Shown here piece by piece: positions 1 through 64,000 of a stretch of DNA of 64,000 bases (within the stretch, counting starts at the first letter, position 1; every line of letters starts with the position of its first letter). The notes under the pieces were generated by a model that saw only the letters and a list, made by a program, of their open reading frames with translations, was not told the DNA's origin and did no database searches. The position numbers and the translations under genes are program-made. Origin of the DNA: Cyathus striatus (Eukaryota > Basidiomycota > Agaricomycetes > Agaricales > Nidulariaceae); assembly GCA_025738555.1 (NCBI GenBank), contig JAOVFP010000011.1:124001-188000 (forward strand). Direction: 5' to 3'.

Positions 1-745
1 CCAGGCAGTGTGACATGCATAAAAGCGTAACGCTCATAAAGAACGTGACAAACGTGACGCGTGACGCGCATACAAAGCATGACAAACGCGCTAAAGCGTG
101 ACAAACGCGCTAAAGCGTGACAAACGCGCTAAAGCGTGACAAACGCGCTAAAGCGTGACAAACGCGCTAAAGCGTGACAAACGCGCTAAAGCGTGACAAA
201 CGCGCTAAAGCGTGACAAACGCGCTAAAGCGTGACAAACGCGCTAAAGCGTGACAAGTGTGATATATGCATAGTGTGGGAGAATTGTGACAGACGTGACG
301 CGCGTGGAAATTGTGACAAATGTGTGACGAACGTGATGAGCGGGAATATGCGTGACAGACGTGACGGGCAGGAAGAATGTGACAAATATGATGCGTGGGA
401 ATATATGTGACGAACGTGACGCGAAGGAAATATGTGACAGATGTGAAGCGCGGGAATATATGTGACGGATGTGACACGCGGGAATATGTGTAACAAACGT
501 GACGCACGTGAAGTACGTGACAAATATGAAGCGCGGGAATATGTGTGACGAACGTGACGCGCGTGAAGTACGTGACAGATGTGATGCGCGGGAAAAACAC
601 GAGGCGCGGGAATATATGTGACCAACGTGACGCGCGTGATGTACGTGACAAATGCGATGCGCGGGAAAATATGAGGCGCGGGAATATGTGTGACCAACGT
701 GACACGCGGGAAGTATGTGACAAATGCGAAGCACAGATCAACTAG
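1..745. repeat. Minisatellite: 19-bp tandem array grading into divergent GTGAC repeats
   Basis: From about 80 to 255 a 19-bp unit (gtgacaaacgcgctaaagc) is repeated about nine times almost without change. From 255 to 745 the array continues as diverged units built on gtgacRaacgtgacgcg and gcgggaatatgtg. Open frames on both strands here only translate the repeat and are not genes. The array is CpG-rich, unlike most of the surrounding AT-rich DNA. Confidence 0.9.
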
Positions 746-751
746 TAATCA

Positions 752-1300
752 GTAATAGCAATACATAAATGAGTGCCAATGATCACCTCCTAATATTCAT
801 TAAATGATCACTTTTGAGTGCCCTCATTCTATACTAATACTATCCCCTAGTAATAAACCATAATACATAAATGAGTGCCAATGATCACCTCCTAATGCTC
901 TCAAAATGATCACTTTTGAGTGCCTCCATACTATACTAATATAATTCCCTAGTAATCAACATCAATACATAAATGAGTGCCAATGATCACCTTCTAATAT
1001 TCTTAAAATGATCACTTTTGAGTGTCCCCATACTATACTAATATAATTCCCTAGTAGTCAATACCAATACATAAATGAGTGCCAATGATCACCTTCTAAT
1101 ATTCTTAAAATGATCACTTTTGAGTGTCCCCATACTATACTAATATAATCCCCTAGTAGTCAATACCAATACATAAATGAGTGTCAATGATCACCTTCTA
1201 ATATTCTTAAAATGATCACTTTTGAGTGTCCTCATACTATACTAATATAATCCCCTAGTTGTCAATAGCAATACATAAATGAGTGCCAATGATCACCACT
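752..1300. repeat. Tandem repeat, about 105-bp unit, five-plus copies
   Basis: The phrase aatacataaatgagtgcc recurs at about 757, 857, 965, 1068, 1168 and 1272, so the period is about 100-108 bp. Each unit carries two TGATCA palindromes (aatgatcacc and aaatgatcactttt) and the segment gagtgcc. The sequence just downstream (1330-1380) carries the reverse form, ggcactcattttt, twice, so the array ends in an inverted copy of its own motif. Confidence 0.88.
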
Positions 1301-2600
1301 CCATTACATTTACTGAATATGCCTTATAAAAATGGCACTCATTTTTTTGGTGGAGAATCAGGATCACTAGCACTCATTTTTCCTGAGCAATTTGTGATCA
1401 AATTAGCTGACACCACTCTTTCTTCAAGAGAGGATCAAGCATGGTGATTGGGTTTTACTATCATCATTCCTCACATGTCATCGTCTCGGGGTGGAAGGAA
1501 GGGTTGCTGGTAGAGGACAGAGGTTACATTCCTATCTTTTGGCTATTGTCTCGCTCACTTTATTCTTCCCTTTTTAGTTATTATTTTACTGTACTATATC
1601 TGCAGCATACAATGGCCTTTCTCTTTACACTCTCAGCACTTGGGGACTCAAAGATATCAGAAGACAAATGGATAATGTTTCAAACCTCTACAGTTGCCGA
1701 GCTGCACTTGCAGCTTGGGCAACTGCATTCACCCTTGGGGAGGGGTAGAAACAATGTTTGCACCAGTGCCATAGAGCCTCTTCAAGACTATCGTTTTCCA
1801 TTTTCTTTTGATTTCGAGGGTTCTCTGGTATTGAGTCTTTCATTTCCTTTTTCTTACCTACCCCTTGTGTTTCTTCAATGGTGTTTTTATGTACCATCTG
1901 ACTTCATAGTTTATTGTTATGCTCCTTTGGCTCTGACAGCACAGGAGTACGTGTGCATCATCCAAGTCTATAGCACAGCCGTTGTATATTATGCGAGTAC
2001 TTCAGTACTCGAATGGCACCTCTTTCTACGGCTTATTCCTTACTGCACAACTTTACATCTTGAGCCTTAAGTCATTATGAAGAGCATCAAATGTTACGAA
2101 TATCTCAAGAATTGTTTATCTCAGCTAAGTTTTCATTCAACATTATACACTAACATTGTTCTCCTGTTTCTAGTTCTGTGGCTAATGAAGACCGATTACA
2201 CTCACTAAGTGTACCTCAAGTCAATCTTCCACACAGGTAGCTGTTGCCACCACCTCATCGTCTCCAGTCCCCAGGTCTCCAGTGGCACCCCCTCTATAGC
2301 ACAAGCTACCACCACCACCACCTCCCTCACCAACAGCAGTGTTGGCACCAGGACATCTCCCCCACTACCAGCAACACTACTTTGATGTGTCAAACCCCTC
2401 CATCACCACACCTTGCCGCCACCATGTAGTATCTTCTCTTGATGTATTAGTTTAATAGTATTATTGGTACAGGTAGATTATTGTATTGCTAGTTACATTG
2501 TATATTAGTAGTATATCATGATAATAATAATTTTATTTATTTTTATAAGCACATTTGGGACATTGGAAGATACATCATGTGACATGATAATGAAAACATA
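1301..2600. other. Intergenic, no gene supported
   Basis: A 209-codon open frame (1441-2070, plus strand) is present, but I recognise no domain, codon signal or homologous copy in the window and do not call it a gene. From about 2240 to 2430 the sequence is low-complexity (ccaccaccacc type). The rest is AT-rich and leads into the KDZ gene. Parts of this stretch may belong to the 5' region of the KDZ transposon, whose left end I could not find. Confidence 0.5.
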
Positions 2601-2645
2601 TTTAGTGAAAATCAATTGGATTTCATCTCTTCCTCCTTCGCCATC

Positions 2646-5600
2646 ATGACATCAAAAAGAAAGCATAACAAAGCTCATGAAGGCCCAAAACAAAAGCGAT
2701 CTGAATTATCTTTCACTAGAGTGGAATTACCATCATCCCCTCCCCAAACATCTGAAATTATGTCAACTTCTCCAAAATATCATAAATCAATAAAAGCTAT
2801 CAAAGTGAAATCTTTCCCATCATCATCTCATATTTGCACATCTACCACATTGGGAAAGGGAAAGAATCGTACATGTTTAAGCGGTCTGTTAAAATAGTAG
2901 AAGATACACCTGATATAGAAATGGAGCCAAGTAAATCGAATGAGATCATGACTGATGATATGATCAACATGGATTATGAAGATCCTTTAAATGATAAATT
3001 ACCATACAAAGCAAAAAATACAATAGCAATGAGTCATTCACTTTACTTCAAGTATATGTATTTACAGAAATAATACAGGCAAAGTTGAATGAGTTTCTGC
3101 CTTATTGAAGCAATTATCTTGATGAGCTTCTCTGTCATGATGGATTAGGTGATTTCCCAGATAATTACTGTTGCTCCTGTAATTCTTCCAAAGGTGTATT
3201 TTGATGCCTTGATTGTGCCTGCTGGAAGGGACTTCAATGTGACAAATGCATTTTGAATGACCATATGTATTTACCATTACATTGTATTGAGGTATGTTTT
3301 TGGCAGATTACATCCTCATATATAAATAATTTTTGTAGGTCTGGAAGAAAAATCACTTTTATCACACATTTCTCAAAGAGATAGGACTTAACATTCAACT
3401 TGGACATAACAAGGATATATGTCCCTTTCCAGAATTAGGATCAACAAACTTTCTAGTTTTTGATATTAATGGTGTACATCCAGTCTCTATCAAGTTTTGC
3501 AACTGTATGAATTCTGCTCCAAAGCACATCCAGCTCATGCATGCAAAATGGTTTCCAGCAACTATAGCTCATCCTCAGACAGCTTTTACATTTGATTGCT
3601 TGGACTACTTTCACAAACTCTCATTACAAAGCAAAATTACTGCCTATGATTTTTACCATGTTTTCTGACAAAGGTCTGATGAACATCAATTGGGCCCAAG
3701 ATTTGTATGTATCTATTTATTACAATATGTTTCTCAACTGTTTATATTTAACAGAATTGATACAATGAGTTCCAATATGTCTTTTGAGTTTGGCGAAACT
3801 TGCATGTTCTGAAGCGACAGGGACATGGGCATGATCCTGCTGGGATAAATGCTATATTGCCAGGAGAACTTACAGTTGAATATCCAGCTTGTCCTCATCC
3901 TGATCAGAACCTCCAAGCAGACTGGCAATCAAGAAAAGCTTTTATGTAAATCATTCATATAAATTATAGTACAATGTTCTAATTGTTGAAAAGGTTTCTT
4001 TATATTCTTTATCTTGTAGTGGATGCAAACTTCAAACTGAAAATGAAGAATTGCATGATTGAGGATGTAGAGCTTTCACCAGGTTGGGGTGCATTTGTCA
4101 ATGAGAAAAAATACCAAGACCATCTTTCAAATTATATTGACCAACCAGAGGTTTGTCAACTATACTAATATTTCTATAATATTTGTGTAATATAAATTCT
4201 TTCAGATTAACTCTTGTGAATCACAGCATGATGCAATTGTTTGTGCAGGAATTTGCTCTACCCCTAGATATACTGTGAGTGGGGCAGGCCTTACTCTATG
4301 TGCCAGACATTCGCTTGTGCATCCAAATAGTGTAGGCAATTTGCAGAAAGGTGAAAGGTATGTTATATAGTACATTTATTATTTATTCAATTAATGAAAA
4401 TATATTTTATAGATATTGCAATATGGATTTTATTTTTCTTTCAGCTCTTAAGGGACTTAAATTGCCAAGGGTCATAATCACTTATGACATAGGTTGTCAG
4501 TGGTCAAAAAACCTTTAAAAGTGCATGAAAGATGTACCTTCTGAATTAGGCATAGCAGACAAAGCAATTATTGATGTTGGAGTTCCAAGCTGGCATATTA
4601 ATGCTCATGGTGATACATGTAGAAGCAGCTTTAGCTTACTGCATATGCAAGGTGCTGGAAGAACTTGTGGAGAAGAAGTTGAAACAAGTTGGGCACACAC
4701 AAATCCACTTGCAGCAAGTCTATGTGAAATGGGTGGTTCAAATAGACATGAAGCACTTGATGATCATTGGAATGCTTGGAATTTTCATAAAACAATTGGC
4801 TTCTGTAAGTTATAACTAATTTAATTAAGAATATCTCTTTAAAGTTGAATTTTTAGGTCCTCTCTTTTCCAAGAAATATAAAGAAGCATGTGCTATGGCT
4901 TTACTACATGGTGAAATATTTGAGAAATTCACAGCAACATTTCCAGAGTCAGTTATAAAGAACTGGGAAAATATGATAATTGCTTGGCAAAATGACAAGA
5001 CACAAAAAAATCCCTACAATGAGCAATATTCACATAAGATATTGTGTACTAACTGAAGCATCTCTTAATATATATAACTACAGATGCTACACTGCAAGAT
5101 GTCAGACTTGAGCTTATGAAGGAAGATATGCTTCAAAAGAGTCAACATAGCTCTTCTCATAAAACATCTGTTGTTTCATTTCTAATTACAGGATTTGATA
5201 TAGAAAATCAGCAGTGAGTGATTTTAAATTATTATTACTTTGGATTAACACTTGTGTAAGACAGCAGTTAATTTACGAAAAAGATAAGACAGCTAGGCAA
5301 CAAGCAAACCTTGAAGATAAACGTGCTGCATTGTTCCACAAAATTTTACAATGGAGAGAAGTGCAAGAGTTTTATATGCCTACTATTGCATCTCTAGAAG
5401 ACTTAATATCTCAATCTAATGACCAGGAGCCAGAGTGTGCAAATTTATATCTTCCTTCTTCAATTTCAGTTCATTTGCACAAAGACATATCTTTACAAAA
5501 ATTACTATATATTGAGAAACACTTGTGAATTGCCCAAGCAGAAGATGCTTTAGCTGAAATAAGAAGACATCGCTGAATAATCAAAGGATTACAGCAATTT

Positions 5601-6345
5601 AAAAAGATGAATATATCTGGAACTGGCAATAAAGCAAATACAAGAATGAATGACTTATATAATAAATTTAACAGTAAGACTGAAAGTGCAGCTGAAAGAT
5701 ATAGAGCAGCATTCAGAGCATTGAATAATATGGATCCTGGTGGAGAGTGGAATATTAACCTCAAAGAATTAAAAAAAGAGGATATTTGTGGTCCAGGTCA
5801 TGAAGATAATGGATTTATAACTTCAAAGGGGCACTATGTAACATCATGGATATGGTTAACACCCCATTAAAAGATATGGGAGAAAATGAAGAGGAATCAC
5901 ATGAAGCATTGAGAACTGAATGGGCTAAGGCAAAGGCTAGAAAAGAAAGATGGTCTGAAGAGGTCCAAATAATAGCTGAGGAAATGCATAGAGTTGTGCA
6001 ATTTTGTGAATGGAAATCTGAATGGTGGATGAAAAAGACAGATCAAAGAAGTGTTACAGATTCAGCAATACAACAAGGATTATTAGCATATAGTTATAAA
6101 CAATCTGCATTGGCAAGAAAATTAGCTATAAGTTGTGCAAATACATGGATACCACTACTAGAAAAATATGGAACACTACCAGACTAGGCTAAATATTATA
6201 TTAATAAGAATCAAAATATAAATAACAAGGCCACAGAAGTGAATACAAATCAGATGGAGTGGGAAGATGATGATGATGGCTATTCCATAGATAATGAGGA
6301 TAGACTAGTACAAATTGAAGATGATAATTATCTAGATATTGAATA
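2646..6345 (+). pseudogene. KDZ-superfamily transposase with CxC2 cysteine cluster, degraded
   Basis: This is a DNA-transposon transposase of the Kyakuja-Dileera-Zisupton type. The start at 2646 opens a basic N-terminus (MTSKRKHNK). The CxC2 region lies at about 3080-3700, with CxxC and CxxCx(n)H pairs followed by IQLGHNKDICPFPE and the FTFDCLDYFHKLSLQSK block. The RNase H-like core follows: VDANFKL (first Asp, about 4020), TYDIGCQW (second Asp, about 4485) and GEEVETSW (Glu, about 4675), with PSWHINAHGDTC between them. The helical C-terminal region runs to 6345 and ends acidic. Several introns of about 50-60 bp interrupt the frame. All three candidate catalytic acids are kept, but in-frame stops occur (for example near 3200, 3667 and 5214), mostly TGA where the family has Arg. 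It is therefore probably inactive in cis. Family assignment is firm; exon limits are approximate. Confidence 0.85.
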
Positions 6346-6429
6346 GTTTACAAATATTAAAATGTAGGTTGGGTAGGTGACACATAAGTAATCTTGAAAT
6401 AAATATATCAATATAAAGGAAACATTATA

Positions 6430-6922
6430 ACTAATCATTCTTAAAGCTAACAGTGCAATCTCATTAAGCAAATATTTCAACTTGAAGCAAACACTGCAGC
6501 AGGACAAAATATTCTTGAAGAAACATTGAATAAAGCAGTATAAAGCAACTACTACAATTGAATGAAGCAAATGTTTCAATATGAAGCAACTACTGCAACA
6601 AGATGAAGTGTTCTTGAAGTGACTACTGCAATCAAATGAAGCAATATGAAGCAACCACTACAGTTGATTGAAGCAAATGTTTAAATATAAAGCAGCCACT
6701 GCAATGAGATGAAGCATTGTTGAAGTGACTATTGCAATTGAATGAAGCAGTATGAAGCAACCACTACAATTGAATAAAGCAATTGTTCCAATATGAAGCA
6801 ATCACTGCAATGAGATGAAGCATTGTTGAAGTGACCACTGCAATTGAATGAAGCAATATGAAGCAACAACTGCAACAAGATGAAGCATTGTTGGAGTGAC
6901 CATTGGAATGTAATAAAGCATA
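6430..6922. repeat. Tandem array of about 22-bp units (left part), downstream of the KDZ gene
   Basis: Degenerate units of the form atgaagcaaccactgcaatt are repeated head to tail, with variants such as gaagcattgttgaagtgacc. The same array resumes at 7600, so it was one block before the MITE inserted. Its position just after the KDZ gene suggests a subterminal region of that transposon, but I could not identify the terminus. Confidence 0.8.
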
Positions 6923-7599
6923 CAGTATACAACCATCAAACGTGACAGAAAAAACATGATGTCATCATAACTCTTTGTTCCCTCCTCCAATTTTTACAAA
7001 TGATGTATAGGCAGATAGTGTAGTACTTCATTAACTCTACTGTAAAATATTTAATGCATTGGATGAAGGGAGGTTGGTCAAATATACAAAATGGTGGATG
7101 GGAATGGATTTTGATCAGTACCACATGGCGTGACAGTCAATTATTTATTACAAAACTATTCAAAATTAGTAGTGCCGAAGTCCCGGATCAGTTTATAAAT
7201 AAAGTTCTGATGTCTTGCAAGACAGTGAATATCACAGAATCTGTAATTCTATAAAGATATGACACACACAGCTCGATAAGAATAATAGAAAACATAGATT
7301 AGTGCTTTTCCTCAACAACTATATACTATAAGAGTGATTATTCCAGATTCTTCACAACAATACAAGCCACAGAATTTTTGAAATTCACTAAATTATCCAA
7401 ACTCCCCATTTTGTTTTGTATATAATTCTTTGGAATGTAAATATTTTGAATAGCTACTTCCTGTAACATTTTAATAGTATGCTATTCCTTGTGATTCAAA
7501 AAGAATTGGTGTAATTGGCGCAGACTTGGGATCAGGATAAGCAAAATGAGAAAAGTTGTCACGCGAAGTGATAGTGTCACATTTGATGGTTGTATACTG
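6923..7599. mobile_element. 677-bp MITE with TA duplication and 25-bp inverted ends (Tc1/mariner-like)
   Basis: The left end reads CAGTATACAACCATCAAA at 6923 and the right end is its reverse complement ending at 7599. The inverted match extends about 25 bp with one change (aacgtgaca versus aatgtgaca). The element is flanked by TA on both sides (6921-6922 and 7600-7601). It interrupts the tgaagcaa array, which continues in register on the far side. No transposase is encoded, so it is a non-autonomous element. The CAGT start and TA target fit Tc1/mariner elements. Confidence 0.85.
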
Positions 7600-8480
7600 T
7601 ATGTTTGAACATGAAGCAAACACTGCAGCTAGATGAAGCATTCCTGAAGTGACCACTGCAATTGAATGAAGCAATATGAAGCAACAACTGCAACAAGATG
7701 AAGCATTGTTGAAGTGACCACTGCAATTGAATGAAGCAGTATGAAACAACCACTACAATTGAATGAAGCAGTATGAAGCAACTACTACAATTGAATGAAG
7801 CAAATGTTTAAATATGAAGCAACCACTGCAATGAGATGAAGCAAATACTGAAATAGAATAAAGCAATTGTGAAGCACTCACTGCAATCATATCAAGCAAA
7901 TACTCCAACATGAAGCAAACACTGAAAACTTATGATGCATTCATGAAGCACTCACTGCAATTGAATCAAGCAAATAATAAAACATGAAGCAAACACTGAA
8001 AAACAATGAAGCATCTGTGAAGTGACCACTGCAATCCCATGAAGCATTCTTGATGCAATCATTGCAATCTAATGAAGCAATATGAAGCAACTACTGCAAC
8101 CAGATGAGGCATTCCTGAAGTGACAACTGCAATTGAATGAAGCAATATGAAGCAACCACTGAAACTAGATGAAGCATCTATGGAGTGACAACTGCAGTCC
8201 CATGAAGCAAATGTTTCCACATGAAACAACACTGCAATCAGATGAAGCATTCTTAATGCAACTATTGCAATCTAATAAAGCATTCTTGAAGTGGCCATTG
8301 CAACTGAATGAAGCAAATGTTTCAATATGAAGCTACTGCTGCAATCAGATAAAGCATTTGTGAAGTAACCACTGCAATTGAATGAAGCAATAGGTTCAAC
8401 ATGAAGCAAATGCTGCAGCCAGATAAAGCATTCTTTGCAATCATTGACTGCAATAATATAAAGCTGTTTCATTTTTGCAG
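7600..8480. repeat. Tandem array of about 22-bp units (right part)
   Basis: This continues the array at 6430-6922, with units such as atgaagcaatatgaagcaac and actgcaattgaatgaagca. It degrades toward 8480. At about 8500-8520 a short inverted motif (tttactgcaattgcagtaaa) marks its end. Open frames on the minus strand rich in Cys, Phe and Ser are translations of the repeat. Confidence 0.8.
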
Positions 8481-8908
8481 TTGCAGATCTCCAACCTGTT
8501 TTACTGCAATTGCAGTAAAAAACATGATAATGCTTGTTGGTACTAGTGCAAAAGCAGGTTTGCAATTTTAGTTCTCAAAGCTATACATCACACCACAGGA
8601 TCCCAGATAGTCTTCTGAGTCAAGCTGACACTTGATATGATGACTAATATTACTATATTTAGTAATAAATTAGTAATATCTACTGTATATAGAAGTCTGG
8701 CAAAAATGGCCATAAACCAAAAATATAACTCACTCAGTTTTGAGAATTTTGACAAATGCTCTAGAGGATTTACTCACATCATCAAAACAATCACTTTTAC
8801 TAGAGGAATAAGAAAAAGAGGCATTCTAGTATGAGAAATTTTCATTGTACAAAAGTTGTAGTGTCTAAGTGATTTGCACTATACATAACTTGTTAGCTAA
8901 TATATCGC
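8481..8908. other. AT-rich spacer, no gene seen
   Basis: This stretch lies between the tgaagcaa array and the SPT5-like fragment. I see no domain, repeat or RNA gene in it. It may hold further decayed 3' sequence of the KOW-domain fragment read on the minus strand. Confidence 0.4.
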
Positions 8909-9063
8909 TTTACAAGGATGGATTGATTTTAACCTTATGCAATGGAAATGCAGCAATGGTAATAACTTCATCACCAATCTTTCTGCCAAGTGCCACATTG
9001 GTCACCATCCCAACAGATTCTTTATGCACTCCAGATATAACCCTAACACCATTGCCAATTTTG
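8909..9063 (-). pseudogene. SPT5-like KOW fragment, 3' part (split by E2)
   Basis: Read on the minus strand from the E2 junction this gives GNGVRVISGVHKESVGMV, then a TNV...KIGDEVITI segment and a stop at 8909-8911. The G-x-V-R-V-I-x-G...G-M-V pattern is that of a KOW module of transcription elongation factor SPT5. The missing upstream half lies 24.6 kb away at 33660-33856, and the 8-bp CAATTTTG duplication joins them in frame as FFKI-GNGV. Only about 110 codons survive in total, so this is a gene fragment, perhaps carried in an older repeat, not a working SPT5. Confidence 0.7.
9056..9063. repeat. Left 8-bp target duplication of E2 (CAATTTTG)
   Basis: CAATTTTG stands immediately before the GAGGTC terminus of E2. 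The identical octamer at 33652-33659 follows its CAGTAT terminus. Confidence 0.9.
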
Positions 9064-9094
9064 GAGGTCATTGCAGTCCCCTATGGAATTAGGT

Positions 9095-9345
9095 AGAGTC
9101 TACCTAAAGTCTAGTAGTCTACCTGGACTTCACCTGGACTTCACCTGGACTTCACCTGGACTTCACCTGGACTTTACCAGAACTCTAGGAATATTGTTTC
9201 CTTGTGTATAGTGCATGTGAGTCCATGTGAAGTTCAGGTGAAGTCCAGGTAAAGTCCAGGTACATTCCTGGACTTCAGGTAGACTACTGGAAATCACCTG
9301 GAAATTACTGATTTCAGCCACTGAACTTCAGGTAGAATACTGATT
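9095..9345. repeat. E2 left subterminal array (11-bp aggtaga/ccaggact units)
   Basis: Tandem 11-mers appear first as ggacttcacct (9127-9175) and then, in inverted orientation, as aggtgaagtcc and aggtaaagtcc (9230-9290). This is the counterpart of the array at 33170-33635. The two orientations make the block largely self-complementary. Confidence 0.85.
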
Positions 9346-9429
9346 TTAGCAATACTTTATACTAGGTAATTAGAACAAGTTTACTTACTTACTTATAATA
9401 TATTAGAAAAAAGTAAACTAATAAATAAA

Positions 9430-9518
9430 TGTAACCATCACAAATTGAATGCAGGACTTCATGCATAACTGGCGCCTAACAAGCACCAACACTGCAGCTT
9501 TATTGTTATGCCAAACAG
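9430..9518 (-). promoter_or_regulatory. E2 tRNA-like module (degenerate A and B boxes)
   Basis: On the minus strand, TTTGGCATAACAATAAAGC (about 9498-9517) resembles a Pol III A box and GCATTCAATTTG (9441-9452) a decayed B box. A T-rich stretch follows. The module sits in the same place and orientation (facing the nearby transposon end) as the better preserved ones of E1, E3, E4 and E5. That positional conservation is the main support, because the boxes alone are weak. Confidence 0.45.
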
Positions 9519-9689
9519 GTGTTATTAACTAAGTGAACCGACACCCTATAGCCATTGTCAAACATCCATCTTACACTGCCACAACTGCCAGCCCACCTCT
9601 GTTGCATCATCATTATCGCCAACAATGTATAATTTCCTCTTCCCTCCCTCCTCTCACTGCCACCCATGTCCTTTGTCTTGCAAATGACA

Positions 9690-9697
9690 AGCACTGC
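9690..9697. repeat. Left 8-bp target duplication of E1 (AGCACTGC)
   Basis: AGCACTGC directly precedes the GAGCTC terminus of E1. The same octamer at 18182-18189 follows the other terminus. Confidence 0.9.
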
Positions 9698-9714
9698 GAG
9701 CTCTTTACGCTTAG

Positions 9715-9935
9715 CCAGGTGTTCTGTACGGATCCGTGCGGATTCCGTACGGATCCGCGCGGATTCCGCAGAATCTGTACTTTTTGAAAATGGCTGGGCT
9801 ATCACTATATTGAATGCGAAATTCCGTACGGATTCTGTATGGATTCTGTACGGAATTTTAAATTCCGTACGGAATACGCAGAATTCCGTAATGAAGACTT
9901 TATTGGAATCCGTACGGATCCTTACAGAACTTATT
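9715..9935. repeat. E1 left subterminal array (11-bp ggattccgtac units)
   Basis: Tandem 11-mers of the form tacggatccgt, gcggattccgt and acggatccgcg appear, decaying inward to agaatctgtac and gaattccgtac. The motifs CGGATCCG and CCGTACGG are palindromes, so the array reads alike on both strands. Confidence 0.9.
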
Positions 9936-9961
9936 AATTATTTATATTAATTATTTACATG

Positions 9962-10055
9962 AAAATAAAATGCGCCGTGTGTGGTTTGAACCCTCACTGT
10001 GCTCAATGATTTGTAATCAAATATATCGCGCGCTAAACCATCTAAGCCAACATAT
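9962..10055 (-). promoter_or_regulatory. E1 tRNA-like module, Pol III A and B boxes
   Basis: The minus strand reads TTGGCTTAGATGGTTTAGCG (A box, from 10050) and, about 50 bases on, GAGGGTTCAAACCAC (B box), then GGCGCATTTTATTTT, which holds a T4 run. Spacing and boxes are those of a tRNA or tRNA-derived promoter. The arms do not fold into a clean cloverleaf, so it is tRNA-like and not a functional tRNA gene. It points outward, toward the GAGCTC end of E1. Confidence 0.65.
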
Positions 10056-10189
10056 GTTTCTCATCGTCGCATAACCGCCCATAACATGATGCTTGTCCGG
10101 CTGTCGTTAACTGGCGCATACCCGGGTGACGCGTCACTAGCGCTCACTGCTCAGCGCTGTCAGCGCTTGGTCAGCGCCGTCTCGTCTCG

Positions 10190-11090
10190 CTCCCACCACC
10201 TTCGCTCTCACCACCGTCTTCGCTTCCACCACCTTCGCTCCCCGCCGTCACCTTCGCTCCCACCACCACCTTCGTTCCCACCACCATCTTCGCTCCCACC
10301 ATCTTCGCTCCCGCCGCCGCCTTCGCTCCCACCACTCCTCGTCTCCTTCGACAACCTTCGACCGTTCTCCTCCACGCGTGAACGTGAAGAAGCCAACTAA
10401 GCCGCTGGCAAGGAGCGTGCCGTTTCCCCTCCCCCCTCTCGTGTCCTCGTCTCGCAAATGACGAGGACGAATCCTCGCACCTCGTCTCGCAAGTGACGAG
10501 CGTGCGTTCCTCCTCCCTTCTCGCACCTCATCTCGCAAACGACGAGGGTGCCGTTTCCCATCCCCCCTCTCGTGTCCTCGTCTCGCAAATGACGAGGACG
10601 AATCCTCGCACCTCGTCTCGCAAGTGACGAGCGTGCGTTCCTCCTCCCTTCTCGCACCTCGTCTCGCAAACGACGATGGTGCCATTTCCCCTCCCCCCTC
10701 TCGTGCCCTCGTCTCGCAAATGACAAGGGTGCCATTTCTCCTCCCCCATCTCGCGCCATCGTCTCACAAATGACGAGGACGAACCTGCGCACCTCGTCTC
10801 GCAAACGACGAGGGTGCCGTTTCCCCTCCTACCTCTCATGTCCTCGTCTCGCAAATGACGAGGACGAACACCCGCACCTCGTCTCGCAAGTGACGAGGGT
10901 GCCGTTCCTCGTCCCCCTCCCCCTCATTCGTATCTCCTCGTCTCGCAAGCGACGAGGAAGAGCCTGCACCTCGTCTCGCAAACGACGAGCGTGCATCCCT
11001 CCTCCTCCTCTACACCTCGTCTCGCAAATGACGAGCGTGCTGTTCCCCCCCCCTCCCCTACTTCCTTGTCTCGCAAGCGACGAGGAAGAT
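10190..11090. repeat. E1 GC-rich minisatellite (ctcgtctcgcaaatgacgag units)
   Basis: From 10190 to 10340 a ttcgctcccaccacc repeat occurs. From 10433 to 11090 a 30-36-bp unit centred on cctcgtctcgcaaatgacg is repeated about 18 times. Each unit is partly palindromic (CTCGTC...GACGAG). The long frames found on both strands simply translate it. It corresponds in position to the arrays of E2 (18300-19020) and E3 (30490-30920), and the E2 version is the same motif with CG to TG/CA changes. Confidence 0.88.
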
Positions 11091-11109
11091 CATCCTTTCC
11101 TCTGCCTCC

Positions 11110-11830
11110 TCGTCTTGGGGGAGGGGAGGGGAGAGCGAGGGAACGGGAAGGATAGCGGGGGGAAGGGGAGGGGAGGGAGAGCGAGGGAAGGGGAGGAGGG
11201 AAGAGCGAGGGAAGGAGAGGGGGGAAGAGCGAGGGAAGGAGAGGGATAACGGGGGAAGGGGATAGCGGGGGAAGGGGAGGAGAGGGGAGAGCGACGGAAG
11301 GGGAGAGATAGCGGGGGAAGGGGAGGGGAGGGGAGGGGAGGGACAGCGGAGGAAGGGAGGGGAGGGAAGGGAAGGGACAGCGGAGGGAGGGGATAACGAG
11401 GGAAGGGGAGAGGAGGGGGGAGTGACGGAAGGAGGGATGGCGAAGGAAGTGGAGAGCGAGGGGAGGCAAGGGACAGCGGAGGGAGGGGAGAGCGACGGAA
11501 GGGGAAGGGGCGAGGGGAGGGGACACCCGCCCTCGATATGCGCTTGCCACCCGTATCCCCACCCTCAACGCCCCCCTCGATGTGCGCCCGCTACCTGTGT
11601 ACCACCACCATCATCCCTCAATGCGCGCTTCCATGCGCGTACCCCATTTTCACCCCCTTCAACGCCCTCCCCCATCGTCACCCCCCTTCAACCCCCTCCC
11701 CCATCGCTACGCCCCCCTTCAACACCCACTCGACGCGCACCTGCCACCCGCATACCCCACTATCACCCTCAACGCATACATCCACCCGCGCACATGCGTC
11801 GTCACCCCCTTTTACTCCCCCCTGTCTGCC
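11110..11830. repeat. E1 purine-rich then C-rich strand-asymmetric tract
   Basis: From 11110 to about 11525 the plus strand is almost pure G/A (ggggaggggagagcgaggg units). From 11530 to about 11825 it is C-rich (caccccccttcaaccccctc). Adjacent opposite-skew tracts of this length could form unusual structures (inference). No gene is supported here. Confidence 0.8.
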
Positions 11831-12417
11831 GTTTCCAATATTAGTATATGCTAGAGTAGATATTCATGTAGTAGTCATGTACACCGTAAATACTAAAATA
11901 ATATAAACATTTATAACATTCATTCCGATGCATTAAGTACATTCAGAATGATAGAGTAGCAATCTACATCCTATGAATATGCTGCCACAGTAAAACAATC
12001 TCACGTTGAACCATGTAATCGCTTGTCTTACATTACAGTATGTTCGTTATCGCATACAATCTCATGTATCAATAGATTGCCACACCTAAGCGATCTCACA
12101 TTCAATTGAATTCTGAGCTCAATGACCTTGTGATTGCTTATGCTACACTACAGCATGCTCGATATCATGTCCTATGAATAACTCAACTGGCACCTGATAA
12201 ATTTGTGATCGCCGCGCTAATCTGTCATACTTATTTATAAATGAGCTGTAAGGTCACAGACACAGGATTAATAATACAGTGTGAACGACACATGTATTTA
12301 GATCTCCGCATGCCACATGCACTTTTCTCCTCTCAACCACCATTTTCGTTACACATCGCTACACATCACTACAGATCTACACACATTGGCACTTACCAAT
12401 CCTCTCTACTACACAAT
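11831..12417 (+). other. E1 gene A upstream region
   Basis: This stretch is AT-rich with no domain. It links the C-rich tract to the gene A start at 12418 and should hold its promoter. Short C-rich ctctctactacacaat precedes the ATG, a common fungal 5' leader style. I see no clear TATA or known operator. Confidence 0.4.
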
Positions 12418-14669
12418 ATGCCACCTCGCAGATCCACTCGCAACAAATCCACTAGTGATAGTGCTAATAACCCACCAGCCCCAGCAAAGCCTTGCAAGCG
12501 TGCTATTTCTTCAACAGATCCTACTATGCAACCAGATAAAAAAAAGGGTAAAAAGGCAAATAAGGTGGATGAAGGACTTGGAGAAGAGACTGATACTACA
12601 AAGAAGAGGGGGAAAAAGGGAAAAGGACGGTGTGTAATAACTTACTTATGAAGAAATTTTTAACTCAATTTTTATTTATTAGTAAAACAGCAATGCAGCG
12701 CATTGCAGAAGACTTGAAAGCTACTTCACCAGTGACATTGACTAGTGCTGAACAGAACATTATCGAGGATGGCACTTCTGTTGCACCCCCTAAGCGCATC
12801 CGTGATGCTGTCATGCTTAGTTCCAGCTCCTAAGCCTTCAGGTACCACAAGTGGTCGTATTCGGCGCCCTGAGCCACACTATATTGAGAGTACTGAGGAT
12901 GAGGACAGCAATAGTAACTCTAATAAAGAAGATACTAATGAAAGTGACACTGGTGAAAACAATGCCAGTAAAAGTAATGCTGATGAAAGTAATGCTGATG
13001 AAAGTAATGCTGGTGAAAGTAATGCTGATGAAAGTAATGCTGGTGAAAGTGATGCTGGTGAACAAAGTGAACAGGACACTGGCAACCAAAATATTGGAGA
13101 TAATGCTCATGCAGAGGGCACAGATAATAGCAAAAGTCAGGACCTTGAGAGTATTTGCAACAATAGCAGAAATATTGATCACAATCAGGACAATGAGAAT
13201 GGTCAGAAACAAAGTGAAGAGCATACTCTTGACAAGAATAGTGGGGATACAGATACTGCTGAAGTACAGACCAGTGAGAACACTCATGATCAGAGAGGAG
13301 AGAACCCCTATTCTGAAATAGATGTTCATATGACATCTCCACCAAGGAAAGGAGTTATTTTCAATAAGAGCACTGAGGGTACTACTTGCATCCAAAGCAA
13401 TGAGAATAATGATGTACATATGAGTAGTGAGATTCAGCAGAGCAAAGGAAATTATATAGGTGATACCCACATGGCATCACCACCAAGAAATGAGGTCTAT
13501 AATTTACAGGGATCCTCTCGTGTTACTGGTAAGTTTTTTTTTCTGTTATAAGGAGAATAATAAATTTTAACATGCTACTAAGGTGGATTTATGCGTCATC
13601 GTGCTCAAGGAAATGTATATAATAATGCTGACTTTGAGAACATTGAGGAGCAGCCAACCTATCTAGAACATATAAAGGGAACTGTATACTTATATATTTC
13701 AAATGCTGATCCAACATATCTCCAAGTATCAAACATGAAGTCAATGACATTTATCAAGGTTTCTGTTTCAGTAAATTCTATGCAACCCATTCTGAAAGGG
13801 TTGGCTAAGAAATATAGCCCTATTGCTGAATCTGAACAGTGGTTCTTTATTGTTGATAATGATAGTCCAAGTTGGCGTCTTTTAGGTAGCTATGATTGTG
13901 CTATTGAGGACAATGAAGAGTTTACATGGATTCAGAAAGAACAATATATTTTGCATGTTTTATGTGTAAGTGTATTTTATCTGCATTTATACAATCTTGA
14001 ACTCATAAATATAATTAGTCTTCATTTCGTGTTTCAGCTAGGCATGACTCAATGTCAGCTACAGCTCCATCTCGATCTGTATCACTTTCTATCCAAAGCA
14101 GATCTGTGTCTATGGTGCCATCTATTGTAACAGAAGCAAATGTAGAGTCTCAGACAATTACTGCCAGACTTGGCATTCATTCTGATGATCTTAATCGCAC
14201 TTATGAGGATGGAGTAAGAGGTCAATACCAGAAGTACATGGTTACTCTTAAGTATTTGGATAAATATAACACAATGATAAAGGACAATGAATGGGAAGGA
14301 AAACACCTTAAGAAAAAAGAAATTATAGATATTTTTCTTTCCTATTCATATTTTCAGTCCAATCATACCAAGCTTTTCACTAAGCTCTCTAATTATCCTC
14401 TTTTGTTGGAGTGGATGAAAGGAGAGAGTGATGCCCCATCAGACTTGAAGGCATGGGGATATGAAAAGACACAGAGATATACATTTGAGGATCTTAAAAC
14501 ATTTTATGAGAATGGAGGGACACTTGATCCAGATAAAGCAGTAAGAAAGAATGCTAAGGCAAAGGGAAAATATAAAATGGAGAAAAGAGAGAAGTATAAT
14601 AAAGATGAGGAGGATGAGGATGAGGAGGATTGTGAGGATGATGAGGATGATGAGAATGATGAGAATGAT

Positions 14670-14701
<32 letters not shown>

Positions 14702-14843
14702 AACAGTGAAGAGAAAGAAGAAGAATGATAAAATAAAGGAGAAGGGGAAAGGAAAACAGAGTGAGAAAGAGAAGGGAAAGAGTAAAGGTAAAGGAAAGAC
14801 TTTAGAAGTTAAGAAGACAAATAAGAAGAAAGCTAAAGAGTAA
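12418..14843 (+). CDS. E1 gene A: acidic, Lys-tailed partner protein of the CxC5/CxC6 gene
   Basis: I do not recognise the family. The start at 12418 opens MPPRRSTRNKSTSD, a basic N-terminus with a KKKGKK run. The probable introns are 12630-12690, 13529-13582 and about 13965-14040. A coding tandem repeat (NADES/NAGES units, about 12960-13075) lies in an acidic linker. Next is a block shared by all four copies (GSSRVTGGFxxxRAxGNxxNxAD, split by an intron) and a WxLLGSY-type segment. The C-terminal half has the conserved LLEWMKGESDAP...WGYEK motif, a long Asp/Glu run and a Lys/Gly tail. A one-base frameshift lies between about 12800 and 12835. The gene ends about 100 bp before gene B on the same strand. 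The charged tails suggest a nuclear, DNA- or chromatin-binding partner; that is inference. Confidence 0.7.
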
Positions 14844-14943
14844 GTTGATTTAGTTTTGAATGTCTGTTTGGTATACATTTCCAATCTTATCAATGTAGTA
14901 TAAAATTTGAAATCTCTGTATTATATTTGATATGTCAAATCCT

Positions 14944-17338
14944 TATGCATTTCCTCCTTCACAAGCAAAGTGTCCTGTATGGTTTTCTAAGTCTAAGTTC
15001 CATGCTAATGGAATTTATTCTCATGTTCACCATAATATTGACACTTAATAATTGGATACAATGTGGAAATAAAACTACAAATTTACACATTTGGATTATT
15101 TTAATAATGTTGCCAGGAGTTTCAGCAAACATGCAGCCCTTCCCTGATATTCCATTTAAAACTTTCAGCAAATTTATTAGTAGCAATTATAGTTCTGAAA
15201 TTTCCCTGTCAACAGCTTTGGCAATACTTTTTACAGTCACACATAATTGTGACTTATTAAGTCTTCATGCAAGGCAATTCAATCCTAGGTATCCAGAGGA
15301 AAACAATGTACAAATGACTGCTTGGATGCTCACTTTATCTAGAGCATTGCAAGTTCATCTTGGAGAGAGATGTAACAAATTATTTAAAGATGAGCCTAAT
15401 GATGAAAGGGATACAGTTTTAGCATTGAGCTTAGATAGCTTGATGAAAACTCTAAAACTTAATCCAATTGGATCATCTGGAAGATTTAAAGGAAATTTAA
15501 AAGTAGTATCTCATAAAGAGATTTCACCTCATTTGTTATTTGCCCTGTAACTGCTGTATGTGTAACAAATACATGCCCTCATTAGCATTGCACTTATCAA
15601 CAACTGCAAGGGATATACCTTCAGTTACATTAATTCGGGGTACTGAAACTGTAAAAAATGTTCAAGTACTTACCGGAATATGCAACAGATGCAAAACACA
15701 ATACTCTGCTGACAGAGAGAAGGTTTCAATTCCAAATAAAAAAAATACCAGAGTGTACCTTAATTCTGCAAAGTATGTGAAGATAGGACAGTCACTGTGG
15801 GTGGACAGAACATTTTCAAATGCAGCTGTAAATGCAATTTATAGTTTTCATGCATCAGCTGCTGCTTATACAGAATTTTGGAACAATAGCTTTTCTGATG
15901 AACAGAGTATCACTCGCAGACAAATTTGGCAGGCATTTATTCAAGAAACTGTTAGAGCTTTGGCCTCTTCAAGAGACATAAATTTGGAAGTAGAAGATGG
16001 TCTCTCAATTGATAATCTTACACGTGAAGCATTTTCTTTACTTGGTGATAAAGGAATTATTCGATCTGCAGATAAGCACACATGTTCTGAGTGCACACAT
16101 GCTTATAGAAGCAAGTCCAATGCAATATCAGATGTTGACTCTGCTGGTGTGGTAGGAGTTGATGAAAACAGAGTAGATCCTGATCTTGTACAATCTGAAA
16201 GTACACAGAAGGATATGAACTCAGTAAACATACAAAGAGCAGTAGAAGATATAGAAAATAATAATGCAACAACAAATGAGAATGAATATGCTCCAGTTAA
16301 AATGGTTGTATTAGATGGTATCATGATGGGTCCAACACATTGTGCATTTGAAGGATGTACAAGTGAGTTACATAATGCACGTGGAGGAGTTTTCTGTGAA
16401 GTGCATGAAGCCTTTTATGGTGCATGTTGTCGTGTTCAAGAGTGCACTAACATGAAAAAGCAGGGTACTCAGGCATGTAATAATCACCAAGAGGAGTGGA
16501 AGAGATTTCAATCAACTCGTAACACTTCTCATCATGCTGGTGTAAGACGAATGCTTCAGCGTCCAGGAGAACAGCTCCCATGGAATACAGTTAGACCAAG
16601 AAATATTCAGCCACATGATGAACAACAGTCACCAAATAATAAAGTAAAGAATTACTTTACTCCAGGTAAATTCTACTGTGTGGAAACAATATGTGCACCT
16701 TGTGGTGTTGTTATTGCCTGGACAAAATTTGAGGGAGCAGAATCACCATCCAATATTATGAAATTTTTGGAGGAAGTATTTCCTACTGAAGAGTCCAGGC
16801 CAGATTATGTATGCATTGATAAGGCATGTCTGGTACTAAGATATCTTCTTAATGAAGCAAGAAGAGAGCAATGGGAAACCTGGAAAAAAACTACAAGATT
16901 TAGTGTAGATAGCTATCATTATACAAATCACAGAGTTAAAGACTTCCTCTGCAGAATATTCTGCAATCCAGCCCCACTAGATGGATCTGCTCCAAATCTG
17001 GTTGTAACTGATGTTGACAATAATGGAAATCCATATTTGAAAAGAGCTTTTAATACACAGGTAAGATACATATTATAATTGTTTCAAAATATTTTTAAAA
17101 CTACTACTTGTTATAGGCATGTGAACAGCTCAATGCTTGGCTTGGTGGTTTTGAATCTACTTTAAAAAAAATGACTCCAAGCAATTTTGATTGGTTTTTA
17201 CATACCATGTTGTTTTATCACAGTAAGAATGTTATAGATAGGCAAGCAAGAAGAAGAAGACAAGAAGCTAATGGAATGGAAGTGGAAGAAGATGTGGCAG
17301 AGAATGATGACTTTCCAGCAGAAGATATTGTTCTCTAA
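14944..17338 (+). CDS. E1 gene B: CxC5/CxC6 protein, candidate transposase
   Basis: This encodes a protein with the CxC5 and CxC6 cysteine clusters named for association with KDZ transposases. The start is uncertain. A hydrophobic N-terminus (IWIILIMLPGVSA) precedes FPDIPFKTFSKFI, and LLSLHARQ follows. The CxC5 cysteines begin at about 15540. Further blocks are GICNRCKTQYSADR, FSNAAVNAIYSFHASAAAYTEFW and CSECTHAY. VVLDGIMMGPTHCAFEGC (Asp at 16314) opens CxC6, and YVCIDKAC (Asp at 16818) is followed by VDSYHYTNHR. After an intron at 17061-17116 comes ACEQLNAWLGGFE (Glu near 17123). These acids could form a DDE triad (inference). Two small frameshifts near 15537 and 15590 break the frame; otherwise it is open for over 500 codons. 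Confidence 0.82.
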
Positions 17339-17553
17339 ATAACTAAACTCATGTATTTGTAATCACATCTGGTAGCACATACAGTACAGTTATGCTTCAG
17401 CTAATATTGTTTGGTTTGTTTAGAAAAGGGTTTGAGGTGTGGTAAAATGTGGTAGTGATGCACCAGAAAAGGTATCAGAAGATGTGGTAAAATAAATTGA
17501 CATTTGAAGCTGGTAAAGTTCCATAAATGAAGAATTCTTCACAAAATCTGTAA
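17339..17553. other. Spacer between gene B and its duplicated tail
   Basis: This is AT-rich sequence after the gene B stop, with short ggtgtggtaaaatgtggtag repeats at about 17430-17490. It probably contains the gene B 3' UTR. Confidence 0.4.
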
Positions 17554-17878
17554 GGAATCCATCCATATTTGAAAAGAGCTTTTAATACACAGGTAAGAGC
17601 ATATATAATAATGATATAAAATGTTTTAATAACTACTTCTTAATAATAGGCATGTGAACAGCTCAATGCTTGGCTTGGTGGCTTTGAATCCATTTTAAAA
17701 AAATGGCACCACATAACTTTGATTGGTTTCTGCATGCCATGTTATTTTATCATAGCAAACATGTTATACAAAGGCAGGAAAAAGAAAGAGACAGGAAGTT
17801 ACTGATATTGAAGTGCAAGGTGATGTAGTAGATGATGATGATAATGATAGTTTTCCAGCTGATGATATTGTTCTTTAA
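17554..17878 (+). pseudogene. Tandem copy of the gene B 3' end, including its last intron
   Basis: This repeats the end of gene B: the YLKRAFNTQ segment, the intron (gtaagagcatat...aataatag), then ACEQLNAWLGGFES, YFIIANM-like sequence and an acidic tail ending ADDIVL before a TAA. One base is lost in an A-run near 17703, shifting the frame. Since the intron is present, the copy arose at DNA level. It has diverged from the tail at 17117-17338, so it is not a very recent duplication. Confidence 0.85.
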
Positions 17879-17984
17879 AAAATACATACATAGCTTCACA
17901 TTTTAGCCAAGTATAGGTAGAAATGATTATGAATTAACAGTTTTTGTAGTGTTCATTGAGATTTTAAACAGGAAAATTAAGGTA

Positions 17985-18165
17985 TTAAACAGATCTTACA
18001 GATTCTGCATAAATCTACACAGAATCCATGCAGAATATGTATGGAACATGCACAGAATTATCACCTATAATAATAAAAATAGCCACTATATAAATTCTGT
18101 AAGGTATCTATACAGGTCTGTACGGGTCTGTACGGATCCGCACGGATCCGTACAGACCTCTTGGG
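17985..18165. repeat. E1 right subterminal array (11-bp units)
   Basis: Units are acagattctgc, agaatccatgc and ggaacatgcac, then, next to the terminus, tacgggtctgtacggatccg in near-palindromic form. The last 60 bp match the left array in inverted orientation. Confidence 0.85.
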
Positions 18166-18189
18166 GGAGTGTAAATTACTGAGCACTGC

Positions 18190-19022
18190 ATTGTCCCCTC
18201 TCCTTCTTCTCCACCTCCACCTCTCCCTCCTCCTCCTCTGCCTCTTTCCAGCAAGTGAAGAGCATGGCTGTCCGGCTTCATCTCTCCTCTCCTCAATGGT
18301 CCTTGCCCTCAAGCATCTCCTCCTGGCTCCCTCTCCCTCACCCTTGTCTGCAAGTGACAAGGGCATGCGCTTTCCCCCTCTTGTTTCCACTTGCCCTCAT
18401 CTCACAAGTGACAAGGGCAGGTGTCTCCTCCTGGTCTCCTCTCCATCACCCTCGTCTGCAAGTGACGAGGGTGTGCGCCTTCCCCCTCTCATTTCCACTC
18501 ACTCTTGTCTTGGAAGTGACAAGGGTGGACATCTCTTCCTGGCCCCTCTCCCTCGCCCTTGTCTGCAAGTGACGAGGGTGCATGCTTTCCCCCTCTGTTC
18601 CCACTCGCCCTCGTTTCACAAGTAATGAGGGCGAGCATCTCCTCCTAGCTCCTTCTCCCTTACCCTCATCTGCAAGTGACAAGGGCACGTGTCTTCCCCC
18701 TCCATTCCCACTTGCCCTCATCTCGGAAGTGATGAGGGCAAGCATCTCTTCCTGGTCTCTCTCCCTCGCCCTTGTCTGCAAGTGATGAGGGCATGTGCCT
18801 TTCTCCATCTCCGCCTCCTCCACCCTCGGCTCTCATCTCGCAAGTGACAAGGGCATGTGCCTTCCCCCATCCCACCCTCGTCTTGCAAGTGACGAGGACA
18901 CTGCCTTCCCTGGTCTTCCCCCGTCTCCCTCTCTTCTGCCCTTGTCTCGCAAGTGATGAGGGTGCATGCCTTCCCCCATCTCCCTCTCCTTTGCCCTTGT
19001 CTCACAAGTGACAAGGGTGCTC
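18190..19022. repeat. E2 minisatellite (ctcgtctgcaagtgacgag units, CpG-decayed)
   Basis: About 18 units centred on ccctcgtctgcaagtgacga occur between 18320 and 19020, with short copies left of E1 at 9660-9690 (ttgtcttgcaaatgacaag). It is the same motif as E1's minisatellite, but many CG dinucleotides read TG or CA (cttgtc...gacaag). The difference is what greater age under CpG methylation would give. Frames here are translations of the repeat. Confidence 0.88.
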
Positions 19023-19333
19023 TTGTACTATTTTTATGGGAAATTGATAAGGTGTTTGGAACCACTATTGGAACACCTTATTGATTTCCCCTCATCCTTT
19101 GTTGCCTCCATGAGAAATCTACCTATATATAAATAGTTTATGTCTGTATATAGTTAAATAAAGGTTTATTAATAGATGTACACATGGATTAAGTGAGGCC
19201 AAAGTGGCAATTATAGATATAATGTGATCTTCATATATACAAGCATGTGCCCAGATAACTTCTTTCTTCCCTTCCGCCCACTTCTCAGGCTACTATTCAC
19301 CTGTTGTCACCACAGTTCATACAAATTTCAAAC
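19023..19333 (+). other. E2 gene A upstream region
   Basis: AT-rich DNA with ctgtatatagttaaataaagg and no domain; the likely promoter and leader of gene A (E2). A short inverted pair (ataaggtgtttgga / ggaacaccttat) lies at about 19048-19082. Confidence 0.4.
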
Positions 19334-21350
19334 ATGGTTAATACTAGAAAATCATCAAGTGCTGCTGCAAAGGCTGACAGTGACCAGAGAGCAACTAAAT
19401 CTGGTTCAAAAGCATCTGCAACACATGGAAAGGGAGCTAAACAGGCCAAGAGTAAGACTAATAAGTAAGTAATATTTAGATCCATATTTGAACTACTACA
19501 TTTAAAATTTGGAAATAAAGGAAAACCTCAGTGGATAGACTTGAAGATGATCAAAATGCTGAAATTCCAAAGAAATTTACTCCATAACTCTTGTTTTACT
19601 ATATATTTATTATACTTTAATGTTTTTATAGAGTAGAGCAAGTTCTTATGGAGGAGAACACATCTGTTGCCCCCCCTCCTCATTTTTCTTCAAGAGAGTC
19701 TACTCAAGTTCTAGTGGGAGAGACTGGTAACTTGCTTAATGAAGATGAGACTCTTATGCCACTGGGTTCTCAATTAGAAACTATGAATTTGAACCTTATA
19801 AGTGCTGCTGATGCTCCTGATAAATCTCTGGAAGGCTCTATGCCACTGGGTTCTGAGTTAGAAACTATGGATCTGAACTTTATGAGTGCTTCCAATACTT
19901 CTGATCAGTCTTTGGAAGAGTCTGAAAATTCTATGAAGATTATTGCTAATATCTCTGATGAGTTTGAAGAAGAGGACACTGATGCTGATAAATCTGAAGA
20001 TAAAGATTATAATGGTTCTAGTAAAGTGAGACAGAGTCAGATGCTGAAAAAGAATCTATGAATATTGACACAGACATTATGCCAAAGAAAGGAATTCCCA
20101 CTCTAAAGTGTGGTCAAGCTCCATCTAGTCCAACTGATCCAACTGATGCTTACTGTTCTAGAAGTAAAGTGTCTAAGCGCTCAGAGTCCCACAGTTCAGC
20201 CATGTCTTCTCTTAGTAAGGATGAGCTTCAAGGAGCATCATGTACAACTGGTGGATTTTCTTGTGGAAGAACTATTGGAAATGTATATAACTATGGTGAT
20301 GATGAAGATGGTAAGAATAATAGTTATAATTATGAGATTTTGGTAGCTAAATATTCATATGCATAGATCCATTCACCATGCCTTCAGAAAATATCAAAGG
20401 ACAAATTCACCTGTTTCTGAAGCCTGAAGCACCAAAGCCTGATTTCATTATAACAGACCAAGAGCCATCATCTGATCTTCAAGAAGTACTAGAGAATATA
20501 AGTGAAGTTTATTCACCCATAGCCAGTATGTTATTATTACTATTTATCATCTGAAATATCATCTGATAATTAAAACAGAGAAAAATCCTAGAATATCTTT
20601 GTGTGAGAATGGAAACTGGAGCATTAAAGGCCGCTACATGAATATTAAGGAGAAAAAGTCCAAACTGCCAAATGGCAAGTGGATGATAAGAACATTTATT
20701 ATCTTGAAATATTAGCAGATGGTGCAGATAAGAATGACATTACAACAATGGCAGCACCATCTGGATCTTCTAGTACTGATGAGGAAGTTGTGAAACATTT
20801 AATTATTTCACATTTCAATATCCCTGAGCATTTGATTAAAAGTAAGGGGAAGGAAGATATATGTGCTGTGTATGAAAAGTTTGAAATGATTGAGGATATA
20901 TGGGAGAACAAAAAAGCATCTCTCAGCATCATTCAAACATCTGTCAAAGCTACTATTGATAACAAAGTTCTTATTAGTGTCTTTATGTCACCTTCAACAT
21001 ACTATACTTATCCTTACAAATCTTTTCCCCTTCTTAAATACCATTCACAAATGGTATCTTGGTTGAAAAATGAAGATGGAGTTGATAAGAAAAGTGTCTG
21101 GGGATCTAAGAAGCCAGGATTTTCAACCTTATATGAGATTTTAAAAGGCAAAGAAGCAGCAGCTGAAGCAGCTGAAGATCGTAAAAATCAACAAAGTAAG
21201 GGAAAGGGCAAGGAAAGAGAAGAGGGTGAGACAGATAATAATGAGGAGGGAGTGAAGGAGAAAGATCAAGAAGATATGAGTGAAAATAAAGGAAAGGGAA
21301 AGAGTAGGAAGTCACACAAGAAGGACAAGGGAAAGTCCAAAAAATTGTAA
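19334..21350 (+). CDS. E2 gene A: acidic, Lys-tailed partner protein
   Basis: This is a homologue of gene A of E1; function unknown. The start at 19334 gives MVNTRKSSSAAAKADSDQ. Likely exons are 19334-19465, about 19632-20310, 20367-20525 and 20579-21350. Exon 2 has TSVAPPPH, as in the other copies, and two copies of an MPLGSxLETMxLN repeat (19757-19900) in the acidic linker. The shared block GASCTTGGFSCGRTIGN lies before the second intron. SWLKNEDG...VWGSKKPGF corresponds to the conserved C-terminal motif, and a Lys/Gly-rich tail (KGKGKSRKS) ends the protein. Frameshifts near 20020 and 20680 suggest decay. Gene B follows on the same strand after 540 bp holding a tandem repeat. Confidence 0.7.
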
Positions 21351-21389
21351 GAGTTTTGTTATTACTTGCTTTCAATAGTTGGGTTTTTG

Positions 21390-21840
21390 TTTTTATTCTA
21401 TTGTTGTGGATTGGAATACTTCAACAGTATTTTCAATCCTTGTACAGTAATTGGCTTTCAACAGCCATTGATTTTGTATTTCTTTATTTTATGTAAAGTT
21501 GAGAATACTTCAACAGTATTTTCAACTTCATGTACAATCATTTGCTTTCAACAGCTGAATATTTCTACTATTCTTTATGTTATGTAGAGTTGGAATACTT
21601 CAACAGTATTTTCAACTTCATGTACAATTATTTGCTTTCAACAGCTGAATGTTTCTGCTACTCTTCATTTTATGTAGAGTTGAAAAGCTTCAACAGTATT
21701 TTCAACTTCATGTATGTACAATTATTTGCTTTCAGTAGCTGAATGTTTCTGCTACTCTTTATTTTATGTAGAGTTGAAATACTTCAACAGTATTTTTAAC
21801 TTCATGTATGTACAACTATTGGCTTTCAACAGCTATATGC
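21390..21840. repeat. Tandem repeat, about 88-bp unit, between E2 genes A and B
   Basis: The phrase cttcaacagtattttcaac recurs at about 21419, 21508, 21599, 21690 and 21783, each followed by gtacaatnatttgctttcaacagctgaat. That makes about five copies. No other copy of the transposon has it, so it arose within E2. Confidence 0.9.
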
Positions 21841-21889
21841 TGGCTATAAATTTTGTTGTGATTCTGTGAATTGTGAGAACAATTTTCTA

Positions 21890-23550
21890 ATGAAACTTTC
21901 TATTTTTTATAGCTCAACTTACCTGCTTTATTTTAAAATATGGACAATATGTGTTTTATTGTACTTTATACCTCAAGTAAATGCAGTTCAATCTGAAGAT
22001 CCATTTCCAAATATTCCATTCAAGCTGTTTGCTGAAGTTATTCATCTCAATTTCAGTTCAGATATTACTTTGGCAACTGTATTGACAATTCTGTTCTCAT
22101 TGCTGCATAACACTGATATTCTTAACCTCCATGCATGAGCAAAACATTCCATACATGAAAATGAATATTCTGTAACTGCTAATGGATGGATTAAAGCACT
22201 TGCTACTGCTATACAAACTCACTTAGATGCAAAAATTAACTCTGCAGAAATGAAGGATAAACAGCTATTTAATTCATATGAAAGGCCAGAAATTTTAGGG
22301 TCATCAAAAATATCTGTAATTTCTAAAAAGCTAGATAGATTGTTGTCTATATTGGACTTAGACCCTTATGAAAGAAAAGGATAAAATTTACAACCTTTGA
22401 AACCTGTTTCTACTAGTGAAATTGAGCCAGTACTGCTTATTGGTCCTGCTTGCATCACATGTTCAACACCTGAAAAAGCTTGTATTGGAAGAGCATTGCA
22501 TATCAATACTCATCAACATGATAGAACAAAAGTTACACTTATAAAGGGAATTAAACTATATGAAAATGCTCAGATTGTATCTGGATTTTGCACAAAATGT
22601 GAAGCTATATATTATGCAGATCATAAAAGTCTTGCCACTCCTTCCAACTCTGAAGCTTCACAACATAATCCAGATGTTAGTCCTAAAGATTGCATAATTT
22701 TAAATAAAGCAAAATATATTAAAATTGGAAAAAGTATCTGGGCTGATAGATTGTTTACAACTATGGTTGTCAATTCTGTATATCATTTTCATGCATCAAC
22801 TGCTGCATATACAGAGTTCTGGAATTATACATTTTCAAAAGGTGATGAAAATAAGTACCCACCTATTTCAAGACAGCAAATATGGAAAGCCTTCATACAT
22901 GAAACAACTAGACAGATATCTGTTTCAATGAATAAAACTCTAGTGATGCCTGACAATATATTAATACAGCAAATAGCTAAAGAGGCATATTTGAAGTTGG
23001 GACAAGAGGGTATTATTGGAGATGCTTTGAACCATTCATGTAAAGAATGCACACATGATTATAAAGCAACAGCTGATCATATTAATGCTGATGACAATGC
23101 TGCAGTAGTTGGAATAGATGAAAATCGCACTGTACCAATATTACGAGAAGATGCTGAAAATACAGAATATGCAGATATGGATGATAATGCAATAGAAACA
23201 GATCTTGTTCCAGAACCAAAAGTTAAAATGATAGTGGTTGATGGCATTGTTATGGGGCCAAATCACTGTGCCTATCAGAATTGTTCTGAAAAATTAGCAA
23301 ATGCATGAACAGGAGTATTTTGTCTAAGACATGAAAGTCAACATGAAGGACTATGCCGAATGAAAAGGTGTTATAATATTAAAGAACAAAATTCTCAAAC
23401 ATGTGTAAACCACAGACAAAACTGGTATAATCATGTTATTAGATTTGGATGACAATCTGTACTTGGCATTCGAAGACTTATCTGAAGAACTGAAGAAGAA
23501 GGTGCACTACCATGGACACAGCAATTGAGAAGAAGAATTAATCCACAATA
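21890..23550 (+). pseudogene. E2 gene B, 5' part: CxC5/CxC6 protein (split by insertion)
   Basis: This is a homologue of E1 gene B. The start at 21890 gives a hydrophobic segment (TICVLLYFIPQVNA) before DPFPNIPFKLFAEVI. CxC5 (CITCSTPEKAC), CTKCEAIYYADHKS, VNSVYHFHASTAAYTEFW and CKECTHDYKA follow, then IVVDGIVMGPNHCAYQNC. In-frame stops occur near 22136, 22383, 23306 and 23450, mostly TGA where the sister copies have Arg. The frame stops at 23550, where a TA-flanked element inserted. It resumes at 32314, so RINPQY joins to QPNHEPQ, matching RINRTNQPHDE in E4. Confidence 0.8.
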
Positions 23551-23909
23551 CAGTACATAATCAGGTACTCGGTCAGACCAAGCAATCGGTCAGCATGGAA
23601 TTTTTGAAAGAACAAGTCAGTCCGCTGCAAAAAAAAAACCACAATAATAATCACATGTGTATCACCTTGCTATATTTCAATTTATATGTAGAATGACGCA
23701 GGTTTGGCTAAGTTATAGCAACTTTATGTCTCATTTTTCTATGATATCATCAATTTGGCTATATTTATACCATCAGCTGCTCCATATCTACCGTACTGTT
23801 ACTGTCTAAGTATATCTTTCAGTACGGCAACTTATCACATCCACTCTTCAGGTTCCAAAGAAGACTTTTACAACAGTTTTATGGCATAATTGTAATGTTT
23901 AAATTTTGT

Positions 23910-23917
23910 AATAAATG
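23910..23917. repeat. Left 8-bp target duplication of E3 (AATAAATG)
   Basis: AATAAATG directly precedes CAGTAATTTATG. The same octamer at 31636-31643 follows the GAGCAC end. Confidence 0.88.
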
Positions 23918-23937
23918 CAGTAATTTATGCTCCCCCA

Positions 23938-24420
23938 CAGGTATACGTGGACTCCACGTAGCCTCCATGTAGCCTCCATAAATTCTATATGGAGTCCATG
24001 TGGAGTCCATGTAAAGTCCACATTGAGTCCATAAATTCCATGTAAACTCCTTGTGGAGTCTACATAGTTCCACATGGAGTCCACATGGAGTATATATGAA
24101 CTTTACACATAGATTAAAATTCATATTTACTCCACATTGCACCCACATGGAGTCCACATGTAGTAATAAAAGTCCACATACACTCCTCATTCATATGTGA
24201 AGAACATTGTAGAGGTTTATGTATACTCCACATGGAGTACACATGGACTATACATGGAGGTATACATGGACTATACATGGACTATACATGGAGTACACAT
24301 GGAGTACACATGGAGTCTAGTGAACTTTATGAACAGTTCATGATGTCTGATATGTATAAGCCTTATATAGAGTCCACATAAAATTTACATGGAGTTGTCT
24401 ATCTTATACATGAATTTTAA
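23938..24420. repeat. E3 left subterminal array (11-bp ggagtccacat units)
   Basis: About 30 units of 11 bp occur, such as ggagtccatgt, aaagtccacat, tgagtccataa and ggagtacacat. The block at 24200-24320 is rich in atacatggact and acatggagtac. CATG and GGACTCC/GGAGTCC make it readable in both orientations. Confidence 0.9.
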
Positions 24421-24504
24421 TGATACAACTAGCATCATATACATATATTGAAAATGAACAACAAATATTGTACTAACCTATACTACTTAGCAGCACTTGG
24501 TGTA

Positions 24505-26720
24505 TTAGTCATCCCTCTCTATATCAATTCCTATTTCCTCATTGTCATCTTCTTCTACCACTTGATCTTTCATTTGTTGCCTCTTTATAACCCTTTGTGT
24601 GTGTAAAAACAATAGTGTGTGCATGGTCCAGTTAAAATTAGATAATGTCATTCTGTTCAACATTGTTTGGAAGCCACCTATCCATGCATTTAATTGCTCA
24701 CATGCCTTATGTTACTAATTAGCAATAGTTATACAATTATAAGAATATAAAACTAACTTGTGTATTAAATGCATGTTTGTAATGTGGAACACCATTCACA
24801 TCATGTTCAACCACAACTAAATTTGGAGCAGATCCATTTAATGGTGCTGGGTTACACCATTTACGACATATATAATCAGTCACCCTATGATTAATATAAT
24901 GATAAGAGTCAACAACAAATCATGTTGTATTTTTCCACTCTATCCATTTCCCATTTGTAGCTGCACTTTTGAGAAGAACACAGGCTTTATCTATGCATAC
25001 ATAACTTGGCCGGACATCCTCTGTTGGAAATACTTTTTCTAAAAATTCAAATATTTGATCTATAGACTCAGACTTATCAAACTTTGCCCAAGCAAGGACT
25101 ACACCACATGGTGCACAGATTGTTTCAATGCAATAAAATCGTGATGGAGAAAAGTAGTCCTTTTTTTCTTTTCCTCCTTGGAGCTCATAATATCATGTGC
25201 TTGAACTTGTCTATTGATCTGAGGTAACCATGGGAGTTGTTCTTCCTGGGTACGCCGTAATATTCTTTGGACACCAAGTAATGACTGTCTGCCAAATTTT
25301 GTGAAATGTGATCGCCACTTTTGCTGGTGCTCTTCACATGCCTTTGTATTTTGAACTAGATTTTTATTGCAGCCATTTACTCTGCATAAATTTTTGTGTA
25401 GTACTTCATGCATAGCACAGAAAACACCTTGTCTTGCATTGACCAGATCTTGAGTACAGTTCTCTATGGCACAATGAGCAGGTCCCATAACAATGCCATC
25501 TACAACAACCATATTTACAAGTGCTGAATTCTCATTTAAGCTCTCATTTGGACTTGGATCAATATTCATTGCATTTTGAGCATTATATCTTGCTTCAGCA
25601 GCATCTCTAGTTGCTCTATCTGCACTACCTGTTAATGCAGGTATATTTTGGTTTTCATCTACTTGTGCTACTGCAGCTGGATCATCAGGTGTAATTATAT
25701 CGGCATTAGCTTTGTATCTCTGTGTACATTCACTGCAGTGGTGATTTTCTGCACTTTGTACAATACCTTCTTCTCCCAAATGTGTAAAGGCATGTCTAGT
25801 TACATCATCAATTTTTGTTCCATCAGCTATTTTCAAAACAGTATTAGAACTCAAGGCAACTTGTCGAATAGATTCCTGTACAAATGCTTGCCAAGCTTGC
25901 CGGCGTGAAATTGCCTTGGATTCTCCCTCATTTATAATAAATGTTGTATTCCAAAATTCTGAAAATGCAGATGCAGATGCATGAAAGCTGTATATTGCAT
26001 TTACAACAGCAGATGAAAATGTACGATCAACCCAAACTTGTTTTCCCACTTTAAGGTACTTTGCCAGATTTAAGTATATTCTGTCCCGCTGTGCAGAATT
26101 AAATGGATTAATTACACTTTTATGGTCTGCATAATAAATTGCTTTGCAACAACTACATTTGCCACTAAGAACATGAGAATTCAGATATTGTTTACTGTCT
26201 TTGATCAATGAAACACGTGGAATATCACGAGACCGAGACTTCTGACTTAATGACCTTCTATAACAATTGTGATTATTACATTCTGCATGTGCAGGGCAAA
26301 TTAAAAAGATTGGCTCAATGACAGAGTGAGATATTGGTTTAAGCCACTCAGTAAATCTTCCATGCTCATCATATGGATCTAATTTCAATATCTTTGAAAA
26401 TGCATTCATCTTCAATCCAACTTCTGTAATAAATGATTCTTCATCTACTTCAGTATTTTCATTTGAAGTGAACAACTTGTAAATATCTTCATTTAATTTT
26501 TCATAAAGTGCTCTACTTAATGCATTCATCCAACTAGTATGAACTTGTGCATGTTCATCTTGTAGTGATGGATTTTGTTGTCTTGCATGTAAGTTTAATA
26601 AATCAGTATTGTTAGTTAATGTTAATAGCAGTAATATAACTGTATTCAAGTTAATTTCTGAACTGAAGTTGTCTTCAATAAATAGGAAATAACCCAATGA
26701 AGATATAAAATATAATCAAA
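24505..26720 (-). CDS. E3 gene B: CxC5/CxC6 protein, candidate transposase
   Basis: This is the longest uninterrupted copy (532 codons, 26697-25099) plus a C-terminal part in other frames. Blocks in order: FSSEINLNTVILLLLTL and LLNLHARQ; CxC5 (LICPAHAECNNHNC); SGKCSCCKAIYYADHKS; VDRTFSSAVVNAIYSFHASASAF; HHCSECTQRYKA; MVVVDGIVMGPAHCAIENC opening CxC6. A frameshift near 25165-25185 precedes YCIETICAPCGVVLAW, and a TGA replaces Arg before FVVDSYHYINHR. After the conserved intron comes ACEQLNAWIGGFQ and an acidic tail ending at 24505. The start is uncertain; the N-terminal exon with the hydrophobic leader seen in the sisters is not clear here. It lies about 170 bp downstream of gene A. Confidence 0.82.
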
Positions 26721-26887
26721 TTGCTTAATATCTTCCAGATGTTCCTGTTAGTCATAATTGTCAGTAGAAGGACCAGAGTTATATAATTTAAGAAATCAAT
26801 TGGAAAAGATTAGCATCAACACATCAACAACACATCAATTGTTTGTTTCATGTATATACAAAAACTATTTCACATAAAGCACTATAC

Positions 26888-29206
26888 TCACAAGTTAGTT
26901 TTCTTCTTCTTCCCCTTAGACTTAACCTCCACTTCTTTATCTTTGCCCTTTCCCTTTCCCAATTCCTTCTCCTTCCCTTTTGCCTTCCCTTTTCCTTTAT
27001 CATTCTTTTTCTTATGAGATCCTTCCTCATCTTCACTCTCTGCATTTGCACTGGAGGAATGGTCACTCTTAATATTATTCAACAACTTCTTCAAGTTGTC
27101 CAAGCTGGGCTTTACTCCATGACCCCAAACTTCACCAGTGTGTGGTGCATCTGAATCTCCTTTGAGCCATTTATCCAATCCAGGAATCTGGGGCACCATA
27201 GAAAATGGGTTACTATAATAGAAATAGTATGTTGACTTTGACATAAAAACCTCAATGATATCATCATTAGAAGGTCTTTTCTCCTTCCAAATGTTATTGG
27301 CTATCATTGCAGGAAACTTTACAAAAATGTCATGAATAGCCAAGTATTTCTGATAAGAAATTCAAATATCTTTCTTTACATTTCTTTCACAGAGTCCTTT
27401 AGAGACATTGAATGCTGAAGCTATCTTGTATTGAACAGAGTCTAAATCAAATGGATAAGACACAGCAGTTGATCCAGATGGTTTCATGTGTTGAGATGTA
27501 GTACCACCACCTAAAGTTACAGGCAGTGCTGGAACCATTTCAGAAATACTCTCCTGGTTATATAGTTCAGAAGCAATGCTATAGAAGTTATAATATGAAA
27601 CTTACAGCTGACAAAGAAATAGAATACTTCCCCTTCTCATCTTTAATCCAAGGAACAGTCTCATTTTTCTCCAAAGCTTTGTGGTATTTTCCTTAAGTAC
27701 CCACATATTATCATCTTGAATATAGATAAAACAAGCTATACAAATATTAGTTATTAGTATATTATATATTGTAACTAACTCACATTGAATAGCAGTATAC
27801 TCATATTCTACACATATATTGTGAAGAATATTTCCCAGCTTAGTGCCAAGTGGCTGTGTAACAACAAATGGTGGGCTTTGCTTAGAACGATCAGAGTATA
27901 TTATAACCCTTCCCATTACAAGGCCTGAATCAGATTCCTCAATATGCATCAATGCATCATTGGTATTATCAAAATCAGCAGAGTTAAATGTATTTCCAAA
28001 AGCTCTTCCTCTAGAAAATCCACCATGAGTTCTAGAAGCACCTTCAAGCTCAATTGGAGAAGGGCTATCAGGTGGAACTGTTGCAGCAGAGTTATGAGAT
28101 GTAGATCTGCGACTACTCTTAGTAACTCTACTAATAGAGCTGCCTGTATGACTTTCTGGGGTAGAATCTCGATATCTCTTTGTACTGACATTTGCTTTCT
28201 TAGGAGTAGTATTCTCAAAATTCTCATTCTCATCATTATCTTCTTCTTCATCCTCACTACTCATCTCTTCACTGCCATCTTTATTGTTATTTTTCATCTC
28301 AAATGTATCATTCTCATTTACATTCTCTGCACTTTTCTCTTTTTCACTCTCTTCATCTGAATGATCATCTATTTCACTCTCAGCTCTCTTTTCATATTCC
28401 TCTTTATCAGTCTCCTCATCAAGTTCACCAGCATTCATATTTGACCCTCCTATTCCAGTCTGGGTGTCAACTTGCATTTTGTTTGCTATTTCTGTTTCAA
28501 CATCCTTCTGTTTGTTCAAGTCAACTAAATCAGCATCTAGCCCATGCTCAATATTAGACCCAGTTTCAGCTTTAGAACCAGTTTCATCCTTAGACTCAGA
28601 TCCAGCTTTAGTCCCAATTTCAGCTTTAGACCCAGATTCCATGTTCTTTTGTACTATCAGCTCAGCTTGTTCTGTATTCAACTCATCCTCAATATCAGAG
28701 GAAATAACTCTCATGGGCCGAGGTGGCAAAGTTGAAGCTGAGACACGAATAATAGGTGGAGGGGCTACAGCATCACCTCCAATTTCAAGAATTTTTGCAG
28801 CTTTTGTCAATTTCTCAGGGGTACCTTTAGCATCTTCCTTAATATCTTCTTGAATGCGCTGAGTGCTTGTTTTTCTAAATATAAAGTGATATAAATAAAA
28901 AATTATACTATCAATATCAATACTTACCTGGGTTTTTTCATCTTAGACTTAGACTCCTCTAGCTCAACCAAAGGTTTGTTGGAATTTCTATGACATGATA
29001 ATTAGCTTTGTATATAATTAATATGAAAGATCTTACTTTGTTTGTCGTTTTGAAATTGGTTTATTAATAGTATCTTTGTCAGTTTCAACAGCAGGCTTAG
29101 AAGAATTTCTAAATAGTTAATTAGAAATATTAATCTTAAAATAAGCGAAATTTAGTAATATCTAACTTTGTGGATTTTTGTTGTTGTTTGGAAGATTTGG
29201 GGCCAT
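26888..29206 (-). CDS. E3 gene A: acidic, Lys-tailed partner protein
   Basis: The start at 29206 gives MAPNLPNNNKNPQ, followed by small exons encoding related peptides (RNSSKPAVETDK, then RNSNKPLVELEES). The large exon (about 28880-27740) has GGDAVAPPPIIRV, degenerate GSKAE/TGSK repeats (28640-28540), a long acidic stretch and then GASRTHGGFSRGRAFGN and SADFDNTND. Downstream exons end with WLKGDSDAPHTGEVWGHGVKP and a KGKGKAKGKEK tail (stop 26888). The layout matches gene A of E1, E2 and E4. I recognise no catalytic domain. In the middle (27360-27600) the reading frame is unclear. It may bind nucleic acid through its basic tail (inference). Confidence 0.72.
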
Positions 29207-29520
29207 TGTAGTTGTAAAAAGTTATCAAAAAGTAAACTCAAGCTGAAAGTATTTGTGTGCTTAGGCAAGTGATGGGGGGAAAGGAAAGTAAAATAGTTCA
29301 CATGAGCAATATATATACTGTACACAAATGTACTAAAATTAACTCTTCTCCCACACACATGAAAAACACATGTAATTCATAAGGCACACACCAAATATAA
29401 CTTGAACTTATTTATACATCTATTAATATCTCATGCTAAACAACAAATCACTCATACTATATCTATACTAAACAACAAACTACTATCCTAATACATCACC
29501 TACACTAACCACCATTGAGA
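29207..29520. other. E3 gene A leader and upstream DNA
   Basis: AT-rich, no gene seen. It should contain the gene A promoter on the minus strand. Confidence 0.4.
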
Positions 29521-29559
29521 CAAAAGACGAGGCAGAGTGGACTCAAAAGGACAAGGCCA

Positions 29560-29770
29560 TACATGAATCACCTATCAGCCATGTCGAATGAGCAAGACTG
29601 ATTAACATATTGCTGGGAAGTGATTCAGAATGGCAGCCAGTCACCCATGTGCCAAGTCAAATGGGCATGGCCAATCAACATGTGCTGGGAAGCGATTCAA
29701 GTAATGAATCACTTCCCAGCAGCAATAACAGCCAGTCGCCCATGTGTCACATCAAATGGGCATGGCTGAT
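29560..29770. repeat. Short repeats with 16-bp hairpin in E3
   Basis: The phrase agccagtcrcccatgtg...tcaaatgggcatgg occurs at about 29635-29672 and 29730-29765, with a decayed copy at about 29575. Between them GCTGGGAAGCGATTCA (29684-29699) is followed after five bases by its near-perfect inverse (29705-29720, one mismatch). Confidence 0.8.
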
Positions 29771-29780
29771 CAATAGGTAA

Positions 29781-29843
29781 GCTTTGCTATTTCTGCCGAG
29801 AAGTGATCTAACATAGATCGCTTCTCGGCGGAAATAGCAAAGC
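29781..29843 (+). other. Near-perfect 30-bp inverted repeat with 3-base loop
   Basis: The left arm 29781-29810 begins gctttgctatttctgccgag. The right arm 29814-29843 is its reverse complement except for two positions. In plus-strand RNA both exceptions would be G-U pairs, so the stem would be continuous over 30 bp. The loop is aca. It may be a small palindromic insertion or a source of double-stranded RNA. Confidence 0.8.
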
Positions 29844-29859
29844 CCACCAGTTGAAGCCA

Positions 29860-30490
29860 GTGGGGCAAAGGGTCCCACGCAGAACCAATGATGCCACGGG
29901 AACCGAGGCGGGCAAGGATGGGGTGGAGGTAGCAGAGCGTTGAGGTCGGGGGTGTCGTAGTGGGCAGTGAACGAGGCTGGCGACACACCGTCGACGCCGT
30001 TGTCACAACGTGGGGGAGAAGAGGGCTGGAGGGAGCCGGATGACATGGCCCCGTCGTCATCACGACATGGGGAAGGAGGGAGGGTGGGGGCAGATGATAT
30101 GGCGCTGACGACGTTCAGTGTCGTCGCGTCTTGACGTGGAGGAGGAAGGAGGAGGGCCGGATGACGTGGCAGTGATGCCGTTCCCGCCAGCGGCGCCGTT
30201 GTTCTCTTGTCGCAGGGAGGAGGGAAGAGGGGGGTGGATGATAGGGCGTCGTCGTTGTTATGATGCAGAGGTGGAGGAGAGGGGGCTGGATACCGCAGCG
30301 CCGATGTGGCTGTCTACAGAGCGTAGACGATGCTGTGGGACGTGAGTTAGCAGGTGGGACTTCAGTGGGGAATGTCACTTACATAGATCCAACGTACGCT
30401 TTGAGAGTGTCTTGCTACCGGTGTGGCTTCCACGCGCCATGGGGAGACGTCCTACGTGGTGCCGACGACGCGGTGGAAACAGCGGGGAGG
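29860..30490. repeat. E3 GC-rich region with cgtcgtcgcgacg-type repeats
   Basis: Degenerate units such as gtcgtcacgacatggggaagg, gtcgttgttatgatgcagagg and gatgacgtggcagtgatgccg occur. They resemble the region 57500-58330 of E5 (ggcatggcgtcgtcgt...cgacgcagagg), which links the interiors of E3 and E5. Open frames here are repeat translations. Confidence 0.7.
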
Positions 30491-30930
30491 GAGGGGCGAG
30501 ACGGCAAGGCACCCGTCTTCGTCACTTGCATGATGAGGGGAGACGGCGAGGCGAGGGAGACGGCAAGGCGCCCGTGATCGTCACTTGCATGACGAGGTGA
30601 GAGGAGGGGAGGGGAGGGAGACGGCAAGGCGCCCGTCTTCGTCACTTGCACGACGAGGTGAGAGGAGGGGAGAGGAGAGAGACGGCAAGGCGCCCGTCTT
30701 CGTCACTTGCACGACGAAGGGAGGTGAGGGAGGCGAGGGAGGGGCGAGACGGCACGGCGCCCGTCTTCGTCACTTGTACGACGAGGTGAGAGGAGGGGAG
30801 GGGAGGGAGACGGCATGGCGCCTGTCTTCGTCACTTGCACGACGAAGGGAGGCGAGGGAGGCGAGGGAGGGGCGAGACAGCACGGCGCCCGTCTTCGTCA
30901 CTTGTACGACGAGGGGATGGGATGGGAGGG
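30490..30930. repeat. E3 minisatellite (cgtcttcgtcacttgcacgacga units)
   Basis: About seven units of 55-65 bp share ggcgcccgtcttcgtcacttg, then a cgacgaggtgagagg segment. The core cgtcacttgcacgacg is an inverted relative of the E1/E2 core (ctcgtctcgcaagtgacgag), so the minisatellite is shared family-wide but has drifted in each copy. Confidence 0.85.
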
Positions 30931-31157
30931 AGGGAAGGAGAGAACGAAACGACGTTCGTCATTCGTCATTGTGAGCGTGAAGCTCGAGAGCGGCGAGGAG
31001 GGGAGACCTGGAGGGTTTGAGGTGCGAGGAAGAGGGAAGAGGGAGAGTGATACGTTCGTTGTCAACGTTGACAGCGCATACATTTCGTTGCCGACGGCTG
31101 GGTACCACCGAGCGCGCCTACTGGTCTTGTGGAGTTTGTGCCATACAAAACACAAGC
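30931..31157. other. Spacer between E3 minisatellite and tRNA-like module
   Basis: GC-rich, CpG-containing, no gene seen. Short open frames are chance. Confidence 0.4.
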
Positions 31158-31242
31158 CACGTTGGCGTAATGGTAAGTTGCGCCGTGCTTTGGTAAGTTA
31201 ACCCGCTATGTCCGTAGTTCAATTCCTGTCGGGGACATTTTA
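31158..31242 (+). promoter_or_regulatory. E3 tRNA-like module, Pol III A and B boxes
   Basis: GTTGGCGTAATGGTAAGTTG (A box, 31161-31180) and CGTAGTTCAATTCCTG (B box, 31213-31228) are separated by about 33 bases, followed by ggggacatttt. It points to the GAGCAC end of E3. Arms are incomplete, so it is tRNA-derived or a tRNA-like promoter and not an intact tRNA. Confidence 0.62.
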
Positions 31243-31304
31243 TAATAATTGTATAATTTTTACTATAATAAAGTAAAGAATAGTTTACTTTAGCGGTGCA
31301 CAAG

Positions 31305-31622
31305 GAGTGAACAGGGATTACATGGAGTACACAAGGATTATATAGACTTTACATGGAGGATACATGGATTTTATGTGGAAAATTTACCCGGAGTCCACTG
31401 ACACTCCCTGTATTCCACATGGAATTCAATGATTCCATGTGGAATTCACATGGAGTCCATGTAGAGTTTGTATGCAGACTTATCTCTGTATCAATCCTTC
31501 TGTACTCCATGTAAGCTCCACATTCACTCCACATAAAGTCTCCCAATGTCTATGTGGACTCCATGTAGGCTCCCGGAAAATTACATGGAGTCCACATGGA
31601 GTCCACGTAAACGTGTGGGGGA
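31305..31622. repeat. E3 right subterminal array (11-bp units)
   Basis: Units include acatggagtac, acatggaggat, ggagtccatgt and ggagtccacat. It ends 15 bp before the terminus with acatggagtccacgtaaacg, the inverse of the left array start. Confidence 0.88.
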
Positions 31623-32313
31623 CCGTAAAGTGCTCAATAAATGTTTAAGTTTGTATGTAAGGTATATTCCATATCCCCCATACCACAAGTTGAGAGCACT
31701 CCTGTAGATTGTGTAGTTGAACACTGACCTTCAAATTTATCACATATGTTAATGATAGTATTCACAACATATCAGTACAAATTTCGCATTTTTTACGATT
31801 TTATTTGAGGTGCTGGAGTGATGAGACCGAGAAAAATCCATTTACAGGACATAGAAATGTCAAATGGAGGGATTTTCGAAATAGGCTTTCAATCTGTGAG
31901 TAAAGGTCCGAAAATTAATGAATAGGATCTAAATTACATTTCACAAGCCTTTGTGGAGGCATTTCACAGCGAGCAACGGAGTAAGCAATATTTACTTATT
32001 GGGAGTATCTGACCGCTTATTATCTTATCTTATCTAGTGCGATTAGGCAGCCTGTTGACTCGTGCTCTCTGCCACTGCAAGGGTCTGTTCCCACGCTGTG
32101 ACCGGCTTCCTAGTTTTGGCCAAGATTGCACCTGGTTTAAAAAAATATTCATAACACCACGCTGGAGCATCCAAAAATTGCAAGAAAGATCTCAATTTAT
32201 TCTTTGGAAGGTGGACTACAATTCTAACATAAAGGGACAGCGGGAAACGGAAGTTTTTATGTCTCATTTCTCAATTTGATCTTAGGTGGCCGAGATCACC
32301 ATCAATGACTGTA

Positions 32314-33026
32314 TGACCAGCCAAATCATGAACCACAGGAACCAGATAATTACTTTGTGGCTCCTCATTTCTATTGTGTTGAAACAATTTGTGCACCATG
32401 TGGAGTTGTAATTGCATGAACAAAATTTGCAAAGTCAGAAGGTGCCCATCAAATTGTGGAGTTTCTGGAAAATGTATATCCAATGCAAGAAACTAGACCA
32501 AGCTATGTATGCATTGATAAAGCATGTGTAGTCCTGAAATTTTTAATCAACTCCCATAATTGGAATATTTGGAAAGCCTCTACAAGATTTGTTGTAGACT
32601 CTTATCACTATATTAATCACAGAGTGTCAGATTACCTATGTCACACTTACTGCAATCCTAGTCCTTTGAATGGATCAGCACTAAATCTAGTTGTTGTTGA
32701 GAGAGATATAGAGGGTAATGAGCATTATAAATGAGTATTTAATACTCAGGTATGTTTAATATAGTCTCATTTGCAATTTATAACTATTTTTCATATAGGC
32801 ATGTGAGCAACTAAATGCTTGGTTAGGGGGCTTCCAAAGTATACTTAATAGGATGACTGTGGATAACTTCAACTGAACATTGCATGCAATGCTTTTTATT
32901 CATACCCAAAGAGTTATTCAAAAACAAATCAAAAAACAAAATCAACAAATACAAATAAAGTCAGAACAACAGGGAGATGAGGATGGAATTGAGGAAGATG
33001 GAGTTGAAATTAATAGAGTTGATTAG
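32314..33026 (+). pseudogene. E2 gene B, 3' part (CxC6 C-terminal half)
   Basis: Continues the frame interrupted at 23550: QPNHEPQEPDNYF, FYCVETICAPCGVVIA, a TGA in place of Trp or Arg, TKFAKSEGAHQIVEFLENVYP, YVCIDKACVVLKFL, FVVDSYHYINHR, YCNPSPLNGSALNLVV. After an intron (about 32751-32799) come ACEQLNAWLGGFQS and an acidic tail ending GVEINRVD at 33026. A TGA also falls in DNFNxTLHAM. Both candidate catalytic residues in this half (Asp of CIDKAC and Glu of ACEQ) are kept. Confidence 0.82.
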
Positions 33027-33169
33027 GTTGCATGTATGCTAATGTAAAGATCTGTTAAAATAAATATATCAATTTAGTGTTAAAATTTGCAATTTTCTCC
33101 TTTCAGCAAACTAAGAATCTCACAGTCTCAATAGCATCTGCCTGCCTTTTTGTACAGTTATAAGTTGAT

Positions 33170-33635
33170 ATAAAGTCCAGGTAGAGTCCAGGTAGAATCC
33201 AGGTGGAGTACAGGTAATGAACATGTATCACATTAGTATGAAGTTGATATAAAGTTCAGGTAGAGTCCAGGTAGAGTCCAGGTGGAGTACAGGTAATGAA
33301 CATGTATCACATTAGCATGAAGTAGATATAAAGTCCAGGTAGAGTCCAGGTAGAGTCCAGTTGGAGTCCAGGTAATGAACATGTATCACATTAGCATGAA
33401 GTTGATATAAAGTCCAGGTAGAGTCCAGGTAGAGTCCAGGTAGAGTACATGTGGGGTACAGGTAATGAACATGTATCACATTAGCATGAAGTTGATATAA
33501 AGTCCAGGTAGTGTCCAGGTAGAGTACAGGTAGAGTACAGGTAGAGTCCAGAAGTCTACCTGGAGTCTACCTGGAAATCACATGTAGTCCAGGTAGACTT
33601 CTGGACTCTACCTGAAGTCCACCTAATTTTGTGGG
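33170..33635. repeat. E2 right subterminal array (11-bp gtagagtccag units in an 80-90-bp superrepeat)
   Basis: The 11-mer gtagagtccag is repeated 3-4 times per block. Blocks are separated by gtaatgaacatgtatcacat and agcatgaagttgatataaag. Four to five blocks run from 33172 to 33560. The last 60 bp turn into the inverted form (gtctacctggagtctacctgg). Confidence 0.9.
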
Positions 33636-33651
33636 GGACATCAATATACTG

Positions 33652-33659
33652 CAATTTTG
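33652..33659. repeat. Right 8-bp target duplication of E2 (CAATTTTG)
   Basis: Identical to 9056-9063 and directly after the CAGTAT terminus of E2. Confidence 0.9.
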
Positions 33660-33856
33660 AAAAACTTCTGAAGAAGGATCAATGGCTGTGAAAATGTATG
33701 TGAGGGAGAATTGACAAGAACAAGTGACACTTTTTCTCCTTTGATATCCTCTACAAATGCCAGATAATTATTTCCTCCTTGAAGCGAAACTTTCACTTGG
33801 TCACCAATCTTAATACTTTCAATAATGTAGTATGCCTCAATTGTGCCATGACTCAT
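33660..33856 (-). pseudogene. SPT5-like KOW fragment, 5' part (split by E2)
   Basis: The minus strand from 33856 reads MSHGTIEAYYIIES, then KIGDQVKVSLQGGNNYLAFVED and LILLQKFFKI, and stops at the E2 junction. G-D-x-V-K-V...G followed by LxKFFKxG is the linker between KOW modules in SPT5. It joins 8909-9063 across E2. The frame has an upstream stop near 33870, so the fragment was incomplete before insertion or has decayed. Confidence 0.68.
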
Positions 33857-33859
33857 GCA

Positions 33860-34460
33860 GGAACCTGTTCACATTTATTGAATGCTCTGAGCTCTTCAAT
33901 CATTGTCATTTAAGATTAAGTTAATCTAAGGTGCTAACAGGAATTCACTTTGTTCATGTTACAACACCTGAGTGTCAGGAAATATTTAGTGAGGATATTC
34001 TTGGAAATTTGGTGGATTGTCTTGTACAGCAAGAGCTGTATGATTTGTGTAGAACTGAGTTTGAAGGATATTGTACAGCAAAGGCTGTATACAATGTCAA
34101 GTATAATGAAAGGGGTATAGTACACACTATAAACCTAATGCTATTTATAATGTGTATGTTGTATAGATCAATGTTCAACTTGCTTAGAACTTGACTTATG
34201 ATCTGCTTATTATTCTGTTACTGTTACTCTGACTGTGACTGTGACTTCTGACTAATACTGTGACTGTTACTGATCTGTTTACTGTTGCTGATACTGATAC
34301 TATTTCTGACTGGACTGGCTGTGCTGATAAAACTGTACTAATAACTGATGACTAATGACAAATGGGTGAGACTACTAGGGGGTGGGTAGCTATCTATCTA
34401 CTGCCAAACTGCCCTCCTTATATATCTTTTCCCAACTTGCTTAGTAATCCAATTCCCACT
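33860..34460. other. Unassigned AT-rich sequence
   Basis: An 87-codon open frame (33931-34194) has no recognisable domain. At 34215-34330 a simple (tgtgactgt)n-type low-complexity stretch occurs. No gene is supported. Confidence 0.4.
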
Positions 34461-34464
34461 CTAC

Positions 34465-34900
34465 CATACTACATTGTTCTCCAAAACGAGTAGTGTGCAA
34501 GTGTAGATTTTAGATCTGAGGCTGTACAGGACAATGGTATTTGAGGGTTAGTCAGCAGAGAACAATAGCTTATGTTAGAACAATGTGTAATGAATTACAT
34601 TGTTCTAAATAAGGAGCTACATTGTTCTGGGCAAGAACAATAGGAATCCATTTTTATAACAATGGAGTAGTGAACAATAGATACCTATCTGCCATTGTGT
34701 GAACAATGGCAGTGAAAACAATAGTGTCATATATAAATAGTTTTGTATTGCCCTCAAACAATAGGTGAATAGTACAATGCAGTTCAGTTATTATGAACAA
34801 TAGGATTGAAAACAATGGAGTTGTATATAAATAGTCTCTCATTGTCTACATACAATGGATGAATAGCACAATGAAAGGGTGCATATTACCCTTTGTTAGT
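34465..34900. repeat. Dispersed inverted motif array (acattgttct / agaacaatg)
   Basis: ACATTGTTC or its reverse GAACAATG/GAACAATAG occurs more than a dozen times in alternating orientation at irregular 20-50-bp spacing. The style resembles subterminal regions of DNA transposons, but no terminus or target duplication was found. Confidence 0.65.
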
Positions 34901-35060
34901 GTATTGTTTGTGTGAGTAATTAATTATTGGTATGTGTATTGTATTTGGTGATAATTTAGCATTGTTTGTTCATGTAAAATATTGATTTGTTCATGTATGG
35001 TGTTGGGTATATTTGATTAATAGTGTGTTGTATCATGTGATTGTGTGAGTTATTCAGTCA

Positions 35061-35811
35061 TGTGACATGACAGTGCAATTTCTTTAATTGTGGTATACAG
35101 TGCATTTGCATGTATGATATATAATTAAAAATCATGCCTGACATCATGTCATGTCCTGTTCCAACCACTAAGGATTGAACCACAAGAGAAAGTCTAATGA
35201 TGAAGGTAGAGCACATAAGTAAAGGCTTGGAAGTAATGAACAATGTACAGGAGTAATGGAACATTGGCTTCAACTTATATGTTGCACCCCTTGAACTTCT
35301 CATTCCGTATTTAGAACAAGGCAGAGTTAACGATGATATCTCAGAGTTGGTACAAAGCCCAAGTGAAGGAAAGGGTATTAATGTAGTTGATTCGAAACTG
35401 TAGTCTACTTACAATATAGAGTAGTTTATATAGTATTTACTTTGTCCTGGATGCAGAGGGAGTTAGTGGCATACTGAGGGATAAGTAACTCCAGAGAATG
35501 TAGACTACAGCAGACTAGTTTCACACCTCTAGATTACAGTCAATGTATAATGCCAATAGTTATGGTGATGACAAGGAACAGGGTAAAACTAATGGGGATG
35601 GGAGTTATAGAATGAACTAGAAAGAATGGAAAGGCATAGAATGAATAGTAGTAATAAGGGGAAGGGACAAGTAAACAATGACAAGTAAACATTAAGTAAG
35701 TAAGAGTTCCTTTATAACAAACATATACAGTCCAGAGGAAACATACAATCCTCAGATGAAAACATAACAGACTTGCATTGGTCCTAGGGGCTTTGTCATG
35801 GATATGTCACA
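35061..35811. mobile_element. Old solo LTR, CpG-depleted relative of the LTR at 46555
   Basis: It starts TGTGACATGACAGTGC and ends GGATATGTCACA. An internal segment (cttcaacttatatgttgcac at about 35269) corresponds to ttcagcttatgtgctgcgcc in the LTR at 46555-47218. CG in the younger copy reads TG or CA here. I found no target duplication, so the limits are approximate. Confidence 0.6.
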
Positions 35812-35820
35812 TTGTGAATA

Positions 35821-37055
35821 ATGCCTCTCCCCAACAGTTTTCAATGCTGTCCACTCTATGAAGAAATAGGTGATAGTACTGCAGGAGATACAGGGACCAG
35901 TGTATCGGAAATATCTTTATTTTGTGCCCCAGAACTGCGTGTAATAAAGTTAGCTCATCACATGCTTCAGAACCTGAAGCAATACAAAAATCTAGATGAT
36001 GCCAATGCAAATGACACTTTGAGGCATTTCAGTTCATTGCCATTACCATCTGGAAATCAGCAAGTAAATGTGATCTCACAGCTATCTGATTGGTTTTCCT
36101 CCTTTATGAACTATTACCCTGATGATCCAAACAATAAGAAAAGTCACATAGTGCCAGAAGAAAGCATAAGAAGCCAGGTAGTAAAATAAATCACTGATCC
36201 ACTCAACATATTGTTGAATGTCTGTGGATCATGCTTTTACTCACTTTGCATTGTTAACATTTGTATTCTAGACTAGGTACCAGCATCAAAATAAACTGCT
36301 GAATCCTGTATGGAGATACAGCACAGAAAGAATAAAGAAAAGGATGTTACAGACTAAAGTCAAAAACCAGAGGGGGGAAACAGATCTCGTATTCTCTCCT
36401 GGAGCTATATGCGAGATACTGAAGAAGACATTGCAGCAATTCTGAGTGACCCAGCATTTATTGATGAAAACAGAGTAGTGAATGAGTCTTACTATGCTTC
36501 TAAACATTGCAAACTAGTTGATCAGGTACTATTTTATTATTATTTCCGTTTATTCACTAAATAGTGATTCAGATTTGGGCCCAACTCAAAGCCTACAGCT
36601 GCCACTGGGGCTTTCTCACTAATGGATCAATGGTTTGGGTATTCTGCAAGGTCCAAAATGACACACTTGCCTTCTATTTACCAGAGGAATGGATCTCGGA
36701 GGGACTTCATTTGATGCTGTTGGACATGTCCTTTGCAGTAATGGATACGTGAGATCACTCTACTGGCAAAGTCTCAGATGAGAAAACTATGGAATTAATC
36801 TGGAAGCTTTGTGGGGATCTAATATCACCTTTCACAGAACATGGGTTTGATATTCCACATGCATTGCATGCAGCAAAGGTGAGGTACAGGGAATATGATG
36901 TTCACCAAGAGGGTATGGACATCACAATGGAGAAACAGGAGGTCAAGGATGAAGCGAAGGAAGAAGAACTTGATCCTGACTATGAGCCTGAGACTGATGA
37001 AAGTATAGAAGCTGTAGTATTAACTTCAAATATGACATGTCAGTCACAGACTTGA
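35821..37055 (+). pseudogene. Unrecognised spliced gene, decayed
   Basis: The frame from 35821 encodes APELRVIKLAHHMLQNLKQY and FSSLPLPSGNQQ up to a donor near 36176. The next exon (about 36272-36524) gives YSTERIKKRMLQ, a frame change in a G-run near 36374, then AAILSDPAFIDENRVVNESYY. A third (about 36563-37055) gives VIQIWAQLKAYSCHWGFLTN and an acidic tail (ELDPDYEPETDES). A TGA near 36750 stands where Arg would fit. The W-x-Q...GFLTNG segment recalls uncharacterised basidiomycete proteins of possible nuclease or kinase-associated type, but I cannot name a family. Confidence 0.45.
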
Positions 37056-40000
37056 TGGTAGAAAATCCAGTAGTTTGAACATAAATATAGGTGTAATATG
37101 CTGTTCATAGTTATATCCCCTGCATCAATGCCTGGTTTACATATCTGGCCCTATAGCACCTGCTAAGCTCAAAAACCCTGGCTAATTAGCAGAGTGATAA
37201 GTCAATACTCACAGCTAATTAGCCAGTATTTTCATGGATTCCTCACAGTACCATTATCTCCTGTTATCTCCCTGTTAGTTATGACCTTGGGGACAAAAAA
37301 AGAGGGATCTCCATCAAGGGTGGTATGTAGGTCACTGTAAGTGTGACAGTGCATAATTCCACTGTTGCCAGCATTCCCCTCTGGTCCCTTCCTGTCTATC
37401 GTCATTCCCTGCCTCTCAGTCTGCCCTTCAGGAGATTAGATCTCTATGGTAAGATAAGAATGACTACACTATCTTGTGGCTGATTATCTTTGACAGTCAT
37501 GCACTCTCCTACACTCTTGTGTTATGCTCAGCTGTGCTGTGAGTGCCCATCATTACCCTTATTCATCAACATTCCCTCCCCATTCCCAAATCTCCTTTGC
37601 AAATTTATTTCCAACTTGAACCACCACTCTACTTCTCTCAAAACTTATGTTTATCCTACGGTCCGACATCTCCTAATGTAAGTGGTAGAATTACCCCTCG
37701 CTAAGTAGCTTACTCAACCTCTTTCTTATATCTAGCTTATTTAGAGTCCAGTGAATTTATCCCCCACTCAGTTTCAGATTATATTAATGATCTCACTCAT
37801 ATCTTGTCATTTTCCACTAGTCTTTCCCTTTTCACCAGCTCAAATTTGCTCTTACATTGCAACTTGCTCTCCAAATGCCCTCCAAACTTGTTCAGAACTC
37901 ATTTCAGAGTTCTTTATCAACATTACATTCCCCAAACAACTCACAATTTTGCTAATGGCTCCTTTGTACACCTTAGAACATCTCAGGTTGAATGGTATTT
38001 CAACTGACTCACTTATTTATTTCTTTGTTTAGGTGTTAAGCCTATACCCACCTTTACAGCTTAGTGATCAGAATTAGAAAATCATGCTTTGCTCTACTGG
38101 GTTTCAACTCCTTACTGTGTATGGTTCAAGCAAGGCACATCTATCTATGGTTTATATTTTAGATGCTATGAGTCATAAAATTCTGTCACCAATTTGCTCA
38201 ATATATATTGTGAACATTCTATCCTATCTTCAGTGATGTTAATTAATGGTGGTCAATATACACTCTATATGGTCTATAACATGAATTCTGCTTGGAGTCA
38301 AGTCCCTAATAATAATGCTCTTACCACTGCATTCATGTCAACCTACCCTTCACATAGTGCTTATATAAATCTATCTCAGACTCGAAAAATGACTTCTAGC
38401 CAAATATTCCAATACCATTGTGCATCTTATGAGATGCTGGGTGTGCCATTTGATGTTTTCTTTCATTCCAGTGAGATGTGTATTTTGCGCCCTAAAAGAA
38501 CATTGGTAGGGTGTTTCAAAAGAATAACTGCAGCTACTGATTTTTAGTAGGAATGAACCTCTAAGTAGTAAAAAAGTATTTGTGGATGTGATGAGGGTCT
38601 ACTGCAAATGTCAATATGACACAGTGATGATTAATTACAACTGACCGAGAATTCAATGTGGTGGAGACTCAATATTCATTGATTCTATAATTTCCTGTGT
38701 GTAATAATTCATCCAATAAAGATGTTCTATCATTAGTTGGCTCAATAACATGATATATGCACAATTGAAGATTTTCATGATTCATGATGAACACTTCACA
38801 AGAGGTTGTTGGAAGGTGAAAATGACAACACACTACAACACTGCCACTGATCTAGTGGACATAGACTGCCTGGCAAATATTCTAGGCACCAAATGTCTAC
38901 AGCACTAATTTCTCTTTGAATCGGTGTGTAAATAGTCTCTGGAAACTTTCTAACAGTCAATAAACCTAATGTCTACATTTGGCCTATGGCTACTACAAGT
39001 ATCCACCTGAAATGTTAGCATCAATGGCAACATCAAGAGGCAGGCCAACCATTAGATCGATACATTTGTGTTCATATAATTTGTACATGAAGAGTAAGAT
39101 ATTGTGAATAGGATAAGTACAACTTTGTGTTTGAGACTTGGCTGGAATATTGTGAAATAGAATGATAAGCAAGTAGTTTCGTGATATCGAGAGCTCGTAG
39201 CCATAGGGTGAGTACATTCTCCTTTTCAAATTGATCTTTGGTAGACACTGTTAGATGTAAAGGGTTTGTGAGTGGGTGCAGAGGTATAATTTTTCAACAA
39301 TTATGAGCTTTAACAATATAAGCCACTGACTTATCTGGAAGATATGAAGTATTTGAATGTTTGAATGATTCCTCATCATTTTTCTCCATGTCCCTCCTCC
39401 TCCAAACACCCCTCTCCCCTCTACATCTTCCTCCCCATCCTTGCTGATGCAGGGGTTCAAGAGGTGGTAAGTCAGTTGGGTGTACCTAAACAAAGACAAA
39501 ATAAACAAGTTTATCAAGACATCTGTCTGATCTAGGGATTTCTAAGGTGAAGGAAAATTGATTAGATTCTGTAGTGTAACTACAGGGATTTATATACCAG
39601 AAAACCAATAAATCTTAAATAAGTAAGACTGTGTACATTGGGAGAAGGAATTGAGATTATTATAAAGAACATAGCTTGAAACATAAAGATTGAATGGAAA
39701 AACTCAAGTACAAAGGTCCAATGAGTTGAGTTTGTGAGGAGACAAGTTTTCCAAACATCAGGGTCTGGATTGTCAATGCTAATGTCAAGCTATTTTGAGA
39801 CTAGGAGTGTTGCAGGGAATAGGTATCTGTCAGAACGGTGTATGAAGAGGTATATTTTGAGGAAAGATTGAAACAAATGAGTGGAGATGGAGATTGAACA
39901 AAGAGCACAAGTGGAGCATGTACAGATGCATCAATGATGTGTGATTACATAATCCAATTTGGAACATCTTGATATGTTGAAAAATTTCTGAATCACATCA

Positions 40001-40250
40001 CAGGCATCCCACCTGCTCTATAGGGTGCAGCTTTCTCTTCTTTCTTCACTTCTAGGCTACCCTACTCAAGGGCCGGGCACTATGGGACAATATGGGATAG
40101 TGTCAACAGACATGACACACCACTAAGCTTGCCTTCTATGTTACCCCCAACACCATCCCCATCCCCAGGCTAGGAACAGCCCTATGCAGCACCATCCTGC
40201 ATGGGCTCACTGCCTCCCACCTTGCACATGATGCTCAGCTAATGGAACTG
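37056..40250. other. Degraded sequence without a supported gene
   Basis: Short open frames occur (for example 37751-38032 and 38194-38547), but none shows a domain, conserved partner or consistent exon structure. No array, terminus or RNA gene was recognised. It is probably old repeat or pseudogene DNA. Confidence 0.4.
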
Positions 40251-40329
40251 ATGTGCCATCAGAATGCCTTTGGGACTCATTAGTCCCAGTACTCACAATA
40301 TGCTTCATCACTGGGTCGATGCTTCTGCC

Positions 40330-41025
40330 AAGAACATTCCTGAGTCAGACGCAGAGGGAAAGGATGACAAAGGCGAGAACAATAAAGACAATTAGGGAGA
40401 AGATGGGAAGAGGGATGTTGAAGACATCGATGAAGGCAGGACAGTCAAGAAGGACGAATCCATGCCTTCTTCCTCTTCATCTGACTCCTCTGACACCCCC
40501 ACAGGCGAATCCCAAGCACCCCACTCCCCTCCAGCACTCTCACCCCAGTCCTCCCTGGGTTCAATAGTAAAACAATCAGTCCCATTACACTACCCACAAG
40601 TCCTCGCCCCTCCCATTGCCTGCTGTCCCCTCTTCCCAGGATTCTACAAAACTGTGATAGTCTGCAACCTCTCTGTTGTCAGTACCCTCAAAGAAATAAT
40701 GAAACAAGGACTACATTGCCTTGGTGCTTTCCTCCTCATGGACCTGAACACTGATGCAGATATTATTATGGATTTCAAACAGGTGCATTCTGTTGGTGTG
40801 TTTCTGTAGATTATGAATGTGTTTTCAGCAAAGAATGCAGATGGGAAGGGGTTTATGGCTGTCTTGTACCCATATAGGAGGATTAAGATTACAGAGCTAG
40901 TTAAGGCTGGTGATGAGAAGCAAATGGACAGGGAGGAGGCAGAAAAGCTGCAGACTGTTGAGCCACCTATGCCACCTGTGATGCCCATACCTGAGATTGA
41001 GGAAGAGAAGAAAGTTAAGAAATAG
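40330..41025 (+). pseudogene. Mitochondrial Lon protease N-terminal domain fragment
   Basis: From about 40560 the frame reads YPQVLAPPIACCPLFPGFYK, then TVIVCN, KEIMKQGLHCLGAFLLMD, DIIMDFKQVHSVGVFL, a stop, then IMNVFSAKNADGKGFMAVLY and PYRRIKITELVKAG. This is the LON substrate-binding domain of PIM1-type Lon, preceded (40330-40555) by the charged, Ser/Pro-rich leader typical of the mitochondrial enzyme. Several Cys stand where the family has Arg (IACCP), as CpG decay of CGC codons would give. The AAA+ and protease domains are missing, so it is a truncated copy. It ends in a Lys-rich EEEKKVKK and a TAG at 41025. Confidence 0.72.
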
Positions 41026-41399
41026 TATTACACTTAAATACCACTTTTATTATACTGCTTCTTCATTTCAATGATCTTTAGCAGTATGGATTCTTCTTTC
41101 TCAGGAAGTGTCCAGTACAGCAGAATTCAGTTGGCAGTATTTGGCAGTTTGGCAGTTTTTAGTGTTGGAGGATATGGGTGAGCCCACTCTGATTGTTCTC
41201 CAGGTGTCATTATACTGTCATATTGAAGCCTCCTTCAGTAATCATCAGCGATCCTATACCCACATTATTGGTCAAGTACCTCTCCAGTATTTTTGTATCT
41301 TCATGTGTTTGAACTAGAACTAGAAGAGTACCTGTGAGCCCACTGAGAATGTGATACATTTCAGGTAAACAACCTGTCCCTTCCCCTCATAATCCTAAC
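41026..41399. other. Spacer after the Lon fragment
   Basis: Contains short direct repeats (ttggcagt, about 41130-41155). No gene supported. Confidence 0.4.
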
Positions 41400-41700
41400 A
41401 TTGCACATTCAACTTTGATGCATTGATGGTCAACTTGTAAATCAAGAACACCTACTATTGGACTACATATGTAAGGGGCATGCTTACTATACCTTCATTA
41501 TGGACTATATTGTTGTGTTTGGCTCCCCCTAGCTAGCCAAACACTTGTACTATTTATACCACTTGGCACATGTATGTAAAAAGGGACTTATTCCCATTAC
41601 ATGTAGACTACCAATATACTTGGTCAGGTGTACTCAACGGGACTGTAAGTCATAAAGGATACCAACCTTTACACTTTTTTACACCCCCTAGCTATTGCAA
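41400..41700 (+). other. Possible 5' LTR remnant or leader of the chromovirus
   Basis: The stretch has an LTR-like look: ggctccccctagctagccaaacac, then tactatttatacc (TATA-like) and a C-rich end (acaccccctag) just upstream of the gag-like frame at 41706. No second copy lies in the window and no primer-binding site was recognised, so this is tentative. Confidence 0.3.
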
Positions 41701-41705
41701 AGTCT

Positions 41706-42043
41706 ATGCTTTGCCATCAACCCCAACACTGCCATAATGGAACACACATCAATCACCATCAGGAAATTTCCTACAATGGCAAGTCTACTTCCATGCAGAA
41801 CATCACGGAATTCCCAAATCTAGAACAAGGTAAACCTCATGATGTTGCACATGCCTTCTGCTTCCAAACCATCACCATGGTGAGCAGATGCACCATGCAT
41901 CCCCCTGCCAGCTGGACAATCCAGCCAACAGGATGACAAGGCTCAGGCCTCCAACATAATACACAAAAAAATGAATTCAGGATCTGGACAACAGAGAGTG
42001 AGCAAGAGTAGGGGAAGGGACAACAACCCTCCCCAGAACAACA
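41706..42043 (+). pseudogene. Chromovirus gag, 5' part (interrupted by E4)
   Basis: A broken frame runs into the E4 junction, with QKNEFRIWT and the NNPPQNNM frame at its end. Removing E4 and one TGTGAACC joins it to TLAQELRIHNPAP at 50266. The TGA inside the duplicated octamer lies in frame, so this copy was already interrupted before E4 arrived if that codon was originally CGA. Confidence 0.55.
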
Positions 42044-42051
42044 TGTGAACC
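42044..42051. repeat. Left 8-bp target duplication of E4 (TGTGAACC)
   Basis: Directly before CAGTACTTTGCAC; identical octamer at 50258-50265. Confidence 0.92.
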
Positions 42052-42072
42052 CAGTACTTTGCACTCCCCCCC

Positions 42073-42335
42073 CCCTTCACCATGAATTCATGTGAATTTC
42101 ACATGAAAGGCAGAAATTCACATGAATTTCACATGAATTCACCTTCACATACAATATCCCAAAATTTCACATTGAAAATTAGGTGAAATTCATGTGAATA
42201 TTAGATGAATTATAGGCTATCTCACATTGAAAATTAGGTGAAAGTCACATGAAATTCATGTGAATATTAGATGAATTATAGGCTATTTCACATTGAAAAT
42301 TAGGTGTCATTCATGTGAATTTTACATGAATATTA
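42073..42335. repeat. E4 left subterminal array (11-bp ttcacatgaat units)
   Basis: Units such as gaatttcacat, gaaattcatgt and gaatattagat occur, with a 70-80-bp superrepeat ending tgaattataggctat (about 42205, 42280 and 42338). Confidence 0.88.
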
Positions 42336-42536
42336 GATGAATTATAGGCTATTTAGTACTGATAAAGATAAGTACAATTAACATATAGTTTTACATGAGT
42401 ACATTTGTATTATAGAAGTTTACCTTATGATACTTAGAATAAAATAAAGTTTACTTAAAATGTGATAAATTATAGTGAAACCAAACTAATCATTTAATGC
42501 TATACACAAAATAGTCTACAATTTACAATTTACAAC

Positions 42537-44656
42537 CTACATGTACTCTTCCTCCTCATTTTCAAATAAATCCCTACTCAACCTTACCATTCTTTTTTGC
42601 TGCTTGTTCAATACATGCTGTGTGTGATAAAACAACATAGCATGCAAAAACCAGTTAAAGTTTGATACAGTCATTCTTTTCAGTATTGATTCAAATCCAC
42701 CAAGCCAAGCATTGAGTTGTTCACAAGCCTTTAATAATATTAATATTGAATACAACTTAAAGTACTTAAGCTCACCTGTGTATTAAAAACTCTTTTGAAA
42801 TATGGATTTCCATTACAATCATGATCAATTACTACAAGATTAGGAGCAGAACCATCATTAGGTGCAGGATTGCAGTATGTGTGGCAAAGATCATCATCTG
42901 CTTTATGGTTTGTATAGTGATAACTGTCAACAACAAATCGACTTGTATCAAGCCAAATATGATGAATGGCATTGTTTACAATGAAACGAAGAACAAGACA
43001 TGCTTTATCAATGCATATATATGCTGGTCATAATTTAGGATCAGGAAAAACCATATTTAAAAATTCCAAAATATGTCTTGAGGATTCAGACTTGACAAAT
43101 TTTGTCCATGCAATGACAACACCACATGGAGCACAAATTGTCTCTACACAGTAATAACGGTTTGGAGAAAAGTATGTTTTACGAGTATAAAAATCATCAT
43201 TATTCTGTTCTTCATCATGTGGCTGATTGGTACGATTTATTCTAGGTAGCCAAGACAAATTCTCATTGCGATGTTGTAATGCTCGTCTTAGTTCAGAAAG
43301 ACCTGCTGAGCTGTAATTTGAACAGTGTTTATTCCATATTTCTTGATGAGTTTCACATGCTTCAGTACCATGAACCTTCTGTCTGGTACAATCTTTCACA
43401 TGACACTTTGCTCCATATTGAATATTATGATATCCACAGAATACACCACCACGGTGATTGGTTACATTAGCAGAACAGCCTTCCATTGCACAGTGAACTG
43501 GTCCCATTACAACACCATCAATAACAACCATTTTTACTGGAGAAGCCATTTCAGATGCTGCATTATTGTTTATATTATTCATAGTATCTGCAGTTGATTT
43601 ATGTGGTTGAGTACACTCTGCACAGCTGTGGTTTGAAGCCACATTTATTCTTCCACTCTCTCCAAGATATTCATATGCTTTTATAGTAACATCTTTAGTG
43701 GATAGACCATCATGAACCACAAATTGTTTATTGGATGCTGTGCTCACATTGTGAATTGATTCTTCTATAAATGCATCCCAAACTTGTTGGCGACTTAACT
43801 CATTATTATCACCATAGCTATTTGTCCAGAACTCTGCATAAGCAGCAGTAGATGCATGAAAACTATATGTGGCATTCATAACTGCTTTTGAGAATACACG
43901 ATCTACCCATAAATGTGTCCCAATTTTAACATAGCATGCATTATTCAAATATTCTGTCTGGGGCTCTTGACCATTAATATTAATATGCTTATGATCTGCA
44001 TAGTAAATTGTATTACAATTTGAACAATGACCAGTTAATATATATGTGTTGTAGTACAATTTTGTTCCTTCAATTAAAGTAACTTTAGGAATATCAGAAT
44101 ATTTTGAATTTTGTCTTAATGAATGACCTTCACAAGATACTGTAACACATTGCATAGATGTTGGGCATACAAGACATACAGGAGTAATTTTTTTCTCAGA
44201 AATAGGCCCAAGTTCCTGGGTAAATCCATCATCATCATAAGGATGCAGCTTTAAAAATTTTGCAAATTTATCCAGCTTAATTGCAATTTCAGAAATTACT
44301 TCATTATCATCAACTATGGTTGGAATCTTATTTTCTGAAAATAAATACTTTGTTTTATCACCAAGAACAGTTTGAATAGTAGTTGCTAATACATTCATCC
44401 AACTTGAGATTTGAGTTCTTCTTCAATCATTTCCTTCACGATACTGCTGCCTTGCATGCAGATTTAGCAATTCAACATTTTTTGTTAATGTAAATAGCAG
44501 AAATAAAACAGTTGATAAGCTTATTTTTGAACCAAATGTTTCTTGAATAAATGAACTAAATTTAGCAAACTTCAGCATAGGAAATTCTTGTTCAGGTCCA
44601 ATACCATAAGCCATAGGTAAATATGCTAGTGCAATCAACCAATAATATTGCATCAC
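42537..44656 (-). CDS. E4 gene B: CxC5/CxC6 protein, candidate transposase
   Basis: The start at 44656 gives MMQYYWLIALAYLPMAYG, which looks like a signal peptide, then EFPMLKFAKFSSFI and LLNLHARQ. A TGA near 44430 replaces an expected residue. The main frame (44398-43028) follows: CxC5 (LVCPTSMQCVTVSC), GHCSNCNTIYYADHK, VDRVFSKAVMNATYSFHAST, NHSCAECTQPHK, MVVIDGVVMGPVHCAMEGC, CRVKDC-like CxC6 and CVETICAPCGVVIAW. After one TGA come AYICIDKACLVLRF, VDSYHYTNHK and YCNPAPNDGSAPNLVV. The conserved intron is followed by ACEQLNAWLGGFES and an acidic tail (ENEEEEYM). Only two TGA stops interrupt about 690 codons. Gene A ends 105 bp upstream on the same strand. Confidence 0.85.
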
Positions 44657-44760
44657 TATTGCATAATAGATTTGAAGAAGCCATACACAGATATAGAGAA
44701 AACTAAAAGTACATTGGATACAAATTTAAAAGTAAAACATGCTATCTTTCACAACTTTAC

Positions 44761-47583
44761 TTACTTATTCTTTATACCAGATCCTTTCTTACCCTTTCCC
44801 CCCTCTGCTTTCTGCTTTCCCTTTCCAGCACTAATACCCTTCTTTTTCTTAATCCAGTTTTCCAAGTCTGTTCTAGTAAATCCTGCTGTCTTCTCCAATC
44901 CCCATAATTCATGAGTTGCTTTATTATCTGGTGGGGTTGCAGTACTCAACCACTCTTCCATGTCAGGGTAGTTGGATACAAATTTAAGAACTTTATTCCA
45001 ATGATGCCAAGCAGTCCCAGCAGCTCCAAACATTGTGTGTAAGTCTCTCATAATTGGCTTATCCATATCAGAGGGCCACATCTGTGGACTTGTATCTACC
45101 AAGTGTTTGACTCATTGTACCTCTTGGTAGATTTTCCATGCTATCTGAATAGACCAGTTCTTATGTCCAAGAAGGGACTTATCCACTTTATAAACAGATA
45201 TAATAAGTTCTTGTTTTTTAGTAAGTCCATCAGGGATATCAAGATTCTCATCAGTAGCAGCAGAGGCAGAGGCATTTTCACTGCTCTTAGTAGTTGTTGA
45301 TGCTCCATAGGAACTGCCCACACTTCTTGCTAAGTGGAAGTTGACAGTTTCTTTCACAGAAATCTAAGAAATTATGAGAAATTAGATATGAATATAAGTT
45401 AAAATGACATTACAGCAGCAAGATATAACACCAGATCATTTATTCGAGAAGTCCACTGAATAGTATCAGTGCTTTCAATATCATTGAAATGTCCAAATAT
45501 AATCCAAGTATCACGCTCAGTGTCAAAATTCATAATAAGCCTATTTTGAACTATGTAATATTAGTCAAATGATAACATTAAGTCAAAGTTAATCTTACAT
45601 TTAATGATAGGCATTCTTTTTGCAACTGAGTCCAGTACCAATTTAAGGCAAGAATTTACTGTAGTTGGCACAGCCTGAGGTGGTGTTTCAGTATTCAACA
45701 GGGTTGGATTAAACTTAGGAGAATCATCAGAGACTGTGATGTAGACAAACCCCTGAGGGTTTACAACCATAGATGAAATTTCATTTGTATTATCAGCAAA
45801 CCGAAAGTTGTTTCCTTGAGCTTTACCCCGGAATATGCCTCCTAGAAATTTATTTCAGAACTTCTATTACCAAGAAAAAAATAAGAAGAAATACCAGTAG
45901 TTCTGGATGCACCCTTCAAATCTTTCTTTGTAGGTATGGCATCAGATGCCAATGTGGAGTCTATAAACATTTTAGAAAAGGTACAAATAAAAATATAGTA
46001 CATACCAATACTCATTGTATCCACATCTTCCTCCTCAACCTGTGCCAAGCTGGTGTTCTTCTCATCTATAATCATTTCTTCTATTTCTTCTTCCACATCA
46101 TTATCATCATTGTTATTATTATCACTATCACCATTGCTATCACTGTCTTTATCTTCTGTATCACCTTCATTTTCCTCATCATTATCCTGAGTAATGCTCT
46201 TAGTCTCACTGGCATGTCCAACTTCAAAGTTATTATCATCAGATTCACTTGATTGGCTTGAAGTTGTAGCCAAGACCTCAGAAGTACCAGGAATTTCAGA
46301 AGGGCCAGGAATTTCAGAAGTCCCAGTAATCTCAGGAGTCCCAGTAATCTCAGAAGTTTCAGTAATCTCAGGAGCCCCAGTAATCTCAGAAGTCTCAGTA
46401 ATCTCAGAAGCACCAGCAGTCTTGGGCTGCATAGGTGGTGCAATAGAAATTGACATTTCCTGGAGTTTCTTCATAGCACTAAAATTATTGCATTAGAAAA
46501 ATATAGTGCAAATGAAATAAATACTTATGCCTTGGATTTTTCTTTATTAGCTGCTGTCACGACCGTGCCCCTAGCCTGACTTGGCGGCGGAGTACGAGAA
46601 GGTGACTGCGGAGAAGCGAGGAGTGAGTATGAGACGAAAGCGGAGAACGATAACTCAGGGGGTAGGACTTCGGTTTCAGCTTATGTGCTGCGCCCCTGAG
46701 ATTCCCGGTCCTGGATTTCGGAGTAAGGGCAAGCCCTTCGGAGAAGACGAGAGACGGAAGACGAGAGGTGTAACTCAAGTCAGACGAAAGGGTGAGGACA
46801 TAGTTCAATACGAAACTAAAGACTAAAGTACAAATCGAGTACTACTTAAATACTAGAGACTCGGAGTAAGTAAAGGCCGCTGGCCTTGGCCAGCGGAGAA
46901 GTACGGTCAGGGTAGGCGTATGTAGAATGAAGACTATAACTAATTAAACATAATAAAACGCATTGGAGAAGTGAGCGCGTATGGCAGTGTAAAGTAAAAC
47001 TGATAGTGGCGCACTTAAGAATGATAAGTGACTCACTATGAGATGTATACTACACTACTGAGGGGATAGCTCAGTAGAATGGAAGAAAGGAAACAAGAGT
47101 AATCTATGTACAGTAATCAGTATGTAATACTAAGAGCGTAATCAAAGTCTGGAGTAAACAAAGGGAAAGGCGGAGTAAGAGCATAGGGGTCTGGAGGTAG
47201 GCGATATGGGATATGACAGCTGCATTACTTGCAGCTTCATCTTCCTTATCCTTATCACCAGCAGTTTTACTTAAATTTAAGTCAGACATTGAACTATGAA
47301 AATTAATTAAAATAGTTGATACATACCATCCACTTCTCCCCCTCTTTTTCCCACCTCTTCTCCTTCCACCACTTTTCTTTTCCTCCTTTGCACTGTTATC
47401 CACTGTTTCTTCACCAGCTGTAATGTCAGGCTTCTTGGCAGCTGGTTCAGCTGTGGTATCTGCACCAGATTGTGTGCGTTTGCGGCCTTTAGATGCAGGT
47501 GGCTCATTGTGAATCAAGCCACTGCGAGAAGTTGGAGGTGAGACTGGGGTATTGTTATTTTTTTTGCTGTTTTGAGATGGCAT
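44761..47583 (-). CDS. E4 gene A: acidic, Lys-tailed partner protein (split by a solo LTR)
   Basis: The start at 47583 gives MPSQNSKKNNNTPVSPP and a basic exon ending GGKKRGRSG (donor at 47326). Exon 2 (47293 down) encodes SDLNLSKTAGDKDKEDEAAS and is cut by the LTR at 46555-47218. Exon 3 has SISIAPPMQPKT and a coding repeat (TSEITGxPEI units, about 46410-46270), then an acidic stretch. GASRTTG is followed, across an intron, by GIFRGKAQGNNFRFAD. A segment with WIIFGHFNDIE follows, then EEWLSTATPPDN...ELWGLEKTAGF and a short Lys/Gly tail. One TGA lies near 45112. Domain order equals the other gene A copies; function unknown. Confidence 0.75.
46555..47218. mobile_element. Solo LTR, 664 bp, with 5-bp target duplication GCTGC
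   Basis: It starts TGTCACGACCGTGCCCC and ends GGGATATGACA, so its ends are inverted (TGTCA/TGACA). GCTGC flanks both sides (46550-46554 and 47219-47223). It carries no coding sequence and retains many CpG, hence is young. Its removal restores exon 2 of gene A (E4). It is related to the decayed LTR at 35061-35811. Confidence 0.85.
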
Positions 47584-48059
47584 ATTTGTTGAAAACACAG
47601 AGGAAGAGTTAAACAAAGAGTTGAACAAAGTCAAAGTCAGAGATGGTGGTTGAGAGTTAAGCAGGGGGGAACACAATGAACAATCCTTCAACAGCCTGTG
47701 TCCCATGTGTACACACACATGTCATGTTGACAGTCTTCTGATCTTATCCAAAAATATCTTAATGACTCGGGAATCAGTTCTATTGGTAGACTAATATTAT
47801 CTATACTAAATTTAACTATGATGCACACCATTTTCGATGCCAACTCCCCATGCCGATGATTCCGAGACTATTCTAAGGGTCACATTGATAACACAGTACA
47901 CACACACTGACAGGCGAGGGAGAGGGTGGACATACACAAACAGATCTATGCACAGATGCTCTGAACATCCTCAAATCTCAAATCTTCCCCCCCTCCTTAC
48001 CCCCTAGCAATACACAAATTTAGCACGGTGCATGAACACATACAGGCCGAGGGAGGGGG
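47584..48059. other. E4 gene A upstream region
   Basis: AT-rich near the gene, becoming GC-richer toward 48060. It should hold the gene A promoter on the minus strand. No further gene. Confidence 0.4.
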
Positions 48060-48530
48060 GAGACGTATGCTAATGTATGCTAGCTAATGTACACGTATGC
48101 ACACACAGACACGGGAGACATACGCTAACGCACGCACGCAGACACAGACACCGAGAGATAGGGGAGACATATGCACACACACAACTGATGCTGAGGGGGG
48201 AGACATATGTACGCACGCACACACACATGCAACCAGCAAGGGAGGGAGGAGACACACGCACACACAGACGCCGAGGGATAGGGGAGACATATGCACACAC
48301 GCACACAACCAGCAAGGTAGGGGGGAGACGTATGCTAACACACGCACACAGAACAGACACCGAGAGAGGAGACATACGCTAATGCACACATGCAGAACAG
48401 ACACCGAGAAAGGAGGAGACATACGCTAATGCACACATGCAGACACAGATGCTGAGGGAGGGGGGAGATGTATGCTAACACACAGACGCAGACAGAGGCT
48501 GAGGGAGGGGGGAGACGTATGCCAGATGCT
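48060..48530. repeat. E4 minisatellite (gagacatatgcacacac units)
   Basis: About ten units of 45-60 bp combine ggggagacatatgc, an (AC)n or (CGCA)n stretch, cagacaccgag and a G-run. It occupies the place held by the ctcgtc...gacgag arrays in E1 and E2 but is unrelated in sequence. Long frames on both strands are translations of the repeat. Confidence 0.88.
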
Positions 48531-48539
48531 GGGGCTGAA

Positions 48540-49660
48540 AGGGGCGGACTGCTGTGTCGATGTGAGAATGGTAGCTGTAATAGATAATGAAATATCAATT
48601 GTAGGGATATAGATACGTGCTGAAAAGACTTACCTGCCAGCAATGAACTGGATAAAGCAGGCGGTGCTCTATGACAGGCCTCAGTGCACACATGTCCCCC
48701 CTAGCATCGTACATGCACACGTTAGCCGCCTATGGATGACGTGGCATTGATAAGCCCATGGGGATGAGAACAGTGCTGGATGGACGGCAGATGGCAGAGC
48801 GGGCATGGAGTCGTCGAGGAGGGGGCGGTAACGCAGCATCGGTGTTTCACGTTGACGCTGGGGCTGAAAGGGGTGGGTGTTGAGAGGGGGGCTGCTGTAG
48901 TTAAGCCGCCAACCAATGACGTGGCATCGATAAGCCCACATGGGACGAGGTGGATGGCTGAAAGGGGCAGATGTTGAGAGGGGGGCTGTTGTGGTCTGAC
49001 GTAGAATGTGTTGCCGCTTGTGAAGCTTGGAGGGTTAGCATGGGGAGGGGGAGGGGGAAGGAGACATACCATACTACCCAATTGCCTGAGCACAGCTACC
49101 CCGTAAACCCACTAAATGTGTCCGAACACACTACCCCCTACCAGACGACAAAACCGAGGGAAGTTGAGGTGGGGAAGACGATTCTGTGTGTATTGATGCA
49201 TCATGGTATGTTGACGACGTGTGTATCTTGCGGTGTCGAACGCAGCGATACGAAGCGCGCGTGTGGGAGTGGGGGCTGTAATTGATAAGGAAGTGTCAGT
49301 TAAGTGGATATGGATATGCGCTAAAAAAAACCTTACCTGCAAGCAACCACCGATGAACGCAGGTGGGTCGACGTGTCGAATGCAATGTTGCCATATCGAT
49401 ATGAAGCGCATATGTGGGAGTGGAGGCTGTAATTGATAAGAAAATGTCAGTTGTGTTATCATAGATACACGCTAAAAAAAGACTTACCTGACTGCAGGTA
49501 GATTGACAATGGTGAGAGTCGACAACAGTGAGAGTCAACAGCGGTGAGGGAGAGGGGAATTGATCCTAGAGAAAGAGTACTCAGTACTCATCGATATCCA
49601 TCAATATCAATCATCTGCGATATGAAAAAAACTTACCGAGCATGAAACAGTGCTCTATGA
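48540..49660. repeat. E4 diverged 150-bp repeats with splice-donor-like CAGGTAAG
   Basis: The block gctgtaattgataagraartgtcagtt...aaaaaa...cttacctg recurs at about 48560-48645, 49270-49340 and 49425-49490, with a decayed copy at 49600-49640. On the gene strand (minus) each carries CAGGTAAG, a perfect 5' splice-site consensus (GGTAAG in the last). The region also has the direct repeat cgccaaccaatgacgtggcatcgataagccca at about 48725 and 48905. Confidence 0.7.
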
Positions 49661-49852
49661 CATGGAGCTGGATGGAGAAAAGTGAGGGAGCGGAATGGTG
49701 GTGGTGGTGGTGGTGGTGGTGGAAGGACAGTGGAGGATACGTGGTACGACAGTGAACACATGGGAAGTAATTTGAGGTTGCGCAAAAACGGTTGGTGGGT
49801 AGAGAGTATATGGTGACTATATAGTATATAGTGCTATTGGTAAATAAGGTCA

Positions 49853-49948
49853 TATGGCGCAATGGTTAAGTGTCCCATTCATGGGAAAATATTGGCTGGT
49901 TTTGCCAGGGAGAGTGTTTGAATACCGGTGTGAATGCTCTTTTTTTTT
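49853..49948 (+). promoter_or_regulatory. E4 tRNA-like module with T9 terminator
   Basis: TGGCGCAATGGTTAAGTG (49855-49872) is a close A-box match. GAGTGTTTGAATACCGG (about 49912-49928) is a B-box match (consensus GTTCGANNCC). A run of nine T (49940-49948) follows as a Pol III terminator. TTGGCTGGTTTTGCCAG between the boxes could form a variable arm. It points toward the GAGCTC terminus of E4. Confidence 0.7.
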
Positions 49949-49984
49949 ATATGCTATACTATATATAGTAAGAGTAATGTTCCA

Positions 49985-50235
49985 TTCACCCATTCACACT
50001 TCATGTAAAATTCACGTGAATTACACATGAATTTCACATAAATTGAGAGTGAATGTGAATCTGGAATGTGAAAATTCACGTGAATATTACATGAAACTTT
50101 CACCTAAAATTCATGTGAATAAATGAAGTTCATGTGAAATTCACATGAAATAATTTGCTGCATTCTCACTCAAAAATTGAAAAAAATAATGGGTAAAAAG
50201 TTCACATGAAATTCATGTGAAATTCAGGTGTAAGG
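49985..50235. repeat. E4 right subterminal array (11-bp units)
   Basis: Units gaattacacat, gaatttcacat, gaaattcatgt and gaaattcaggt occur, ending at the run of ten G next to the terminus. Confidence 0.88.
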
Positions 50236-50257
50236 GGGGGGGGAGTGTAAAGAGCTC

Positions 50258-50265
50258 TGTGAACC
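50258..50265. repeat. Right 8-bp target duplication of E4 (TGTGAACC)
   Basis: Identical to 42044-42051 and directly after the GAGCTC end. Confidence 0.92.
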
Positions 50266-51832
50266 TTAGCCCAAGAACTACGAATACATAACCCAGCCCC
50301 AACCCACAGATGGATACAAGACGAACAAGTACATGAGGAAATCGAGGATGACCTTGAGATCAGAATGGCTTCATTCAAACAACTCCACCCCAACATCAAT
50401 AACCAAAAATTAGATGCAATGTTCCACACAGCAGTCTGACAAGTGTCATCAATGGTCACTCAGAGCAGAATGAAGGTCAATCCAGATGAACCAAGATTTG
50501 TGGAAGCTATGATGACATTAATGGGCAAGTTCATGCTAGCCTACCACACTGCCCAACAGAGGAAAACTGCTTTGAGACCTGAAATGCCCATGTCCCAGAT
50601 AATGGCCAGCAAAGTAGAAATGGCAAACCTGTTCACAAAAACCAAACAGGAAGACCTATCAGGAGCAGTCCAGAACACCCCACCTCCTGTACAAAACACA
50701 TCAAATGCTGTCACCACAGAAGCACTGAGCTTCCACCTACTAGAAACATCATCAGTACCAGGGAACCTGGCTCAGGGAATGAGCCTCATTCCACGAAATG
50801 TCACAGTGAGACCAAACAGGGTCCATTTGAATACATGAATCCCAAGGGCCCTATGATGGGACAACTGGCTGGAACTCCAGCACATGAGGAATGAAGACAT
50901 CAGTGTCCACGGAGTTACCAATATTGAGGAACAGGGCATCCTTTCAATGGACCTGATCCAGTAGATCTGGATAAGATAAGGCAACCAGGCAAGGCTGCAT
51001 CACCAAGAGATGCAACCATGGCCCAAACTCAATTTGAACTAATAAAACCCCGACCTGGGGGAACACCTACCATTACGGGGTACAATCGTAGAAATGACCA
51101 ACTACAACCTATCGTAGAACATGAGCCCGAACTGGAGGAACCGGATGAGCTGGAGGACAGCATAATACCAATAATGGCGAGATGGGGCAGGCAATATTCA
51201 AAGTCACCACCACACAGGAGCTCGTCTACATGACTGGCAGCACTAGAAGCACAGGAATATCGCCAGAACCAACTGCAGGAACACCTGTGCCTGACTCTAC
51301 ATGAATACCTAGCCACCAGGCTAGAATTACCAGAAGGATGTAGGCCCCTTCAATATGACTCCAAATCAGTAAACAAATACTCAGGGGCATTGTCACTATT
51401 CTTTGAGTTGGAATGTTTGAGGCATCATATTGCACCAGCCAAAATGTGGACAGGTACCTGGAAAATTTCATCAGGCCCCTCAGTGCACAAACACACCCAT
51501 CACAAAATAACTCAACACAGGCCAGAATCCAGGAACATGCACCCAACCAGATGCAGCAACACAACAAGAACTGTAGGACTTTGCCTACACTACAACTTGC
51601 AAACACAGGAAACACGAGGGGGATCATTCGAACACCAGCAGCAGAGCCCAGCCCAGTACTGAAACCAGCAATTACCCTGCAAGAGGCAAAGGGCACCCCT
51701 CATACAATGCAACAAGTCAGAATAGCAGCTTCAGCCGGACCGGCGGCACCAGCAAAAGCTGGCCCATCCATAATGTGCTACAATTGCAACAAGGCAGGGC
51801 ACTTCAGAAGGAACTGCCCCTTTCTCCAATGA
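50266..51832 (+). pseudogene. Chromovirus gag, 3' part, with CCHC zinc knuckle
   Basis: After the E4 junction the frame gives LAQELRIHNPAPTHRW, then EEIEDDLEIRMASFKQL and EPRFVEAMMTLMGKFMLAY. Several frame changes and stops follow. A retroviral-type zinc knuckle, CYNCNKAGHFRRNC (C-x2-C-x4-H-x4-C), lies near 51777-51819, just before a TGA at 51832. Gag is therefore recognisable but broken. Confidence 0.72.
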
Positions 51833-52089
51833 GAACAACTAAGAGCAGCACATTCAGTGGACAATGGCACTGACACAGGAGAACACCAAAACAATCAGGA
51901 AACACCTGATAATGGCAATGGACAAGGCCTGTATGGGGATGGGGAAGATGTGATCCATATTGATGTCGAGGAATCCCCAGGATACAAATTCAACAGCAGA
52001 TCAGATTATCGCAATTCTTATGACCACCAGGACTCAATGAGAGCATCAATAGTGTATCTGGCAGTACCTCCACCAGCATATACACTGGC

Positions 52090-52960
52090 AGAATAAAAAA
52101 TCCAACAGGTAACACTATGGGCCAACAAGAAAACAATTGACTGACCTGTGATCCCCTGGGACCAGAAGGAGTGCCTAGCTACCTATGTACCAGTAGGAAA
52201 ATCAAAGGCATGGACACTCTGGGACTCCAGGAGTACAACCATGGGGATAACCCTGACATATGCCCAAACCGCTGACATAGTAGTAAGTAGGCTCTCCAAG
52301 GAGTACATCCTCCAACTTGGCACTGTAGGGAGCCAATTGACAATAAAGTACAGAATATACTTGAACTTGGGACTCCCAGGGGCCAGAGAAACAGCATATG
52401 CTGACATGGCCAACTTCAACCAATATGATATGATAGTGGGAACACCCACCATGTGAAACCTGAAGGTAAAATTGGATTTCAAAACCAACATGGTAATCAT
52501 CAACAGACAATGCTTCCCAGCTGTACGTGTGACCCTAAAGGAGATGGAGGGATGCCTCCACCAATACCGAATGGGTAATGTGAAAGAGAAATGACTAGGA
52601 CACAAACTCCTGAGGCCTTTGATGGAAGAGGTTCCTGACATAGATGGAGTATGAGCACAGAAGACACTACCGGAAAGACACCCTTCCCTCCTCATGACAG
52701 AAGAGGAATACCTCAACAACACCACAAACCCAGCTGATCTACCCAAAATGAAAAACCAGCCTAAACCAAAAACTAAGGTAGAAATCACTACCTACACGAC
52801 TATGACAAACACTTGGCAGTGTACTCAACCCAACTGAGAATATTGCCAGCCAACATCATCAAAAGTCAAGGTGGAAGATATGATAATGGACACCCCAAGC
52901 ACACAACCCCCTTGATATGACAACCCCCAACCTGGACCACCTGCATGGACCTATGACCTG
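52090..52960 (+). pseudogene. Chromovirus aspartic protease region
   Basis: The frame from 52148 includes ATYVPVGKSKAWTLWDSRST, where the D-S/T-G active site reads DSR (the Gly codon changed). It continues to NQYDMIVGTPTM, the conserved second part of retropepsin folds. The active-site change and several TGA stops (52454, 52594, 52651) make it non-functional. Confidence 0.65.
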
Positions 52961-53199
52961 GGTATGCCCACAGAATGGAACTACATGATCGCAGACATGC
53001 ACCAACTAGGGGGGATGAAGAACATAATCAAGGGTGCCCTCTACAGGAACCCACAACTGCATGAAATATCCAATGCTTTACCATTCTCCCCACCTACAAA
53101 ATGTGAAGAGAACATTCATTGGCTTAACCTAAGCACTGAGCCAGAATATAAACAGTCCATATGGAAATTGTGAGAGTAATACACTCCCACCAGTATGAA

Positions 53200-53990
53200 A
53201 CCTCCCCTAAGGGAGGACAAAGGCAAGCAAAAGGCTGACACATACACTGAGGAGGACATCCCTACTCTCTGCCAACATTGGTTGGACAATTACAAGGATT
53301 TACTAAACAGTGCACCAGAGAAGCTACCACCCTTCTGAGAGGTGAACCATGAGATCTATCTCATTGATGACAGTAAAAGTTATACTTACTACATGCCTTG
53401 GTGTCCCAATGCCCTTAGAGGAGAGTTTTATGAAAAATTCAATCGATACCAGAACACCGGGTGGTGGGAACCACACTCTGTGATGCAAGCTGCACCCTTA
53501 CTATGCCTCACAAAGAAGGACCACCACCTTTGAACAGTTATTGACACTCGACAGAGGAACAATAATACCATCAAGTACATCATGCCCTTACCAGACCAGG
53601 ATAAAATCTGAGAAGATGTAGCATGGAGCTGCTACAGGTCAAACAACCAACTCCAGGTGAATGAACTGTTTCTCAAATGGGCAAAATGTGAACTATATGC
53701 TGAACAAGTTGAATGCTTGAGATATCTCATTGACAATGACAGAATCCACCCTGACTCTGATAAATTGAGTAAGATCCACAACTGGTGGACACCCTGTAAT
53801 TACACCAATGTCCAATGCTTTGTTGTCCTGGTAAACTACATCAGCTACTTCTTACCAAATATATTGGCATACACTAGCCCACTACTGGCCATTACCCAGA
53901 ACAGCACTCTGTTCATGTGGAGACCCCTCCACCAACAATGTTTTGATATGATAAAACAAATATGTTGCAAAACACCAGTCCTGCAATCAG
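53200..53990 (+). pseudogene. Chromovirus reverse transcriptase, catalytic core deleted
   Basis: RT starts with PPF-stop-EVNHEIYLIDD (TGA for the usual Arg), LTKKDHHL-stop-TVIDTRQRNNN (again TGA for Arg) and IMPLPDQDKI. At about 53640-53657 the frame jumps from AWSCYRSNNQLQ straight to FLKWAKCELYAEQVECLRYL, which belongs beyond the palm. The part with the catalytic Y-x-D-D is absent, a deletion of roughly 100 or more codons. The thumb/connection part (YFLPNILAYTSPLLAIT) follows. Confidence 0.75.
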
Positions 53991-54570
53991 TTGAACCCCA
54001 CATGAATGAGCCCATATGGCTCATATGTGACACATCAAAAATGGGAGTTGGCACAATGTACAGACAAGGCTCGTCCTGGGACAAATGCAGACTGGCTGGG
54101 TTCATATCAAGGAAGTTCACCTCGACTCAGCACAACGATGCAGTCCATGAGCTAGAGACTCTAACCATTCTAGAAGCTATGCAGAAGTGGGAAGATAAAC
54201 TCATTGAATACAAAATCCATGTGATTACTGACCATAAAGCACTGGAATTCTTCAAGACTCAGAGTAGAATATCTAACCACCAACGCCATTGGACAGACTA
54301 TATGTCCCGATTCACCTTCAACATCACTTATGTAAAGGGAGAATATAATAAAATGGCCAACTGCTTATCGCAATATTATGAAAGCGACACACTGACAGAG
54401 ACACATGACCTCCACAACTACATACAGGCTGATTTCCGAATTGACCCCACAGGAGAAGATCTCCCTTCAGCATGCCACCAGGAAATCCTGGACTATATGG
54501 TAGAGATATGGGCACTATGTGCAGAAGTATGCCACAGCAAGCAACTCCAAGAGATACATGAGATATGAGA
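53990..54570 (+). pseudogene. Chromovirus RNase H domain
   Basis: LICDTSKMGVGTMYRQG (first Asp), SRKFTSTQHNDAVHELETLT (Glu) and IHVITDHKALEFFKTQ (Asp) are the RNase H motifs of Ty3/Gypsy elements. The frame stays open from 53657 to 54568, the longest intact stretch of this pol. Confidence 0.8.
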
Positions 54571-54775
54571 CATAGAAGCACAAGAACTGGCAGAGGCGGC
54601 ACAGGAACATAGAAAAATAGGTGTGGACAAACAACAATGAACAACACATCCTAATACTCACAAAATACCACTTGAGGACTCCCTCTATGACAAAAATGCA
54701 ATCCAACCACCACCCACAACAATGAATGAGAAATTCTGACTAGCCATCAAACAGGGATACCCCAAGGACAAACTA

Positions 54776-56179
54776 ATGCAAGTTATCCTCACCAACCCTG
54801 AGGCCTTCCCCCACTTCCCAGTAAGAGACAGTATAATCTATACCAAAAACATAAAAGGAGACGAGGTCATCTGTGTACCCTGCAACCACACATTAATCAC
54901 AACTATCCTAGAACAGGCCCACCTCATAGTCAGTCACTATGGAGACCAGTGCACAGTGGAATACATCCAACACTGGTACTGGTGGCCACAACTGGTCAAG
55001 GATACATGGCAGTTCTGCCAAACATGCGAACCATGCCAATGAGCAAAAAGCCCCAACCAGTGCCCTGCTGGTAAATTACACTCCCTGCCAATCCCAACCA
55101 AACCATGGGAGTCTATCAGGATGGATTTTGTTGGACCATTCCCAGAAGTAAAAGGCATGAACTACCTATGAGTAGTCATATGCCACATGACAAGCATGGT
55201 GCATCTTATCCCAGTACACACCAAGATGACAGCATCAGAGCTATCCTGGATATATAAATAAGAAATCGTCTGATTACATGGATTACTATATTCCATTGTC
55301 AGTGACCGCAATCCGAAATTTACCTCCCAATGGTAGAGGTCACTCCACCGAATAATGGGAGCAAAACTACTAATGTCCACATCATTCCACCCCCAAACAG
55401 ATGGGCAAATGGAACACATGAACCGCAATGCAGGACAAATATTCTGCACAATGGTATGTCCTGATCAGAAAGACTGGCTGGACAAGGTCGACATGACTGA
55501 ATTTGCCATCAACACAAGCATATCCAGTACCACAGGGTACACACCATTGAAATTGAACAACAGATACCTACTGTCAATGATCAGGGAAATCTGAAGCAAC
55601 GAAGTCATGCACTGAGGAATATGCATATTCATAGAGCAGGCACTTCTTAACATCACAGAGGCACATGATGCCATTATTGCAAACCAGGTCTTTCAAACCC
55701 ACTACATGAATGTGAAAAGAGGCGAGGAACCAACCATAGAAACAGGATCTAAAGTATTCCTGTCCACAGAAAACCTCAATATTGCCAAGGGACACACATG
55801 GAAACTATGTCCAAAATATATTGGACCATACCACATCCTCGAATTGTTCCCAGACACCTCAACCTATATGCTGGAACTTCCACCAGCACTCATCAAGCAT
55901 AGGATATTCCCTACCTTCCACATCAAACAATTAAAGCCTTTCCTAGCATTGGATGATACACTTTTCCCCAATTGAACCCAATCCAAACCCTATGACTTCA
56001 GTATGGACAGAGACCACAAATGGTTCATAGACAAAATTGTCAACCACCACTGGACAAGTGACAATGACCTGGAATTCCAGGTGAAATGGAGCCTTGGAGA
56101 CCTCACATGGGAGCCCATGTGTGAATGTAAAGACCTGGAGGCACTTGATCGGTACCTGGAGCTTCAGGGTGTTCAATGA
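54776..56179 (+). pseudogene. Chromovirus integrase with C-terminal chromodomain
   Basis: The HHCC zinc module (H...SHYGD...WPQLVKDTWQFCQTCEPC) lies at 54910-55040. The catalytic core follows: RMDFVGPFPEV (Asp near 55120), IVSDRNPKFTSQW (Asp near 55305), FHPQTDGQMEHMN (Glu position near 55410). The GPF-type C-terminal part (PKYIGPYHILEL) is at 55810-55860. A chromodomain (HKWFIDKIVNHHW ... LEFQVKWSLGDLTWEP) ends at 56179. Chromodomain integrases target histone-marked heterochromatin in this clade (established). Stops are TGA for Arg (55040, 55269, 55591) and others. Confidence 0.8.
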
Positions 56180-56282
56180 CCTTGAGCTCTCCTCAAACCA
56201 ATGGGATGCAGTTGACGCCATAGGGGCACGTGCATGCACACCAAGCATGTAATCACGTCGGAGTTCAAAAAAAGACAGACAA

Positions 56283-56644
56283 ATGAACAATGCACTGATG
56301 CAAGGAACCCTCACTCTCAACCACAACTCTGAAAACCCACACCAACACCAATGTCCAACAATACCACCTGTCCTTGCTGCAACTCATTCACCGGCAGCAC
56401 CAGCTCCCAATATATCAACAGTGGGACAACCCACCAAGAACAACAACAACAAGAGAACCCGCCAGCAAGCACTGAAGACAGGGGGAACACACGAGAAAAC
56501 ATACCACCCACTAACCAAGCCCAAACAACAGGACAACATCCATACAACACACCATGGGGACAACCCCCCAATCAAGTACCATTTGGGATGACTCCATATG
56601 GAGGTTACCCTCCAATGAACACACCAATGGGTGTATACCCACTG
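56283..56644 (+). pseudogene. Unrecognised Pro/Gln-rich ORF, part 1 (split by E5)
   Basis: The frame MSNNTTCPCCNSFTGSTSSQ and following Pro, Gln and Asn-rich sequence (PPMNTPMGVYPLQMG) runs into E5 and resumes at 59151 with QMGHPFQQPMMLPFGP. Composition and position after a pol gene suggest a gag-like retroelement protein, but I cannot confirm a family. Confidence 0.5.
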
Positions 56645-56652
56645 CAAATGGG
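56645..56652. repeat. Left 8-bp target duplication of E5 (CAAATGGG)
   Basis: Directly before CAGTACTTATCCC; identical octamer at 59151-59158. Confidence 0.92.
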
Positions 56653-56675
56653 CAGTACTTATCCCTCCCCCACCC

Positions 56676-56965
56676 TTTCACCTAAACTTCACGTGAATTT
56701 CACATGAACTTCACCTATTCACATGAATTTCATGTAAAATTCACATGAAATACACATTGAAGTAACATTTTCACATGAAATTCACATGTTTTCATGTGAA
56801 GTCCACATGAATTTCACCTTCATCTAGGATGTTCCAAAATCACAAAAATTTGGTGAAATTCAAGTGAAGTTTAGGTGAAAACTAAGTGAAATTTAAACAT
56901 GAAATTCACATGGAATTCACATGGAATTCACATGAAATTCATGTGAAGTACACATGAAATAGAGT
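56676..56965. repeat. E5 left subterminal array (11-bp ttcacatgaaa units)
   Basis: Units gaatttcacat, gaaattcacat and gaattcacatg occur, mostly in uninterrupted 11-bp register. Confidence 0.88.
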
Positions 56966-57059
56966 TAATCAATCAAATATATTATACCATCTAACAAGTA
57001 ACACAAAGTCAACAAGTGAGAACAAGATCAAAGCTTCATTCAAATACATTTTTAAACTA

Positions 57060-57485
57060 CTTAGGCCTCCCCCATTCGCTCCCCTCGCTATGCGCTATGC
57101 ATTCGCTCTCCCCTCGCTATACATTCCCCACCCCTCGCTGTGTTCTCCCCCCCTCGTTACGTGCTATGCGCTATGCATTCCCCCCCTTGCTATGTGTTCC
57201 CCTCCCCTCGTTATACATCCCCCCCCCTCACTATGCGCTCCCCTCCCTCGCTATGTGTTCTCCCCCTCCTCGCTATACGCCATGCATTCCCCCCCCCCCC
57301 CCCCCCTCACTATGCATTCTCCCCCCCCTTGTTATGCGCTATGCGCTATGCATTCTCCCCCCCTTGCTACGCACTATGCACTCCTTCCCCCCCCTCGCTA
57401 TACGTCCCCCTCCTTGCTATACGTCCCCCCCTCGCCATATGTCCCCCCCCTCTCGTTATGCGTCCTCCTTGCATCCATCTCCCCC
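57060..57485. repeat. E5 ctcgctatgcgctatgcattccccc repeat
   Basis: Units of 25-35 bp join ctcgctatgcgctatgcattc and C-runs of up to 20. Proline-rich frames here are repeat translations. Confidence 0.88.
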
Positions 57486-58335
57486 TATCGTTGTCGTTGT
57501 CACGACAGAGGGAAGGACGGAGGCGCTGGATGGCATGGCGTCGTTGTCGTTGTCACGGCGCAGAAGGAAGGACAGGGATGCTGGGTCATGTGGTGTCGTC
57601 ATCGTCGTCGTCAAGGCGCAGAGGGAACGACGAAGGCGCTGGGTGACGTGGCGCTCATCGTTACCTCGCCTCGCTATGCACCCCCGCCACTGCCACCCCT
57701 CCCGGTGGGCACTGCCCTCATCGTTGGTGTTTGGTATTTGGCGATGGCGTCATCGTGCTGCGACGCAAGGGGGAGGACGGGGCGCTGGGTGAGATGAGAC
57801 GCGTGGGGAGAAGGTGTCCTCACCAGCTGGGCGGCATGACGTCGTCGTGTCGCAACGCAGAGGGAGGATGGGGGCACTGTGAGAGGTGGCGGGGATGAGA
57901 CGTGTGGGGAGAAGAGACGGAGGACAGCGCACTTACCAGCTGGTTAGCAGGAGTCGTCGTCGTCGCGACGCAGAGGGGAGGACGAAGGCGCTAGGTGAGA
58001 TGAGACACGTGGGGGTGTCGCGACGCGGAGGGAGGACGGGGACGCTGGGAGAGATGAGACGGAGGACGGTGTCCTCACCGGCTGGGTGACATGGCGTCGT
58101 TGTCGTCACAACGCAGAGGTGAGGACGGGGGTGCTGTGAGACGTGGGCGCTGGGTGACGTCGCGGGGACGAGACGCGCGGTGACAGTAGCTGTCCTCGCT
58201 GGCTTGGTGGCATGGCGTCGTCGTATCGCGACGCAGAGGGGAGGACGGAGGCGGTGGGTGATGTGGTGACAATAAGAAACGGGGGGAGAGGACGCCTGGA
58301 GGACGCTGTTCTCGCTAATGTCCTCACCAGCGTGC
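57486..58335. repeat. E5 GC-rich repeat (tggcgtcgtcgtcgcgacgcagagg units)
   Basis: Eight or more units of about 80-100 bp include ggcatggcgtcgt, a cgacgcagaggg core and gaggacg...cgctgggtga. The core TCGTCGCGACG is palindromic. Similar units occur in E3 at 29930-30330. Confidence 0.85.
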
Positions 58336-58700
58336 ATGCGCTGTGGATGCTGTCATTAGCGTTCATCCTCATCGTTCACGCCGTCATCGACTCACCTGAT
58401 ATGGACAACTCCCTCGTTGTCCCCCTCACTCCCCTCCGTCTCCTTTAACCGTTCGTTGTGAGCCCTGGCATCTTGTCTGCCTCGCGTGTGCCCATTGCGT
58501 CGTCTGAATACGAGGAAGGGAAGAAGGAGGAGGGAGACGGAAGGGGAGCGGAGAGCCTGGGGGAGCGGAGGAAGGGTGATGGTGGATGGGCGGTCGTGAC
58601 GTGGTAACGTCGGAGGGTGCCATTAACCAAAATGGTCCGACACTGCCACGTACGGTTAGATGCTTAACCTATACGCTAATTTCTCCAACTGAAATAATGC
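58336..58700. other. E5 interior spacer
   Basis: GC-rich then AT-rich sequence between the repeat and the tRNA-like module. No gene. Confidence 0.4.
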
Positions 58701-58801
58701 TCGTGTGGTGTAGTGGTATTAGTTGGCTCAACGTGTGAATTTACATTTACGTAATGTTATGTGGGCGAGAGTTCGATTCGTCGTGGTGCCAATAACTTTT
58801 T
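58701..58801 (+). promoter_or_regulatory. E5 tRNA-like module, best-preserved B box
   Basis: TGTGGTGTAGTGGTATTAGT (58704-58723) is an A box and GAGAGTTCGATTCGTCG (from 58767) contains a canonical B box GTTCGATTC. GGTGCCAATAAC and a T5 run follow. The T arm can pair; the intervening region is longer than in a normal tRNA. It points to the GAGGTC end. Confidence 0.7.
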
Positions 58802-58849
58802 ATATAAGTACTATTACATCTACTAGTAGTAGTATCAAACACGGAATCA

Positions 58850-59130
58850 TGTTTACCTGAATTCCATGTGAATGCCAGGTGAAATTCACCTGGTTAATTC
58901 ACGTAGAATTCAGATATTCATGCCTTCATGTGTAATTCATGTGCAATTCACATGAATTTCATGCGGGGTTTTTCACGTGAATTTCATCTATTCACGTTGT
59001 TCCATATGAAATTCATGTGAATCACATGTGAAATTCACATGAAGCAATTTGCAGGGGATTCCCCCAAAATCCGAGAAAATTGAGGTCCAAAACTTCAGGT
59101 GAATTTCACATGAAATTCACATGAAAAGGG
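58850..59130. repeat. E5 right subterminal array (11-bp units)
   Basis: Units gaaattcacct, gaatttcatgc, gaaattcatgt and gaaattcacat occur up to the G-run next to the terminus. Confidence 0.88.
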
Positions 59131-59158
59131 TGGGGGAGAGTAAAGACCTCCAAATGGG

Positions 59159-60829
59159 GCACCCATTTCAACAACCAATGATGCTGCCATTTGGACCATG
59201 AGCACCATACTGGGGACAACCCCAACCTATGCCGCAACCAGCATCTCAATCTATGCCACAACATGCACTACAACCTATGCAACAGGTGACAACAAGTCAA
59301 ATCGAAGAGGTGGAGGTGGATGACACCAATAACGGACCACCAAACGGTAACACAAGGAAGGACAAAGGGAAAGAAGGCAACAGAAAAGGAGGTCATAGAG
59401 CAGGAGTGCGAAAGGGTAGACAGGGATGAGAGGAAGGTCCAGCTTATGCTGGAAAGACTACAAAACAAGGGAGCTACCCTCGAAAATGAAGAAGACATGT
59501 CACCAGACATCATCTTCTCAATCAAGACCCTATTCTCCAGAATAGACGACCTTGAACAAGAAAGAGGCCATCTACAAGCAAGGAACAAAGTGCTGGAAAC
59601 AAGGAACCACCAACTGGAGGCAGAAATCCAGCACATGAAGGCAAAACAACCTGCAACACAAGAGGACTCCCCTTCCCAGTACAGCCAGCCCCGAACACGA
59701 GAACCAGCCAAACAGGCAAGGATGGAACAGAAAACACAACCACCCCAGCCAAACACATGCCACCATGAGGAGCAACCTCAACCAAGCAGGTATCATCATA
59801 AGGAAACACCTTGACCTAGCCCTCGCTGATACAAGGAACCTCCTCACTACCAACAGAACAGGCAGGGAGGCACCTTCCAGACAGGGAGTTCACACCTCAT
59901 GAGAGCACTGCCAATGCAGACACCACGAAGTGAATCATCATCTACAACACGACAAAGCAGAGAACTGCCTCAATTAGAAGGGAAAATGGCACCAGCCACT
60001 CAGCTAGTTTGTCCAGGGGACCTACGACCACCACGAACCACCTGACACAATCCAGCAATGGACCATGACATCCTGGACAGACCAGTAATTCTGGGTGATG
60101 ACAACCAGAAAAACCACTCAATCCTAAAAGGGAGCCCTGGATGTCTGAGAAGCAGTGGAATCAAGAAATGTGAGATGTAAGAGCAGCCCAGCAGAAATTT
60201 GATCAACAAATGACCAGGAGGCAGGAGGATCAGAATGGTATAACTGGCTGTATCCCAGACATATTCAGAGTAGTTGCTGGCCAGCATGGGAGACTGGAAC
60301 ATGACAACTCACTGGCAGGCATGTATGGACCTACCATATACTTGTCACAATGAACAAACACTGCATACACTGGGGCACTGGCCACAGAAGCATCAAGGGT
60401 TGAGGTATGGAGCAACCAACCATATGTTCCCAATAGCCCAGTCTATGGGATCGCCCCACAAGGATTCCCCATGAATCTGCTCCAGGCAAATTGCCTAAAC
60501 AAACTGGCTCAAAGTTCGGCATATGAGGCAGAGGATAGGATCCAAGCCTATGAGCTTCTATGGGCCCTTATACTCACAGCAGAAAACACCCACTCAGAAG
60601 ACAGGGACTGCACAATGCATCACCTACTCATAGCCAATAACTTCTGGGATGGTATACCCATCCCAAATATCATGTTTCCCCCTGGGATCCCCATCATTGA
60701 AAGACCCACCACATTGCTATCAGGAAACACCTGTAATGCATCTGAAGGCACTGGATTACCCATTCCCAGCAACATGGATTTGATGAGGATAGACCAAATC
60801 TGTCAGTATGTAGTGCACCACGGACATCC
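59159..60829 (+). pseudogene. Unrecognised ORF, part 2: coiled coil and C-terminal block
   Basis: After E5 the frame gives Met/Pro/Gln repeats (SMPQHALQPMQQ). A charged segment with coiled-coil spacing follows, RIDDLEQERGHLQARNKVLE (about 59530-59600), and then a Pro-rich stretch. Further on, 60474-60829 encodes LNKLAQSSAYEAEDRIQAYE, LLIANNFWDGIPIPNIMFPP and MDLMRIDQICQYVVHHGHPE. Frame changes and TGA for Arg occur (for example near 60173). The reading frame continues past the hAT element at 63580. A gag-like retroelement protein is my best guess. Confidence 0.5.
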
Positions 60830-60837
60830 AGAGAGTC
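60830..60837. repeat. Left target duplication of hAT element (AGAGAGTC)
   Basis: Compare ATAGAGTC at 63572-63579; seven of eight bases match. Confidence 0.75.
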
Positions 60838-60982
60838 TAGTGTAGGAGGCACAACCTCCCAAAGCATTTGCCAATCACCTGGCATGGCGAGGCCCTGGCA
60901 TGGGAAAGTGGCAAGCCCTGGCGAGACTGGTGACAGGATAAATAGACATTTGTCTACTATGCATACAAAATATCTACTGTTA

Positions 60983-63347
60983 TCATATTCCCATTGAATT
61001 AAGTAATGAGTTAGCATCCCAAGGCTCATTAGCCTCTTCCTGCAGTCCTTGAGAGAGTGAATTTTCAATAGAAGGGAGCTGTCCTCGATGGATGGTATCA
61101 ATAATAGAAGTATCATATACTTCTCCCACTGGAATTAATGCACTGAGACCATCGCCAGTCTCAGTGGTAAATCCAGACTGCTCTAATGCTGCATATTCAC
61201 TTTCTAGTTCATTCAATGCAAAACTTTCTGTACTCTCAATGTCTGCACCCTCAAAGCCAGTTGCCAGAGGAGTAGGAATTGAAAAAGAATCTGTCAAGAT
61301 ATCAGCACGTTCTGAATCAATACCTTTTGAAGTAATATGCATATGTGCATGATGGCAACGTGGGTCCTTTCCTGCAGTAACAGCAGCTTCATATAATTGA
61401 CGGTTGTAGTGGTTCCGTAATGTTCCCAGTGATTCCAGATGAGCAATAGTCAGGCATGATCTTTTGACACTCTGAACTCCACCCAAATTGGAGAAGAAGC
61501 GCTCCACTTTGGCTGCATGTGGAATGATTGACATCATCTTGATAGCAAATGTTTGTATTGGATGAAATCCAATGACAGACTTCCACCATCCAATTGCATC
61601 GGCTTTCCCTCCTTTAAATGGTGGTTTCTCATTTGCATATGCTTGTATATCTTTCAACAAGTGCTCAGCATGTTTTCATGACCAACCCCATTTCTCTGCA
61701 ATGCCCAAGGCAATATGAAAAGCATCTTTAATAGTTCATGAGTGGACAGATGAAATTATAGCCAGTTTGCGACAGAGAGGGTGGAGAAACAATGCAAGCC
61801 AGTGAAGTTCAGTATTCATGAAATGAAAATAGTGTGTAACAGTCTCTTTCGCATACCGAAGAAATCCCCTATCCTCAAAATCTGATTCTGACAATTTACA
61901 GATCTCTCGCTGTGCCCATATAAGTTGTATCATGCAATCTGCCAGGGTAACATCCCTGGACTCGGTGTCTCCAATTAAATCTAGAAGTGGCTTGCAGATC
62001 TGAATGAACTCTTCATTTAGCTGCCATCAGCCAAGTTCTAAAACACTGGCAATGACATCACATCAGATAGGTGAGAGTCCATTTATTGCACGCTGAGCTT
62101 CATCACAGCTGCATAAAAGATATAGGATCTGCTTATGCTCTTGAATACTGAGAGCCTGAAGTATAACAGCATAAAACCGAGACTCTGTGTTCTTTTTCAA
62201 TCCATGTGTGACCCTATTCTCTTTCGCAAGTTGATCCAGCTGGCCACCCCAATAGTGCGATGCATTGAAGAATGTTACAATTTTGGTATTCTTCATAATT
62301 AGGTCCTTAACACTCAGAAAGCTCGCCACTTTCCCCATGATAGTGTTCATGCCATGAATAAAGCATGGTAGTTGCTATTATTTACATGGGTCAGCTTGGT
62401 ATCACTCATTTCATAGTATTAATACTCACCAGAATTCAAGGGTGACTATTTGTCCATTTGCAACGAAAAGCTTGCATAGTTGTTGGGTTGTCCATACAGA
62501 CAGCGGTGATAGTGCGAGAATTAACTTGCTTCTTAGTCAATGCTTCATCAGCAACAACAACAAGGTTGTCTGCAGTTGCATGCATGCTGGTGAGTTCTTT
62601 CAGTGCTAGAACAATAGGATATTCTTCAACTTCTGATACAAGACACCCATAGACACTCCGCTTCATGCTGTCTTCCCACCCATCCATCAAGTAGGTCAAA
62701 TCCCCCCTAGTTGCAAGCCTTTCAACATCTTTATTGTATGCATGCGCTTCTTCAGCTGGCAGATATGTTGACATGAGAATGAAACGCAAAGCTGGGGAAT
62801 AAGAAGGATGAATGTTTCCCACCCACTTCCGAAAGAAGTGACTATCAGCCTGATTAAATGGGATGTTTCCATGTATAAACCACCTGTTCTCGTGGTTAGT
62901 CCTGTGTTACTCCCCTCACCAGTAATTGACTCACTTTAGAAGCCGTGTATTAGCACTATCTTGCTCCCCCTTCATAAGTGCCCTATCCACAAAGCTTCCC
63001 ATTCCAGTTGTAATGATCATGTTTCCAGGTGAAACTTTCTGCTTCTTCTTGGGATGAGCCACCACAGATACATCAACATCACCCTCTGAGTCTGACACTG
63101 CTATGTTCACACCTCCACCCCGGTCCATAAGAATATCATTTGCATCTTTTCATACATCTTTTGGTGCATTACGACATTCATTAGGAGGCACAAAATGCTT
63201 TGGACAACGGCCATCATGATGAATGAGTAATGCTGAACAGTACTTGCATTCTACTATCCAGTGTCTCATCTTTGCATTCTTCTCTTTCTTAATAAAATTC
63301 TCAGAAACAAATGTGTCTTCTGGTGGTCCACCTTTGGCTCCACTCAT
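60983..63347 (-). pseudogene. hAT-family transposase with BED-type zinc finger and DUF659-like core
   Basis: The start at 63347 gives MSGAKGGPPEDTF, then HWIVECKYCSALLIHHDGRCPKH (BED-like finger, C-x2-C...H). After a probable intron (about 62930-62875) comes WFIHGNIPFNQADSHFFRKW, then DLTYLMDGWEDS (first Asp region) and VVVADEALTKKQ. ITAVCMDNPTTMQAF and VASFLSVKDLIMKNTKIVTFF follow, a long helical middle, and the C-terminal dimerisation block (IGWWKSVIGFHPIQTFAIKM, then VERFFSNLGGVQSVKRSCL). The acidic C-terminus ends at 60983. In-frame TGA occur near 63150, 62063, 62030, 61737 and 61680, each where Arg would fit. The enzyme is inactivated by these stops. Confidence 0.82.
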
Positions 63348-63498
63348 TTCAGCATAGTACGTATTGTAGGCAGTGAGGGGTACTCAGATATCTAGTGGAA
63401 CAGAGGGCAGTTCCAGCAGAATCATGTCATTTACTTATTTTTCTATTTACATAATAAAGTAGTCTTGCCAGGTCTTGCCAGTATCTAAATCTGAAGAA

Positions 63499-63532
63499 GT
63501 ATCGCCACCTGGTGATTGCCAGGTGGCGATAC
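63499..63532. other. Perfect 14-bp inverted repeat in the hAT 5' end
   Basis: GTATCGCCACCTGG (63499-63512) is followed by six bases and its exact reverse complement CCAGGTGGCGATAC. The arms contain the CCACCTGG/CCAGGTGG subterminal motif of the element, so it may be a transposase binding site pair. Confidence 0.9.
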
Positions 63533-63579
63533 CTGGCAAGGTGAGGTGGTGAGGTTGTGCCAACAACACTAATAGAGTC

Positions 63580-64000
63580 ACAATCCTATCACCAAGACAG
63601 TGATAGACTTCAGATTCCAAGTCTGCAGGCACACTGCATTCAGTTACTCCCTGGGCAGGGCAACAGCCCCATTCAGAACAGCAGCACAAGCTGCCTACCT
63701 TAGGGAGCTCACTTTCTTAGTAGCCCAACCTCACCTCTATTGGGAGGAGATCATGTGATGGAATAACACCCATCCAGAGGAACCATTCACCCCACAAAAT
63801 GGGCCAGAGTTCTCACTCAGACAGATACACATAGAGGAAGCACACGCTTCTAACATCAATTGATCCAATGTGGTAGAGGCACTCATACGGAATGGAATAC
63901 CACTCATGTGGGTGGACCACACATACCCATATGGCCTCCACTACCTAGAGGGACACTATGCCAGAACCCTCTTCCTCCATTCCATGCTGGACACCATTGA
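63580..64000 (+). pseudogene. Unrecognised ORF, part 3 (continues past window end)
   Basis: The frame resumes after the hAT duplication: NPITKTVIDFRFQVCRH, AAYLRELTFLVAQPHLYWEE, TGA, WNNTHPEEPFTPQNGPEF, NIN-TGA-SNVVEALIRNG, HTYPYGLHYLEGHYARTLF. Both TGA stand where Arg fits. The frame is open at the window edge. No family recognised. Confidence 0.5.

Follow-up and report, generated by a model that had tools for sequence, protein, structure and literature searches.

The window, the whole stretch of DNA analysed here, comprises 64,000 nt of the forward strand of Cyathus striatus contig JAOVFP010000011.1 (positions 124,001-188,000; assembly GCA_025738555.1), and all coordinates below refer to it. 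It contains five transposon-like elements, E1-E5, together with the remnant of an element outside their family:

9698-18181, plus strand: E1, full-length, inside E2; AGCACTGC duplicated at 9690-9697 and 18182-18189; GAG end, without C-run, at 9698 and CAG end at 18181
9064-33651, plus strand: E2, split by E1 and E3; CAATTTTG duplicated at 9056-9063 and 33652-33659
23918-31635, minus strand: E3, full-length, inside E2; AATAAATG duplicated at 23910-23917 and 31636-31643
42052-50257, minus strand: E4, full-length; TGTGAACC duplicated at 42044-42051 and 50258-50265
56653-59150, minus strand: E5, 2,498 bp, non-autonomous; CAAATGGG duplicated at 56645-56652 and 59151-59158
3339-4815, plus strand: KDZ element remnant, outside the family; Pfam CxC2 at 3339-3668 (2.8e-39) and KDZ at 4411-4815 (1.1e-23)

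Of the target-duplication lengths tested, 4 to 14 bp, only 8 bp gives a perfect match at the flanks of all five elements, and the bounds and duplications proposed in a sequence-only reading of this DNA were confirmed in each case (5/5). E1, E3 and E4 measure 8,484, 7,718 and 8,206 bp, and E2 measures 8,370 bp once E1 and E3 are subtracted. A full-length copy is laid out over approximately 8 kb between a GAG-type left end and a CAGTA-type right end. Its inverted repeat is imperfect and approximately 19 bp long, and each end also has subterminal repeats specific to the family. The same reading had described matched inverted termini ending in C-runs. The inversion is borne out, but the ends are asymmetric, one starting with CAGTA and the other with GAG. 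Typical ends of both types continue into a TTTA..CTCCCCC-like stretch, which has decayed at the GAG ends of E1, where the C-run is gone, and of E2, where four Cs are left. Pattern searches place the ends of E3 in this end family as well. E5 was assigned to the minus strand because, like E3 and E4, it has its CAG end at the left; it carries the repeats CACATGAA and CATGTGAA at both of its ends and shares subterminal repeats with E4.

Two genes were delineated within the larger elements, gene B, which encodes the CxC5/CxC6 protein, and gene A:

15131-17335, plus strand: gene B of E1; Pfam CxC5 (3.1e-21) and CxC6 (7.2e-17), blastp and tblastn maps
17061-17116, plus strand: 56-nt GT-AG intron of E1 gene B, directly before the putative catalytic E codon
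21890-32915, plus strand: gene B of E2, split into two pieces, 21890-23545 and 32336-32915; Pfam CxC5 (9.6e-18), tblastn map
24541-26538, minus strand: gene B of E3; Pfam CxC5 (1.4e-26) and CxC6 (5.2e-18)
42546-44671, minus strand: gene B of E4; Pfam CxC5 (1.3e-23) and CxC6 (4.8e-14)
26891-28942, minus strand: gene A of E3, made up of two ORFs, 27605-28942 and 26891-27361

Gene B occupies the same place in E1-E4, toward the CAG end, and its products resemble one another at 38-44% in the principal stretches of alignment. The main open frame in E1 (15507-17078) runs up to a stop within the last intron and has one frame change upstream of it; the intron preceding the E codon was found at the same position in 22 of the 25 sequences searched, a set that includes the gene-less E5. 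E2 gene B has several stops, and E3 sits between its two pieces. The main open frame of E3 gene B (25099-26715) is followed by a frame change and stops, and E4 gene B has two in-frame stops within the aligned stretch. CxC5 and CxC6 both score above the Pfam cut-offs in E1, E3 and E4; E2 retains CxC5 above cut-off and a shortened CxC6 below it (25.3 versus 27.5 bits). The earlier assignment of CxC5/CxC6 genes to all five elements therefore stands for E1-E4 and fails for E5, a gene-less derivative. Purifying selection on gene B was detected in three comparisons among the genomic loci L009, L013 and L026. Gene A, the second gene of the element, encodes a poorly conserved, low-complexity acidic protein. 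Its E3 version is 95% similar to that of locus L019, and parts of it are 26-38% similar to correspondingly placed frames in E1, L009, L013 and L026; dN/dS values are 0.28 (E3-L019) and 0.24 (L013-L009).

A Pfam scan covered 92 stop-to-stop ORFs of at least 90 aa in E1-E5, except for two ORFs lying across the left boundary of E5. At E<=0.01 it returned CxC5 (four ORFs), CxC6 (four ORFs) and one bacterial fimbrial family, a weak match (E 0.0067) that we take as chance. The sequence-only reading had stated that no other transposase lies inside the elements; apart from that chance match, CxC5/CxC6 are indeed the only families recognised in the 92 ORFs at this threshold, but the statement undersells gene B, which itself resembles a DDE transposase. 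The D, D and E residues are kept in 24/24 genomic copies of the protein, and a D-x-x-H between the second D and E is present in all 49 proteins picked for completeness and in nearly all of the 81 not so picked, so that gene B displays the DDE plus C/DxxH motif shared by the hAT/MULE/IS256 group. In one AlphaFold model these residues are placed on an integrase-like RNase H fold. This model has the cysteine-rich CxC6 inserted between the first-D strand and the strand after it, and it puts approximately 50 residues, which form a pair of strands and two short helices, between the fifth strand and the E helix. A second model, of poorer quality, did not reproduce the sheet; both models are of whole proteins. 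Judged from conserved residues and this predicted fold, the CxC5/CxC6 protein is most likely the elements' own DDE transposase.

The paired ends recur throughout the genome. Four terminus patterns gave 87, 18, 37 and 38 genome matches versus 0 for the reversed patterns, and 45 of 55 GAG ends have a facing CAG end no more than 30 kb away. The duplications of these 45 pairs are exact at 8 bp in 34 cases, have one mismatch in three, measure 9 bp in one and are missing in seven. Agreement of the 8-bp flanks with at most one mismatch was seen in 32 of 39 true pairs versus 152 of 76,023 random pairings. Because reversed patterns yield no matches and random flanks rarely agree, chance is excluded as the source of the ends and duplications. 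E4 has three paralogous empty sites, each matched over exactly 300 nt, and the two that were viewed are gap-free; the empty-site paralogs of E5 likewise match across the junction and are gap-free where viewed. Inverted ends paired with a fixed-length target duplication, as in DDE cut-and-paste transposons, are a genome-wide property of the family. The proposed rule of termini plus 8-bp duplication holds for 37 of the 45 pairs, exactly or with one mismatch, and the refuting conditions set in the sequence-only reading, flanks without 8-bp duplications or termini that depart from the copy boundaries, did not overturn it. The view that these units are transposons in their own right is upheld by paired ends, duplications and empty sites alike, the last two being indirect signs of excision and reinsertion.

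Three other readings were weighed. Gene B could be a diverged Kyakuja/Dileera/Zisupton transposase and the elements another branch of KDZ, a reading that we consider unlikely but the most serious of the alternatives. Pfam labels CxC5/CxC6 as "associated with KDZ transposases", and CxC5/CxC6 and KDZ proteins have D-x2-C, H-x3-H, C, E and W in common order, which hints at kinship and does not demonstrate it. KDZ elements are, like these, fungal class II elements with zinc clusters in the transposase, and 8-bp duplications are described for Zisupton, Dileera and Cryptococcus KDZ1 in the portions of the two papers drawn on here (PMC12730594, PMC12810828), a feature that the present family shares (5/5 in the window; 34/45 exact genome-wide). 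The same portions give inverted repeats of 139-241 bp for Cryptococcus KDZ1-3, versus approximately 19 bp here, duplications of 4-8 bp for Cryptococcus KDZ2/3, versus 8 bp here, and for Kyakuja 7-bp duplications without inverted repeats (PMC12730594, PMC12810828). In the CxC5/CxC6 elements, searches revealed neither a KDZ domain nor a profile match to KDZ: PF18758 matched none of six full-length CxC5/CxC6 proteins at E<=10 and none of the 92 element ORFs at E<=0.01, and none among the 120 homologs listed carries it. An hhalign comparison of CxC5/CxC6 with KDZ gave probabilities of 0.7% for the whole and 0.2% for the core, using low-diversity profiles (Neff 2-3.7) and a KDZ profile spanning only the second D to E; at this level the comparison offers no similarity to anchor an alignment for the clustering of gene B with KDZ transposases that the sequence-only reading suggested. 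Moreover, KDZ is accompanied by CxC2 in this window and, in the relevant part of the Pleurotus ostreatus report, in that species (PMC7641404).

Gene B might instead be a passenger or DNA-binding helper, with another 8-bp-duplicating transposase, for example KDZ or hAT, acting in trans. hAT elements are compatible with CAG-type ends and 8-bp duplications, a weak, under-cut-off hAT dimerisation match lies at 60983-61675, and KDZ is present in the genome as well as in the remnant at 3339-4815. We regard this as improbable, since gene B bears the DDE/D-x-x-H signature and one model gives it an integrase-like fold; the gene also keeps its place in E1-E4 despite the modest likeness of its products, and the three comparisons noted show purifying selection on it. 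PF05699, the hAT C-terminal dimerisation domain, was found neither in the six full-length proteins (E<=10) nor in the 92 ORFs (E<=0.01), and the Pfam MULE transposase domain was found in none of the six (E<=10). Gene B does resemble MULE, IS256 (ISCth4) and hAT transposases, as described in the portions of PMC7780238 and PMC5225508 drawn on here, in its DDE residues, placed on an RNase H fold in one model, and in the C/DxxH after the fifth strand; duplications are 8 bp in most ISCth4 copies and 8-9 bp in Muta1, versus 8 bp here, and subterminal repeats are common to Muta1 and the CxC5/CxC6 elements. Unlike these groups, gene B has CxC6 inserted following the first D and, in the one model, the strand-pair segment of approximately 50 residues in place of a long helical insert; no Pfam match to them was found in the six full-length proteins. 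Least credible, at odds that we put as very remote, is co-mobilisation with Copia-type LTR retrotransposons. It was proposed for a 6,792-bp insert in poMSH4 of sporeless P. ostreatus, which encodes a 739-aa CxC5/CxC6 ORF and co-localises with Copia (PMC7641404). The Cyathus elements have short inverted repeats and 8-bp duplications, no reverse transcriptase or integrase domain was found among the 92 ORFs, and a retroelement domain detected in the window (53612-54568) lies outside E1-E5.

We therefore favour, with a probability of about 0.84, the reading that E1-E4 are cut-and-paste DNA transposons of a large family, with gene B as their likely own DDE transposase and E5 as a non-autonomous derivative. 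The N-terminal/CxC5 part of gene B would bind the subterminal repeats, its DDE core would cut both ends, and insertion would follow with an 8-bp stagger, visible solely as the 8-bp duplication. Short copies such as E5 would move in trans because they retain both ends and the repeats. The P. ostreatus insert is probably a member of this family: in the sections of the 2020 paper used here it is a discrete CxC5/CxC6 unit with several copies and no KDZ gene, strain comparison shows it to be a genuine insertion, and its authors linked it to Copia retrotransposons and did not term it a DNA transposon (PMC7641404), unlike the reading given here. The sequence-only reading knew of no published description of this architecture, which holds in part: the sections of that paper used here do not recognise a DNA transposon, but they already describe a CxC5/CxC6 insert lacking KDZ. 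In the literature searched we found no description of this CxC5/CxC6 transposon lineage.

Gene B, so far known just for its "cysteine cluster" accessory label, would as the mover reveal an overlooked branch of DNA transposons and would give a likely transposase function to two Pfam families labelled merely as KDZ-associated. With somewhat better than even confidence, we propose that CxC5/CxC6 defines a separate DDE superfamily, with a zinc cluster after the first D, that drives mushroom DNA transposons ranking among the most numerous, including the sporeless-oyster-mushroom insertion. A loose first look at the genome, in which 150 of each were scored, gave 471 CxC5 and 448 CxC6 candidates versus 169 for KDZ; since the former outnumber the latter, a major class of mobile DNA may be wrongly labelled where repeats are annotated by their Pfam names. 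The CAG/GAG end motifs can be used by others for annotating the family, and the commercially important sporeless mutation of P. ostreatus becomes open to a testable re-reading as a DNA-transposon insertion.

The boundaries that the sequence-only reading had assigned to five CxC5/CxC6 transposons in the window (E1 to E5) proved exact in all five cases, with the ends and the claimed perfect 8-bp target duplications found at each. The elements and their neighbours are:

3339-4815, left of E2: remains of a canonical KDZ element, in which a KDZ domain comes after CxC2 (Pfam)
9064-33651: E2, host of the nested E1 and E3, 8,370 bp once both are subtracted
9698-18181: E1
23918-31635: E3
42052-50257: E4
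53612-54568, (+) strand, near E5: retroelement reverse-transcriptase RNase H domain
56653-59150: E5
60983-61675, (-) strand: possible hAT remnant, judged from a weak match to the hAT dimerisation domain (E 0.0029, below the family cut-off)

When left and right flanks of E1 to E5 were compared over lengths of 4 to 14, they agreed at 8 only. The termini had been described as matched and inverted, ending in C-runs. A TTTA..CTCCCCC-like stretch is indeed typical of both, but the ends are asymmetric, one starting with CAGTA (the CAG end) and the other with GAG (the GAG end), and in E1 and E2 the C-run part of the consensus stretch has decayed at the GAG end. This consensus was built from 37 ends of each kind, taken from the five window elements and 32 fetched pairs whose duplications had at most one mismatch. 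Pfam detected CxC5 and CxC6 in E1 to E4, the E2 CxC6 match being partial and under the family cut-off, whereas the ORFs of E5, which had been counted among the carriers, contain neither. As had been claimed, no other transposase domain was found among the 92 element ORFs scanned.

In the genome (107.45 Mb, 24 contigs), the CAG-end pattern has 87 matches and three GAG-end patterns have 18, 37 and 38; the same patterns reversed have none. Pairing covered the 55 GAG ends of the 18- and 37-match patterns. An inward-facing CAG end lies within 30 kb of 45 of these 55, while the neighbour is outward for two and on the same strand for four. Paired-end lengths are bimodal, with 20 pairs measuring 1.2-2.8 kb and the other 25 at least 6 kb. 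Fetching 70 bases around each end of 39 pairs revealed an exact 8-bp duplication in 30, one with a single mismatch in 2 and none in 7; 152 of 76,023 random re-pairings of flanks agreed over 8 bp with no more than one mismatch. Among the remaining six pairs, E3, E5 and the CxC6 loci L019 and L020 are exact and L016 has one mismatch; at L018 (G000:C16:574307-584204) the duplication is 9 bp rather than 8 bp. Overall, 34 of 45 pairs have exact 8-bp duplications, 3 have one mismatch, 1 has nine bases and 7 have none. The pattern of ends and duplications at E1 to E5 thus exceeds chance and extends genome-wide. Of 20 CxC6 loci (rows 1-21 of the CxC6 list minus the window's own row), ten are bounded by ends and duplication (L009, L010, L013, L016, L018, L019, L020, L024, L026 and L028); at the other ten, searched in the expected polarity only, no matching end pair was found.

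Empty sites were sought for E4 and E5 by joining the two flanks with a single copy of the duplication. The E4 query matched three genomic places over exactly 300 nt (89, 87 and 86%), and eleven further places span its junction at 74-80%; both alignments viewed are gap-free. Eight places span the E5 junction, and the two viewed are gap-free across it (86% over 111 nt, 79% over 154 nt). The insertion therefore comprised the element plus one copy of the duplication.

The best-conserved stretch of E1 to E4 is the CxC5/CxC6 gene (gene B), which lies on the CAG-end side and, over the longest aligned stretches, shares 34-44% identity with the 830-aa open frame of L013. Frame changes or stops interrupt every one of the four copies in the window. 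In E1, the region of gene B that surrounds the last intron recurs at about 17563-17730, some 530 bp downstream of the first copy, which suggests a partial tandem duplication. Gene B dN/dS is 0.26-0.37 among L009, L013 and L026, and 0.83 for E3 against L019. In a tblastn check that did not require the E, the residues D, D, D and E occupy four key positions in all 24 copies (E1 to E4 and 20 loci). D398, D567, D594, H597 and E647 are invariant in 49 of 49 proteins selected for completeness, a selection that required the E in 48 of them. A 47-57-nt GT-AG intron directly precedes the A-C-E codons in 22 of 25 sequences searched, the search pattern requiring the E and the 25 including E5, which lacks gene B. 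The motif [AV]CE[QH]xN is present in 52 of 120 listed homologs (of 712 found), and none of the 120 fits the pattern with another residue replacing E. In the alignment columns, many homologs without the motif seem to end or enter an intron there; many database protein predictions seem to stop short of the putative catalytic E because of the intron before its codon.

We propose that the gene B protein, a putative DDE transposase, would perform cut-and-paste with an 8-bp stagger. Its D-x-x-H after the predicted fifth strand resembles the C/DxxH motif that hAT, MULE and IS256 transposases possess. In the portions of the reports consulted, the histidine of this motif touches the scissile phosphate in Hermes (PMC7780238), mutation of the corresponding histidine in Muta1 reduces transposition by 99.5% (PMC5225508), and duplications are 8 bp in most ISCth4 copies and 8-9 bp in Muta1 (PMC7780238, PMC5225508). 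The Pfam name of CxC5/CxC6 associates them with KDZ, and gene B may be distantly related to the KDZ transposases: D-x2-C, H-x3-H, C, E and W follow one another in the same order in both, a likeness recognised post hoc. However, six full-length CxC5/CxC6 proteins contain no KDZ domain at E<=10, profile comparison yielded no supporting match, and the KDZ domain in the window adjoins CxC2, as the text seen of PMC7641404 reports for P. ostreatus. The same text describes an insert of the CxC5/CxC6 kind interrupting a meiosis gene, remarks on the absence of KDZ and reads the insert as Copia-linked. No description of these ends or of the duplication turned up in the literature searched, in part and with Iyer 2014 outside it, nor did one of a transposase role.

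Upstream of gene B lies gene A, which encodes a low-complexity acidic protein. Its E3 and L019 versions are 95% alike, and weak similarity links the versions of E1, E3, L009, L013, L019 and L026; dN/dS is 0.28 (E3-L019) and 0.24 (L013-L009). Eight elements were examined, and each carries at both ends a subterminal repeat of its own; in shuffled controls (100 each) no word had two copies at both ends. E3 and L019 carry GGAGTCCA, and E4 and E5 have CACATGAA/CATGTGAA in common, a sharing that fits mobilisation of E5 by an E4-like enzyme.
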